Source of the DNA: Dactylonectria macrodidyma
Taxonomy: Eukaryota > Ascomycota > Sordariomycetes > Hypocreales > Nectriaceae
Length of the DNA: 64,000 bases
NCBI GenBank assembly: GCA_020744425.1
Contig: JAGMUV010000048.1
Span: forward strand, 217,815 to 281,814
Direction of reading: 5' to 3'
Part shown: piece after piece, positions 1 through 64,000 of the stretch
How positions within the stretch are numbered: the first letter of the stretch is position 1
Layout: the number at the start of each line of letters is the position of its first letter
The notes under the pieces: model-generated
What the model saw: the letters and a program-made list of their open reading frames with translations, nothing else
Database searches by the model: none
Told to the model about the DNA's origin: nothing
Made by a program: the position numbers and the translations under genes

Positions 1-75
1 CGGGTGGTCTTCGGCAAGTATTTTGCCCTGGATTTCGACAACATGCTCGAGCAGCGTCACGGCTTCCTTGATCTG
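1..75 (-). CDS. TPR-repeat protein fragment (NB-ARC/TPR-like), partial
   Basis: Read on the minus strand, the first 75 bases encode 25 residues with the pattern of a fungal tetratricopeptide (kinesin-light-chain type) repeat: EAVTLLEHVVEIQGK followed by LAEDHP. In ascomycetes such repeats mostly form the C-terminal sensor of NB-ARC or Pfs-type STAND proteins, so this may be the edge of an NLR-like gene extending left of the window. The open frame begins right after an AG that could be a splice acceptor. Upstream on this strand the sequence is AT-rich and non-coding, so it could be either an internal exon or a truncated relic. The repeat assignment is solid; the architecture beyond the window is inferred. 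Confidence 0.6.
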
Positions 76-487
76 GGATTATTAACTACTCTGTACATTC
101 GTACAAAATATAATAACATACTGGTGGCGTCACGCAAAAATTGTACTACGTGAATACTTGAAACACCCAATCGGGTCCCAAATGAAACGGCAGTCACCAC
201 CACCAGCCCAGAAGTACGTACTTACCACATGTGCAGGGATTCTTGGGTGTGGATTGAGCGAATAGTTTTAGATTGTGGGGCAGGACTTGAAATCGTATGA
301 CGATCACCGCACTAAGCAGGCCGACACCTGCTATTATTTTATTTAAATCGAACATGAGCAGGAGAGGACGCCAGAATATCCCTTTGATGACGGTAGATAG
401 ACGAGACGCCCATCCCTGCGTTACAATTCCATCTACGTCGATACATTCTATATCTCCTCTCCCACTTTCTGGGGCTGCTCAAAAGTT
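76..487. other. Intergenic region upstream of the NACHT-ankyrin gene
   Basis: No convincing gene. This interval separates the TPR fragment (minus) from the NACHT gene (plus), so it should contain the NACHT promoter. I see no distinctive TATA box or repeat. Confidence 0.5.
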
Positions 488-3400
488 ATGGATCCCTTTT
501 CCCTCACAGCCGGCACAATCGGCATTCTCGTCGGCGCCATCGACATCTGCAGGCTGCTGCTAAGATATTACGGCTCCGCCTGTGATTATACCGATCAGAT
601 CCAACCGACCGTTTCCTCAATCAAAAATTTTCAGGATATACTGATTGTGATCGAGCGCTGCATCACGGACGCCAAACTCTCACATGAAGAGAAGACAATG
701 ATCGAGTCTTCCATCAATAGTTGTGAGAAATCGCTCCGAGTTTTGGAAAAGAAATTTGCCAAGTTCTCGATGAGCGAACCTTTGGAACAAGATGGAGCTC
801 GGGACCCTGAGAGTGCGGTTATTTCAAAGAAAGGATCTTCTGTTTGGTCATCGCGGCGGGTCAGGGCTACTGTGGCGATTCTAGCATATCCCTTCAGAGA
901 GAGCACACTTGCTAAATTGAGGGAAACCGTGGCCGAGATGAAACAAAATTTGCAGCTCGCAATAGAAGTGCTGAATCTGTCAGTATGAGGCCATTCCTCC
1001 TGAGACAGTATGCGCAGCTAACATAGCCACGAGGAACTCATCTGAGGAACAGCGTTCTACTATGGAAACTGTCAAAACGCAGGTGGATTCATTGGTATCA
1101 TCAGTGCAGAGTAGACCTCCCTTCTCCAAATGAATAGAATTTTGGGACAATATACTAACGCGTTTAGATACGACAAACGGGAAAATATTCCGATGGTTCT
1201 TCCCAAATGACTGGTCTTACCAACACAGCCAGGCTCAAAGCAAGCATCACAGCGGTACAGGAACTTGGCTCTTGGAAAATCCGCAGCTTGATAAATGGAT
1301 GGAAAACCCCGGATCAGTATTCTGGATTCACGGGATCCGTATGTCTTTCCAGTGCTCATTTCCAGATCATCCACTAATAGAAGGGCTCTTACATATAGCT
1401 GGCTGTGGCAAGACAGTCTTAATGTCAGTATCTCATTTGTATTCAAGGCATCAATCGAAAAGCTAATGTTCAACCGGCTAGTTCTGCTGTTATCGAACAT
1501 ATCAGACAGACGATGACGGTCAATTCGGCTGTTGCATACTACTACTTCCGTTTCGACGATGACAGAACCATGAGTGTCTCAAACCTTTTAGGCTCCATTA
1601 TAGTGCAGCTATGCGTAATTGATGCTGCTACAGCATTGCCACTACTTGAAAAGACGTATCAAAGTCAACCATCATGTCACGGCTCAAGACCAAGTCTGTC
1701 GATTCTTACTATCACGCTGAAGGAGCTGTTGAAGCTGCACCAACGAGAGGTATACCTCGTCGTTGACGCCCTGGACGAGTGCAGTAACTATGCAGAATTG
1801 GAGAACTGGCTAGTTGATGTGAAGAGCTGGCGCTTCGACTGGGTCCATATGCTCGTCACAAGTCGCAGAGTGCCGCATGTCGAGAACAGTCTCGAGAATC
1901 TCGGCTGTCGTCAGCTCGCCGTCCAGAATAGTTCTGTCGACGCTGACATCTCGATATTTCTTAGCTCAACGCTCTCAAATGAGAAGGGCTTTCGAAGGAT
2001 CCCACCTCAACTCCGAAACGAAGTCCAGCAAAAGCTTGTACAAGGAGCTCACGGGATGTAGGTCAAATTGATAGAATGTCTAGCCCGATATCGGAATTCG
2101 TCGGCTAATGATTATTGAAACAGGTTTCAATGGGTTGCTTGTATGCTCGACACTCTGAGGGACTGTTACTCCACGAGCGATGTAGTCCAGGCGTTAAATG
2201 AGATGCCGCTGGGGCTAGACGCCGTGTATGATCGACTGCTTGGTTGTATTAAGGGCCGGAATCAGCAAGCAGTCGTGGTGATCCTGAAATGTCTCGGGTC
2301 TTCCTATCGCCCGCTTCGGCTCGAGGAGCTAGCAGAATTTCTTGCGCTGGACCTTGGCTGGTTGCCCACCCTCAACTTGACAACCATGAACGCAGCCACA
2401 GGTCGGGTGACTGGAGAGACGCATCCGTCATCCAAGCTTTTCGACAAAGATCGACGGCTGTGGGACCCTGAGGACCTTCTTAAACTATGTCCCAGCATAC
2501 TTAGCTTGGTCCCTGGAACCTACTACGATCCCGTTTCTGAGAGCAGAAAGGATTGCCTCCATATACAAGTCTCCCATTTCTCCATAATGGAGTATCTCAC
2601 ATCTGGGAAGGCTGCTGATTCTCCCTCTGCGCTTTACTCCTTTACTGAAGAATCCGCACACGAGGCGATAGCAGCGGGATGTTGCTCCTACTTCATCGGC
2701 GTTGGCCTGCAGGATCCTGCCTATTTGCGAAGGGGGAGAGACGCTCATCATGACTACCCCCTTCTGCATTACGCTTCCGCTCATTGGCTCCAACACATGA
2801 GAGCAGCTTCGTCGACCGACTTCACGTCACTAAGTCGACAAGCATGCACGAAGCTATTCTCTCCAGAGGAATACTTCCGGAGCGCCATGATCATGTGCGA
2901 TTTCGAGGATGTCTTAAACTGCGACGTGGTGAATCCATTTGGTAGAGATCCGAAGACCATCGGTTCTCCGCTTTATTATGCGGCCTTCCTTGGGTTACGA
3001 GACGTAGCTGAGGATCTCCTAGAACGCGACGCGAACCCGGATATTCGAGGTGGCATTCACGGGACTCCTTTGTCTGCTGCAGCATATCGGGGCCACCAGG
3101 AGATTGTTACTCTGCTCCTTGAACGACATGCCAACATTAATCTTGAGGACAATATGCGCACTCCACTTGAAGCTGCTGCTAGAAGTGGCCACTTTGAAGT
3201 TGCCAAAATACTCCTCGACCATGGGGCCAATCCACATCACATTCTCGACGCTTCATCATGCAGCACTTGTTATGAGATCAGTACGCCAGAAGGTAAGAAA
3301 AAAGTTGAAGGCGATCTGCACCTAGGCGTCAATCTGGGTTCGATGTTCCTGCAGTTTGCCCAGACAGACTTTCGCATGGCGACTGCCCTACAAGCCGCTG

Positions 3401-4893
3401 CCGGTGCCGGTCACGTAGACATCGTGCGCCTCTTGCTCCGCCATCTCCAGGCCGGTGGTAGGGACAAGTCGCTCGACTACGCCGGTAGATTCGCATTTCG
3501 AGTCGACGTTACCTACGAGGGAGCACATACCATATGGCTGGTATGGCCAGAGGATGAACCGATCACAGCTCTGGATGCGGCATGTTCATCGTTTTTCAAA
3601 GGCTTTAAAACGACAAATGGAAAACCGGTTTCTGTTTTCGCCAACGACCCGTCCATCGCAGAAGTCCTTCTTGAGGCAGGGGCAGCCGTTTCGAGACAGA
3701 TATATGTTCGCCTCGCTAGGTCGTTAATTCCAGCAGATGGTAAATCCCGGTTACTCGAGCTCCTCTTGCCCAAGACTGAATTTGCCATCACGAACGAGGC
3801 GGCTGTCGCTCAAGAGCTAGTTCAGCTTAAAAGCGAGGACCCTAGAGCCCTGGATGTCTTTTTAGATAAATTCCAGGAATGTTGGACAGTTTCGGAAGAG
3901 CTGCTCTGCGTCGCTGCTCGTTGTGGAAGCAGGACATTGTTCGAGAAAATTTGGCAGCGCTCACCATGTGGAACTCCTCCCAAGTCCCTCCTTCTAAACG
4001 CCATCAGCAATCGCGGTGACGGCGCTGACATCATAAAAATCATAATAGGAGATACACACGAGAGATGGACCATTGACGAAGATCTTCTGCTCGCCGTATG
4101 TGGAAACACAAGTTGTGGAAGTACAATCTTCGGGCTCCTGAGGGATTACAATCGGGAAATGGTGATCACACCAAAACTTCTGATTTCTGCAGCGTCCAGC
4201 GACAACTATAGGGTACTCACATGTTTCATGGAATACGACCTCGCCATCGGAATTACTGAGGATCTAGTCTGCGCAACGATGAGTTCGAGCTTCATAACAT
4301 GGGGAATTCCCCGCTCCCTGTCTGTCATGCTTAGTCTCCTTGGATGCTGTCCTTCACGTCACTGGAGGGAGATCAATGAGTCCTGGAAACAAAGACTGGA
4401 TGCTTTGCGACAAATGCACAAGGAACACTACGGACTGGAGTACACAGTAGATATTGGCGAGAGCACGCTTTTGAACGCATTAACGACCCCTCACTTCGAG
4501 TCGCCTGTATTAGACCTTGTGATCGAATCCTGGGGCAAGGGTATCCAAGCGACTGAGAAGTCAGGTGCACAAGCGCTCAAGTCAGAGTACCATCCTGATA
4601 AGGCATTGAAGAAACTTTTGGATATGCCAAACGGTATTCTGCTTACCTCTGCTGTGGACGAAACTCTAAATGGGAGATGCCCTAGAGGCACTCGTCTATT
4701 CGGGGAGGATTTCGGACTAGCGAAGGATTTGTTCAGTGAAATGATTACCTATATATCTAGGGCTAGCGGACCAGCTGTGGGGTTGGAAAGAAGCGTTGCG
4801 GAGAAGGGGAGCGTATGTTGGACCGACCTATACGGTTTGTTTTCTCGGCCTAAAATAACGAAAATTTGGCGATCCGGTGGCAGGCAGCACTAA
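488..4893 (+). CDS. NACHT-ankyrin STAND receptor (fungal NLR-like) with HeLo-like N-terminal domain
   Basis: A signal-transducing NTPase of the fungal NLR type, expected to act in the cytosol in non-self recognition or cell-death signalling (family knowledge). The first exon starts MDPFSLTAGTIGILVGAIDI, typical of the fungal N-terminal (HeLo-like) STAND domain, about 166 residues. Later exons give the Walker A motif GIPGCGKTVL, rebuilt only by removing intron 1339-1398, and Walker B LVVDALDEC. The last exon (2124-4893) holds about four ankyrin repeats near 2960-3470, then weak repeated helical units of the T-E-D/E-L-L type. Introns with matching phase are 1111-1167 (branch site TACTAAC), 1339-1398, 1424-1481 and 2058-2123. 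The join near 968-1026 does not work cleanly: the clear second-exon frame starting ANIATRN is offset. The only in-phase GT-AG pair is 37 bp (968-1004), so a frameshift is possible and the gene may be damaged. Total length is about 1,380 residues. Confidence 0.85.
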
Positions 4894-5498
4894 AGGACGA
4901 AACCAATTGAAGTTCTCCCCAATATGTAAAACCTGTCTGACCTTTCACTTGAGTCCCGTCGTTGGCGTGGTGTTCAGTCGGAATGGCTCCGAGCGTTATT
5001 TATTGTGTAAAGTGATCTTCGAAGATCGGCGGGATGTGCCAGTGATTTTCAAGCACTTTATAGAAGTCTGTGCGAAATGGCAAACAAGACAGTCGACAAT
5101 CTAAATACCGCGGCCGAGTGCATAAGCTAGCCGACGATTCAGTTTACTCTTCAAACCAGTGAAAAATATACCATCTTTCGGGAGTTGGAATCTTACAGAA
5201 TTCTTGTCCTTTGCTAACTTCGATCGCCGTTTTCGGCTTTCTTCTGCTAATAAGTATTATAGACAATTATAATCGAAACTAATAACCATTCAGAGGATCG
5301 AACGGAGTTATGGATTGTCGTTCGTATTGAGAGTGGGCATAGAGAGAATAAGTCAGACCACCCACTAACCGATCAGGGGTCTAGTCGACCACCCCACTCA
5401 CACAATAACTAAAATCAACCTATGATTTCAAATGCATATAAAACAACAACCAAGAGGCCCAATTGGTCCATTTGAAAGGTTTTTGTATAAAATAACTA
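4894..5498. other. Intergenic region, nothing recognised
   Basis: AT-leaning sequence after the NACHT-ankyrin stop codon. A 75-codon frame overlaps the stop and runs to 5104, but it matches no domain I know. I see no RNA gene or repeat. Confidence 0.4.
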
Positions 5499-6374
5499 AT
5501 GAAATTTCAAAATAGCATAAAATCAACCAATCAAAGCAAAGGAAAAACAAACTATTCTAAATCTTCTACCTCAGGCGTTCTAATTCGCCTTCTGGTCTGT
5601 CCTTCACTTCCGTATTATCCAGACTCTAGCTCGGAAGACGACGGTTCCGATCACACAGACCACCAAGGACGCAAGCGCCGCAAAGTCTCTAGATCCCCTT
5701 CCAATTCGATACGTAATGTCGCCAGCAGTGCCCAGGATTCTCGCCGAAGGAGGCGATCCACAAGAACTATTGCACGCTCATCGAAGGAGCATGACACATC
5801 GACACACGTCAGGGTAGGTCCAACGCCATCGCAGGCAAGATCTATTCCCTCTAACGCCAGTGCGATTCTTGCTCGATTTGGGGAATGGCAACTCGAGAAT
5901 GTTTTAATAAAACGCATTACTAAGAATGGTAAGATGACATTTTAATTCTAGTTTGAGTAGCCCCTTTTCATAAATCATATATATACTAACGATGCGATCT
6001 CCGATTCAACCCACTCAGTCACGACATAAAAAACACGAAAACGAGCCTTAGCAATAAGGGCAAAGTATTCAGACGATAAGGACAGTTTCCTTATCTAACT
6101 GAAGGAAGAAGAGCAGCTTAGGTGGGCGGAGATTCGTCGGCGTTTTGCTGAAGGTTTTCCGAACGAGTCAGCTCGAGCCTGTAAGTGCATTATTGAACCA
6201 AACTCAAGAACCGTGGGAGAACTTGAAAATCCCCGTGCTGTTCTTGGTCGGTGGATTCTGAGACGGATGCGGACGTACCTTAGCGAGCCAAGGAAAGCTG
6301 AAATATATCGTGTCCCTTTATGCCCCTGGTCCCATCCGTGCAGGTGCATGATGGAAAATGCATCTGACTGCTAA
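5499..6374 (+). pseudogene. RIP-inactivated Myb/SANT-like nuclear protein
   Basis: The first part (to 5945) encodes a serine- and arginine-rich stretch with a KRRK nuclear-localisation-like patch, then FGEWQLENVLIKRIT and GKMTF. Directly after it, in the same frame, TAA, TAG and TAG codons sit where Q, Q and W are expected (F-Q-F-Q-F-E-W). These are the C-to-T and G-to-A changes expected from RIP. Further on (6103-6374) a readable stretch, EEEQLRWAEIRRRFAEGFP, matches the helix pattern of a Myb/SANT DNA-binding domain and runs to a TAA at 6372-6374. The family appears to be a multi-copy fungal one (from memory, not checked), which would explain why RIP reached it. The domain is clear; the ends of the gene are not. 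Confidence 0.5.
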
Positions 6375-7133
6375 TGCCTGAGAGGAGAACCTTTCTCAGC
6401 TTTTCCCTATTTACGCGTCGTCCATCTGCCGGGAGAATGAGGACAAGCTCTCGCAGGAAGGGGAGGTCCTAGCGGGGAGTGATGGCCTAGGGCTGCTGGA
6501 ACTAATTGGGCGTCGCGTTTATAAATCCGGAACAAAACGCCTAGCATGGTAGCTGTGAGATGAATAATGTATTTCTAAGGGCAGTAAAGTAAAGCAACTT
6601 ATTACATCGGGTCTGCAAATAAACCTTAGATCAAAGCTCGACATCGACTCTGGCCGACGTGCTGCACTCCAATCACATTTGATGCACATGCCAAAGGCTA
6701 CTTAACCTGGCACCCTATCCCTCAAGGCCGCGACCCTGGGTTGGCCAGCGGCGGATCATTCAGTCAGATGAGTGACATCTTATCAACAGCCTTGAACATA
6801 TGGTCCCCATTCTATAACGGGCTAATTGACCTTCCGTCGGAAAAAAACCCAACGCTCAAGACTGCAGGTTGTCCATGGATAGGGCTCTTCAGAAATGGCT
6901 CCCTAACCTGAAAGCAGGGAAAAGAGCCCATCATTCAATGCCTCTATGTCCTTCCACAAGGGCCGAGTCAAGATATCACAGCAGCTACTACTCTTCAAGG
7001 CATCGTTCGCAAAGTCAACTACCACATCGTCCCCCTGATACTCGTCCACTACTTCCCTCGGATTCCTCGACGAGGTGCTGATCAATCATACCAACATCAT
7101 AATCCTCTCCGTAGTCGTCGACTTTAAGGCAAG
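6375..7133. other. Gene-poor interval before the transporter fragment
   Basis: No gene recognised. The right half could hold decayed upstream parts of the MFS gene, but no frame there shows transporter helices. Confidence 0.35.
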
Positions 7134-7286
7134 GACTTTTCCTGGGTGGTAACGGCGTTCTTCATCGGCTTTGCAGTAGCAGAGCCGCCGCTGGGCTTCC
7201 TCATCCAGCGATTCCCCATCAGCAAGGTCCTGAGCGTCAATATCACGCTTTGGGCGTCACCATCTGCCTCTCCGCCCCTGCCTAGA
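7134..7286 (+). pseudogene. MFS transporter fragment (allantoate permease/Dal5-like family)
   Basis: A short frame reads DFSWVVTAFFIGFAVAEPPL, then GFLIQRFPISKVLSVNITLW. This is the conserved segment around helices 2 and 3 of anion:cation symporter-type MFS permeases, including the usual QRFP-x-x-K loop. Right after ITLW the frame is lost, but shifting by one base restores GVTICLS, so a single-base deletion lies near 7246. No start, N-terminal helix or downstream half remains. This is a transporter relic, not a gene. The exact substrate class cannot be told from 50 residues. Confidence 0.6.
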
Positions 7287-8276
7287 ACCATGCCTGAATG
7301 ACAGCCGCAAGGACGCTTTCAGACATGTCTGATGTCTCCATACCTCCGTCCACACCATAATTACTTCGCCGTAGTGTGTAAGAAGACAAGCGACTCCGAG
7401 AACGGGAATTTGGTACTACGGTCTGAGAATTGGCTAAACTGTTAGAGGTCTCATCTCCTTTGCTGCTAGTTTGGTGATAGAATCGGCGGCTTTGAAGGCT
7501 AGCACATCAAATTTGTAGCTGTCGGCGCTTTCCACCTGCTTTTCAGCAGTCTAGTCACCTTTTAGATGCACTCTAGCATCAAACAGGCAAAGTTTTTGAC
7601 AGAGCGGGAGAAGACCATACTCTAAGATACAATGAGTGCTGCTAATGAAGGTAATTGCCAAATTATTCTGTGCAGCTAGTATCTGGGATGCTGTTAAAGA
7701 CTTGCAAGTTGGCTCCTCTCTCCGAACACCATCCTCATTATGATACCCCCTGGAATCGTGATAACATTTTCCGCTACCTTGATCCGTAGTTTCAGGTATA
7801 GCCCCAAGCAAACGGCTTTGCTGGGTATGCCCTCTGGTGTGACGTCGGTATCTGCCACTCTGTAAGTGTGACGTCGGTATCTGCCACTCTGTAAGTACGT
7901 TTGCGACTTTTTTTATTGCTTTTGTAGATGGTTGGGATTCTGCCTCTTGATGGCTCCAACTCTTATCGGGGCAGACTGATGTCACTCTACTCTGGCAATT
8001 ACGCTGGATCACTTGTTAGTATTTATATAATCAACTTCGACGTCTCTATGGCTCCATCTATTCGCCTCCTTATAAAGAGGGAAAAAAATTTAATCTCTTT
8101 ATAAACAGACCTTTCTTTAACCCCCCCCCTCTTTGGCCCTCGATCTGATATATCTTCAAGACCCTAGGTAAGTAAACCTCTGACCTTCTGCCTGACTGAC
8201 TAATTGACTGACCTAGCAAACCCTCGAGCCCTCGGTTGGGTGGACCTGTGAGTCACTAGGTGAGCAGACTTCCAGG
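7287..8276. other. Intergenic region with an unsupported minus-strand ORF
   Basis: An open frame of 153 codons lies on the minus strand at 7551-8012. It has low-complexity polar sequence, no recognisable domain and a duplicated block inside, so I do not call it a gene. A pyrimidine-rich stretch with a run of C lies near 8110-8140. An inverted repeat (TTATAAAGAG / CTCTTTATAA) sits at about 8070-8105. Confidence 0.4.
7839..7896. repeat. 29-bp tandem duplication, two copies
   Basis: The unit beginning GTGACGTCGGTATCTGCCAC occurs at 7839 and again at 7868, with no difference over the core. It looks recent because the surroundings are not otherwise repetitive. Confidence 0.85.
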
Positions 8277-8420
8277 TGTAAGCAGCCTGACGTCGGCAGA
8301 GCCGACGAGGGATCTTGTGGTTGTTGAAGCCATTTTGGTATGTATGAGAGATGGTAAGGAAAGGAGTGAGGAACTTGCCTGGAGCAACTGACAACAGGCT
8401 TTTTAAATCCGTCCGCATTT
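8277..8420 (+). mobile_element. LTR fragment (relative of the LTR at 8552)
   Basis: Starts TGTAAGCAGCCTGAC, the same 14-base block (GTAAGCAGCCTGAC) that begins the repeat at 8553. In both it is followed by a short perfect hairpin (GTCGGCAGAGCCGAC here). A retrotransposon LTR start is likely. The right end is not defined, and the copy looks truncated. Confidence 0.4.
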
Positions 8421-8551
8421 AAGTTTTCCTAGCTGGGAAACCTTGACTATGGCCACAGCATTGGATTTCCGAATGCTTAAATTGTATTTGAAAATTGTGT
8501 TTTTTTTTGATATCGTCGACGCATACCTCACCGGGTCACATGCAAAGCAAT

Positions 8552-8945
8552 CGTAAGCAGCCTGACTTGTCAGACAAGTAGGCCCGAACAGTCATGATAA
8601 GGATAGAGACTAGGTTTTCGGAACCACGGGTCTCTCGAATCCTCGAGTCCCTAGCTTTCCGAAATTACGGGTCCTACGGGTCCTACGAACCTAGGATTAA
8701 CCCCAATAACCTAGATCATCCTCAACAATCTAGATAGTCTTTAACGGTCTTGATTCCCGGGTTCCAACGGCATCCCCGGCTCGACGGCTCGATCTAGGGC
8801 CCGGGATCGGTCTGACCTCGAGGGATAAAAAGCTGGCTTCCCCTCCCCGACTAGATAGCAGAATAAGACAAGACATTCTATCACATTCAAGCTGTTCCAA
8901 CCAATCCATCCTGTTTGATATGACAGCTTTGCCATCCTCAGGTTG
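8552..8945 (+). mobile_element. Probable solo LTR of a retrotransposon (copia-like)
   Basis: Begins CGTAAGCAGCCTGAC, then a CTTGTCAGACAAG hairpin. A TATA-like GGATAAAAAG lies at about 8822, and a block starting GAATAAGACAAGACATTCTA lies at 8861. That block recurs in reverse orientation at 26265-26340, which shows this is a dispersed repeat. The layout of TG-type start, TATA box and downstream block suits an LTR promoter. No coding remnant flanks it. Element class is a guess. Confidence 0.45.
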
Positions 8946-9294
8946 GCAGCCTGCTGCCAGTATCAGGGTCTTGTAGATCCTTAACTTAAAATCTGGAGTA
9001 TGCGGAGTAGATCCATATTAAATAACATACATGGACGATCACAAGGAACCCAGGTAAAGGTTAAAAAAAATCCAAGGGTTAAAATGCAGGTCAGCAGTTA
9101 GATAGAAAATTCTCAACTAAGAATAAAAGCTACGCAGCTCTCCTCTCCAGGTCGAGTGTGCGTAAATAATCTGCGCTGTTCCAGCAGGGCGAGTTTCTCC
9201 CACTTTATCAAAAAAACACAATACTCCTCTCCTGGTCAGCCTGCTCACGCCGAAGCGCCCATAACTGACTTCACGCGTCCCCCTTAGTCTCATC
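8946..9294. other. Upstream region of the F-box-like gene
   Basis: No gene. It contains the 5' flank of the gene at 9295. I see no certain promoter motif. Confidence 0.4.
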
Positions 9295-10509
9295 ATGGCA
9301 CCTTCTCGGGCTTCATGGGCTACGAAAAAACTGGCCAGCTTGAGGGAGAGGGTGCGGTCGTCAAGGAAGCCACCAAGTGTCTCAAGACTTTTCAACAATC
9401 ATGACCTCGTTTCACAGACCTGCCGGCACCTCGGCGACGTTGATATTGCGGCCCTCGCTCTATCATGCCAACAGGCCCTCCAGACGGTCGGGAGAGGCGT
9501 TCTAAAGCTACATGGCGAGGACAAGTTCCAGCTCCTTCAACGGCTTGAGGGCGATGGGTACCTGATGGAGAAGGGGATGATACTGTGTCCCGCATGTCAG
9601 TGCTTCCACCTCCCCCTCACCCAACTTAGGCCCAGAGAAGAACCATCCCTCTTAGAAGGGCAACGAGCCTGCTTAAATTGCGAAACCGAAAGAATGCAAG
9701 CTATAGGGTACGGAAACACAGCCCCATTACGATTTGACATAGTAGCGGCAATTCTCAGAAGCCACCGGCATAAAAGCAACTTCTATGATCCTGAGATACT
9801 TGCTACATTTCAACGCTATAAAATCGGATCTAAAAGCCTAAGCTCAATCTGGGTCGAAGTACAACCCAACATTATTCACAACCAGCTTATAATTCGATCA
9901 TATATAAGCATTTTCTCTGGCAATTCGAATATCGTTATGCCACATTTGAAGGAGTTTTTAGATGATAACTCCTACTTGATGGATATTTGCAAGCATCGCA
10001 AATGGCAGGACGTCTTAGGAGTAATCAAGCCCGATGCTGACCCGGACGCAGCCAGGCGATTCGCACATGACTGCGTTTGGCTTCGGGGGCGAGACAAGGC
10101 AAAGGCAAAGGAAAAGGAAGAGGAAGCATCCCAGAATGCTGGAACGACGAGAAGAAACAAGGTTGCATTATGCGATGATTGCTGTACCGCCTTCGTCGTA
10201 TCGAGCTGTAAGCAGTGGGGAGACGCGTCCCCGGTAGTGCTCGACATTTGGAAGAACTATGGCTATGGGCGAGACCTGGATGACCCAATGTGGCTTTCCC
10301 ATACTGGCATCATCCTCGACCGACACGATTCACGCCGCTACATTGCCGAGGCGGCTGCATTCGAGGGAAAGCGTTTCACACCTGGATCTGAGTACTGCCC
10401 TTTCCAATGGATGAGGGAGGATAGGGACAAGAGGGCAATTGTAGCCGGGTGGCTGAATGTTGGTATATATTACTGGGGAAGAATTATTAGGTCTGGCAAG
10501 ACAGGTTGA
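9295..10509 (+). CDS. F-box-like protein with cysteine pairs, single exon
   Basis: An uninterrupted 404-residue frame starting at ATG in a CATCATGG context. Residues 31-66 (LFNNHDLVSQTCRHLGDVDI and onward) have the helix pattern of a fungal F-box, which normally links a substrate to the SCF ubiquitin ligase through Skp1. Two cysteine pairs follow, C98-x2-C101 and C126-x2-C129, as in the zinc-binding segment seen in many fungal F-box-like proteins. A charged KAKAKEKEEE segment and a second CDDC cluster lie near residues 270-300. No transmembrane segment or signal peptide is visible. The target is unknown. The F-box assignment rests on pattern, not on alignment. No RIP stops are present, so the gene looks functional. 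Confidence 0.75.
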   Translation: MAPSRASWATKKLASLRERVRSSRKPPSVSRLFNNHDLVSQTCRHLGDVDIAALALSCQQALQTVGRGVLKLHGEDKFQLLQRLEGDGYLMEKGMILCPACQCFHLPLTQLRPREEPSLLEGQRACLNCETERMQAIGYGNTAPLRFDIVAAILRSHRHKSNFYDPEILATFQRYKIGSKSLSSIWVEVQPNIIHNQLIIRSYISIFSGNSNIVMPHLKEFLDDNSYLMDICKHRKWQDVLGVIKPDADPDAARRFAHDCVWLRGRDKAKAKEKEEEASQNAGTTRRNKVALCDDCCTAFVVSSCKQWGDASPVVLDIWKNYGYGRDLDDPMWLSHTGIILDRHDSRRYIAEAAAFEGKRFTPGSEYCPFQWMREDRDKRAIVAGWLNVGIYYWGRIIRSGKTG

Positions 10510-12011
10510 GTTGGTAGGCGCTTCTTCTTCAATGGCCAGATGCAGCTTGGATATCTTTTTCCTGAATCCAATGGCGGCCAATCTTGACCTGAATACTCTG
10601 CAGATCCATCACTTGGGGCCAGAATGGCTGGGTCGTCGCTTGGCCAACATGGCTGGTCAACCAAAGTCAAGTGCGATAGGTCAATCGCGTTGGGTCCATA
10701 ACAAACGGATAGGTACCTACCTACCTAGGTGCCTCCCTGCCTGGCCAGCAGTAGTGAGTGAAGCTGGATCCAGATACCTTGCCCAGGGTTCTGATCATCG
10801 CAGGTAGTCTAGATCGACTCGGTGTACATGGACTAGTCCGGCGGCGGAGAAAAGAGCGGGCAAGTCGAGCTGATGAGGCAGATTTATACCCATGCGAGCC
10901 ATGTCAGAGTCTAGTTAACACGGCTTTCGACGTCAGATAGTGTAGGCGGCGGTTCTGGAACCGATATAAATGGTGTCGATGTGCTGATCCCAGGGATACG
11001 CCTGGTTCATTGTAGAATGGGAGCCCTGACTACTAGGAGAATATTGATTTCCTCGACCGAGAGGCGGGAACATATGGAGACGCATGGTTGACCGATTTGG
11101 TCGACTTTCTTCACCAGCCCCTGGTTCGCACTCGTATGGATCATCCGAGAGGTCGTCACGGCTCCACGAGCAGATATGTACTACCACGATCGCTATATCA
11201 GCTTCTTTTCCATGTCCGCAGTCGCTGAGACGTTTGCCGATAAGGAGCAGGCGCCTTATGTAGCTAGACTACAGCTTATCAGTTGCCGATGTTTTTATAT
11301 GAGTTGCCGACCATCTCGATAACATCTTAATACTTACCAGCAAGCACATCATAATGTAAGGAAGCATCTTTAAATATTTCCCAATATCAGCACCGAACTG
11401 CACAAGGGAAAGGGGACTGAAGGCCTCCCATCTTAGGTGCTAGACTGGACCCATGCCGCCTATATATGCACCGCTTCACCCTACCCAGGTCGCCAGATCT
11501 GAAGAAGTCGAGGTATCGAGCATCCAAGGATACACCTCCGTACATGGCTTCGGGTTCAGAAAAGAACAGCCTCATTGCTGCTGGCGGCTGCATAGACGTG
11601 ATTGTAGACGTAGGCCCAGTAAACGTGCCTCTCTCGATGCGGCTGGTCTTTCAGAAGTCGACGTGTGGGCGCTGCACCTTAAGGGAGTGAGACGTCTTGT
11701 CGAATGGCACGATAAGTAGGTCCTTGTTCTTTAGTGAACCCTCGGAAGTTCCGTGGATAGCGAGCCTAGGTATCGTTGCTGAAATCGTAGGGGAGACCAT
11801 CTGGCGGACCATGATTGGCGACAGAACTCGCCTAGAGCGGCCTACTCCCATGGTGTTTAGGACGCATTACCAGGGCTCGATCACGGCACTATGTAGCATC
11901 TCTGTATTTGAAAACGATTTAGGGCTAACACCATAAGCTGAAGAGATGGAGCCCAGGGCTTAGGAAGCAAGCTATATTATGCAGAGAGGCTATGGAGTGG
12001 TATTCGGTGGG
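10510..12011. other. Gene-poor interval with possible decayed coding sequence
   Basis: No certain gene. On the minus strand a frame runs from 11851 to 11387 with one stop (TGA), and an 84-codon frame lies at 10933-11187. Between them is a GTAAGT donor-like site. These might be parts of one decayed gene, but I recognise no domain and the frames do not join convincingly. Confidence 0.35.
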
Positions 12012-12228
12012 GATAAGTATGTTTGTGTCCGTCAAAGGATCCATGGGGATATCATTGGAGTTTGGTATTGCATTGGCGGGGGAACTGAGTTGTATGCAAC
12101 CCTGGATCACAACATAATGTTGTCGTTGGAGTTTTGGTACTCCTTGAATAAGAGACCTGAGTTGTATCTTATCACGGGATCCAATATGCTGCTGTCGTTG
12201 GAGTTTGAGACATTTACCATGCCCGCCC
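12012..12228 (+). repeat. 72-bp degenerate tandem repeat, about three units
   Basis: Units start at 12012, 12084 and 12156 and share TCGTTGGAGTTT- and CTGAGTTGTAT-like blocks. The period is exactly 72 bp, so an open plus frame (11979-12233) reads as 24-residue repeats of the ELYxxxxxxNxxLSLEF type. I do not recognise the repeat as a known domain. The frame begins and ends without clear gene signals. Confidence 0.7.
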
Positions 12229-12581
12229 ATTAGGTTTCAAAGACACACCCTGGGAAGTCTAGTGCTAACATGGTCACCATCTTTCTCCAACTCACTGTTT
12301 TGCCGCCATCTCAAAGCTTTTACTGCCTCTTACTCCGGTGTGAGGATACTCAGGGCATAGTGCGGAACTCTCCCGATCAGATGGTGAAAGCAGCGCGATC
12401 CAACAATCTTGGGACATCTGCCCTGCTCAGATAGTCTAGTGCAAGCCACATAACCTCGAGGTGGCACTGCAACTTGGGCATTGAAAGTGGTACTCATCCT
12501 TAGACTTCATGGTATTATTATCAATTCTACGCTTAATATTCAGCTAGCCCTGCTACTCAGCAGCTAAACACTGCCATATAT

Positions 12582-14557
12582 TCAGTTCTTGGCACTTTTG
12601 AATTCAGCCACCCATGTCTTCATATTCTCTACCTGCTCGTAAGCGATCCGCTTTGCGTTCTCGTTCGCATCCCAATTCGGCTTGTAGTAATCAGAGCAGT
12701 GGACGCCGCCAGGGATCACACGAACAGGAAGTTCTGCGGTGCTTCGAAGCGGACCATCAGGCCGGTCGACAGAGCTCACAGTCGCGTCGCGCCAAGGGTC
12801 AAACTGGCCGTTGGCGTACATGAGTCGAGTTGTGTTTGTTACAGACCAGCCACCAGTGTATGCGTTGATCTGCTCTACAGTCTTTCCCTTTTGTATCCCG
12901 TAGCCGTCGGGAAAGAAAAGCGAGCATTGCTTTTCCCAGTAGTGTCTGTTGGCAAGGCGGGAAACGATAGTTGGGCGGTTTTTGGGAGCTCCATCCTGCC
13001 AGAACATCAAGCTTTGTGAAGTTAGCATCTTTCAGCGATGCAACAAGATGGGGACAGAACGAATGGGAATATAGATGAAAAACGTACGGTTCGTTGCAAA
13101 GCAGCCAGGTCCATTGGCGGTTCGCATAGTTGCCAGGGCTAAGATCCATATACATCACATTCGACGAGTTCAAGCTGGCAAAGCAAGCAATGTTGTATTC
13201 ACCCTTCCAGTCATCATAAGGGCCAGAATCACAGTCTAGTGAAAGAACCGAGAATGTTGATTAGCCTCATGCAAGTGATGATATTCGAGCAAGGAGAACC
13301 CTTTCACTTACAGCCTGGAACGAGCACCTCTCTTGCCCACTTGGCGTAACCCTCGAGAGCCCGGACTCGACCAACACCTTCTGGTCCGGGGACAGACTTT
13401 GTCGAATTGGGCCACACATTCTGGAAAGAAGTATCAATTAGCCCAGCCATCCTTGATTTCAATAGCATGGTTCGCGAGTAAATGGAGTGAGTGTACCTCG
13501 ATGTAGTCGCAAAACTGGTGGTAGGAATTATATCCTTGCACTTTCTCCGAGTAAAACTGAGTCGACTGCCAGGACCATGGTCCATTCTCAAGCGCACTTT
13601 TAGAAACAAAAAAACAAACACATTAGTTTCAGTCTCTTTGATTGGAGGTATTCCCGCTATGTATAGTACATATGATATGCACTCTCGGTCTTGTTAAGGG
13701 GCGACTTACGAAGCAAAATCGGCATCTTCAAGGCCGCTGAGCAAAAATTTGGCCTTCAGCTTCTTTTTCTCGGTTTTGCTGCCGTGCAGGAGAACATGGT
13801 CTATGTAGTTGATGACCTTGCCGAGATCCTTGCTGCAATTCCGTGGAGTCGCCTCCATGACGGGACGAAAATATTGCCAGAAATCGCCAACGGCCTGAAC
13901 GACACCGCTGGTGCCGTGATAGGCCCAGAAGGTGCCAGGCTCAACAGACGCGAGCCAGCCAGCCAGGGCACCTGGATATGAACCTCCAGAGAAGATCCAT
14001 GGCGCCTTGTCAGGAGCACTCCCGCCGCTACCATCAAACGGTGGCTTGAAGTTGTTGGCGAAGTAGACATTGTCCTTGATGCTGTTTTCCAAGGTCAAGT
14101 ATTGCAGGTTTTCGCTTGTCAACTCTTGGAACGGAGACGACTCGCCCCAATATCGGTGCTCCATGATGACAACAGCGCCGCCCAGTTGTTCGGCGAAGAG
14201 ACCGGGCAGTCGCTTCGAGGTCGGGAACGATATGTTGAAGCCGTCACCACTTTGCTCTCCAGGGTTGTAAAAGATGATGGGAGAGCCAGGTCCCTTCCAG
14301 TACTGGGTTCCGTACCAGTACCGTTGACGAAATGTACCCAGGCTGGGGTTGGAGTGATCGAGGAGCTGGTCAAAAGTACCCCAGCCATTGGTGTTGGGAT
14401 TGTCATTGTCGTTGACAGCGGCGAGACTGAACTCAGCTCCTTCTTCTTCTTCGTACACAGGGCCAAGCTGCAGCCCGTGTCCGCGGAAGAAGGTAGCAGA
14501 TGCACAGCTCGAGAGTAGGAGTAGCCTGAGAGCCACCAAGCTTGAGTTCAGTCTCAT
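12582..14557 (-). CDS. Secreted serine peptidase, family S28 (prolyl carboxypeptidase/dipeptidyl peptidase type)
   Basis: An extracellular or vacuolar exopeptidase expected to cleave near proline (family knowledge). Five exons on the minus strand: 14557-13710, 13596-13497, 13420-13312, 13235-13088 and 13011-12582. Introns of 76-113 bp have GT-AG ends and matching phases, giving 544 residues. The start at 14557 puts a signal peptide first (MRLNSSLVALRLLLLSSCAS). An upstream in-frame ATG would bury it. The nucleophile serine is in GGSYPGALAGW, the aspartate in NGQFDPWRD and the histidine in PGGVHCSDYY, in the order Ser-Asp-His used by S28. Length suits the family, and several N-glycosylation sites are present. 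No stop or frameshift is seen, so it is probably active. The gene stands alone. Confidence 0.93.
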
Positions 14558-15240
14558 GGTCACTAGTGGCGTGTTCAGGCACTTTCTATGATAGAATTGA
14601 TCAAGTTCTCCTTGGCAGAGGAGAAAAATGAACAATACGCGTCACCAGCGCGCTCTTTTGTACGTAAACTACAACAAGTTTCCGCCGCGACTCGGTTTCG
14701 ACGTGCCGAACCCGTAAATTGTGGGCTGGCTTCCCCTGCAGTCCGATGTCTGATCTTCACCTACACGAGATTTCCGCTAAGTACCTAGCCAGTGGGAAGC
14801 ATTTTACAAGTACATAATATCAAAGATCCCCGGCCTTTGGGTAGGTAGTATAGAGAAACGGTAGCAAGACGTGTAGGGTTACTGCAGATAAGGAGCAGAA
14901 GTATCCTCCTTCTTAAATAGGCCTAGATAAATTGAAAAAGTGCTTCTGTGGACCGATGCAGCAAACACCTGATTGGCGGAGTGCTCAGGGGCAGTTAAAT
15001 GGAGACTGTACTTTTGCTTGGGCGAATACGGAGTAGAACATATCGAGAAGTTCCTAGCAGACAGACAGCTTGGGTGGGGAGCCAAAAGTTCCACCAAACT
15101 TGCGCCGACAGAAATGGAGAGAACCGAGGCCAAATCATGAGGCCAAATATAACAAGACATGATGTGATTTAGTATTGACATGATGTCATCCTGCTTTAAG
15201 TACACCAAAATGTGAGAGTACAGCTCAGACAGTAATACCA
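14558..15240. other. 5' flank of the S28 peptidase gene
   Basis: Contains the promoter side of the minus-strand peptidase gene. A 120-codon minus frame at 14879-15241 shows no domain, and I leave it uncalled. Confidence 0.4.
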
Positions 15241-15441
15241 CGACTTTTTAATACGCGGGCCGGCCTCCAAGCGCTGCTCGGCTTCTTCGTCACACTCCTC
15301 GACGTGGACCCGAACCATGTTGAAGCCAACCTCTTTTCACCGCCAACTCCCTACTTCAGGCCACATATCGCATGCGAAGTCGGTGGGATGAAGATGGCGC
15401 GGCTACAGCGGTCGAGAACAAGAGAGATGTGCGACAAGTGA
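15241..15441 (+). pseudogene. Unidentified protein fragment, C-terminal
   Basis: An open frame enters at about 15241, reads AGLQALLGFFVTLLDVDPNH, continues VEANLFSPPTPYF and ends at TGA 15439-15441. The composition is protein-like and balanced, but there is no ATG and I cannot assign a family. It is probably the tail of a broken gene. Flanking sequence gives no upstream exon. Confidence 0.3.
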
Positions 15442-15734
15442 ATAACAAACAGGAGTGCCACCACTGGGACGGGTGGCATAGTAGTCACCCGTCCCTATGA
15501 CTTTCCGTCATCCTACCCTCGCTCTTTCAAGGTGGTAAGATAGAGTGTTCCCAAAGGTTCCTGTAGAAAGATGATGTCATATTGCTCGGAATCTGGCGTG
15601 CCAGTCCACTTTCGTTGATAAAATCACCCTGGCGACTTCAATGCCAGATATCATATTTAGCAGACGGGACAGACTACAAAACAGGCTCAGATATCGCGTC
15701 CTAAACATCAGAAAACAACCTTAACCCCAGATAT

Positions 15735-16160
15735 CTCGAAAGGTCCACTTGGGAATACCATCGACCTTACTTTTATGAATATTCATCTTGCTGAAGTCAT
15801 CATTAACATTGAGGGATCACCTCGCTATAAGCTCTGATCACTTTACACTCAGCCTAACCATCCTGGACATAAAGCATGCCCTAATACAACCAGGTAGGAT
15901 CCATGTAATAACAGATAACAAGCTCAAGCTCTTCATAGAACTCGTAGAACTCGGAGACATAGGAATCCCTGTCGCTGCTTCTACCTCGCGGGAGCTCGAC
16001 GAGCTTGCCTCTGCGCTTATAAGCCTCCTAACCTCGGCAGCAAATTCAGCTGGCCGGCCTACGTGGAAGGGGGCACGCATTGCTCCCTGGTGGACTGAAG
16101 AGTATGCTGGTGCTGCAGCTAGATATAGACCTATAAGAAGACTCTACACTCTCTCTATAA
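15735..16160 (+). mobile_element. LINE fragment (Tad1-like): end of endonuclease and linker
   Basis: Pieces read STIDLTFMNIHLAEVI, matching the last motif of the LINE apurinic-type endonuclease (S-T-I-D-L-T). This is followed by ELDELASALISLLTSA and ARIAPWWTEEYAGAAARY, which match the linker before reverse transcriptase (PWWT-x-E). Frames shift at about 15790 and 15850. No reverse transcriptase follows, so the copy is truncated. Confidence 0.6.
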
Positions 16161-16889
16161 CGTCGAACCTCAGAGGATGACATCCAGAGCCTCGATTGCT
16201 ACATGGAAGCAAAAGTGAGGCAGGCGACATGTACACCGCCGCACCCATCAAGCCAATCGAACAGTGCCACAACACAATACGTCTGGGCTGGACGAAACAA
16301 AGGCGTTGGCTCCGCCAAATCAAGGCAGCGCCGAGGCAGAATTTATCGCAGATCTCAGTAAGACAGTGGACCTAATGGCTCTCAGACCCCAAGGGTCGAC
16401 AAGACCTGGTGGCTTTTCGCACTTCATGTTCAGCATGGACATCACAGCCAAAGGCAAAGTCGATGATTAGGCTCGCTCTTGAGTTCGGCCCAATAGCCTT
16501 ACCGGCAACGCATGAATGGTAGGCACAGGGAACCACGGACTGGAACGTGCGGCAGCCGTGCTATCCCTCGCGTGCCCATGGTTCGGGCCGCTACTAAACC
16601 GTCCCAAAGTCAGGTGTAACGTAGCCGTCTGCTGGCCGTTCTGAAGAGCCCATGAAAGCAACTAACCACACGTTTCGGAAATATTACACTTAATCCGTAA
16701 CTTACGTAGGAGTACGCGCAACGCAGAACTAGCCCCTCAGCTACTGCGAAGTGGCTGACCACCTCGCTTTAAGCTGTCTTTAGGTGGCACGTTTAGTGCT
16801 TCGAATTTTATGTAACCTCGGCCCTCTCGACAACGTAGGGTGGGGACCCACAACACCGTCACCCCACATCACCGTCACCCCTAAATGCC
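16161..16889. other. Intergenic region, nothing certain
   Basis: Moderate GC. A short frame at 16264-16470 may be LINE-derived, but I see no diagnostic motif. Confidence 0.35.
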
Positions 16890-17410
16890 TTACATCGCGA
16901 TAATGCCTTTAACTTCAATCTGCGATTTCTTAACCAATATTGCATTAATTAACTAGCTATAACTGCCACTCTATAAATATCTTCTCTTTTTCTACCTGTG
17001 TAATTTCTAGCGCCTCTTTAAAAAGATCAGGCCTGTGAATCTTTTCAAAGCATGCCTGCACTATTATAGCTTTATAACGAGCTGCTACAAGCTTTAGGAT
17101 AGTTATAAAGGCTTTATTAAGTTTATAGTCAATGGCTTTTTAACTTATGGCCTTATGCGAGACATTATCTTTTTTAAGGAACTTAACCTTCTTATTAAGG
17201 CTATGATAAAGCCATTCTTTCTCTTAAAGCCTCTTTCTATTTTTAAAATAATTGCTTAAAGGTTATAATTAAGCTTATTTATATTATTATAAAGTAGATT
17301 TACTAGAGATATTAAATTCTTAGTACTCTTTAAAGTTATAAAAATATTAGGATATTTGAATTTTCTTTTCTAAAGCGTTTAGAGGGGTGTAATTATTACT
17401 AGGGGCTGCT
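16890..17410 (-). other. AT-rich RIP-like island
   Basis: Strongly AT-rich against both neighbours, with sharp edges. On the minus strand a partly open frame contains FITILKLVAARYKAIIVQA, interrupted by TAA codons. It resembles a RIP-mutated repeat with decayed coding sequence. The family is not recognised. Confidence 0.45.
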
Positions 17411-18160
17411 TAGTGTTACGGCTTGGTTCACTGGAACAGCGATAGGGGCCCTATAGTGCAGTAATGTGCCCGGATGATCGCTACCACAGCGATTATTGAC
17501 CAATCTTTTGCCCCCTGGTACAGCAGTCGTTCTTCTAAATCTCTCGCAAAAGCGCTAGAAAGGCGCCGTCACGTCCTTGCTCCTTCAAACATGACACTCG
17601 AATGAAGGAACCGATGTGCAGCCCGAAGCGGTAATGGCTCTCTGTTCCCCACTGGCCGTCTCTCAGAAGTTGACGGAGGGATTGCGAAACTTCCAATGCT
17701 CTGTGAGGCTTGCAAAAGCCGCCCTCATGTCCGATGTCTGGACGTGGTGTGCCCTAACATTACCTCCTTGCGAGGATACGTCGCAAGCTCCAAAGACAGG
17801 TAACCGTCAGCGGCTGTCCGTAGAAAGTAGCAGATCGACACCACTAGCTTGCCAGTCAGCCGCCAGTGCAATTGCATCATATCAAGCACTCAGCTACAGA
17901 ACATAAGGGAGGAGGTCTACTATATTGACCCCATAGTCACTTAAGCTACAACCCGCGTATCTAAACAGCCCACCCCCGAATATTAATCCGTGACGCCCCA
18001 CTTCTACAAACATGGTCAGCCATAAAAAGTCGGTGGCTGTGTCCGCCCAGTGTCAGAAATTAAAGACCTTGATCCTAGGCTCAAGGAGTCGAGTCTCCTC
18101 ACAGCACTAATTAACCAAACACCCTATTCCTTCTGTACAGTGTCCCATGCAGGAGCCGCA
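17411..18160. other. Upstream region of the membrane-protein gene
   Basis: Normal composition. A 96-codon frame at 17616-17906 shows no domain. It contains the 5' flank of the gene at 18161. Confidence 0.35.
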
Positions 18161-19089
18161 ATGGATACACGGTCATCACACCGGAATGAACTCTTAATTG
18201 GACCAGCTGCCGATGAACAAAAAGTTTCAGAAATTTTGGAGCACGACACACCAGAACAACAGCAGTACCGCGCCTTCATCGACATACCACGACCCGTTCG
18301 AATCCCCAGCCAAAGCCGTCTGCTGTCCCACCGCTTCGACAAAGGCGCGGCAATCCTGGTGTCAAAGACCGAGTGTATTCGGAGGACCCATCGACCCACT
18401 CGGCCAAAGCTCCGGGACGCTGCCGTCCACCAAAATATCGGAGCATACATCGTCATCGGGACCGTGGATACCGACACCGGAGAGACGCTGGAGTGTCTCC
18501 AAGAGCTCGCAGGTTCAGATGGGAAACCCAAAGATCTCATCGCATCGATTCACCGCGCCGTCTGTGCCCTACGGCCCTGGTACATCCGTCTCTTCACCCT
18601 CAAAACCGTCGGTGCGTTTGGTTTGTATGAATGCCACACGCCCGCGGGTCACCACACGATATTGGAGCTGTCAGATACGGCGAAACTGGCCCTCTTGGAG
18701 CTGTACTACGACTTTGTAGCGCATCGCAAAGACGAGAGAGAGGAGTGGAAGGCATGGGTGCAGAAGAACTTGAACTCTGGAGACACCTTTCCCGGAAGCC
18801 GCCGGCTCGGGCTGAGACTTATACTGAAATGGTCTGCGTGGAAGATCATCACGTACGTCTCCGTTCCGGTTATTGCCAGTCTTATATTTGGACTGTCGTA
18901 TACTCTGGCTGTAAAAGGACCTGACGTCGATGAGGTCGCTGTGCTTCAGACTGCGTGGACTGTCTCATCCTATATCGTGACTACCGCGGGAGGTGAGCTA
19001 TCTAATGAGCCCGGATGAAAGCAATGTGCTAAGAGGATGTAGTAATTATTGCCGTTTTGGCGGCCATCACAAGCTTGAAAGACCATTGA
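18161..19089 (+). CDS. Conserved-looking hypothetical protein with two C-terminal membrane segments
   Basis: The first in-frame ATG is at 18161 (an earlier reading uses GTG, which fungi do not). A 50-bp intron at 18993-19042 (GTGAGC...GTAG) restores the frame and gives 292 residues, ending VLAAITSLKDH at TGA 19087-19089. Residues 1-200 are soluble, with a block HQNIGAYIVIGTVDTDTGE, then ECLQELAGSDGKPK. Helices are predicted by eye at about 229-250 (ITYVSVPVIASLIFGLSYTL) and 263-287. I do not know the function. From memory it resembles lineage-specific fungal families often found near repeats, but that is only an impression. No RIP stops are seen, although LINE debris follows immediately. Confidence 0.7.
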
Positions 19090-19261
19090 AGTTGTCGAAA
19101 TTTCACGAGCTTTAACTGCACTAGTTATCTATAAGGCCTAGCTAATATCTAGCAAGGCCCTCTAGCAAGCTCTTTTAAAAGGGTAGCCTTAACTTATATA
19201 TTACTAAGATTACTATATAAAGCAGAGGATCAATATAAAGGAACTACAGAGATTAAATAAA

Positions 19262-20140
19262 ATGCCAGCCTGACCTGGCTGGAGACAGTTCCCGACGATC
19301 ATCTGATAGTCTACTCAGACGGATCGAAGGGCCCTACTGGGGCTGTCAGCTGGGGCTACGTCATCTATCGAGCAGGCTGGAAGGTTGCCGAAAGGAAAGG
19401 CCGACTTGGTCTAGCAGAAGTCTTCGACGGAGAAGCGGAAGGGGCCCGCTACGGACTCCAGCGAGCCCGACAGCTCAGCCAAAACAACACAAATCCCCGT
19501 ATGCATCGACAACACACCAGTCATCCAAGGGCTGCTAGGACAGGCCCCGGCAAGCTCGCAGGAGGCCTTCCTAGACTTCCAGCAGATAGCAGTCACAGTC
19601 CAGGTCCAGGTCCAGGTCCATTAGGTCCCAGGGCACCAGGGAATCTAAGGAAATGAATAGGCCGACCAGCTAGCAAAGGCAGGGGCCGCGCTTCCAGAAG
19701 ACAAGTAGGCGCCGCCTATAATAGCCGGAGTTAGCGACCTAAGAAAGGCAAAGACCAGGACCCAATTCTCAGCCTAGTGGGCAGCAACAGCCCCTACCTG
19801 CTGAGGATATCGAGACCTAGGCCTCAAAGCCTCCCTAGCCGACTCAAAGGAACTAGACCTCCCTCGCCTAACAGTACATAACCTGCTCGCCGCGAGGTCA
19901 GGGCATGGCGATTTCGACTGATATTACCGCCATTTTAAATACAAAGACAACAAACTCTGCTCTTACGGAGGGCTACGGGCCCCGGAACATCTTATCTATT
20001 GCCAAAAGGCCAAGCAGCTGCTGCAGCAATAGCCGGTCTTCAAGCCTAAGCCCAAGGGACTACTAGCTATGCTTAATAGCTAGCCCTCAGGACTACGCGG
20101 CCTTCCTGAAGATCACTAGGTTCTTTAAGATAATCGGCTC
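19262..20140 (+). mobile_element. LINE fragment (Tad1-like): RNase H and C-terminal zinc-like region, RIP-damaged
   Basis: Reads TWLETVPDDHLIVYSDGSKG, then GLAEVFDGEAEGARYGL, carrying the RNase H acidic residues (YSDGS and the GEAEG glutamate). One frameshift near 19487 leads to IDNTPVIQGLLGQAP. VPGHQGI follows, preceded by TAG where W belongs, then ADQLAKAGAALPED and, further on, ARSGHGDFD with TAG for the next W. The end resembles the C/H-rich tail of fungal Tad elements (APEHLIYCQKAKQLL). Stops are almost all TGG-to-TAG or CAA/CAG-to-TAA/TAG, as RIP produces. It is in the same orientation as the fragment at 15735 but separated from it by a gene, so the two may be independent insertions. 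Confidence 0.7.
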
Positions 20141-20359
20141 GCCGTCTCTCATGACCTAAGCCAGCAGACCCCCATTATTTCTCTGCTAGCAGCTCCAGCA
20201 GCCCTTTGAGAGCTTTCTCAACCACCTCAGACCTTGACCTCAAGACCCCTATAACAGCTTTTCTAGGCCGAACAAGAGCTCGAATGAAGGAGCCCACGGG
20301 TGCGGATCGTAAATTTCCTAGCTACTAGGCCAGATGCTCAGGATATCCTATGACTTACC
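20141..20359. other. Short gap between LINE relic and NLR pseudogene
   Basis: Decayed sequence. No motif seen. Confidence 0.4.
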
Positions 20360-22204
20360 TTAGCCGTTAGATAGTCTTCTGCATGCCACATGCCCCTCGA
20401 GACGCTGGAGCGCCTTGCGCTCCCTTGGCGTTAAATCTCTCTCTCTCTCTCTCCGTCTCACTGGACTATCGACCGACACCCCGGCCTCGAGGAATACTCG
20501 CGCTATCTCCTCATTCTCAGTCGAGGCAGCGTAGTGAAGCGGGGTCATGTTATTGACGTCCACGGCCATCTCTGCTCCACGCCCGAGGAAGAGGTCAACA
20601 CATCTTATCCAGCTTTGGAGTACGACGTGATGCAATGGCATTTTCCACTCGATGTCACGCACATTCACGTCGGCATTTCGTTCAAGCAGCCACTCTGCGA
20701 TAGGCTTGTATTGGTTCCTCACCGCCTAGAGCAGGCAACTACTAGGTACTTTTGACTGAGAGGATAAGAAGGAAGAAATGAGCTCCTCCGCGTCAAGCGA
20801 GGTGGAACAGGCATATAGGATCCAATTTTGCGCAGCGTATTCGAAAAATGGATTAAGAGCCCCCGGCTCGTATGCTTTTTTCTATTAGATAAAATCCGTC
20901 GTCAAATATACCGAATGAGAGGTAAGTGACATAGATTTTAATAATATCGGTCTCTGCATTTAGAAACTAAACTTTGCGCCTCCGCTGGAAGTACTCCTAA
21001 GCCATGTAATAGACCAACCGGATGATACTGCTTTCTTCATTGACAGTTACCAATCCAGCATATATGGAGATCATATCATCAACTCGTGAAACATCCTCTT
21101 TATCGAGCTCCAAGTCGCCATCCTCTACGGCAAGCGCCTATTAGAGTTCCGAAGTAGTGAGTCGCCTCTTTGCACAAGTGATCCATGACAGAACCTGCGT
21201 AGCCAGGTTCTCCAGGTCGGCATCATAACCTGTAATCCGCTTCATAGCTTCGTCATAAGCATGATCGTATCCCCTTGGCCCGTTGGGAGATACTTGAGTG
21301 CATCTTATATCTTCTGAAGCGTTTTATTTTTACCTACAAATTCGGAATGAAGCTGCGCAAGGAGAAACCTATTAAAGGTAAGCCACGCAGCCTATTTAGG
21401 GGAGCAAGGGAATACGTACATTCCATCAACAGCCTTCGCAATCTCGTTCTTAATCTTTTCACAGCATGTGTCCAACAATCTCAGCCCGGATTGCGATATT
21501 CGACCGTTCAGATACTGGCGCACATCCTCGTCACTCGCACGGATCTCCAGCATCGTGCTGGCACTGAATCTGTCGGTAATTTCGGGGATATGCCTGGAAG
21601 TTGCGAAAATATTTGCTCCGCACCCGGCCGATAAGTTGAAAACCTCTGGTAAAAATCTAGCCCGGTAACCATCAGTTCCTTGGCATTCGTAAAGAGTCAT
21701 TTTAGCCCGTCGTACGCTGCAGAACCGGTCTTGGAGGCTTGCCGAGGTTGTTTGGAACGACATCAGGCTGCTGAGGGCTTGCTGGAGAGTGGCCCCAACG
21801 AGGAGGTAGGATCGTGGTCTGCCATCCTTGGACTTGACCTTCTGCCGCAACTAATATCTCATGATATTTGCCCGTCTTCCTGACAACGTATGGAGGCGGT
21901 GTTATGTGGCTAGAAACAGCGCCGGTCCACTCCGTTCAAGAATATGTCTTTGATGCCACAATCGGACAAAGCTCCATCCAGAGTCCTCTGTAAAGTCACG
22001 ATTTGGTTGGGTAGAAGCATCTAATCGACGTTCTACCTCCTCGGCATCGAGATTGTCTTGATACACTTCTGCCGCTTGTAGGACAAGGGCATCTCGTTCG
22101 GTGTTCATCGCCCGACATTCCAGGATGAGATGTGGGAGGCTAGACAGAACTTCCAGTTGCTTGGTCAACAGACGCCTTTCGGGCCTTGATGTTGCCTCGA
22201 ACAA
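20360..22204 (-). pseudogene. RIP-damaged NACHT-ankyrin STAND gene
   Basis: On the minus strand, separated readable pieces keep the order of a fungal NLR. An N-terminal stretch lies at 22204-21902. The NACHT domain is at 21850-21392 (YECQGTDGYRARFLPEVFNL, CGANIFATSRHIPEITDRF, IRASDEDVRQYLNGRI, KAVDGM). The post-NACHT winged-helix region is at about 21290-20935 ([34 protein letters not shown]). Ankyrin repeats are at 20722-20360 (ADVNVRDIEWKMPLHHVVL, MTPLHYAASTENEEIARVFL). After TTSEL two stops replace the expected Q-H, and after YYMA a TAG replaces the Q of Q-E-Y-F. No Walker A was found, so the P-loop exon is missing or destroyed. A different subfamily from the gene at 488 is likely, because its NACHT sequence diverges strongly. 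Confidence 0.75.
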
Positions 22205-23494
22205 CTTTGGTACCTTGTTGCATCACTTGACTTGCCAGGTATACCCGAAAAGGCGGGCCGTCCCGGTTTGCGAGTCTTCAGCAGCCCTGGTTAGACGAAC
22301 TGGCTTGAGCCGCAGACTCCGACTTGAACACACTCAAACCCCATCCCGAGATATCCCTCGGCTGTATTAAACAATCTCAAGCCACTTGGGAAACGCCTCG
22401 CCGCGCATTATACTATTTATACAGTATTAGAGTAAATAGCTCACTAGAGCTACTAAGTGTAAGATTTTTAAACACTTAACATAAGAGCTAGCTAGGCTAA
22501 GAAATGTATAAGCTATACTAATATTAATAATTTCAGTAGTAATTAGCGCTCTAATTAATTAAGTATGTAGTAATGCGATTTATATACTCAAGCTTTTTCT
22601 CCTGCTTATACAAGTTACTAACAATTTTCCTATTAAGGCTTAGGTAAAAAGACATAGTGGCCTTAGACTGAAGCTAAAGCCAGCGAGAAAAAACATGACT
22701 ATAAAAGCGGGAGACTTCTAGCAGTAGTAAGCCCGCGACTTCTACAATGTGATAAGGGAGCGCCAGGATGTCTGAGAGGAGCCAGTGGCGCGACTTGAAG
22801 CCGGCCTCGTACTAGGCCGAGGTAATAGCAAAGCTTGATGAAGGGTCGGGCTCAACGTCAGTCTCGTCAGCGCACTAATAGCCGGATTGGGCAGTCCCGA
22901 GCCATAGGCGACCCCGAGGTGAGCAGGTGTGCTCTGTCTTGCTTCCATCTCCGTAAGGCCAATCGCTGAAGCTTGCTGGCCGCGTGGGTTATCATGGCTA
23001 GGGTCGGGAGAGGTGCTTATCGGGCCGTCCACGACCGTTACGGAAACATTAGCTAGGGCCTTAAGGCCGAAGCCATTCAGACTAGAAACGGTAGTGACAA
23101 TAGCAGACATAACAAACCAGCGGGCTGGATATCACCACAACTGGCGCGGCGAGTTCACAACAAGATATAAGGTAGTTCATATCAAGAAATGTTGACTTGG
23201 CTTTTCTATTAATGTTCCTACATCACTATTATATGTTACTGTACTCCCTATCTGCTAGGTAGCTAAATGAGGTATGCTTGTAGAAGGAAGATGCAACCTA
23301 AAAATCGAGGAGAGAGGCGTCAGCCACCGTCGCCTCGCTTCTTCAAGCACTATGAATAGTGAGGGTAGTGGCATTAGTTCCCCCGATAACACAGCCACCC
23401 GCTGATCCCACACTACTCAGCCTCATTGGTTCAAGCCTTATAACCTATGATTTCATACCTAATCACAATATAACCCGGATCATCATTTAGCGAA
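22205..23494. other. Intergenic region with AT-rich patch
   Basis: The AT-rich, RIP-like part is about 22400-22720. A minus frame at 22742-23110 (122 codons, starting MSAIVTTVSSLNGFGLKALA) could be the start of a protein, but its plus-strand context is full of TAG stops. I cannot assign it. Confidence 0.35.
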
Positions 23495-24076
23495 ATGGCT
23501 CTCGACGGTTACATTCCAGAAGACACTCCCTCAGTAGAACGGATACCTGACTCCATAACGCACGTTCTGATTCTTAAGTTGTGGTTGTTGGTTCAAGATA
23601 CAGTGCTCTCTGAATGCATCAACTGTAGGTCAGAATCCGGTTCCGAGAAAATTTCAAGAAATAGACGGGTTTAGAAAGTTCGAAAATGAAATTAAGTGCC
23701 GCAGTTACTACATTGAAAGGATCTAGCACTTAGTATAGAGTACCTTAGGCCCTGTGTTGCAGACTCCTCTATGAAATAGAAATTTGTATGTCTGCTTAGA
23801 CTCTGAGCTCAATTACCATCCATATAAATAGGTGACGATATGCGTCTGACTCAAGCGGGCTCCATTTTTTTTATACCGGCTGATAATCCTAAAAATAAGC
23901 TTAGCAAGAGCCCAACAGTTGACCTTGAATTTGCAGTGAAACAGCTTGATGTTTCCGCCGGGGAAGCCCGAATAATCCATATCAGTCTCGCCCCAGTCCA
24001 TATTGTCAACAGCGGTCACACAGAAACAGACAGCCTACAATCAGCATGGGTAGTGAAGGCGACAAACCTAGACTAG
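23495..24076 (+). CDS. Tentative two-exon hypothetical protein
   Basis: Exon 1 (23495-23624) starts MALDGYIPEDTPSVERIPDS. A GTAGGT donor and an acceptor at 23830-23831 join in phase to exon 2 (23832-24076), which contains QAGSIFFIPADNPKNKLSKS and ends NLD-stop, giving 124 residues. The 207-bp intron is long for this window. No signal peptide, membrane helix or known domain is visible. It is supported only by the phase match and codon-like composition. Confidence 0.35.
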
Positions 24077-24462
24077 TTGAATTGATGGAAGGCGGGACAG
24101 GATATAGCAGCACCGCTGCTCCACGTAGAGCAAAGAAATGAAGGCCGCCCAGGGAGCTGCTTTAAGAATCTCGATGCCATTGCCGTTGGTGTTACAATAA
24201 TACCACAACTAGGGCAGACTCTCTGTGTTGCTGAGCGCTCAGGACCGTCACTGCATGTGCCCGTCAGAAACCCGGAAAAGCACCAGTATCCCCTAATTGG
24301 AGTGTGCTGGCCGATGTGGGCGTTGGAAGCCAGGATACCGTATTGCTTGCCACTACCGCATATATATACACGGTGACCACTCATGATAGGCTTCACCTTT
24401 TTCTCATCCTCTTATCTATCCTTCCTCTCCCCCTTCCGCTTCAAGTCTCCATAGCCAAGTCC

Positions 24463-24819
24463 TCAAAGTTTACATTCACAGTCGCAGGCACACCAGCCAA
24501 GCCAGCACTCATCCTTCCTGATATTTGAATTAATCGCAGTGCACTTATAACCCTTGGCCGTAGCCTCGGCCTCGCACGTGTCGAGGCATCGGCCGCCGCC
24601 CCAGTTGGTCTTGCAGCCGCCCGAGGCCTGCCAAGTCTTGCTCGCTCTTGTTTCTAGGATCGCAGGTGTGCTTTTTTGAGATCGAACAAAGGAGCCTGCC
24701 AGCAAGCGCGAACCGGACATGCAAGTTTCTAGGATCGCGAGATCGGCGTCGACGGCAGGGTAGGAGGGCATGGCGGCGGCGGCAGTCGCCAGGATGGGGA
24801 AGAGGAACCTCGGTTGCAT
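24463..24819 (-). CDS. Small secreted cysteine-rich protein with defensin-like spacing
   Basis: Predicted extracellular. A 118-residue frame is taken from the ATG at 24819 because it starts a clear signal peptide (MQPRFLFPILATAAAAMPSY). Longer in-frame readings add a proline-rich leader encoded by the poly-C tract and are unlikely. Ten cysteines lie at 33, 69, 78, 82, 93, 105, 110, 112, 114 and 116. The C78-x3-C82 pair, GYKC and the C-x-C string at the end recall the cysteine-stabilised alpha-beta (defensin-like) pattern, with extra cysteines at the tail. Function could be an effector or an antimicrobial peptide; the sequence alone cannot tell. No intron is needed. A 14-base block (GTTTCTAGGATCGC) occurs twice inside the gene. 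Confidence 0.65.
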   Translation of the reverse strand: MQPRFLFPILATAAAAMPSYPAVDADLAILETCMSGSRLLAGSFVRSQKSTPAILETRASKTWQASGGCKTNWGGGRCLDTCEAEATAKGYKCTAINSNIRKDECWLGWCACDCECKL

Positions 24820-24896
24820 GTTGGTAGCGGTGTGTTCGCTTGTTGGTGATGACGGTGTGATGAGCGACAACGGATGATTGAGAAGCGATGAAGGGA

Positions 24897-24918
24897 GGGG
24901 GGGGGGGGGGGGGGGGGG
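24897..24918. repeat. Run of 22 G (poly-C on the coding strand)
   Basis: Lies 78 bp upstream of the secreted-protein start codon, so it falls in its promoter or 5' leader as a poly-C/pyrimidine tract. Such runs vary in length between strains and are error-prone in assembly. Confidence 0.9.
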
Positions 24919-26264
24919 ATGCCTTTTATGCTTTTGCGGGTTGTCCCAGAGATTATTAATGCCTCCGTCTTGTTTCCACCTTTGCTTCCCATCATGCTCC
25001 CTTCTTGGCCTTGGTACCTTTCGAACCGACGGGTGGGAATGCTGACCCGACAAGTGTCAATGTTACATTGAAAATGGAGTTTTACTCGACTGGAAGAGGA
25101 TCCCTTGGCTTCGCTATTGCCCAATACGGTTCCCGCATACATACCCCCATTAGCTAGCGCTATCCCGCCCCACCGACAAGCCGTGCCGGCCCGCGTTTTG
25201 CGGTGCGTGCTGATCCTGCATGGATATGAATGTCTCCCCTGCTTTGGGCAGTAATTCAAAGGGCATCTGCTACCCCCGCCAAAAATGACAATAAACAGTT
25301 TACAATTTGAAATGGAAAACCGTGAACTCAGTGTCAAACCATGGACACCGTACCTGCAGGTTGGTCCACATTTAGTTTGATTGACGTTGAAAGGGGTCAC
25401 GGGCTCAATGAAGGCTTGGCTTTGCGGCTCAAGTTCAACTCCGAAAACCGACTTCTAGACTGGAGGTTGGAGGCTTGATCACGCTGGACATGTCCCAACG
25501 TTTTACGAATTGGCTTCACCAGGTAAGGCAAAACAAAGGCGAGGGGGACAGCGGTGCAGGTAGGTACGGTCCTGTGCCGGTTGACGAGCATAGGAAACAA
25601 AGTTCAAGCTAAAACAATGGTCAGTTTGCCTAAATTCGCAATCTCATCGGCCCTTCTGACAATGGGTGAAGATGTCTTTTGTGGGAGTGAGCGTTTGGTG
25701 GAAGCTCCGGAGTCTGGCACGAGTTTCCACACCATCCGCCATACCACAATCCTCTCTGAGCTGCCTAGAATACGCACTCTAAACACCCCATGCTTTAGTT
25801 ATGTCTGAAACAGACTAACTTAAGAGGTTCTAGGTAACTAATCAATTTAGGCAACAGGGGCCCATCCAGCATATGCGAGTTAAGAACCTGACATGGCTGG
25901 GCACTGCGTCGCGCTTTTCAGCCCGTCGAGTAGTGCGCGCGCATTTGCCTACAGAGGGTTACCAACAACACCATGGATATGAGTGGAGGGCTTGAGTTGA
26001 AAAGCAAAGGCCGAGGGATGCTTAGGTTGGACCCCAGCGGGATCCGAACCAACTATCTCCGTGACGAAATTAGGCAACAAGGTTGTTTGGGCAAGTTTGG
26101 GCGCTCGTATATGCAATGATCGCCCACACGTTTCATTGGGCTTTGACCGGAGCCTAAGTTACCTTCCCAGCCTTCTCTAGCTTATCTCGGATCTTTCACA
26201 TTAAAATAGAAATTCTCCACTTACTGGTTTGGGAACCCCTTGGCAAAGATGGTCGCTAATGATC
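24919..26264. other. Upstream region of the secreted protein, no gene recognised
   Basis: Mostly normal composition. Small frames at 25397-25808 have no domain. A sequence at about 26035-26050, read in reverse, resembles a tRNA B box but lacks a matching A box. Confidence 0.35.
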
Positions 26265-26340
26265 GATGGCAAGGTCACGTATCAGACAGGATGAATTAGT
26301 TAATACAGCTTGATGATAATAGAATGTCTTGTCTTATTCG
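26265..26340 (-). mobile_element. LTR fragment related to 8861-8935
   Basis: The reverse complement contains GAATAAGACAAGACATTCTA, then CAAGCTG and ATCCTGT-TGATA blocks in the same order and spacing as at 8861-8935. It is a truncated copy of the same dispersed repeat. Confidence 0.6.
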
Positions 26341-27290
26341 TCTAACACACTGAAGGAGCCAGGAAGGCGAATATTGACCAAACCAGGCAATATGATTTCT
26401 ATTGGAAAGCCCAGAAGAAAAGGATTCTTATCATGACTAGGCATAGAAGAAAGCAGGTCAGCGCTTTGAATATTTTCGACATGTGTATCCGTATTTGTGT
26501 GATAATTCACAAGATGGATACGTCCTAGGCACGGGTCTTAGGTAATATGAATCACGGCAGCCTGAATCCTGATAGACAAGAAACCAACATGAATATCCAC
26601 CGTGCAGGTTATTGGCAGGAAGCAGCAGCATCGTATGAATGAACACACCCCTTTGCAATGCTGGTTCTCCACGGATAGGGATGCCGCTCGTCAGACTCTC
26701 CCGTGCGGGATTCGGTCCATCCTGCTTGCCGCTCGACTGCCCAACCACGGGCACAACACCAGGACGCCTACCGTTCAACAGCAAGGAGAGGACGGGGTCG
26801 GGGCAAGGTGATGCAGCACGCGGCGGTCATGGGACGATCCTTAATTCGGGGCGTCTGTCAGGGCCGTCATCGCTCCCCTGGCGCTCAATTCGCCCCGCCA
26901 TTACAGCGGTGGACTCGCCTAGATTAGCGGCGATTCTAGAGATATGGGTATGACAGGGTTGCTCGCGCAATGAACTATAAACGGCTAGTTGGAGAATAAC
27001 AGGCCGGGGTCACAGACGCTAGTTCTTGCATATTGACAACCAGCATTAGCATCCTACTACGTAGCAGAGACGAGGGGCTTGCTGGCTGAGGATGGATGCA
27101 TAACTGCCAGCCCAGCAAGATTGCTCCTCCAGGGCTGCGGTGAAGGGGGCGAAAGGGCCTGGCAGTGGCAGTATATGGACGACATAATAAAAGACTAGTA
27201 ATCACCCAGCTTTTATGACACAAAATCATTAAATCATCATTCCTATCCACAGTTTTCAAGTATCTGCTTCAAGTATCTGCATGTGTTGAG
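26341..27290. other. Intergenic region, nothing recognised
   Basis: Several short overlapping frames but no domain. It includes the promoter side of the truncated SMP-30-like gene. Confidence 0.35.
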
Positions 27291-27649
27291 ATGTTTCCAA
27301 GCATCTTCCGACTCTGGCCTGCGGCCCTCCTTTTTCCTATCGTTCAGGGTCTCTCAGTCAAAGTTACCCAAGATTTCCCTTTAGGCTCCGAAGTTGAAAA
27401 TCTCGCACTACAGCCCTCCGGATCTATTCTAGCCACTGTTTACACTTTCCCTTATATTTACTAAGTTAATATATCTAAATATTCAATGCTAAAGCTTTTA
27501 TATACCTTTTATAATATAAGCAGCGCTTATAGCATTACTATATTATTAGAGCTTAAAATATATTTTATTATTACTAATAACTTCTTATTCTAAGCCTTCT
27601 TTCCTATACTTAAATTATATATAATTTACTATCTATCCTTTAGTAAGTA
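27291..27649 (+). pseudogene. SMP-30/gluconolactonase-like secreted protein, 5' end, then RIP-degraded
   Basis: ATG at 27291 opens a signal peptide (MFPSIFRLWPAALLFPIVQG) and then the first propeller strands (GSEVENLALQPSGSILATVY). The frame hits TAA at 27462-27464, where Q is expected after YIY. Continuing in the same frame still gives family-like text: LLYTFYNISSAYSITILLEL and AFFPILKLY after another Q-to-TAA. Composition switches from normal to extreme AT near 27455, inside the gene. At 27650 the frame is cut by a MITE insertion. The rest of the six-bladed propeller is not recognisable to the right. The family assignment comes from memory of fungal homologues and is moderately secure. Confidence 0.55.
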
Positions 27650-28506
27650 ACGTACATAATAAGCATGCCGATTAAATAAGTATACCGGTCACTTATATTT
27701 TATACCTTAAATTACAATTTTTAAAAATTTCTTAAAAATCCGAACTATACTTAAAATATCTAAAACTTAACATATAACGTGTATGATAAGCATGCCGGTC
27801 AAACAAGCTTGCCGGTCACTCATACTGTACAGCTAAAAGTAAAAATATTAGATTTTCGAAAACGGGCTATATAACTATTAAAAATATAAAAAAAGCATTT
27901 TTAGATATTTAAAGAAAAAGAAAATAGTATAGGATTTTTCTTAAATTTTTAGCTAGCTTATTATATATAAAAATATGAAGGTACACAGTGCGAATAGGCT
28001 TTTTCTTAATAACTTTATAGAAAAAAATAAATAAAGTTTTATAAAATCTTCTTAAATATTATATTATATAATTAACCTATGTTTTAAGTTTTAGCTATTT
28101 TAGGCCTAGTTCTAATTTTTAAGAATTTTTTAAAAATTACAATTTAAGGTATAAAATGCAAGTAACCGGTATACTTATTTGACTAGCATGCTTATTATGT
28201 ACGTTAGGCTAATTATATAATAACTTATATAAAAACTTCTTATAAAATTTTACTTATTTTTTTTAATAAAGTTATTAAGAAAAAACCTATTCGTACTATG
28301 TACTTTCTTAATTTTATATATAATATGCTAATTAAAAATTTAAGAAAATTACTATACTATTTTCTTTTTCTTTAAATATCTAAAAATGATTTTTTTATAT
28401 TTTTAATAATTATATAGCCTGTTTTAAAAATCTGATATTATTGCTTTTAGCTGTATTGTATGAGTGTCTGGCAAGCTTGTTTAACTGGCATGCTTATTAT
28501 ATACGT
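27650..28506 (-). mobile_element. MITE (pogo/Tc1-type ends), interrupted by another copy of itself
   Basis: The outer element has ends ACGTACATAATAAGC and GCTTATTATATACGT and is flanked by TA (27648-27649 and 28507-28508). Subtracting the inner copy and one TA leaves 427 bp, almost the same length as the inner copy (428 bp). It is heavily AT and has no coding capacity. Its strand is opposite to that of the inner copy. Confidence 0.85.
27777..28204 (+). mobile_element. Inner MITE copy, 428 bp, TA target duplication
   Basis: Starts ACGTGTATGATAAGCATGCC and ends with GCATGCTTATTATGTACGT. The terminal inverted repeats are about 48 bp with mismatches. Flanked by TA on both sides (27775-27776, 28205-28206). 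No ORF. The tip matches that of the pogo transposase element at 46908, its likely source of transposase. Confidence 0.85.
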
Positions 28507-28508
28507 TA

Positions 28509-29035
28509 TAGTAAACTAATTATTAAAGAACTTACTGAAACGACCTTAGCGGACGAGGAAGAAACCACACCCAAATGGCTAGCTATCTTTCTGGGGCCAA
28601 TCGTGACTGACGCCGTCTCGCCGCCTCTAGCAGAGGTCGGCAGCGGCTGCTTCCAGCACTACCGCAGGTGAAGATGACAGGCCGGTCTCTTCAAGATAGC
28701 TAGGAAAGTGTCTAATTAGACGCTTTATTGGGTTGGATCGCCGCTGTGGATTGTGGCAAGGCTTGAAAAGATGAAGGTTGCAGCGGCAGATCCGGGCTTG
28801 GGTGGAAGACCGCGGACGCGGTCGGTCGGCTCGCAGGAAAAGGGCGTATTCGGCCGGATTCAAAGAGGTCTGATAGAAAGCAGGAAATCCGCAATGAAAT
28901 TGATAGTCATACAGTCTAGAAAATAACAGTGCCGTCCAGTCCCGCAGCTGAGAGGCTTCTCTGCCTCCCCAGCTATTAAAGCTGACGTTCCTGATGATGG
29001 TCTTGTTCCTTGAAAAAATCCCCAGAAAATCCCGA
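28509..29035. other. Normal-composition interval between the MITE and Gypsy element G1
   Basis: GC returns abruptly. Frames of 60-78 codons on both strands show no domain. The last five bases (29031-29035, CCCGA) are the left target duplication of G1. Confidence 0.5.
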
Positions 29036-29418
29036 TGTCACGGCCTAGGTTCCTACCAGGCGGTCAGGAACGGCAGAACGATAGGACCCGCATCTGGCTC
29101 AGACTAATAGCATGGCCCTGCCCCAGGACTGACGCCCTACTAGGACTAATAGCGACAGTCCAGGACTAATAGCAGTCCTCCAGGTAGGATAGTAGTCTAC
29201 TTAGTATATAGTTATCTGAGAAGTGTATATTTAGTATAGGCAGCTCCTTAGCTATTAATATAACTTAATTATATTAAGTATATTCTACTTTACTATTACT
29301 AGATATAATAAGCATTATTTAATCTTAACTCGCCTAATTACTTTATTATATAAACCCTTAGATTAGGACTTAGTATATACTAGCCTTATGAGGATAGTGT
29401 ATTAACCTAATTATTATA
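29036..29418 (+). repeat. G1 left LTR, 383 bp
   Basis: Starts TGTCACGGCCTAGG and aligns without length change to 53850-54232. Differences seen are C/T and G/A transitions, as RIP produces. Confidence 0.9.
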
Positions 29419-29519
29419 TATTAATAGCTCTTATTTACTATATTACTTATATTAAGCTTAAATAATATTAAATTACTATAATAGCTTTACTTATTATACT
29501 TAGTTTAACTCTATTCTCC

Positions 29520-30720
29520 TTCTATTAGCTAATAGGCAAACTACTTATCCTAGTCTTAATAGATATAAATAATAAAGAAGAAATCATTATACTTATAAGT
29601 CATAAAGTAGAAGTATATAAGCTAGAGTAATATAATAAATGACTTAATAATATATTTAATAACCTTACTAAAGCCTCTTATAAGGATGCTATTAAGAAGT
29701 AAGGATAAATTAATAACTTGAATAACTAAGTTAAAGCACTTATAGATAAACTTAAGAGGCTTACTAAGGCCTCTAAGAAATAAACCAGCTTCTATAAAGA
29801 CTATATTAAGAACCTAGCCTCTAATTTAGTAATAGGAAAAGACGCTAGAGAAATCCTTAAACTAAGACAACTGGACCCCTATAACAGATCTATAGCTATG
29901 CTCTAAGGATTCTTAACACAGCTCAGGGCCTACTAGTTATATTATTTAACTCAGTTTATTACTAATAATACTAAAGTCTAGCATACTATAAGGTTCCTTA
30001 AGGATAAAGCTTTCTAATAGTTTAAACTTATTATAAAGGACTATATTAATTATATCTACGCTAATAGAAAAGAAGAAACTAGGGCTATTTATAGAAGCTA
30101 TAAAGTCTTTAAATATAAGCTTAAAAGCGCTTTCAGACTCTAGGATAAGAAACGAGTAGTAGAACAGCAAATCCAGAAACTCTATTAAAAAGGAGCAGTA
30201 TCTATATATATAGCCAAATACTGTAACCTTACCTTATGACTTAACTAAGGAGAAGAAGGATATATAGTAAGCTTTTATAAAGGGTTAAAGTCTAATATTA
30301 AAGACATAATAGTTAGGAAAACTAAGCTTACTATATATAATAGACTAGTATAACTTACTATAGAAATCAATAACTAGTAATTTAAAAGATAATAGGAAAA
30401 GAAGGCTAAGAAGTCTAGAAGATCTTACACCCTATAATAGAAGAATAGAGGAAACTATACAAACTATAAGAAGAAATAACAAACGGATACCTCTTATAGA
30501 ATAGACTTAGGCCCTATAAATATTAGGATAGTTAAGAAAGACTACTCTAAGGTCCTCTATTAGAACTACAGCGTCCTAGGATATACTTCTTATAAATACT
30601 AAAAGCCTAAAACTGACTAATAATTCAAACTAGTATTAGAAAGTAAGAAAAAGGTAGGATAAGTTAGCTAATAAGAAGAAGAACCCTAAATAGGTAAGAA
30701 AATAGTTATAATAGCTAGAG
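29520..30720 (+). pseudogene. G1 gag, RIP-inactivated
   Basis: Fragments such as KDYINYIYANRKEETRAIYR and KKRVVEQQIQKLYQKGAVSI have capsid-like helices. At 30558-30599 the nucleocapsid knuckle keeps its C-x2-C-x4-H-x4-C spacing, but every ligand is now tyrosine (TAT/TAC). Stops are frequent. Confidence 0.7.
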
Positions 30721-31070
30721 CAGATTATAATAATATGGGGATTTTATCTAATAAAATCACCCCCCTTATAAATAAAGAACTTAAAAGTAAAGAAATACTT
30801 AAAGGTAAAACCTATAAAGAAGGAAAGCTAAGCTAGAAGATAGAAAAAGAATGATAAGTACCCTTCGAAGATTGATAGAAGGGTATGACTTTTAATATTA
30901 ATAATATCTTAATGCTTTAAACACTAGTTCTATTACCTTTAAGGCTAAAGAAAGAAGGATTACTTCATAGTACTATTAGAAAGATTAATATAATTAGAAA
31001 GAGTAAGGAAATCCGAAAGAAAGATACCTTTAAGTATATTTAACTAATAGTAGAAATAATAGATAAAGAA

Positions 31071-31507
31071 TGTAACGGTCGTGTTCCCAGGCTAGGCTAT
31101 ACGGGGTATAGGGTAGCTTGGAAAGGGTTCCTAAGGGATAGACCAGGGTCTATATTAGCAGAACAGTTAGGTCATACTTACTAAGCAGTAATTATAGTAT
31201 TACATTAGGTAATAGTCAATATATGATAATATGTAGTAATCAGAGTAGATTAAGGTAATTAAGTTATATTAATAGCTAAGGAGCTAGTATCTTAGTAATA
31301 GCCAGTTCTTTAGGTTTATATACTATATAGTATAAGGTCTGATTACTTATATTATAAGGGCGATCGTAGTAATTGTAGAAGTGATTATAGTGATTATAGG
31401 AGTGATTATAGTGATCGTTTTATAGTTTGTAGTGATTGTTTGTAATTAGTAAGAAATTTGTAGGGGCTATGTAATGCTAGGCGTCTATTATTATACGGGT
31501 TATGATA
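31071..31507 (-). repeat. G2 LTR, left copy (3' LTR)
   Basis: 437 bp, begins TGTAACGGTCGTG on the plus strand. Differences from the copy at 38786 in the part I compared are all transitions. Confidence 0.9.
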
Positions 31508-31620
31508 TAATATCTCCCTTCTGTTAGTCCTTGTCCCTAAGGCCTATAAGTCGGCTGTCTTAAGTTTCTCCCTAGTTTATCTAACCTTCCTTTATAATTA
31601 TTTTTCTATAATGCTAATAG

Positions 31621-32230
31621 TATGTTGAAAGTGAAATCACAGTCTGCTGCGCGCTATTACTGTCTTTATGAACTTATTAAAGAAATGGGCTCTGAGGTTA
31701 TTGAGTGCTTAAATTGCGCTTAATAGAAATTAAAGTGTAAAATGCTTAAGGGCATTTCCCGTTATTCTGAGTGCGTTCGTTGCGGTCATTCTTATGATGG
31801 TTTAGGGGAGTCGATCTCTATATGTAAGTGCCTATTTCTATCTTACCTAACTCTTGCCTATGCTAACCGGACAGCTTTCCGTTTAATGGCTAAGAAATGT
31901 CGCTTAGAGTCTGAAGAGGAGTAAGTAGAAGAGGAGTTAATAGAGTTATAATAGTAAATGAATGAGCGTTTATCTTATCTAATGTGGCTTTATTATTAAT
32001 GAAAATAGCTTTAAGAGAGAGGCGTGGAGATAGTGCATTAGGGTCTTCGTTCTCTGGATGAGCTGGATGAGGTGGAGCGCTAAGAGGCTAATGTAGTTAT
32101 CGAGGTCTAGGCCTATGGTGGGGTGGATGTAATTAATTGGTCTACTATGTTTGATTTTAGTACTGCTTCTTCGTCTTCTAGTATTGTGTATAGAATGTCT
32201 TTAGTAGATGCTGTGCGTAGATAAGGTTTT
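31621..32230 (+). pseudogene. Extra convergent ORF of G2: cysteine motif plus coiled-coil-like protein
   Basis: Runs opposite to gag-pol, ending near the chromodomain. Reading through two TAA/TAG stops it gives SRYSECVRCGHSYDGLGES (a C-x2-C pair), then a charged segment KCRLESEEE and further acidic/helical text. Codon use is less RIP-worn than the rest of G2. This resembles a gene of unknown function that I recall near fungal Gypsy elements. Its role is unknown. Confidence 0.5.
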
Positions 32231-32249
32231 CTAATAGTTATTATGATAT

Positions 32250-32480
32250 TTCGCTTTTAGGATAGTCTTTTTACTTTATAAGGTATATTGTCTTTCTGTC
32301 GATTTTCTTTATATTGTGGATTTCTTTAATGTAGTATTCTTCTAGGTCTTCTACTACTAGTTCGTGACTTTATCCATTATTAACTAGAATGGTGTTTTCC
32401 GTTGATTCTAGTAATGAGATGTAAAAAACTAGGTAATGTTATATTTTTAGGTCTAGTCTGTAGTTATTTTCTGAGATTTT
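32250..32480 (-). pseudogene. G2 chromodomain region
   Basis: Minus-strand text VVEDLEEYYIKEIHNIKKID, then KTIYLIK and a TAA where W is expected, then KDYP and QLLENL. This matches the E-x-I-L ... Y-L-V-K-W-K-G-Y ... chromodomain core found at the integrase C-terminus of chromoviruses. Confidence 0.65.
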
Positions 32481-32799
32481 CTTTAAAACTTCGTAGGGTC
32501 TGATATATTTATAGTCAAGTTTTTTACTTAGTCTGTCTATTAATAGGTTTTTTATTACTAGTAGGACTATGTCTCCCTTTAAAAAGGATAGTCCCTTTAG
32601 CCTTTTCTAGTTATAGTATTTTTTCATTTATCCTTATATGAATTCGAGTTCGGTTTTCATTTCTTTATAGAGATTTTTCAGTTAATCTAATATTAGAATT
32701 GCTTTTAGGTTAATGATTCTATTATACTATTATTAGTATATATCTAATATGAATCTGAAATTAGCATAGTATAGTATAAGCTTAGTGCTTTTATTAGTT

Positions 32800-35700
32800 A
32801 TAGTATTATAACTCAGTTATGCTATAAGTAACTTTTCTACTTAATTGTTTTATTTATAGTTAATATAATATCATAAGTACTATTTAAGTACTTAGTTTAT
32901 GTATTCTGTCTATCTATCGGTCTGTAGTTAAAATGCTATTATAAGTTAGTAATTTAATCCTAATTAGGCCATTAGGGCTTACTAAAACTTAGATATAAAT
33001 AGTGGTCCTCTGTTGCTTAGGATTTCCGTTAGTAAACCGTGTATACTGATAATATTCTATAAGAATAGGTAAGCAAACTATTCAGCATCTGTCAACTCTT
33101 AGTATAATATAAAATAGGAAAATTTTATAAATCTGTCTATAATAATAAGAATACTATCATAGAAGGTGCTATTTGCAGAGTCTTTTAATAGAGGTAATTT
33201 TATAATAAAATCTATTATAATAGAGTCCTATAGTCACTTAGTGACTAGTAGGGGTTATAGTTCTCTATATGGTTTATAGTATTATGCTTTGGTTTTATTA
33301 TATAGTTCATAGGATTTAATAACTTCTATGACTATTCGCTTTATACTAAGAAATGTATATACTATTTTAACTTATTCGAGGGTCTTATTAATTCCTAAGT
33401 GTCTGTATAGAGAGTGGTTATAAATATCCTATACTAAATGTTCTTATAGTTCTGGAGGGACTTATAACCTTTGTAGTCTGAGTTATGATTTAGGAATTGG
33501 GTAAGGTGCTTTTATCACTCTATCCATTTTATATATCTAATTATATTCCTTTATCTATTTATAGAGTATTTCTTAAGACACTATTACTACGATTTGAACT
33601 ATTTTATTAAGTTCGTCAGCCTATTTGAGTTTCTTCTATATCTTATTAAGTTCGCAGTTTTAGTAGTTATCTATCTTCTAACACTCCTTAGCATATTATT
33701 CCAGGAGGTCTATAGAGCATTATTTGCATTATATTATATAATTAATATATGCCTTTATAAAGTCGCTATAGAAATACTAGTAGAGTTTCTTAGCTAGGGT
33801 CTAGGGGTTTTTATAATAGTTGCCTTAATAGAAGTAAGCGATTGCTTAGGATCCTTATATTCTAATTAAGACTGCTTTTCCTTCTTATTATAGTAGTTCT
33901 CTTAGGGCTGGGTGTTCGTTGTGTATTCATTATTTGAAGCTTTGCTCAGGCTTTTATAATCATTCTAGTAAGTCTTCTAGTAGTTATGACTCACTTATGA
34001 CTATAATGTATTTTTACTTAAAATGTCCTTTAGGAGTGTAGGCTAATATTTGCTTATTAGCTTTTAATATATCGATTTTGAAGTTAGGTCGTCGACTTAT
34101 TGCATTAGCTCGTCTGTTTTCTAAGCCTTTCTTATAGATAATAATATAGTCGAATTCTAATAGATATTCTATATAGCGGAGTTATCTTCTACTGAGCTCT
34201 TATATAATTGCGAAGTATAATATATTCTTATAGTCTATATATATAATGACTTAGTATTCACTTCTTAAGAGGTAGTATTAGAATTCTTTAAAAGAGTTGA
34301 CTATTACTAAGAATTCTTTATTATAGATAGGGTAATTGAGTTCAGCTCCTTTCAGTATGTATAAGTAGAATGCGATTAGGTATAGGTTTCCTTTATTATC
34401 CTATTATCCAATCTGGGCTCTTAGAGCGAAGTTAGAAGCGTCAGTTTCTAATTTGATTAGTCATTTTAGGTCAAAGGTTACTAAAACGGGTTCACTAAGG
34501 ATAGCTTGTTTTAAGTCATTAAAGGCCTTCTAGGCCTTTGCATTCTATCTAAAGTTTATATCTTTCTTTATAAGTTCTGTTAAGGGTTTTGCAATTTTAC
34601 TAAATTTATGAATAAACCTTCAGTAATAATTAGCAAACCCTAAGAAGCTCTATACTTCCTTAATACTTTTATCTAGTTTTAGCTAATCTTTAATAGCTTT
34701 GATTTTCTTTTTATTTATTCGGATCTCATTTAATTAAATAGTATATCTAAGGAAGTCTACTTCTTATGTGTGGAACTTGCTTTTCGTTGGTTCTATAAGT
34801 AGTTTCGCATCTTATAGTTTCTATAGGATTGTATGTATATATTTCGTATATTCTTCTTCTATTTCTAAGAAGATTAGGATATTATTAAGATAGTATATAA
34901 TGAAGATGTTAAGATATTCTCTTAGAATGTTAGTAATTATTCATTAGAATGTTATTAGTATGTTTATAAGTCTAAAGGGCATTACTAAATACTTAAATAG
35001 TCTGAACTTAGTTCTGAATGCAGTCTTTTATTCGTCTCTAGGCTTTATATAGACTAAGCTATAAGCGTTTTTTAGGTTAAGCGCTATAAACCACTTTTTA
35101 CTATAAAGGCAGTCTTTTAGTTTAGTAATTAAGGGTAGTAGTATTCGGTCCTTTAGCGTAATGTCATTTAGCTATTAGTAATTTATAATTAATTAAAGTT
35201 TTCTATTCTTTTTTAGAATGAATATAACTAGGTATCCTGCAGAGGATTTTGAGATTTTAATATATCCCTTTTTTAATATATCTTTAAAGTATTCTTTTAG
35301 TATTTATAGTTATATATTATTAAGATTATAGAGTTTAAAGAACTTAGGTGAAGTTCTGTCTTTTAATACTATTTCGTAATCCTATTTATTATATTCGGGT
35401 AGACTTATTTCTAACTCTTTAGTAAATAGTTTTTTATAGATATAGTAAGTAAGTAGTATGTTCTTTAACCTTTTGTCTGCCTCTTATTATTTCTTTATTT
35501 CTATAAGGTCTTTATTAAGCTTTATTAGTTGGCTTTATATAAAGGCAATTGTGCGGCGTGTTTTGCTATTTTAGGCTTTGCAGTGTTTGTATTTTATGCC
35601 TCGGGGTGGGAAAGTTTCTGTTATTCCTTTTGCTAATACTCTGCTAATACTATTATTAGTCGGAGTTTAAAATCTTGCGTTGTTATTTAAATCTGATTCC

Positions 35701-37700
35701 TAAGAGGAGTGATTATTAATATTATCGAAGTTTACTTAGCCAGTCCTCCAGTTTATCATTAGGTTAACTCGTTTTAACTATAGGTACCCTAAGACTAAAG
35801 CGTAGTTTATAATAGGTATTATATTAAATAAGATTCCTTTATTTCATCCTTCTATAAAAACCTTAAGATGATTAAGCTCTTTGGTTATTCTTCTATTATT
35901 GTAATTAAAAGAGGATCCTTTAAGATTCTATACCTTATATGGATTTGCTTTATCCTTCTATAGGAGTTTTAATATATTCATTATTGTAGGGTGGATATAG
36001 TTAAATTCTGCGCTGCTATTTACTAAAGCAGGCAGCCAGTTTCTCTTAATTCGTACTTATATTTCTAAGTACTGTTTTATCGATTGTGCGCTTTTGGTTA
36101 TATATAGAGCTCTTATTTTGAAGGGTTCTGCTTCCCCTAGCTTTATGCCTATCTATTGCTCTATTATAGATAGCGTTAGGAGTTTTTTATACTCTCTGTT
36201 ATTCTGTCTTATAAAGGTCAGAATGTCTGTCTTTGGTTATGCTTATGCTATGCGTTGACCTTATTGTATATATGTATTTAGCACTTAGGTTATTAGTAGT
36301 CTGTAAGTTTTATATTAGGCCTCTGGTAGTTAGTTAGATAGTCTATATTATATTCTATTAATTAAATAATACTAAAGTATTTGTACTATTTCTATATGTA
36401 GTAGTTTTTTATATCTTCCTTTTTATAAGGAGTTATAATAGGTTGTTTGTTTACTTAGACTAGGAAGTAATCTTATTATAGCTTATCTCTAAAGTGTATG
36501 ATATATTCATAGTATATATATAATGCTTATGAGATTTCGTTGTGTTTTTAGTGTGTTTAATACGTATGAGGTTTATCTCCTTATAATTTTCATTCTTTTG
36601 GGTTTTATAGGTTCATTCCGCTCTATTAATATAAGGCTTGGATGTAGATATCTGCTTCCTCTGTAGGATCTTATTATTCCTTAGTGAATTGTTCGATTTA
36701 AATGTCTTCTATTATGCGTATTAATGTGTCTTATTCTTCTAGGGTAATACTTTAGAGTTTGTTATCTAATTTTAAGTATTCATCCGCTAGTATAAGGATA
36801 TCTTTATCCTTAATATCGTACCTAGCCTCCTTGGCTTAGTATATGTTTTATCCTGCGCTAACCTATAGTCTAGGAGCAGGTCGTTATATAATGTAGCTAT
36901 GCGTCGCATTACTATTCATTATAGTAGGTCATTGCTTACTATTCTATTAATAGTTAGGTTATTAGTTAGGGATATCGAATTCGTTGAAATCTTCTATTTG
37001 TATTAGTGGTTCTCTGAGTTATTAGACTATAGTGATAGTATGTATTTTATTATTAGGTCAGGGTGTAATAGCTAGATAACTTAGAACTTGGCCCGTAGGG
37101 ATCGGTTTCTACTTTTTGGCTACTGCTTCTTAGGTTCTTCCTTCTTACTCCCTTTTCTTTTCCGCTTTATATTAGTACGCTACTTCTCGTTTTATTTGCA
37201 GCTATCGCTCGCATGCTTTTAGGTCATCTTTTTCTCTTTCTATCCTTTGGTTCTATTTACTGAGTTTCTTTTTACGTTTTACTTCTTATATTTGCTTATT
37301 CTTAGGTCTGGTTCTTCCGATTAGTCTTCCTTAAGGAAGGTCTTCGTATTTTAGTTCGTCTATCCAATCTTATACGTTTACCGCATTATAGTCATACCCG
37401 TTAAAGCTGCTGTCGAAGCCGCTTCGGGTTATATTAATTGACCGGATTAGGAGGTCGTCTCCTTTCTTAACCGAATTAATGCTATGAGTAAGTGTAGTAA
37501 TAGGCTTGAATGGTTTCTTTTCTTTCCTAGGTTTCTTATAGTCATATGAAAGGTATTCTGGCTTATTGTAGTTATAATAATTGAATGTTTTCTTTCCCTG
37601 CTAGAGTCGCTACTATATTGCTCTAAGTTCTATAGGTCCTGCTGTAATACTGTAGGAGGTGTTAGAGGTTTGTGGTTTCCCCTGGTTAGTATAATTCTTT
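32800..37700 (-). pseudogene. G2 pol (reverse transcriptase, RNase H, integrase), RIP-inactivated
   Basis: The reverse transcriptase core at about 34860-34900 reads YYLNNILIF, where YVDDILIF is expected, so both catalytic aspartates are asparagine. RNase H text includes LETDASNFALRAQIG and IYNKEFLVIVNSFKEFQYYL. RRANAISRRPNFKI marks the end of RNase H. Integrase text follows to about 32800 with stops. The gag knuckle at 37538-37579 again has tyrosine at all four zinc ligands. Confidence 0.7.
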
Positions 37701-38698
37701 CTTTTCTAACTACTGTTATTATTACTGCTAATATTTCGTTTTTCTATTCATTATTTAAATAGTCAGTTATTGATTATAATAGTAAGTTTAGTATACTAGG
37801 CAAAGTCTGTAGGTAGGTCTATATTCTTAATGAGTTTATTTTTAACGTTATCCTTTAGGTTCTAATAGAACTTATTAATAAGGTTTTTATTTAACTAATT
37901 GAGTTTTATTATAATGTATCGGAACTCTAAGAGGTATTCGGATACTGCCTTTATCTACTTGAGTTTCCTAATAGTATTAAGCGCATTATGTTTTTTATCC
38001 TATTCGCTGTAGTTATTGATTAGCGATTGTTCGTATCTATTAAAGCTATCGAACATTATGGTTATCTCAGGCTTTTGCTAACTCAGGGCTTGGGTTACGA
38101 AGTCTTTTAGGATTAACTCATAGTTCTGAGCTGCCTTGCCTTCCAGCCTTCCCATAGCGTGTCATACCTTAAGCGGGTTGCTCGTAAATAGCGATAGGTA
38201 GTATATATAGTAAGACTTGAGGCTAGTAAGGTATTCCTATAGCTTTTTAGGGTTTCTATTAAACTTTAGTAGCTATTTAAGCTTAATGGTTTTTCTAATA
38301 TTATAGATGCATATTACTATAGTGGGCTGTTTATATCCTATGAGTTAAGCTGCTTATTATTCCTAGTTATTCTTAGTTTAAACCAGTTTAGCAGTAAGTT
38401 TAGTAATCTTTCGCTCTATAGCTATAATAATCGTATCCATAGCGGGATTGCTTAGTAGAGCCTAGAGTTATGCATATAACTATTCGAAGCGTTCTTCATT
38501 CTAGCGCTGCTCTTCTTCTCGTATAGCGTTAGTATGCGTTCCTAGAGCCGAGAGCTCGGCGAGTCCTGCAGAGAGTCGTTCATTCTCTGCGCGGAGCTCC
38601 CTAAGTTCCTCTTTATACTTATTATTAGAGGCTTCTATACATTTATCGCTATCTCTGTCCTTAGGGGGCGCTGGGGCCTTTCCCTTAGATAAAGGCAT
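37700..38698 (-). pseudogene. G2 gag, RIP-inactivated
   Basis: ATG at 38698 starts MPLSKGKAPAPPKDRDSDKC, followed by a coiled-coil-like stretch (KEELRELRAENERLSAGLAE). The first stop is after 65 codons, and capsid-like text (LEGKAAQNYELILKDFVTQA) continues past it. Confidence 0.75.
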
Positions 38699-38785
38699 GC
38701 TACTAGAAGGTGTAGCGAGTACTATTATAATCTATTAGATATTGCTTAGTATATAAGGTAACTGTTTGAATAAGAGCTATTAATG

Positions 38786-39222
38786 TGTAATAGTCGTGTT
38801 CTTAGGCTAGGCTATATAGGGTATAAGGTAGCTTAGAAAGGGTTCTTAAGGGATAGACTAGGGTTTATATTAGTAGAACGGTTAGGTTATACTTACTGAG
38901 CAGTAGTTATAGTATTATATTAGGTAATAGTTAATATATAATAATGCGTAGTAGTTAGAGTAGATTGAGGTAACTAAGTTGTATTAATAGCTAAGGAGCT
39001 AGTGTCCTAGTAATAGCTAGTTCTTTGGGTTTATATACTATATAATATGAGGTCTGATTATCTATATTATAAGGGCGATCGTAGTGATTGTAGAAGTGAT
39101 TACGGTAATTACGGAAGTGATTATGGTGATCGTTCTATAGTTTGCAGTAATCGTTCGTAATTGGCGAGAAATTTGTGGGGGCTACGTGATGCTAGGCGTC
39201 TATTGTTGCACGGGTCGTGATA
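38786..39222 (-). repeat. G2 LTR, right copy (5' LTR)
   Basis: 437 bp, ending GGGTCGTGATA, followed by the AAGAA duplication. Same length as the left copy. Confidence 0.9.
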
Positions 39223-39227
39223 AAGAA

Positions 39228-42200
39228 AGTAATATTCTAAATTAATAACCTGCTTTAGAAATACTACTAATTATAGCAGCCCTTTATAAGAGTACTATTA
39301 AAATCTCATAATAATAATAAACAAATGATAAGATTAGATATAAGTACTATTTATATAAAGAAGGAGAGCTAAGTATTAGTATAAGTACTAAAACTAGATA
39401 AATAAGAAGGCTTAGACTCCCTATTACTAATAAAGATATACTAGCCCCTACGGATAAATATCCTAAGTCTAATAACAGCAGTAGTATTAATAATACCTTA
39501 GAGGAAGAATCAGTCGCCTTATAATTACTTAAATAAGAGCTGGAAGAAAACACTCCTAATTTCTCCTTAGGAAAGGATAGAAAAAGCGAGTGAATACTAA
39601 AGTAACTTATTAAAAGAACATTAGATATAGTAAAAGGTTAATCTATTTATATCTACATAATCCAGTAAAAAGACCTTATTAAAGTAGATAGCTAGATAGA
39701 ATAAGTAATTATTAATAATAAACTATTACTATACTTATAATATCCTAAATATATTAATATATTCTAAATATTATACACTTACTATATATATATATTATAT
39801 TACTTTAAAAAACTTTATTATAATTACTATTCTATATGAACTATACTCTAGTTACTATAATGGTTTTATAATAAGACTAAGGCATAGGACTATAGAATTA
39901 TTAAATAGTTTAAAAGAATAGAAATAGCTTAGCTTAAGCTATAAAATAACTTTTACTCTAAAGAATATATTAAAAAAGGCTTAATAATTAATAATTATAT
40001 TATAGAAAAATACTATATATATAAATAAAAAAAAGTATAGTTATAATATAGACTGCTAGAATGTCTAGCTAACTATACTATAAACTATAGTAACTAAAAG
40101 TGCTTTAAGTACGCAAAATACTTATAAATGATCTATAAAAGGATCTATAAGATGCATAAAGATAGATTTAACTTTAAAACCTGCATAAGAGGAGAATGCT
40201 ATAATAGGCTATAGTATAAAGAAATCTATAAGTATATAAAAAACAATACTTACTATTTATAATAAAGCGATAGACGAATATAGTAAAAGTAGAGACATTA
40301 CTTTTAAAAAAGGCTCTAAGTACTATAAGAAGTCCTAAAGAGAATATAATTATAATAAAAGTCTGAATTAATAGAGTATAAATAATAGCGCTAGTAGACT
40401 GTAGTATTACTATAAATTATATCTAACTAGAGTTAGTAAATAAGTTAGTATTATTATAAAGATATAAGAAACTTCTCTATAAAGTATTTAATTTAGAAAG
40501 AATACCTTTTAGCTATAATAAAAGAAGGGTACTATAAGAGATTAATTACCTTAAAGTACTTATAGAAAGAAAGAACCAAAGAGTAGATTTTAATATTCTT
40601 AACATTAAAGACTACTTAGTAATACTTAGATGACCTTAGCTATAAAGACATAACCCTAATATTAACTAAGAGAAAGGCTAAATGCATTAAAAAGACGCAC
40701 CTCCTTAGATTGCAAATAGTAATAGATATAACTTAAGATCTTAAGCTTTAATTAGTAATAAGAATAATAATAAAGTTATAAAAGAAGAAATAATAAACAT
40801 TTTCTTACTTTTAAAAAGAATAAAATAGAAGTACTAATAAGGGAAAATACGATATATAAAACGAGTTATTATATTTATTTAAAAACAGTTTAGATAGATA
40901 GATAAAGACCTTAAAGAGCAGAAAAAGCAATAATAAGTAGAAGAAGAATGACTTAAAAATATACCCCTAAGATACTAAATCTATAAAAAACTCTTTAAAG
41001 AGGAACTTAAGACTAGTCTCTTAGAACTAAGCGAATAGGACCTAGAAATCGTCCTAAAGGATAGGACTAACCCTAAGTTTTTTCCTATCTATAACCTTAA
41101 TAATAATAAGCTAATAATACTAAGAGAATACATCTAAGAAATAAAGAGAAAAGGCTATATCTAGAAATCGAAGTCTTTAGTTAGATACTTAGTTATATTT
41201 ATACTTAAAAAGAACAGAAAGCTATGCTTCTATATAGACTATAGGCAACTTAACTTAATTACTAAGAAGGATCATACACTATTACTCCTAATCCCCAAGA
41301 TGCGCAATAGGCTATATAGGGCTAAGTAGTTTATAGTACTCGATCTTAAAAGAGCCTATAACCTGATCTATATTAAATAAGGATATAAATAGAAGACTGC
41401 TTTTAAAACCAAGTTTAGGCTATACGAATACTTAGTTATGCCCTTTAGACTTACTAATATACTAACCGTATTCTAATGAATGATTATTAATATACTATAT
41501 AAATATCTTAATATCTTTATTATATATTACTTAAATAATATACTCATTTTCTTTAAAAATAAAGAAGATTATAAATAATATATTTATATAATATTATAAA
41601 AGCTATAAGATATAAACTTACTTATTAAACCTAAAAAAAGCAATTTCTATACTTTAAAAGTAGAGTTCTTTAAATATATTATATTTTATAACTAAGTATA
41701 AATAGACCCTAAGAAGATTATAATAATATAAGAATAGAAATAACTTAAAAACCTTATAGAATTATAATCCTTCTTAGGATTTGCAAATTACTACTAATAA
41801 TTCATTAAACACTTTAGTAAACATACTATCCTACTTACTAGGTTTATAAAGAAAGGAGTTAAATTTAAATAGAATAATAAGGCAGAATAAGCCTTTTAGT
41901 TAATTAAGGATATAATCACTTTAAAACCCATCTTAGTATTATTTAACCCTAATAAAGAAATCAAATTAAAGACTAATGCCTTAAGATTTGCTCTAAGTAG
42001 CTAGATTAAATAAAGAGATAAAAACGGATTATTATACTCTATTACATTCTATTTATATAAGATATATAGACTAGAACTTAACTACTCTATTTATAACTAA
42101 GAATTCCTAGCTATTATTAACTACTTTAAGGAATTTTAATACTATCTTTTAAAAAGCAACTATAAGGTCAAAGTCTATACAGACTATAAGAATATCTTAT

Positions 42201-43870
42201 ACTTTATAATAATATAGAAACTTAGTAAATAATAATTTAGATATACTGAATATCTATTAGAATTTAACTATATTATTATTTATATAAAAGGATTAGAAAA
42301 TAGATAAGCTAATATAATTAGCTAATATATTAATTTTAATACTAAAAAGATTAAAGCTAGTAAGTAAATATTCTCCTTTACTCCTAAAGAACACTTATAA
42401 TAAAAGTACTTAAGATATATATACTAATACTATAAATGCCTACTATAAGTAATACTTAGTAGTATATACTATATAACTTATAATAATAAACTACTAAAGA
42501 AAATTAAATAATATAATCAGACCTATGAAATAGACAGGGTTACTAAAAACCCCTGCCCGATCCTCGCTTTATAGCTAGAACTACAGAAATTACAAATTCT
42601 AACAGAACTATAAGAACAGCTTATATAAGAAATACATTCTTATATATTATATAAATACTAAAGAGTCACTAAAACCCTTAAGAGAGTCAAAACGATATAT
42701 ACATTTCCTAAAATTAAGAAGGTTATATAAGATATTATCTAATAATATAGCCTTTATATAAAAACTAAGGCATAATACTATAAGCCTTATAAAGAACTAC
42801 AGCCCCTACTAATAGCTTAAAGACTATAGTATTCTATTATTATAAATTTCATTATAAAACTACTTCTATTAAAAGACCTAGTAACTAGAGCCTTTTATAA
42901 CAGCATTCTTATTATTATAAACAGATTTATAAAATTTTCCTATTTTATACTATATAGAAAAGCAATAAATATAAAAGAATTCGCTTACATATTTAACTAG
43001 AATATTATTAGTATATATAGATTACTAGTAAAGATCCTAACTAACAGAGGACTCCTATTTATATCTAAGTTCTAGTAAGCTTTAATAGTATAGCTTAGAC
43101 TTAACTACTGATTAACTACTATATTCTAACTATAAGTAAACAGATAGATAGAAAAGACAAACCAGATCTTTAAACAATACTTATAGTACTATATTAACTA
43201 TAAATAAAATGACTAGATTAAAAAACTACTAATAGCCTAACTAAGCTATAATACTATTATATATAAAAGCATAAAGCTTATACTAGCATTTACGAATTTT
43301 AGATTCATATTTAATATATACTATAGACTATAAGAAGGAATTATTAACCCTTATACAATACTCACTTCTAATAAACTAAAAAACCTTTATAAAGAACTAA
43401 GGACTGAACTTAAGTTTATTAGAAACTAGATAAGGAAATACTATAACTCTAAATGGATAAAGAGACCATCCTTTTCAAAAGGGGATATAGTCCTCTTAGC
43501 TATGAAAAATGTTATAATAGACAGACTAAGTAAAAAACTTAACTATAAGTTTATCAGACCTTATAAAGTTCTAGAAAAGATCTTAGAAAATAACTATAAG
43601 TTAGATCTAAAGAGCAAAAAACATCTAGTATTCTACATTTCACTACTAGAACCATTTAAAAACACAATTATAGTTAATAACAGTCATAACTACAAACTAT
43701 AGATAGAAGATCTAGAAGAATACTATATTAAAAAAATCCACAATATAAAGAAAATCAACAGTAAGATAATATACTTTATTAAATAGAAAGACTACTTAGA
43801 AAGCGAAATATTATAATAATTACTAGAAAACCTTAATTATATATAGCATTTACTAAAAGCATTTTATATA
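39228..43870 (+). pseudogene. G1 pol, RIP-inactivated
   Basis: The protease-like region is at about 40370. The reverse transcriptase begins near 41220 (RFYIDYRQLNLITKKDHTLL) and reads YLNN at about 41526-41537 where the catalytic YVDD belongs. RNase H follows (VYTDYKN at about 42170). Integrase runs to about 43440, then KKLNYKFIRPYKVLEKILEN, YISLLEP and a chromodomain-like tail (about 43700-43860) closely similar to G2. Only about 66 codons near 43502-43702 remain open. Confidence 0.75.
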
Positions 43871-43879
43871 TAATAATAG

Positions 43880-44300
43880 AAGAAGAGGAAGGATTAGAAA
43901 CAGAAGGGTTAAATATCCCTAGACCTATAAATACCCAGTTAAAATCATTAGGGATAATAGGCAGTTATAACTCTTACACTACTTAGTCCTCCTAAATATC
44001 TAAAGCCTCTAGCAGACTATCCTCCTCATTCAGACCTTAGAGTCTATAATAGACTATCTCTAAGCGTTTTTCTTTTACTTTACTTTAGGTCTTTTATAAA
44101 TAAGCTAAACAGCCCGCTATAATAGCTATATGCGCTTATAAGGAGGCTAACTCTTCATAAAGCTTTAAGAGATCCTCGCCTGCTTCCTCCTTATCCGCCT
44201 CTAGCTTCTTCTTAATATTCATAAGCTTAAGCACTATAACCAGTTAGTAAGTAAGCATACTAAGAATAAAGAAACTACCTATAAGATAATATAACTTATA
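43880..44300 (-). pseudogene. Convergent coiled-coil ORF of G1
   Basis: Opposite to pol, with restored reading LMNIKKKLEADKEEAGEDLL and KVKEKRLEMVYRGLQGL, interrupted by RIP-type stops. Position and text match the type of extra ORF found in G2. The start side was displaced by the insertion of G3. Confidence 0.45.
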
Positions 44301-44489
44301 AACTATTATAAGACTTCTTTAGTCTTATATATTTACTATAATAAGATAAATTATTAGAAAAGATATAGCTTTTACTATAATGAAAGTACTAACTATAAGG
44401 CATATCTAATAGTACTTTAGTAATAGTAATAGTATAAGAAAGAGCGTTTACTTCTAGAGTTTTATATATAAGCAGTTTCTATATATAAC

Positions 44490-44664
44490 TGTAAGAGTTA
44501 GGGCCGATGGAGCTGTAGTCTTATTAGATAAGAGGCCACGTAATATAGGCTAGACTAGCTCTTTAGTAAGGGCTAGCTAAGCACTCACCAAGTGAACGCT
44601 TACACACCACCCTATACCTACCTTCAGATCTCTTATATAATACCTTAACAGACCAACCCTTACA
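44490..44664 (+). repeat. G3 left LTR, 175 bp
   Basis: TGTAAG...CTTACA ends. Same length as the right copy, with transitions only in the stretch compared. Confidence 0.9.
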
Positions 44665-44899
44665 ATTCGTTCACTTCTACATCCTAGCGGATTGTTAACG
44701 CATTACATAAGATAAGAAGGAACACACTACTGAACCCAAGCATCACCGAGTGAGTAATAAGCGAACTGCGAATAAATACAGGACTATTTACTTATAACCC
44801 TATATAAAACGAAGCTAAGAAAAACCTCAAACTACTAACTGCAGATAATAAAGGATTCTAATCAGAATACAATCTAATCGATCGCTTAATCTAAGAGGA

Positions 44900-46500
44900 A
44901 ACTAAAGTAAGGCCACTCTACATATCCTATAAAGACAGCTTTTATAAAGAATCGCTATTGCCTATAGCTTAATGACTAATAACTAAGCGCTTACTAAGAA
45001 GTCTATAACTAGGTTCTAAAAATAATAGTAATAGAATACAATCACTCCTCTATACTATAATATAATAATAAGAATAAGACTGATGTTTTTAAGAAAAACT
45101 ATTAGAATAACTTACTAGAGGCTTAGATAAAAAAGACCCTAAAGAATATAATAGACCACCGTACTATCCTTACGCAGTATTAACTAAAGGGGCTAATAGA
45201 GTCTAAATCGATAATTAGATAGAGATAGTAAAGATAGCGAATAATCTTTAAGCATCCGCTAGAATACACTAGAAGATCCTCTAGTCTATAATTAAACTCT
45301 CTTTACTATTATAAACCTAGTAAAGAGATTACTTAAAGAACTTCGCATACCTTATATAAGACTAATTTATAGCCTTTCTAAAGAAGCTTTATATAAACCC
45401 TAAATAGAAGGAGGTTAAACTATATAAAGAGCTTATAGCTCTCTAACAGCTCCCCGACCAGTTGCTAATAGAATACTTTAATATATAGAGATCCTTACAT
45501 TCCTTATTAAAGACAAAGGACCTAGAAGAAGATAAGATGCTTATATTATAATACTACTGCAGACTTTAAAATAGGGTTAAAAGAGATATTCGAAAGATAT
45601 AGGTTAATATCTTATAAGCTAGAGAACTTATATTAAAAGCATAATAACTATAGCAACCCTATAGCTAATATAAGGACATACCCTTAAGCTAAGGTAAGAA
45701 AAGAAACTACTCTAATAATAAGTAAGAAGGGCTATAGAAAAGACATATACTAAAGACCTTAATGCATGTACTATAAGGCAGACCCTATATTCCATAAGGA
45801 TAAGGAAACTTAATAAGAGGTAGAAGAAGAGGTAGCTACTCTAATTACTTAGGATCGAACAGTTAATAAGAGTATAGTAAGTACTTAGTAAAGCTAAGAG
45901 ACAATTCTTACATTCAGTACTATAATTATAATAAGAGGGGCCATTTTGCTAGTAAGTATATAATAATTAAAAGAGCTCCTAATAAACAGAACCAAGGAGG
46001 CTACTAGAAAATAGTAACTATATAATAATTTAGTATAAAAGTTAAAGAGATTGACTTATTAGAAAACGACTAGGCATAGGGTCTGAAGACATAACCCCTA
46101 TACTAAAACCATATCTTATGCTAATCAGTCTAATCGCCCAGAGATGAGTGATCGTTCTTTAAGCATATGATAAATATAAGGTCAAAGTAGATATGGATAT
46201 AGTTATAGAAGTTAGCTTAATTAGTAAGAAGCTAGTATAAAAGCTAGGCCTTAAACTTACGCTAGATTAGCGAGCCCTAAAGCTAGTAGGCTTTAATAGG
46301 ACTACTCATCCTATACTATAAGTATATTAAATAACATTCTTCCTCTTTAACTACTAAGGGTTAGTAAGGAAAATAAGATATTTATTTACAGAAGCCCTAT
46401 AGAACTGACCTAAAGGAACAGACAACTTACTATTAATAAGAGAGACTATAAGCTAAGAAGGCATTATAATTAACATACATATAAATACATAGTATTATAA
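44900..46500 (+). pseudogene. G3 gag and protease, RIP-inactivated
   Basis: The zinc knuckle at 45918-45959 reads Y-Y-N-Y-N-K-R-G-H-F-A-S-K-Y. The spacing is intact and H is retained, but the three cysteines are tyrosine. Protease-like text follows (VDMDIVIEVSLISKKLVQKL). Confidence 0.65.
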
Positions 46501-46907
46501 AGCAGTCTTAATATAAGATTCTAACTCCTTTGCAAAAGACCTTATTATAAATAGTAAAAAGGTATATATTATATATATACATAGTATATTAGTGCTAAAC
46601 GAGCGGCCACTGCTTGCCCTTAGAGAAGAGGATGAAGAAGGGATTAGTATACTACTATCCGAACTTAAGTCAGAACGAGAGATCTTTAGCAAAGCTAAGG
46701 CAAAGAAGTTACTGCTCCTAGAAGGAGCAGAACACTCCATTAAACTGATAGAAGGCAAAGAGCCTCCTTTAAGAATAATATACCCTACTAATAAGAAGTA
46801 AGTAGAGATTGTTTGCAATTACTTTACTAAGAATATAGAGATTGGTTAAGTAAATAGCTTAACTAGCAGAGCAGGAGCTCTAGTCCTATTTATTCTTAAA
46901 AAGGATA

Positions 46908-48767
46908 ACGTACTTAATAAGCATGCGCCGCATCCAAGTATGCGCCGCACTTTTCCCTCTTACACTTAACTATTTACTTCATCAATCAAATCTCAACCAC
47001 GAAGCATGCCATAGCAAAATACCGAAGCTAGAACGCTTCTCGCCCTTAAAGCCCTTCAAAATGACCCAAAACTAAGTATCCGACGCACCGCATCGATATA
47101 CGAGGTAGATAAGCGAAGGCTACGTTGCCGACAGAATGGGATTCAATCTCGACGCGATTAGATCCCCTAATCGCGTCGACTAACCGATTTAGAAAAACAG
47201 ATCATTATTCAATTCATTATCGACCTGGATTCGCGAGGATTTCCCCCGCGACTGCGTAGTGTTAAAGAAATGGCTAACCGACTGCTCGCTGATCGCAACG
47301 CGTTACTAGTTAGCAAGCGCTAGGCCTCTAACTTCGTCAGGCAATACTAAGAGCTTAAGACGCGTTTTTTTTATAAATATGACTATCAGAGGGCTAAATG
47401 CAAAGATCTGACTATTATTCGTAACTGGTTTAGGCTCGTAGAGAATATAATCGTAAAGTATGGTATTGACCTTGCTAATATCTATAACTTTGATGAGACT
47501 GGCTTTATAATGGGCGTTATTATAAGCGGAATGGTCGTCATAGGCGCAGATAGGCGTAGAAACCCGAAATCAGTATAGCCTAGAAACCGAGAATGGGTTA
47601 CGGTCATCCAAGCGATTAATGCAGAAGGCTGGGCAATCCAGCCGTTCATCGTGGTTACGGGCTAATATCACCTCGCTAGCTAGTACTAGGAAAGCAACCT
47701 CCCGGGCGATTGGGCTATTACAACGACTCAAAATGGCTGGACTGATAATGAGACGGGTCTTGAGTGGCTCAAGCACTTCAATCAGCATATAAAGGATCGA
47801 TTAATCGGTCACTATCGTCTTCTAATCCTCGATAGGCACGAAAGTCACCACTCTGTCGACTTTGAGAAATATTATAAAGAGAATCGGATCATTACGCTTT
47901 ATATGCTGCCTTATTCATTTCATCTACTTTAGCCTCTTAATGTCAGGTGCTTTAGACCGCTTAAAACCGCCTATGGTCAAGCAATTAAGCAATTGATCAG
48001 ATGCTCTATAACTTACGTTTTAAAGACTGAGTTCTTCCCAGCCTTCTACACTGCCCACGCAGCCACTATAATAAGGAGTAATATTAAAGGAGGTTTTCGA
48101 GGGGCCGGACTTATTCCCTTAAACCCAGAGAATGTCATATCGAAGCTTGATGTGCAGCTACGGACTCTAACACTGGCTGCAGAGGAGGTCGGCCTCCCTG
48201 ACCCTTGGGTCTTAAAGACCCTAAAGACAGTGCTTAAGGCCAGTTCACAGTCTGAATACCTTAAAAGACGAGTAAGAAGACATCAGAGCAGCTCTCTAGC
48301 ATTAATTCTTAAGGCGCTTAAGTCATTTACTAAAGGAATAAAGGCAATAATGCATCAGATGGTATTATTAAAGTCTGAGGTCTAGATCCTTCGACAGGCA
48401 AATGAGACTCTTAGTAAGCGGCGCAGAGCGAAAAGAACCCGCCTACGTAAAGGAGGGAAGATGACTTTAGATAAGGGGAGGGATGAGATAGATTAGAGAG
48501 ATATTAATACGCAGGTAGTGGCTGAATCGTTGAGAAGTGGTGGTAGAGGGAGGTCGGCGCTGCTGAGGGAAAGGCACTGTAGAACTTATAGAAAGGCTGG
48601 TCATAATGTAAGGACCTGTCAGGTTGTAATTAAGACCTCTGGAGAAGAGCATAGCGATTAGTTTTAATTGATTTAATGTTTTGTTGTGGTTTTATTGAGG
48701 TTTTAATTTTGAAGGTGAGGAAAAGTGCGGCGCATACTTGGATGCGGCGCATGCTTATTAAGTACGT
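46908..48767 (+). mobile_element. Pogo-type DNA transposon, 1860 bp, complete with TIRs
   Basis: Ends are ACGTACTTAATAAGCATGC and its exact inverse, with nearly perfect inverted repeats of about 50 bp. Flanked by TA on each side (46906-46907, 48768-48769). It encodes one transposase. It is the least RIP-worn element of the stack, consistent with being the last to insert. Confidence 0.95.
47006..48661 (+). pseudogene. Pogo-family transposase (CENP-B HTH plus DDE_1), RIP-inactivated
   Basis: A single frame of 551 codons runs from ATG 47006 to TAG 48659-48661 with no frameshift. It is interrupted by about a dozen TAG/TAA, each where Q or W is expected. The N-terminal helix-turn-helix/CENP-B type region reads LRSVKEMANRLLADRNALLV. 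Catalytic residues: first D in YNFDETGF, second D in LLILDRHESHHSVDF. The third acidic position, in PLNVRCF, is asparagine where the family has PLDVGCF; a single G-to-A change explains it. The C-terminal part (47993-48385) is fully open and could be mistaken for a small gene. Confidence 0.88.
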
Positions 48768-50049
48768 TAGAGGCATTAGGATATATATTAATTATTATAG
48801 GTTAAATATAATTACTATTAAGAACTATTATCCTCTACTACTGATTAGCGAATTACTTAATAGACTTACTAAAGCGAAATAGATCTCTAAAATTAATATT
48901 CGTAATACTTATTACTATATCTAAATTAAGAAGGAAGACTAGTAAAAGACAGCATTCTGTATAAGATATAGTTACTTTAAATATATAGTTATGCCCTTTA
49001 GGCTAACTAACGCACCTACTACCTTCTAAGTATATATTAACTAAGCGCTTACTAGATTGCTTAATACTTATTATATAGTATACTTAGATAATATTATAAT
49101 ATACTTATAGACATAAGAATAATATACTAAGGATCTAAAAGAGGTCCTCTAGAGGTTAAAAACCTTCTAGCTCTATATAAAGCTACTAAAGTGCGCCTTC
49201 TATTAGAAGGAGGTTGAATTCCTTAGGTATGTAATTATCTAGAAAGGACTAAAGATAGAGCTGAGCAAAGTGCGAGCGATCGTTGAGTAGTAGGTACTAA
49301 AGAGTATTAAAGATATGCAGGTCTTTCTAGGATTCTATAACTTCTATAGGAAGTTCATTCTAGAATACTCCTACTAAATAGCGCCACTAATAGAACTATT
49401 AAAAACTATAGAGAATAAGAAACCCTTCGTATAGGGAGAAGATTAAGATATAGTATTCTAAATACTAAGATCTGCCTTTTATTTAATAAGCATTCTCTAA
49501 TACTAGGACTTAGTAAGAAGAACTAGAGTAGAGACAGATGCCTCTCTAAAGGCAGTCTCGAGCATTTTAACCTAACTATACAAAGAATAATAGAGACTAG
49601 TTACATATTAGTCTCAGAAACTGACAGATACTAAGCAATGCTAGGGCATTAGCTAGTAAGAACTTCTAGCTATTATTAAGAGCCTTGAGAACTAGAGTCA
49701 CTACTTACTAGGACTCTCTGAGAAATTCCTCCTTTTAATAGATTATACAGCTTTTAAAAGAGTGATTAAAACACTAGCTAAAGACCTAAGAAGCAGACTA
49801 GCTAGGTGGGTATATAGATTAGTACCCTTTAACTTTAATATTAAATATAGACCGGGAAAGTACAATCTAGCTAATAGACTATTCTATAGACCTGACTATA
49901 TAGAAAGGGAGATAGCATATGATAATGTGCTTCTAACTTTAGCTAATAAGCTGAACTTTATTAAAGAGCTTCTACTAGACATTCGCCAAATAATCAGCAA
50001 CCTCAAAGGGCAAATAAAGGTTATAAAAGCATACATTCAAGTAGTATAG

Positions 50050-51800
50050 GCGAGCCTAAGAGGCCCTATAAGTCAAGTCAAGTAGTAAGTACCCTTATCC
50101 TACGATTAGAATTAGTATAATAAAACTAAGGAAGATCAGACGCATATAGTATTAATCTCTATAGTTATAAGAGCTAGAATAGCGAGCCGAAAGACTAATG
50201 AATATATAAAGACTGCTTAATAAGAGCTAGCTGCTTATAGAAGTTAGGAAGACTTATCTAAAGCTAGGGTTATTAATCCAGAGTAATATATCTTATGTCT
50301 GATTATAAAGGAGCTTATAATAGGCAAAACAGCATTTTTATTATAACTATTAATAAAGTTAGAAGAATTAGTCTGAGGACTGTAAGCTAATAATCATTTC
50401 TACTAATAATAATTAGCAAGAGTTTGACAAATAGCTAGGAAGATAGGAACCTATTATTATAATGAAAACAGCACCTTATTCTATAAAGGCAGACTTATCA
50501 TTCTTATAGAAGAGACCTTAAGGATAGAAATCCTTTAATGCTATTATAATGACCTAAGAGCTGGGCATATAGGAAAAGCCAAGATGCTAGAATTAATTAG
50601 TAGAAAATTCCATTAGAACTGAATTAGTAAGGATATTACAGACTATACTACTAGATATAAGAAATGCTATAGTATCTTTATACTTAGACACAGGCTATAT
50701 AGAAAGCTGCAGCCATTACTAATACTAGTAAATCCCTTCTAAGAAATTTCTATAGATTTTATTATAGGGTTGCTAAATAGCGCCTAAGCAGATAGCGAGC
50801 AATATAATACTATCTTAGTTATAGTATACTATATAACTAAGTATATAATCTTCATTTTATATAAGAAGATAATAACTACTATATAACTTACATAAGTATT
50901 ATATAAATAAGTTAAATGTAAATTTAATATATTAGAAGGCATTATTAGTAATAAAGATAAGCTATTTATAAGTTAATTCTAGGCTGACTTAATAAAAGAA
51001 CGGACAACCTATCGCTAACTGTCTACTGCATACTATCTACAGACAGACGGGCAGACTAAAAGAATAAACTAACTACTTAAAAAATACCTTTATATCTTTA
51101 TAGAAAATGCATTAGAAAGATAGGCAGTATAGCTAGCAGAAGCTGAGTTTATATATAATAATAGCTAGCATAGTATAATAAGAGTCTCTCTAATATAAGC
51201 ACTATATAGCTACTATCTGAAAATAGTAAGCTATACTTTAGAATACTTAAAGACATAAGTGCAAAGTATTGCTAAATATATAAAGAACATTTAGCAAGTA
51301 TGTACTAAAGCTTAAGAGAGTTAGGCTTAAATAATAGAAATATAAGTAAAAGCCTATAATAAGAGATATATTAAATAAGAATACTATAAAGAATAAATTA
51401 TAGGATTATCTATATATAACTTCTGATTTAAGAATAAGAAACTAATACCTAAGTATATTAAAGTTATTATTATAAAGCGGGTTAGAAAGTAAGTATATTA
51501 AATATACTTATTATAATAATACTATTAAATGCATAATGTATTCTCTATAATGCTCTTAGAACTGTGGCTAGAAGCTTACTAAAGGCATAGTAACTACTTA
51601 GTAGACCTTCTAGACCTAGAAGAAGAGGAAAATGAGTAAGAAGTAGAAGAGATTATCTTAGATAAGAAGACTAAAGAAGATACATTCTACTTAATTAAAT
51701 AAGCAGGTTGGCTAGTAGAATATAATACTTAGGAACTATCTTAGTACTTAGAAAATGTATAAAAAGCTATTTATTAATACTATAAATAGAAGAAATATAA
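50050..51800 (+). pseudogene. G3 integrase and chromodomain, RIP-inactivated
   Basis: Integrase zinc-binding text GHIGKAKMLELISRKFHQN lies at about 50560. The core starts NPFQEISIDFIIGL at about 50730, and QLSTAYYLQTDGQTKRIN matches the Y-H-P-Q-T-D-G-Q-T motif. The C-terminal chromodomain at about 51640-51780 reads EVEEIILDKKTKEDTFYLIK, then AGWLVEYNTQELSQYLENVQ, placing G3 with the chromoviruses. Stops are mostly TAA/TAG. Confidence 0.7.
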
Positions 51801-53541
51801 TTATAAGAAATAGGATAATAGATAATTAAAGATATACTAAAAGCGCACTAATAGCTTATTAAGCAATTAATATTATTTAAAATAAACTAAATACTTAATA
51901 AGGCTAACTAATGCTTAAGCTAGAGTAATTACAGACTAGAACTATAAACCAGAACCAGAGCTATAAAACTAGAGATAATACTCAGTTATAAGACTTCTTT
52001 ACCTAATAGCTGTAGTAAGGATGAGGAGTGTTATTTACATTCACTAAGGGCATGGCGGGCGAAGGGAGAGTAGCTGTAGTAGTAGCCTTAGCCTAGGCTA
52101 TGACTACCTTTACTTTAGCGTAAAGAGATGCTTTGCCTTTATCATTATGAACGAGGGGAGACTTAATAATAGGAGATGGCGAGCGGGCGCGGTATAGTTG
52201 ATGAGGAGTTAGCGGCTTAATAGTAGAGAGAGCGCTAGTAGTATTATAATGAACGGAAGGAGCGCTAGAAAATAAGATAGGTGCTTTAAGAGTAGGATTC
52301 TTATAATACTTCTTAATAGCTATTTTAATATTATTATTAAAATCTTTAAAGTATTTAGCTAAAGATCCTTTAATAAGTATAGAGTATATAAATATCTCTT
52401 TAGTAATTATAAGGCGAGTAAGTATAGAATGAAAGGCAATAGCTTAAGTAAGCTTATAATAGTAAAGAGAAGTAATAGACTTAGAATACTTAGATAGCTC
52501 CTCTTTAGAGATATTAGATAATAGACCTAATTAAATATATATTAGTTTAGATATATAGAAGTAGAAAAGAAATATATAGTAAAATCAGTTTATAACTTTA
52601 TAAATTATATAGAGTATAAAGCCTCTTAATATATTAAGGAAGGATAACTGCTATTTATAAAGTAAGCATTTATTAGGTTCTTAGTAAAAGTAAAGATATA
52701 GCTCTAAGTAGTAGTAGTAGCCTTTATAAATCAATAGATCCTCTAGTATTTAAGATTATTAGGAGCGTTTATATTATCCTTGCCCTAATTATACTAACCC
52801 TAATAATAAAGGAAGTTTTAGTACTATTAAGTAGTAAGAATAAGTTTAGTAAGAATCTAATAATACATTAAATATATAGTAAATACTTAATAAGAACTTA
52901 GAAAGACTTATTATACTGTACTTCTACTTTACTACTTTATAAATAGTATACTAAAAAAATAAAGAGCTATATATATAAGTATAGTTAAAAGAATAGTATT
53001 TCTATTCTATATAATAAGAATAAGGAACTTTATCCTTCAGTATTCTTAAAAACTGGTTATTTAAAAATATATACTTAGTATTAGTCTAAGATTTATACTA
53101 TAATAAGACCTTCGTAATGGCTATAAGGAATGATATTATAGTAGATATATAGCGAATGGACGTAGAATGATCAGTAAGTAGGGAGAGCAGGGAGAAGAGA
53201 GAAGATAATAGGAAAGTATATATAAAGCGAAAAGAAAGGAATATAGTGAGAAAACGAGTATATGAAATTATATAAAGCTAAAGAAAGGAAAATAATAATT
53301 ATAAGTAATACGAAGAATAGAAATATTATAAATTTAAGCAAAGTAGGGCCGTATAGCTAGCGAACACTAACTAAACGCTTAAACTAATAATAAATACCGG
53401 ACCCACAATTCCCATTATTTACGTTCTATAGTATATAGTGAATACGCACTGAATGTACGGATAAATAATGACCTTATTACCTAGACGATAGAGGCATGGG
53501 AATCACGCCTTAAGACGAGGCTTAAGAGAGAGGGAGATAAT
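51801..53541 (-). other. G3 post-pol segment with an antisense low-complexity reading frame
   Basis: About 1.7 kb between chromodomain and right LTR. Between about 52610 and 52000 the minus strand is unusually open and reads proline/serine/alanine-rich text (FSSAPSVHYNTTSALSTIKP and ARSPSPIIKSPLVHNDKGK). It has higher GC than its surroundings. No known domain. Like the convergent ORFs of G1 and G2, it lies opposite to pol. Confidence 0.4.
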
Positions 53542-53716
53542 TGTAAGAGTTAGGGCTGATAGAGCTATGGTCTTATTAGATAAGAGGCCACGTGACATAG
53601 GCTAGACTAGCTCTTCGGCAAGGGCTAGCTAAGCACTTACTAAGTGAACGCTTACACACCACCCTATACCTACCTTCAGATCTCTTATGTGACACTTTAA
53701 CAGACTAACCCTTATA
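53542..53716 (+). repeat. G3 right LTR, 175 bp
   Basis: Ends CTTATA (CTTACA in the left copy), followed by the ATAAC duplication. Confidence 0.9.
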
Positions 53717-53849
53717 ATAACTAGACATATTTATTAGTATAACATATTATAAAAAATATTTAAAAAAGAAGGATAATAAACTAATAGGACTATTAAATAA
53801 AGACTAATTATATAGCTTTAGGAATAAGACCCTAGGAGGAGAGACATTA

Positions 53850-54232
53850 TATTATAGCCTAGGTTCCTACTAAGCGGTTAGGAACAGTAGAATGATAGGA
53901 CCCACATCTGGCTTAGACTAATAGTATAACCCCGCCCTAGGACTAACGCCCTACTAAGACTAATAGTAATAGTCTAAGACTAATAGCAGTCCTTTAGATA
54001 GAATAGCAGTCTACTTAGTATATAGTTATCTAAGAAGTATATATCTAGTATAAGTAGCTCCTTAGCTATTAATATAACTTAGTTATATTAAGTATGTTTT
54101 ACTTTACTATTACTAGATGTAATAAGCATTATTTAATCTTGACTTGCCTAATTACTTTATTATATAAACCCCTAGATCAGGACCTAGTATACACTAGCCT
54201 TATGAGGATAGCGTATTGACCCGATCGTCACA
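53850..54232 (+). repeat. G1 right LTR, 383 bp
   Basis: Ends GATCGTCACA, followed by CCCGA. It keeps more of the original ends than the left copy on this side. Confidence 0.9.
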
Positions 54233-54715
54233 CCCGAGACCTAGAGAGTTGAATCTCTAGTCCCCACAACCCTATCTAACCCCTGTCTTACTATAATCGC
54301 ATTATTACTCTTCTAAAGAATATCTTTTAAGCTAATAGTATTATTACTATACTAAATATACTATATATATTAATTGTAAACACTAAAGGCAGCTATATGT
54401 ATTATTTTAATACTGAAACCCTTTAGCTTTATAAAGTCCTTATATATAAAATATATAACTGATAAGGAAATATCTCCTTTAGCTCTTATTAGATAAGACT
54501 ATAAATAACATATTTAAAATTTCCTGATTTTTAGCTTTATAATAGTATATAATATGCCTCAGAAAGCCTATCTTCCTTATACTATAACTACAAAAGACAC
54601 CTATAATAAGAACCTTTAATAAGATTAGAGTTCAAGCATTAGACATACGTCTAACAGTCCTAAAACTCGGGACATGTCTTACCCGGTTTTACTATGACAA
54701 ATTGTCCAAATCCCC
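54233..54715. other. AT-leaning interval right of G1
   Basis: Begins with the right CCCGA duplication of G1. Mixed composition, no gene seen. Confidence 0.4.
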
Positions 54716-54811
54716 TGTTAGATTGGACATGTGACTGGACAGCAATCTCTCTATAAAGCTGGGGCTTTTCTCTAGCCAGTCCAGAAGGATTATCATTATC
54801 AATACATACAT
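54716..54811 (+). repeat. Possible short LTR
   Basis: Starts TGTTAGATTGGACATGTGAC, has a CTATAAAG box and ends near CATTATCAATACATACA, giving TG...CA ends. It is less RIP-worn than its neighbours. No second copy was found in the window, so the call is tentative. Confidence 0.3.
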
Positions 54812-54974
54812 TTCTCAACCAATCACATCAAACTGACTACCTTTCTAATCGTCTTTTCCTGCTCTTTCTGAATCTTCAATCCCTTTTCTAATTGGTCAAT
54901 TCCTTGACCCACAATCGCCGAGTTCCACTAATAACCTTCCACTCCTTCCACTCCTTCTACTGCTATAGCCTTTA
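54812..54974. other. Short non-RIP interval
   Basis: Normal composition, no gene. AT-rich copia sequence starts at its right edge. Confidence 0.35.
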
Positions 54975-57900
54975 CAATACTATAACTATTTCTTTATTAA
55001 CTAGGTTTATAATTTTCTTAATATAAGCTATTTAAAATAGTTAGATCTTCTTTATAAATCAGTCTTATATAACTTCTATTCTAAAGAATTATTATATAGA
55101 ATTATTACTTATTAGTTTATATCTTAATTAGAGTTATTTAATTAAATCTTTAGCTTTATTTTTTTATATTTTCTTATAGGCTAGAATAATATTATTAATA
55201 TATATAAAGAAGAGGATTCCTTCTTTTTTAAAATAGTAAGGCTTATATAGAACTGGTTTATAGCCTAGTTCTAAAAGGGTTTTAAAAAGCTTCTTTTACT
55301 ATAATAAGGAAGAGACTCTTAGTTTATATAGAGCTTTATTAAGCTTTAGAATAGTTCTTACTTTCTTATAATTAAGAAGCATTTATATAAAGATATCTTA
55401 ATTAATTAAAGTATATATAAATATATTAATTATATTATATTAGACTATTTTTAAATCAAACTTTACTATAATAGCTATTAAGGTCTAAAAGGACCTTCTA
55501 GCTAAAGTAGCTATATATATGTCTTATAGCTTCTCTTTTACTTATTAGTCTCCTTAAACTACTAGCTAGGCCTTATATTTCTAAAAGTAATTATATTTAT
55601 CTATTTTATAAATATATACTTATATATAGCTTAGGACCTATTAATTAAATACTTAAAGGTCCTTAGTTTAGATCTTAATTTATAACCTTATTTCTTTATA
55701 ATTTTAAAAATAGATTTCTTTAGCCTTTTAAAAGAGGTTTCTTAATAAATATCTTATAAGATCTTAATGCTTTATTAATATTAGAAGTAATATATTTCTA
55801 TATACCTTTATTTCTTTATAAATCTTCTATTCTATTAAAGTTTATAAAGGAGATTTAGTTTTAATTAAAAAAACTACTTATTATATAATTATTTTATTTC
55901 TTTATTTTAATATATTTTAAAGTAATTATATAAATAAAGTAAATAGTAATATATTTAAAAGTATAAGAAAGTCTTTATATTCTACTCTTTTTATTTATAA
56001 GATTTTATTAATTATTATTATAAAATAATCTTTTATAAGTTTATTTAAGTCTTTTTCTTTAAAAAAATCTACTTTAATATAGTCTTTAGTTTTTAACTAA
56101 TTAATTAGTTCGTCTTATTAAAGGGATATAATTTATATAATTTCTTCTAAATCTACTTTTAAAAGGTTATTTTTAAAGTTTTCTTAGTCTTTATTATAGC
56201 TTTTATCTTTATTAAAAATAATATCTTAAGTACTTACTATTTAATTAATTATAAAGACTTAAATTCTATAAATATTTAAGAATTTATATTTAATTAAAAA
56301 GCTAATCTATCTTTTTAACTTAAGCTATATTTTATAATTAAACTTTTATTATATCTTAAGAATTATAATATAAGCGTTATAATTAAATACTTTTAGATAT
56401 ATTTAATTAAGCTATTTTATTAATTATAGAATTCTTTTAGCTTTAATTATTATAATATATAATTAATTATATAGTGTTTTTTAATATAATTTATATTTTA
56501 ATATTTAATTATATAAATAAATTACTATTTTACTAATTATTAATTATAATTAATAAAAGAATCTAGTACTTATTTATATAGCTCTTTTCTTATTTTTTAT
56601 TATATTCTTTAAGTATTTAATACTACTATTTTATACTTAGTTATATAGTACTAAAAGCTTAATAATAATAGCTCTATTTTATATAAAGTTTCTAACTTAT
56701 GATTTAATCTTTATAATCTTATTATTATATTTAATAACTTTAATCTTAATATTATATTAAACTTCTAAGTATTTAAAAAAGGATTTAAAGATTATAATTA
56801 TAGCTTTTATTATTTAAAATATAAAGTAATAATTCTAAATATAACTTATTAATTAATAAGTAAGTAATATCTATAAAGTATAACTACTTATTCCTTCTTT
56901 ATAATTATAAAAATTAATAGTAATATATTTACTAGTTCTTTAATTAGACTGCTTTAAAGCCTATTTAACTTATCTTTTAATCTTTAATAAGCTATAAGTA
57001 TTATATTTAACTATTATTAGTTTTTAAATTTACATTCTTTTAGATATTAAAATAAAATATTTAAAAGCTTATAATTTTAAATGCTTTAAGTAATTATACT
57101 AATAGATAGCTTCTCTTACTAAAAGAGCTCTCTTAATATAAGAAGTAAACCTATAGGCTACTTAAACTACTAGAGTTATCTTTATTAATTAGTATTTAAT
57201 AATATATTAACTATATAAGTCTTTAGTTAAATAAGTAATTATTTAATTAGAATAATAAAAAATTATTAAATTATATTTATTATTCTAATAAAGTCCTTTC
57301 TTTTATAGCTAATATAAGAAGACTAAAGTTATAAGAAATTAGGAATAGTAGGCTATATCTTTAAATAATAAAGCTTAAGTTCTTATTAGCTTAACTATTA
57401 CTATTCTATATTTTAAAATTAGTAATTTTTAATTACTTAATTAAATAAAATCACTTAAAAGGGCTAGCTAGAGATTAGTTAGTTAATTAAGGTTATTTAT
57501 AATTAAAATTATTATTCTAAAGTCTAGGATTTAAGATTTTTATAAAGAATAGTTATTATTCTAAGTAATAAATATAATATTAACTTTAATAATAAGCTAA
57601 TTATATAGTTATTAATTAGAAGTTTCTTTAATAACTAGTTTTAATAAGTTCTTAGACTTCTTTTAAATAAGAGCTTTTATTTATACTTAGAAGTCTAAGT
57701 CTTCTTTAAGGGCTTCTCTTACTTTTATTTAAAAAAACTTTTAAAGCCTAAACCCTTTTTAAACTATATTTAGAAAAATATAAAAGTATTTCTTAAGAGA
57801 ATAGAGTAAACTATATATTAAGCATTTCTTCTAATTATTAAAAGACTTTTAATACTTTATCTTTTCTTTACTTTTCTTTATAGAATAGTACTAGCCTTTA

Positions 57901-59062
57901 ATAATATAAGTATCCTTTAGTTTATTATCTTAAGGGTCCTCTTTAGTAAAGCTTATAAAGAATATACCTTAAGAGATTTTTCTTATATAATTTAGGCTTT
58001 ATAAGATCTTTATATTTTTAAGCTTATTTTAAAAAGCATTTATTAGATCTTAATAAGTAAAGGATTCTTTTTAAATTAGGTTTTATTAGCTAATTTTATA
58101 AACTACTATTTAAATAAAAAAAAGGTATAAAGAGATATTAAGAAAGTTATATACTTAAGAGCTATAAAAGAGAGTCTTAAAGACCTTTTATTACTATTCT
58201 TTAGCTAAAGCTTCTTCTTACTCTTCTAATTATTTAAGTACTTAAGTTATAGTCTTTAGAAGTATTTTTATAAAGGTTAAGTATATATTTTAAATATCTT
58301 ATATTTTATTTACTTCTAACTTCTTATATTAAGTATAGAGATTATAATACTATTTATAGATTGACTTATATAGCTAATAATAGGTCTGGATATAATTAAG
58401 AGAGATAGTTTAAATAATCCAGTCTTAGAGAGTTCTTAAAGACTTCTTCTATCTTTTTAATAACTTTTCTTAAAGCTAATAGAAGGAGAGGTCTTATTAA
58501 AAGCTCTTCTAACCTTATTTAGTTAAGTTAGATAAAGACTATATTCTATTAGTTATCTTTTATATATTATCTAAATTAGACCTTTTAGTCTTAAGTATTT
58601 CTAATTAAATAGTCTATTATATTACTATTATCTTAGTATATTTATATCATTTAATATTTAAAAAGGCTAATTCTTTTTTAAAGAAAACCTTCTTTTTAAA
58701 GTACTATTATAGATCTAGAAGGTTAATTTAAAGAAAGAATTTATACTCTTAGTCTAAGAAGTCTTTAGGTTTTAAAAGAGTAGCTATAAGACCTTCTTTT
58801 TAGGATTCTCTATATAGTATTATAAATAAGATAGAAGGACTATTAAAGATATTAAAATAGGTTAAAGTAATAAAACTCTTAATTATTAAATATTAGGATA
58901 TAAAAATTGTATATTCTATACTTTTACTCTTATATCTTAAGGTTTTAAAGTAAGCTTTATATACTCTTTCTCTTTTATATAGAATTAGCTAAAAGCTGAT
59001 TATTAAGCCTTATAATAATAAGTAGCAATAGGTAGTAACTTTCGCCTTTAATATATCTAATA
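54975..59062 (-). mobile_element. Copia-like retrotransposon relic C1, minus strand, 3' truncated
   Basis: Near 55200 the minus strand reads FYKKEGILFFIYINNIILAY and KDLIK, matching the copia reverse-transcriptase box Y-V-D-D-I-I, with asparagines for aspartates. The 5' end lies at 59062 (TATTAG, originally TGTTAG), defined by homology to the element at 61136. Gag would lie at about 57500-58900. No second LTR is seen at the left end. RIP is extreme. Confidence 0.65.
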
Positions 59063-59574
59063 CTTAGTTACTTAAAGTAGTAAGAGCGCTTTTAATCTTA
59101 CTAATTCATAGTTATTACTTTAAAGAGCGCTTAAAGTAATAGAATTTAAAGTCTTTATTTACTATACTTAGAAGAATTTACTATATAGTAGCTTTATTAT
59201 ATCTATTATTATAAATATTAAATCTCTTAATATACTATATAATAAAAATATTATAGCTTATTATTAAGTCTTATACTAGGCTTTTTTAAGCTTTATTATA
59301 ATTCTATTTAATAAGTAATACTATTAAGCTAATATAGTTAATTATAATTATACTATATTTAGTATAGTCTTAAAGTAGTTAAATAAAGTATTATTAAATA
59401 TAGAATAATATACTAATAAAAAAATTATTATTATTATTACTATATTAATTATTTTTAAGTACTTAGTTTTTAATAGTAAGAATAATTACTTTAATTATAT
59501 AATAAGACTATAAAAGCTTATAAATCTTTAAAATTTAACTACTTTCTAATTCTATTAGTCTTATAAATTCTATA
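59063..59574. other. AT-rich spacer between C1 and the TIR element
   Basis: No coding text. It contains a short inverted motif (AGCGCTTTTAATC / GAGCGCTT) at about 59086-59132. Confidence 0.4.
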
Positions 59575-61056
59575 ATGTATATAATAAGCAAATGTCCTAA
59601 ACAAGCGAGTGTCTTATTCAGATTTTCACTTTAAATCGCGATTTTAAAATAATTCTTAAAAACTTAAACTAACTTTAAAATAGCTATAGTTTTTAATATA
59701 GCTTAATTATAATATATATTATCCTTATGAACTTTCTTAAGCTATATATACCTATAGTGCTAGTAGTATAAAATTCGCACTATTTCTTTTACTATTTTTA
59801 TTTATAACTAGCTTAATTACTATTAAAACTGCTATTCGGACTTTTATTTTTACACTATTGCATTCTTTATTACTGCGTTTTTATATAGTTATGTGTTTAT
59901 ATTACTTGAGTTATTATAAAACGAAGGACTTAATTAATTAGTTAACTTAGTTATAAATAGATTCTTATTCCTCCTCTCTTAACTACTAAGAACTCATTAA
60001 TAGAACCTCCTTTTGCTATATCCTTCTATCTTAGTCCTTTTGCATATTAATAATAGCTATATTGCTTATAACTTATATTATCTACCCTTAATTAATATTA
60101 GCTAATGACTTTAAGAACGCTATTTCTTCTGAAGATATTTTAATTACTAGCTTTACTACTAGTTATCTTAAGAAGTATTATTTATTTTTAATCTAGTTCT
60201 TAAATCATTAGTTACTTCTAAAGAGGCATAATCTTAAGAATACTTTAGTCTTAAAGATCGCTAAAGTAACTTACTTACTATTAGAAAGTCACTAGGTTTT
60301 AATAGTTTTAATTTCCTTAAGACTATAATCTATTACTATAGCCTTTAGCTTATTAAGGGTTTCTATATCCTTACTAAGCTTAGTATCTAAGTTATATATA
60401 GAAAGAGTATAATAGCTGCTAAAACCTAAGTTACTAAGAGCGTGGAGTGTATTATACTAGACGTTTATTATAATATTCATTTTAGTCTCTAATGAGTTAA
60501 ATTGCGATCTGGAATTGTAAAGAGTTGAATTGCGACTTGGAATTGCGATGAGGTAACTTAGAATGTAATGAATGCAGAGCTCTTATGGGGCTTTTATTAT
60601 ATAACGATTTTGCCTTCTGATATCTAGCTTTTCTGTTTAGCTTTTCTATTTAGCTTTTCTAGTAACGCATTTTAAAGGGTTGAATAGAATAGTAAGGCTT
60701 GCATTCTGATATAGTAGAAACTCTAGTCATTCTGAGTTGCTGTTACCTTAGGCTTGGGTTTTGGGCCCTTATATTGTTATTTACTATTAGTTATATTTTT
60801 TTTTAACTGTTTAACCTCTGGCCCCTCTCTGAGTGTGTGCTGCTAAGGATTATAACTTTAATAACTAGCTTAATAAATTAGTTAGAAATATAAAGAAAAT
60901 ACTATTTTATAAGCTTTTTTTTAAAAAGCTTAAAATTAATTCTTTAGAAATTTAATAATTAAATAGCCTGTTTTAAAAAATCTAAAATATGTACTTTTAA
61001 CTATATAGTATAAGTAGAACACTCGCTTATTTAAGACATTCGCTTATTATATACAT
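59575..61056. mobile_element. TIR DNA element, 1482 bp, TA target duplication
   Basis: Starts ATGTATATAATAAGCAAATG, ends with CATTCGCTTATTATATACAT, and is flanked by TA on each side (59573-59574, 61057-61058). Inverted repeats extend at least 45 bp. The tip resembles those of the pogo element and MITEs (N-GTATATAATAAGC). The interior shows no transposase I can read, so it is probably a non-autonomous relative. Confidence 0.75.
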
Positions 61057-61135
61057 TATTAATATACATTATATAATTCTATTTATATTTATATTATTTA
61101 AAAAACCTTATATTCTTATAAGATTAAAATAAAAG

Positions 61136-62625
61136 TGTTAGATATATTAAAGGCAAAAGTTACTACTTATTACTACTTATTATTATAAGGCTTAGTAATC
61201 AGCTTCTAACTGATTCTATATAAAAAAGAAAGAGTATATAAAGCTTACTTTAAAACCTTAAGATATAAGAGTAAAAGTATAGAATATATAATTTTTACAC
61301 TCTAATATTTAATAATTAAAAGTCTTATTACTTTAATTTATTTTAATATTTTTAAAAATCTTTTTATCTTATTTATAATACTATATAGAAAATCCTAGAA
61401 AGAAGGTCTTATAGCTATTCTTATAAAACTTAGGGACTTCTTAGACTAAGAGTATGAATTCTTTCTTTAAATTAACCTTCTAAATTTATAATAGTACTTT
61501 AAAAAGAAGGTTTTCTTTAAAGAGGAACTAGCCTTTTTAGATATTAGAAGATATAAATATACTAAGATAATAGTAATATAATAGACTATTTAATTAGAAA
61601 TACTTAAAACTAAAAGGTCTAATTTAGATAATATATAGAAAATAACTAATAGAATATAGTCTTTATTTAACTTAATTAAATAAGGTTAGAAGAGCTTTTA
61701 ATAGGACCTTTCTTTTTATTAGCTTTAAGAAAAGTTATTAAAAAGATAGAAAAAGTCTTTAAAAACCTTTTAAAACTAGATTATTTAAACTATCTTTTCT
61801 AGTTATATTCAGACCTATTATTAGCTATATAAGTCAATTTATAAATAGTATTATAATCTCTATACTTAGTATAAGAGGTTAAAAGCAAATAAAATATAAA
61901 ATACTTAAAATATATATTTAACTCTTATAAAAATACTTCTAAAGATTATAACTTAAGCATTTAAATAGTTAGAAGAATAAAAGGAAGCCTTAATTAAAGA
62001 ATAATAATAAAAGGTCCTTAAGACTCTTTTTTATAGCTCTTAAGTATATAACTTTTTTAATATCTTTTTATACCTTCTCTTTACTTAAATAGTAGCTTAT
62101 AAAATTAGCTAATATAACCTAATTTAAAAAGAATCCTTTATTTATTAAAATCTAATAAATGCCTTTTAAAATAAGCTTAAAAATACAGAGGTTTTATAAA
62201 GCTTAAGTTATATAAGAAAAATCTCTTAAAGTGCATTCTTTATAAGCTTTACTAAAAAGGACTCTTAAAATAATAAATTAAAGAATGCTTATATTATTAA
62301 AGGCTAGTACTATTTTATAAAAAAAGGTAGAAAAAAGATAAAGTATTAGAAGTCTTTTAATAATTAAAAGAAATACTTAATATATAGTTTATTCTATTTT
62401 CTTAAGAAATACTTTTATATTTTTTTAAATATAGCTTAAAAAGAGTTTAGGCCTTAAGAAAATTTTTAAATAAAAGTAAGAAAAGCCTTTAAAAAAGACC
62501 TAGACCTCTAAGTATAATTAAAAGCTCTTATTTAAAAGAAATCTAAGAACTTACTAAAACTAGCTATTAAAGAAACCTCTAATTAATAATTATATAATTA
62601 GCTTATTATTAAAGTTATTTATGTG
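61136..62625 (+). mobile_element. Copia-like relic C2, plus strand, 5' part only
   Basis: Begins TGTTAGATATATTAAAGGC and is an inverted copy of 59062-57575 along its whole length, so C1 and C2 point away from each other. An LTR of about 170 bp is suggested (a TTTTTACA-like end at about 61300). It is cut at about 62625, where normal composition resumes. No reverse transcriptase is included. Confidence 0.65.
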
Positions 62626-64000
62626 TCGATTTGGGGGTCAGGTTTAGGTCGCAGACGGCTGTGGGTGGGGTACACTTTTTTAGAAAACAATATGGAAAAA
62701 TGGATATTGATTTAAAAAGAATTAATAGAAAGCTATGAGAGGTTTCCTAAGCACGGTGGCTATTTTATAGAGTTAGTTATGGAATTTAGAAGAAAGAAAG
62801 AGGAAAATAGAGTGGATGGGAGGGCGGACCCACAGTAAAGTCTTGGCTCACGATTAATTCAATGGGGCATAGTGCGAGGCCCACTTAAAAGTCTTGGCTC
62901 ACGATTAATTCAATGCGGTATAGCGCGAGGACGGATGGGCTTACCTAAGCCGCTTTTTCGCACAGGTCGGTCGGAGTTGAGAGGTTCGGCCGAAAGAAGC
63001 GCCCAACCAAGCCTCAAGGACGGACGACATCACCGCTACCCTGTAGCTGGTCAAAACATCGCCAACGGGTTCCAAGTAAAGTGACGGAATAATAGACTCC
63101 TAGGGTTATCTTGCGTAGAGAGTATTCCGTTAACTTGTGAAGCTATTAGAAGTAGCACTTTTCCCCCGAGAACTAATAACGAAGGCGTGTTTGACGGGTG
63201 GCTGGGCGAATACTTTGTATTACAATACGATGATAATTGTTTGGCTTTACTCTTACTTCTAAAGCGTACTGCAGAGACCCTTTAGCATCAGGATCGGGTC
63301 AGCATGTTAGACCAGCCTTCCCATAGTAACGCGAAGGAAAGGGAGACCGTATGCTAACCAATTCTACGAGAATGCATGAAAAAAAAAACAAAAAAATCCT
63401 GAATGTAATTAGACGTGGCATCCCGAAGAAACTGCTTGCTCGATTGCGCGCCCTCCAAAGCCTGTTCGCAGGCTTTGCTTTTACTCGATTATGTAATTTG
63501 CCAGACTGCCCGGGGTACACGTTCTGCGTCTCCTATTATTATTATCCCTTCTTGTGCGACGGATAGAGAGATTAAGCAAGATAATGTCTCAATCAGTCCT
63601 GAGACGTTGTGGTCGGCCTAAAAAAACAGCAGCGTCCGAAAAGGAGTGAGTGGTCCCAGGAACGTGCGTTGTAGCGTGCATGATTATAATGATACTACTA
63701 ATGACAACACTAGCAAGCCGTCCACCCCAATCGCGCACGGACTGAGTCGCAACAAGCAGAATTTATACATCATTACTATTATTAACCTCATCCGCCCGCT
63801 ATACCGTCGACGACGGATCCGGTTGTTGGCCTCCACCTGGAGCCGCATATCCTGAGTGTCGCACTGAGCGGGCTATAAGGATCAAAAATCAGCTGTTGAT
63901 TGCTTGATAAAAATTTTAGTGTGGAGGAAGAAGATAGACAGCTAATCATAAGGCAGCTTTACTATAGTTAATGTCTTGCTTATCTTTCATTGCTTGACAA
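62626..64000. other. Normal-composition end of the window, no gene recognised
   Basis: Contains a 51-bp duplication and several frames of up to 73 codons on both strands without domains. It could be the flank of a gene beyond the window. Confidence 0.4.
62829..62930. repeat. 51-bp tandem duplication, two copies
   Basis: Both units contain GTCTTGGCTCACGATTAATT followed by CAATG-GG-ATAG-GCGAGG, offset exactly 51 bp. Differences are few, so it is fairly recent. Confidence 0.85.

What the first reader, a model, noticed from the sequence alone, without database searches (positions are those of the whole stretch)
29036..54232. Four-element nested stack with every target duplication intact
G1 (383-bp LTRs, CCCGA) contains G2 (437-bp LTRs, AAGAA) and G3 (175-bp LTRs, ATAAC). 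G3 contains a pogo element (TA). Each LTR pair is equal in length and each duplication is perfect, so insertion order and original reading frames can be recovered. G2 and G3 entered G1 independently; pogo entered last.
Basis: seen in the sequence. Interest (0 to 1): 0.75.

Follow-up and report, generated by a model that had tools for sequence, protein, structure and literature searches.

The report
Nested dead jumping genes in fungus
A stretch of a fungal genome holds jumping genes that landed inside one another like Russian dolls and were wrecked by C-to-T mutation, most likely the fungus's own defence; such nests are known, but this one keeps enough landing marks to read part of the order of landings and attacks.

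Summary
G1 (29036-54232), G2 and G3 have LTR pairs of exactly 383, 437 and 175 bp, pogo has 51-bp complementary arms, and each has a perfect target duplication. Copies elsewhere in the same genome, apparently Dactylonectria macrodidyma, run uninterrupted through the joints: 11 of 11 examined at G2, 11 of 11 at G3, 12 of 12 at pogo.

Three things change the reading. (1) There is a fifth layer: G1 lies in a 567-bp LTR-like repeat with its own TTAC duplication; 6 of 6 copies show the empty site. (2) Divergence is repeat-induced point mutation (RIP), not age: 127 of 127 LTR differences are transitions; pogo differs from an open copy at 111 sites, 110 one-way, 104 of them at CpA or CpG. (3) Landing sites carry RIP-type states: G3's duplication in both copies, and pogo's TA reads TG in 2 of 12 relatives. 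Insertion and RIP may have alternated (moderate evidence).

"Pogo entered last" is not shown: it follows G3, but its order against G2 is open. Nested RIPped clusters are known, so this is a new member of a known kind.

The parts
28532..28535 (.). TTAC, left target duplication of the outer repeat
28536..29035 (.). outer 567-bp LTR-like repeat, left piece (includes CCCGA 29031-29035)
29036..29418 (+). G1 LTR (383 bp)
29419..31065 (+). G1 interior, first piece
31066..31070 (.). AAGAA, G2 duplication; second copy 39223-39227
31071..39222 (-). G2, LTRs 31071-31507 and 38786-39222; broken pol on - about 36305-33132; antisense to G1
39228..44484 (+). G1 interior, second piece, broken pol about 40382-42817; SH3_Tf2-1 match 43430-43699
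44485..44489 (.). ATAAC, G3 duplication; second copy 53717-53721; RIP-type state in both
44490..53716 (+). G3 with pogo inside; LTRs 44490-44664 and 53542-53716; broken pol about 46679-46915 and 48775-50826
46908..48767 (+). pogo element (1860 bp) between TA at 46906-46907 and 48768-48769; RIPped copy of L057 (C14)
53722..53849 (+). G1 interior, third piece
53850..54232 (+). G1 LTR (383 bp), followed by CCCGA 54233-54237
54238..54304 (.). outer LTR-like repeat, right piece, followed by TTAC 54305-54308

Best explanation
A genuine nested transposon cluster in a RIP-degraded island of a filamentous ascomycete genome. A 567-bp LTR-like repeat landed first; G1 landed in it; G2 (antisense) and G3 each landed in G1; pogo landed in G3's pol gene. 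Shown: the nesting, exact duplications, empty sites at the four inner joints, and that nearly all divergence is by transitions, in pogo one-way C-to-T/G-to-A at CpA and CpG. Inferred: the mutations come from RIP through a RID-type methylase in sexual cycles. Inferred with moderate support: RIP and insertion alternated. In that reading G1 was already RIPped when G3 landed, G3 had been RIPped when pogo landed (RIP having turned TG into the TA that pogo needs), and pogo was RIPped afterwards.
For: Exact LTRs and duplications; empty sites in relatives; full-length sums. RIP: 127 of 127 LTR differences transitions; pogo 110 of 111 differences one-way, 77 at CpA, 27 at CpG, 3 CpT, 3 CpC; G1 against L022: 465 transitions, 0 transversions in 4700 sites; RID-like gene with an open 449-aa frame, one listed homologue named rid1. 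Alternation: ATAAC in both G3 duplications against 11 relatives none of which read ATAAC, ratio 5.4 (G1-LTR control) or 11.5 (G2-LTR control) for RIP before G3 (5.3 before two doubled copies were removed); TG in 2 of 12 relatives at the pogo target, with 55 transition columns to 1 column holding a transversion.
Against: Parallel RIP is common: both LTRs carry the mutated state in 36 of 162 usable columns, and window and L022 share it in 278 of 811 columns varying in the trio with L030, so shared states at a 5-bp site are weak proof. At the pogo site two lightly mutated relatives, L047 and L045, read TA. No strand runs in the pogo changes that would mark single bouts. The G2 duplication is uninformative. 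RID naming rests on similarity and one recalled motif. No reads were seen.
Confidence: 0.9

Rival explanations
1. All insertions came first in a short burst, and the finished stack was RIPped afterwards in one or several bouts.
For: 0 transversions in 995 LTR sites and equal LTR loads allow a short burst; parallel RIP at the same sites is frequent; 10 of 12 relatives read TA at the pogo site, so TA may have been there without RIP of this copy.
Against: Ratio 5.4 to 11.5 for RIP before G3; TG in the least mutated relative at the pogo site; window pogo is far less AT-rich (GC 0.435) than the tested G1 piece (0.238), though family composition confounds this.
Confidence: 0.4
2. The transitions come from ordinary deamination of methylated cytosine over long time, not from RIP.
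For: Deamination also gives C-to-T; a second methylase gene, DIM-2-like (naming recalled), is present.
Against: CpA is hit most (32.5% of sites, against 11.5% CpG and about 1% CpT or CpC); 465 transitions with 0 transversions in 4700 sites leave little room for long time.
Confidence: 0.04
3. The stack is an assembly artefact.
For: The window ends at a contig end; no read data were seen.
Against: Exact duplications at each joint, LTRs that differ from one another, empty sites in relatives, no N.
Confidence: 0.02

Closest known systems
Nested TE clusters of Mycosphaerella graminicola (PMC4522978; passages seen)
   Same: LTR base element, LTR insertions inside it, verified 5-bp duplication, low GC, RIP-like mutation; 78 putative clusters of 7.5-63 kb reported there
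   Different: Here a DNA transposon sits at the innermost level, the base element lies in a further repeat, and landing-site states are used to order RIP against insertion; I saw no such use in the passages
crapaud LTR retrotransposon of Podospora with RIP (PMC10787394; passages seen)
   Same: LTR family with RIPped copies
   Different: In the passages seen it is studied by LTR networks and trees, not by landing sites in one nest
Ty3/Gypsy LTR retrotransposons (G1, G2, G3)
   Same: TG...CA-type ends, 5-bp duplications, RT-RNaseH-integrase order by collinear homology
   Different: Window copies are broken by RIP
pogo/Fot1-like DNA transposons
   Same: TA duplication, inverted ends, HTH_Tnp_Tc5 then DDE_1
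   Different: Window copy is broken; one full copy with an open 563-aa frame was found on C14

Membership tests
LTR retrotransposon (G1, G2, G3) | Direct terminal repeats with TG...CA ends and a short duplication | tested here: met
   Full-length ungapped pairs, 5-bp duplications. G1 and G3 show TG...CA in at least one LTR; both G2 LTRs end in TA, a RIP-type change of CA
Ty3/Gypsy | RT, RNaseH, then integrase | tested here: met
   Intact relatives L001 and L004 show this order and L001/L003 match G2 and G3 collinearly; in G1 RT-RNaseH and integrase zinc-binding regions match L003 in order, then SH3_Tf2-1. Domains were read from relatives, not from mended window frames
pogo/Fot1-like transposon | TA duplication and inverted ends | tested here: met
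pogo/Fot1-like transposon | HTH DNA-binding domain plus DDE_1 transposase | tested here: met
   L057: DDE_1 5.4e-31, HTH_Tnp_Tc5 4.6e-7, both over cut-off; HTH_psq 0.0073, below cut-off. Window piece: DDE_1 1.1e-11
RIP | One-way C-to-T/G-to-A in repeats, CpA preferred | tested here: met
RIP | RID-type methylase in the genome | tested here: inconclusive
   449-aa frame with PF00145; 698 homologues, best 120 listed, one named rid1; EQT motif (its meaning recalled); no tree made
RIP | Mutation arises in the sexual cycle of this species | not testable with these tools
   needs crosses
solo LTR (outer repeat) | TG...CA ends and fixed-length duplication | tested here: met
   4-bp flanks match in 5 of 5 copies with both ends readable and TTAC in the window
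solo LTR (outer repeat) | A full element with this LTR exists | not tested
   no search made for it
nested TE cluster | Base element complete around the inserts, one duplication per insert, empty sites in relatives | tested here: met

The most novel reading that the evidence does not exclude
The landing sites record an alternation of mutation and insertion: RIP of G1, landing of G3, RIP of G3, landing of pogo on a TA that RIP had made from TG, RIP of pogo. If general, a genome defence against repeats manufactures target sites for TA-specific transposons and so feeds nesting in its own graveyards.
Probability: 0.45. Interest if true: 0.5.

Novelty: new member of a known kind. Interest (0 to 1): 0.3.

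Why it matters
RIP ruins the usual LTR clock, so the relative age of fungal transposon layers is hard to read. Here the landing marks survive and uninterrupted copies exist in the same genome, so insertion and RIP can be ordered, at least in part, from the states of the landing sites with no rate assumed. The transversion counts show how misleading ordinary LTR dating would be: the window's G1 and its relative on C9 differ at about 10% of 4700 sites with 0 transversions. The idea that RIP makes TA targets can be counted genome-wide.

Tried and rejected
LTR divergence as a clock: rejected, all 127 differences are transitions and the layers do not differ significantly. Strand runs in the pogo changes as a mark of single bouts: no signal (58 runs, 55.9 expected, z 0.4). 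The G2 duplication as a second test of RIP before insertion: uninformative (10 of 11 AAGAA, 1 AGGAA). GC rank as a sign of late landing: the window's G2 is the least AT-rich of the 12 copies compared (0.311 against 0.198-0.253), but the G1 piece is fifth highest of 12 (0.238; range 0.156-0.31), so no firm conclusion. Pfam on the 150-aa pogo piece: nothing at E 0.01; the 80-aa piece before it gave DDE_1. Solved structures for the C14 transposase: 0 matches. Telomere repeats of two or more units: none in the window. Paper searches on nesting with RIP and on RIP with TA targets (listings only, the first two capped at 15 of 17 and 15 of 134) listed nothing on RIP-made targets by title and abstract start; that is no proof of absence. 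One search found no paper on this genome's transposons by title. One search gave PMC12543289, of which I saw passages; Dactylonectria is not named in its main text.

Rows dropped or capped: one search printed only alignments crossing the joint; its 13 rows at the G3 joint are 11 distinct copies. One search used 21 G1-LTR rows that hold two places twice; one search repeats it with 19. In both, columns with a transversion, or with the unmutated state seen fewer than twice, were left out. Six host-repeat copies were fetched; five had both ends readable. Genome searches scored 40 of 200 candidates, 35 of 208, 18 of 219, 16 of 448, 40 of 421, 40 of 531, 39 of 740, 150 of 388. Sequence was taken for 12 places each, the window itself among them, so G1 interior comparisons used 11 relatives and G2 11 relatives.

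Full report
Place. The window is the last 64 kb of contig C43 (281,814 bases) of a 77.3-Mb genome in 77 contigs. A frame at 9265-10506 matches, at 88%, a protein named from Dactylonectria macrodidyma on a contig of exactly that length, and the methylase frame on C1 matches, at 100%, a D. macrodidyma protein on a contig of C1's length. It is a nectriaceous ascomycete. Positions 1-27000 have 49% GC and gene-like frames, two with Pfam matches (ankyrin repeats, S28 peptidase); about 27-63 kb is AT-rich, most of it with RIP-like indices.

Check of the observation. Relatives elsewhere in the genome run through the joints: 11 of 11 at G2, 11 of 11 distinct copies at G3, 12 of 12 at pogo. G1's pieces add to 7808 bp and G3's to 7365 bp, the size of copies elsewhere.

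A fifth layer. 28536-29035 and 54238-54304 are one 567-bp repeat flanked by TTAC on both sides. Other copies start with TG and end with CA, and in 5 of 5 with both ends readable the 4-bp flanks match. Six of 6 copies run through CCCGA without G1, over 115-142 aligned bases at 92-98%. It looks like a solo LTR; I did not search for a full element.

What the elements are. Broken pol of G1 lies on +, about 40382-42817; of G2 on -, about 36305-33132; of G3 on +, about 46679-46915 and 48775-50826, the break being pogo, near the start of the reverse transcriptase (RVT_1 begins at residue 272 of the L001 query, the break is at 279). G2 is antisense to its host. The window pogo has a DDE_1 piece; its full copy on C14 has HTH_Tnp_Tc5 and DDE_1 in a 563-aa open frame.

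What mutated them. The 127 LTR differences are all transitions. The pogo against its C14 copy is the cleanest case: 110 of 111 differences put A or T in the window and G or C in C14, none the reverse, 1 transversion; 77 are at CpA, 27 at CpG, 3 each at CpT and CpC. G1's second piece against L022 and L030: 465 and 591 transitions, 0 and 1 transversions in 4700 and 4697 sites; against the other 9 relatives 8 to 35 transversions; the G2 interior against 11 relatives 29 to 84. So some G1 copies spread recently and were then hit hard by RIP. The best 2 candidates scored for a DNA methylase domain are two genes: one RID-like (449-aa open frame, homologues include one named rid1) and one longer with a BAH match below its cut-off, DIM-2-like (naming recalled). 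Passages of PMC12543289 say that in Neurospora Rid1 acts on the repeats and Dim2 on single-copy regions between them.

Age. 0 transversions in 995 LTR sites gives an upper 95% limit of 0.30%. I give no years, since no rate was measured here.

Order. Nesting gives outer repeat, then G1, then G2 and G3 in unknown order, then pogo after G3. At the G3 site the 11 distinct relatives read ATAGT (5), ATAGC (2), ATAAT (2), GCAGC (1) and GCAGT (1); the window reads ATAAC in both duplications. Taking G and C as older, three of five positions are RIP-type changes shared by both duplications. If G3 had landed before RIP, both would have had to change alike. With the two LTRs of G1 as control for such parallel changes (162 columns, 19 copies) the ratio for RIP first is 5.4; with the G2 LTRs (158 columns, 13 copies) 11.5. 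That treats sites as independent and is moderate evidence only.

At the pogo site 10 of 12 relatives read TA and 2 read TG. One of the two is the least mutated of the 13 sequences compared (13 of 55 columns), the other fourth (22 of 55); the second and third least mutated read TA, which weakens the case. Of 160 columns 55 vary by transition and 1 includes a transversion, so a G/A difference is very probably RIP; L049 and L050 were not tested for being sisters. Pogo elements need TA (recalled), so in this reading RIP made the target. After landing, pogo took its own changes.

Sharp edges. Beside the left G1 joint the outer repeat stays close to its copies, while its last 20 or so bases at the far right end show several C-to-T/G-to-A changes.

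Prior work. PMC4522978 reports 78 putative nested clusters, some with verified duplications, and RIP-like mutation in M. graminicola (passages). The present case is a well-preserved member of that kind; the reading of RIP order from landing sites is the part I did not see in the listings.

Noticed in passing
54432-54976: A 545-bp repeat about 95-97% like many other copies (195-739 of the query), so hardly RIPped amid RIPped DNA; two other copies have TGTAAAG...CTTTACA ends with matching 5-bp flanks by eye, the window copy does not.
   Followed up: partly
57581-59065 and 61133-62617: Inverted 1485-bp arms, 91% alike, at 19-21% GC; copies elsewhere carry one arm next to a 2.6-kb piece like 54978-57580, so another RIPped element lies to the right of the stack.
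   Followed up: partly
27648-28510: Fold-back repeat (86-87% inverted match) immediately left of the outer repeat, with copies up to 98% elsewhere.
   Followed up: no
G000, many places: LTR elements with long open pol frames and equal scores (for example 13 places with a 1401-aa frame) coexist with RIP-broken families and an open RID-like gene, as if RIP has not acted on them recently.
   Followed up: no
46916 and 48759 (end arms of pogo): Both pogo arms carry the same mirrored RIP-type change against C14 and no other change in 51 bp, so the arms stay perfectly complementary.
   Followed up: no
G000:C45:47826-48272 and C1:4061242-4061289: Pogo-like ends without the interior, each lying about 230-280 bp beyond a G3 copy; perhaps a short non-autonomous relative.
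   Followed up: no
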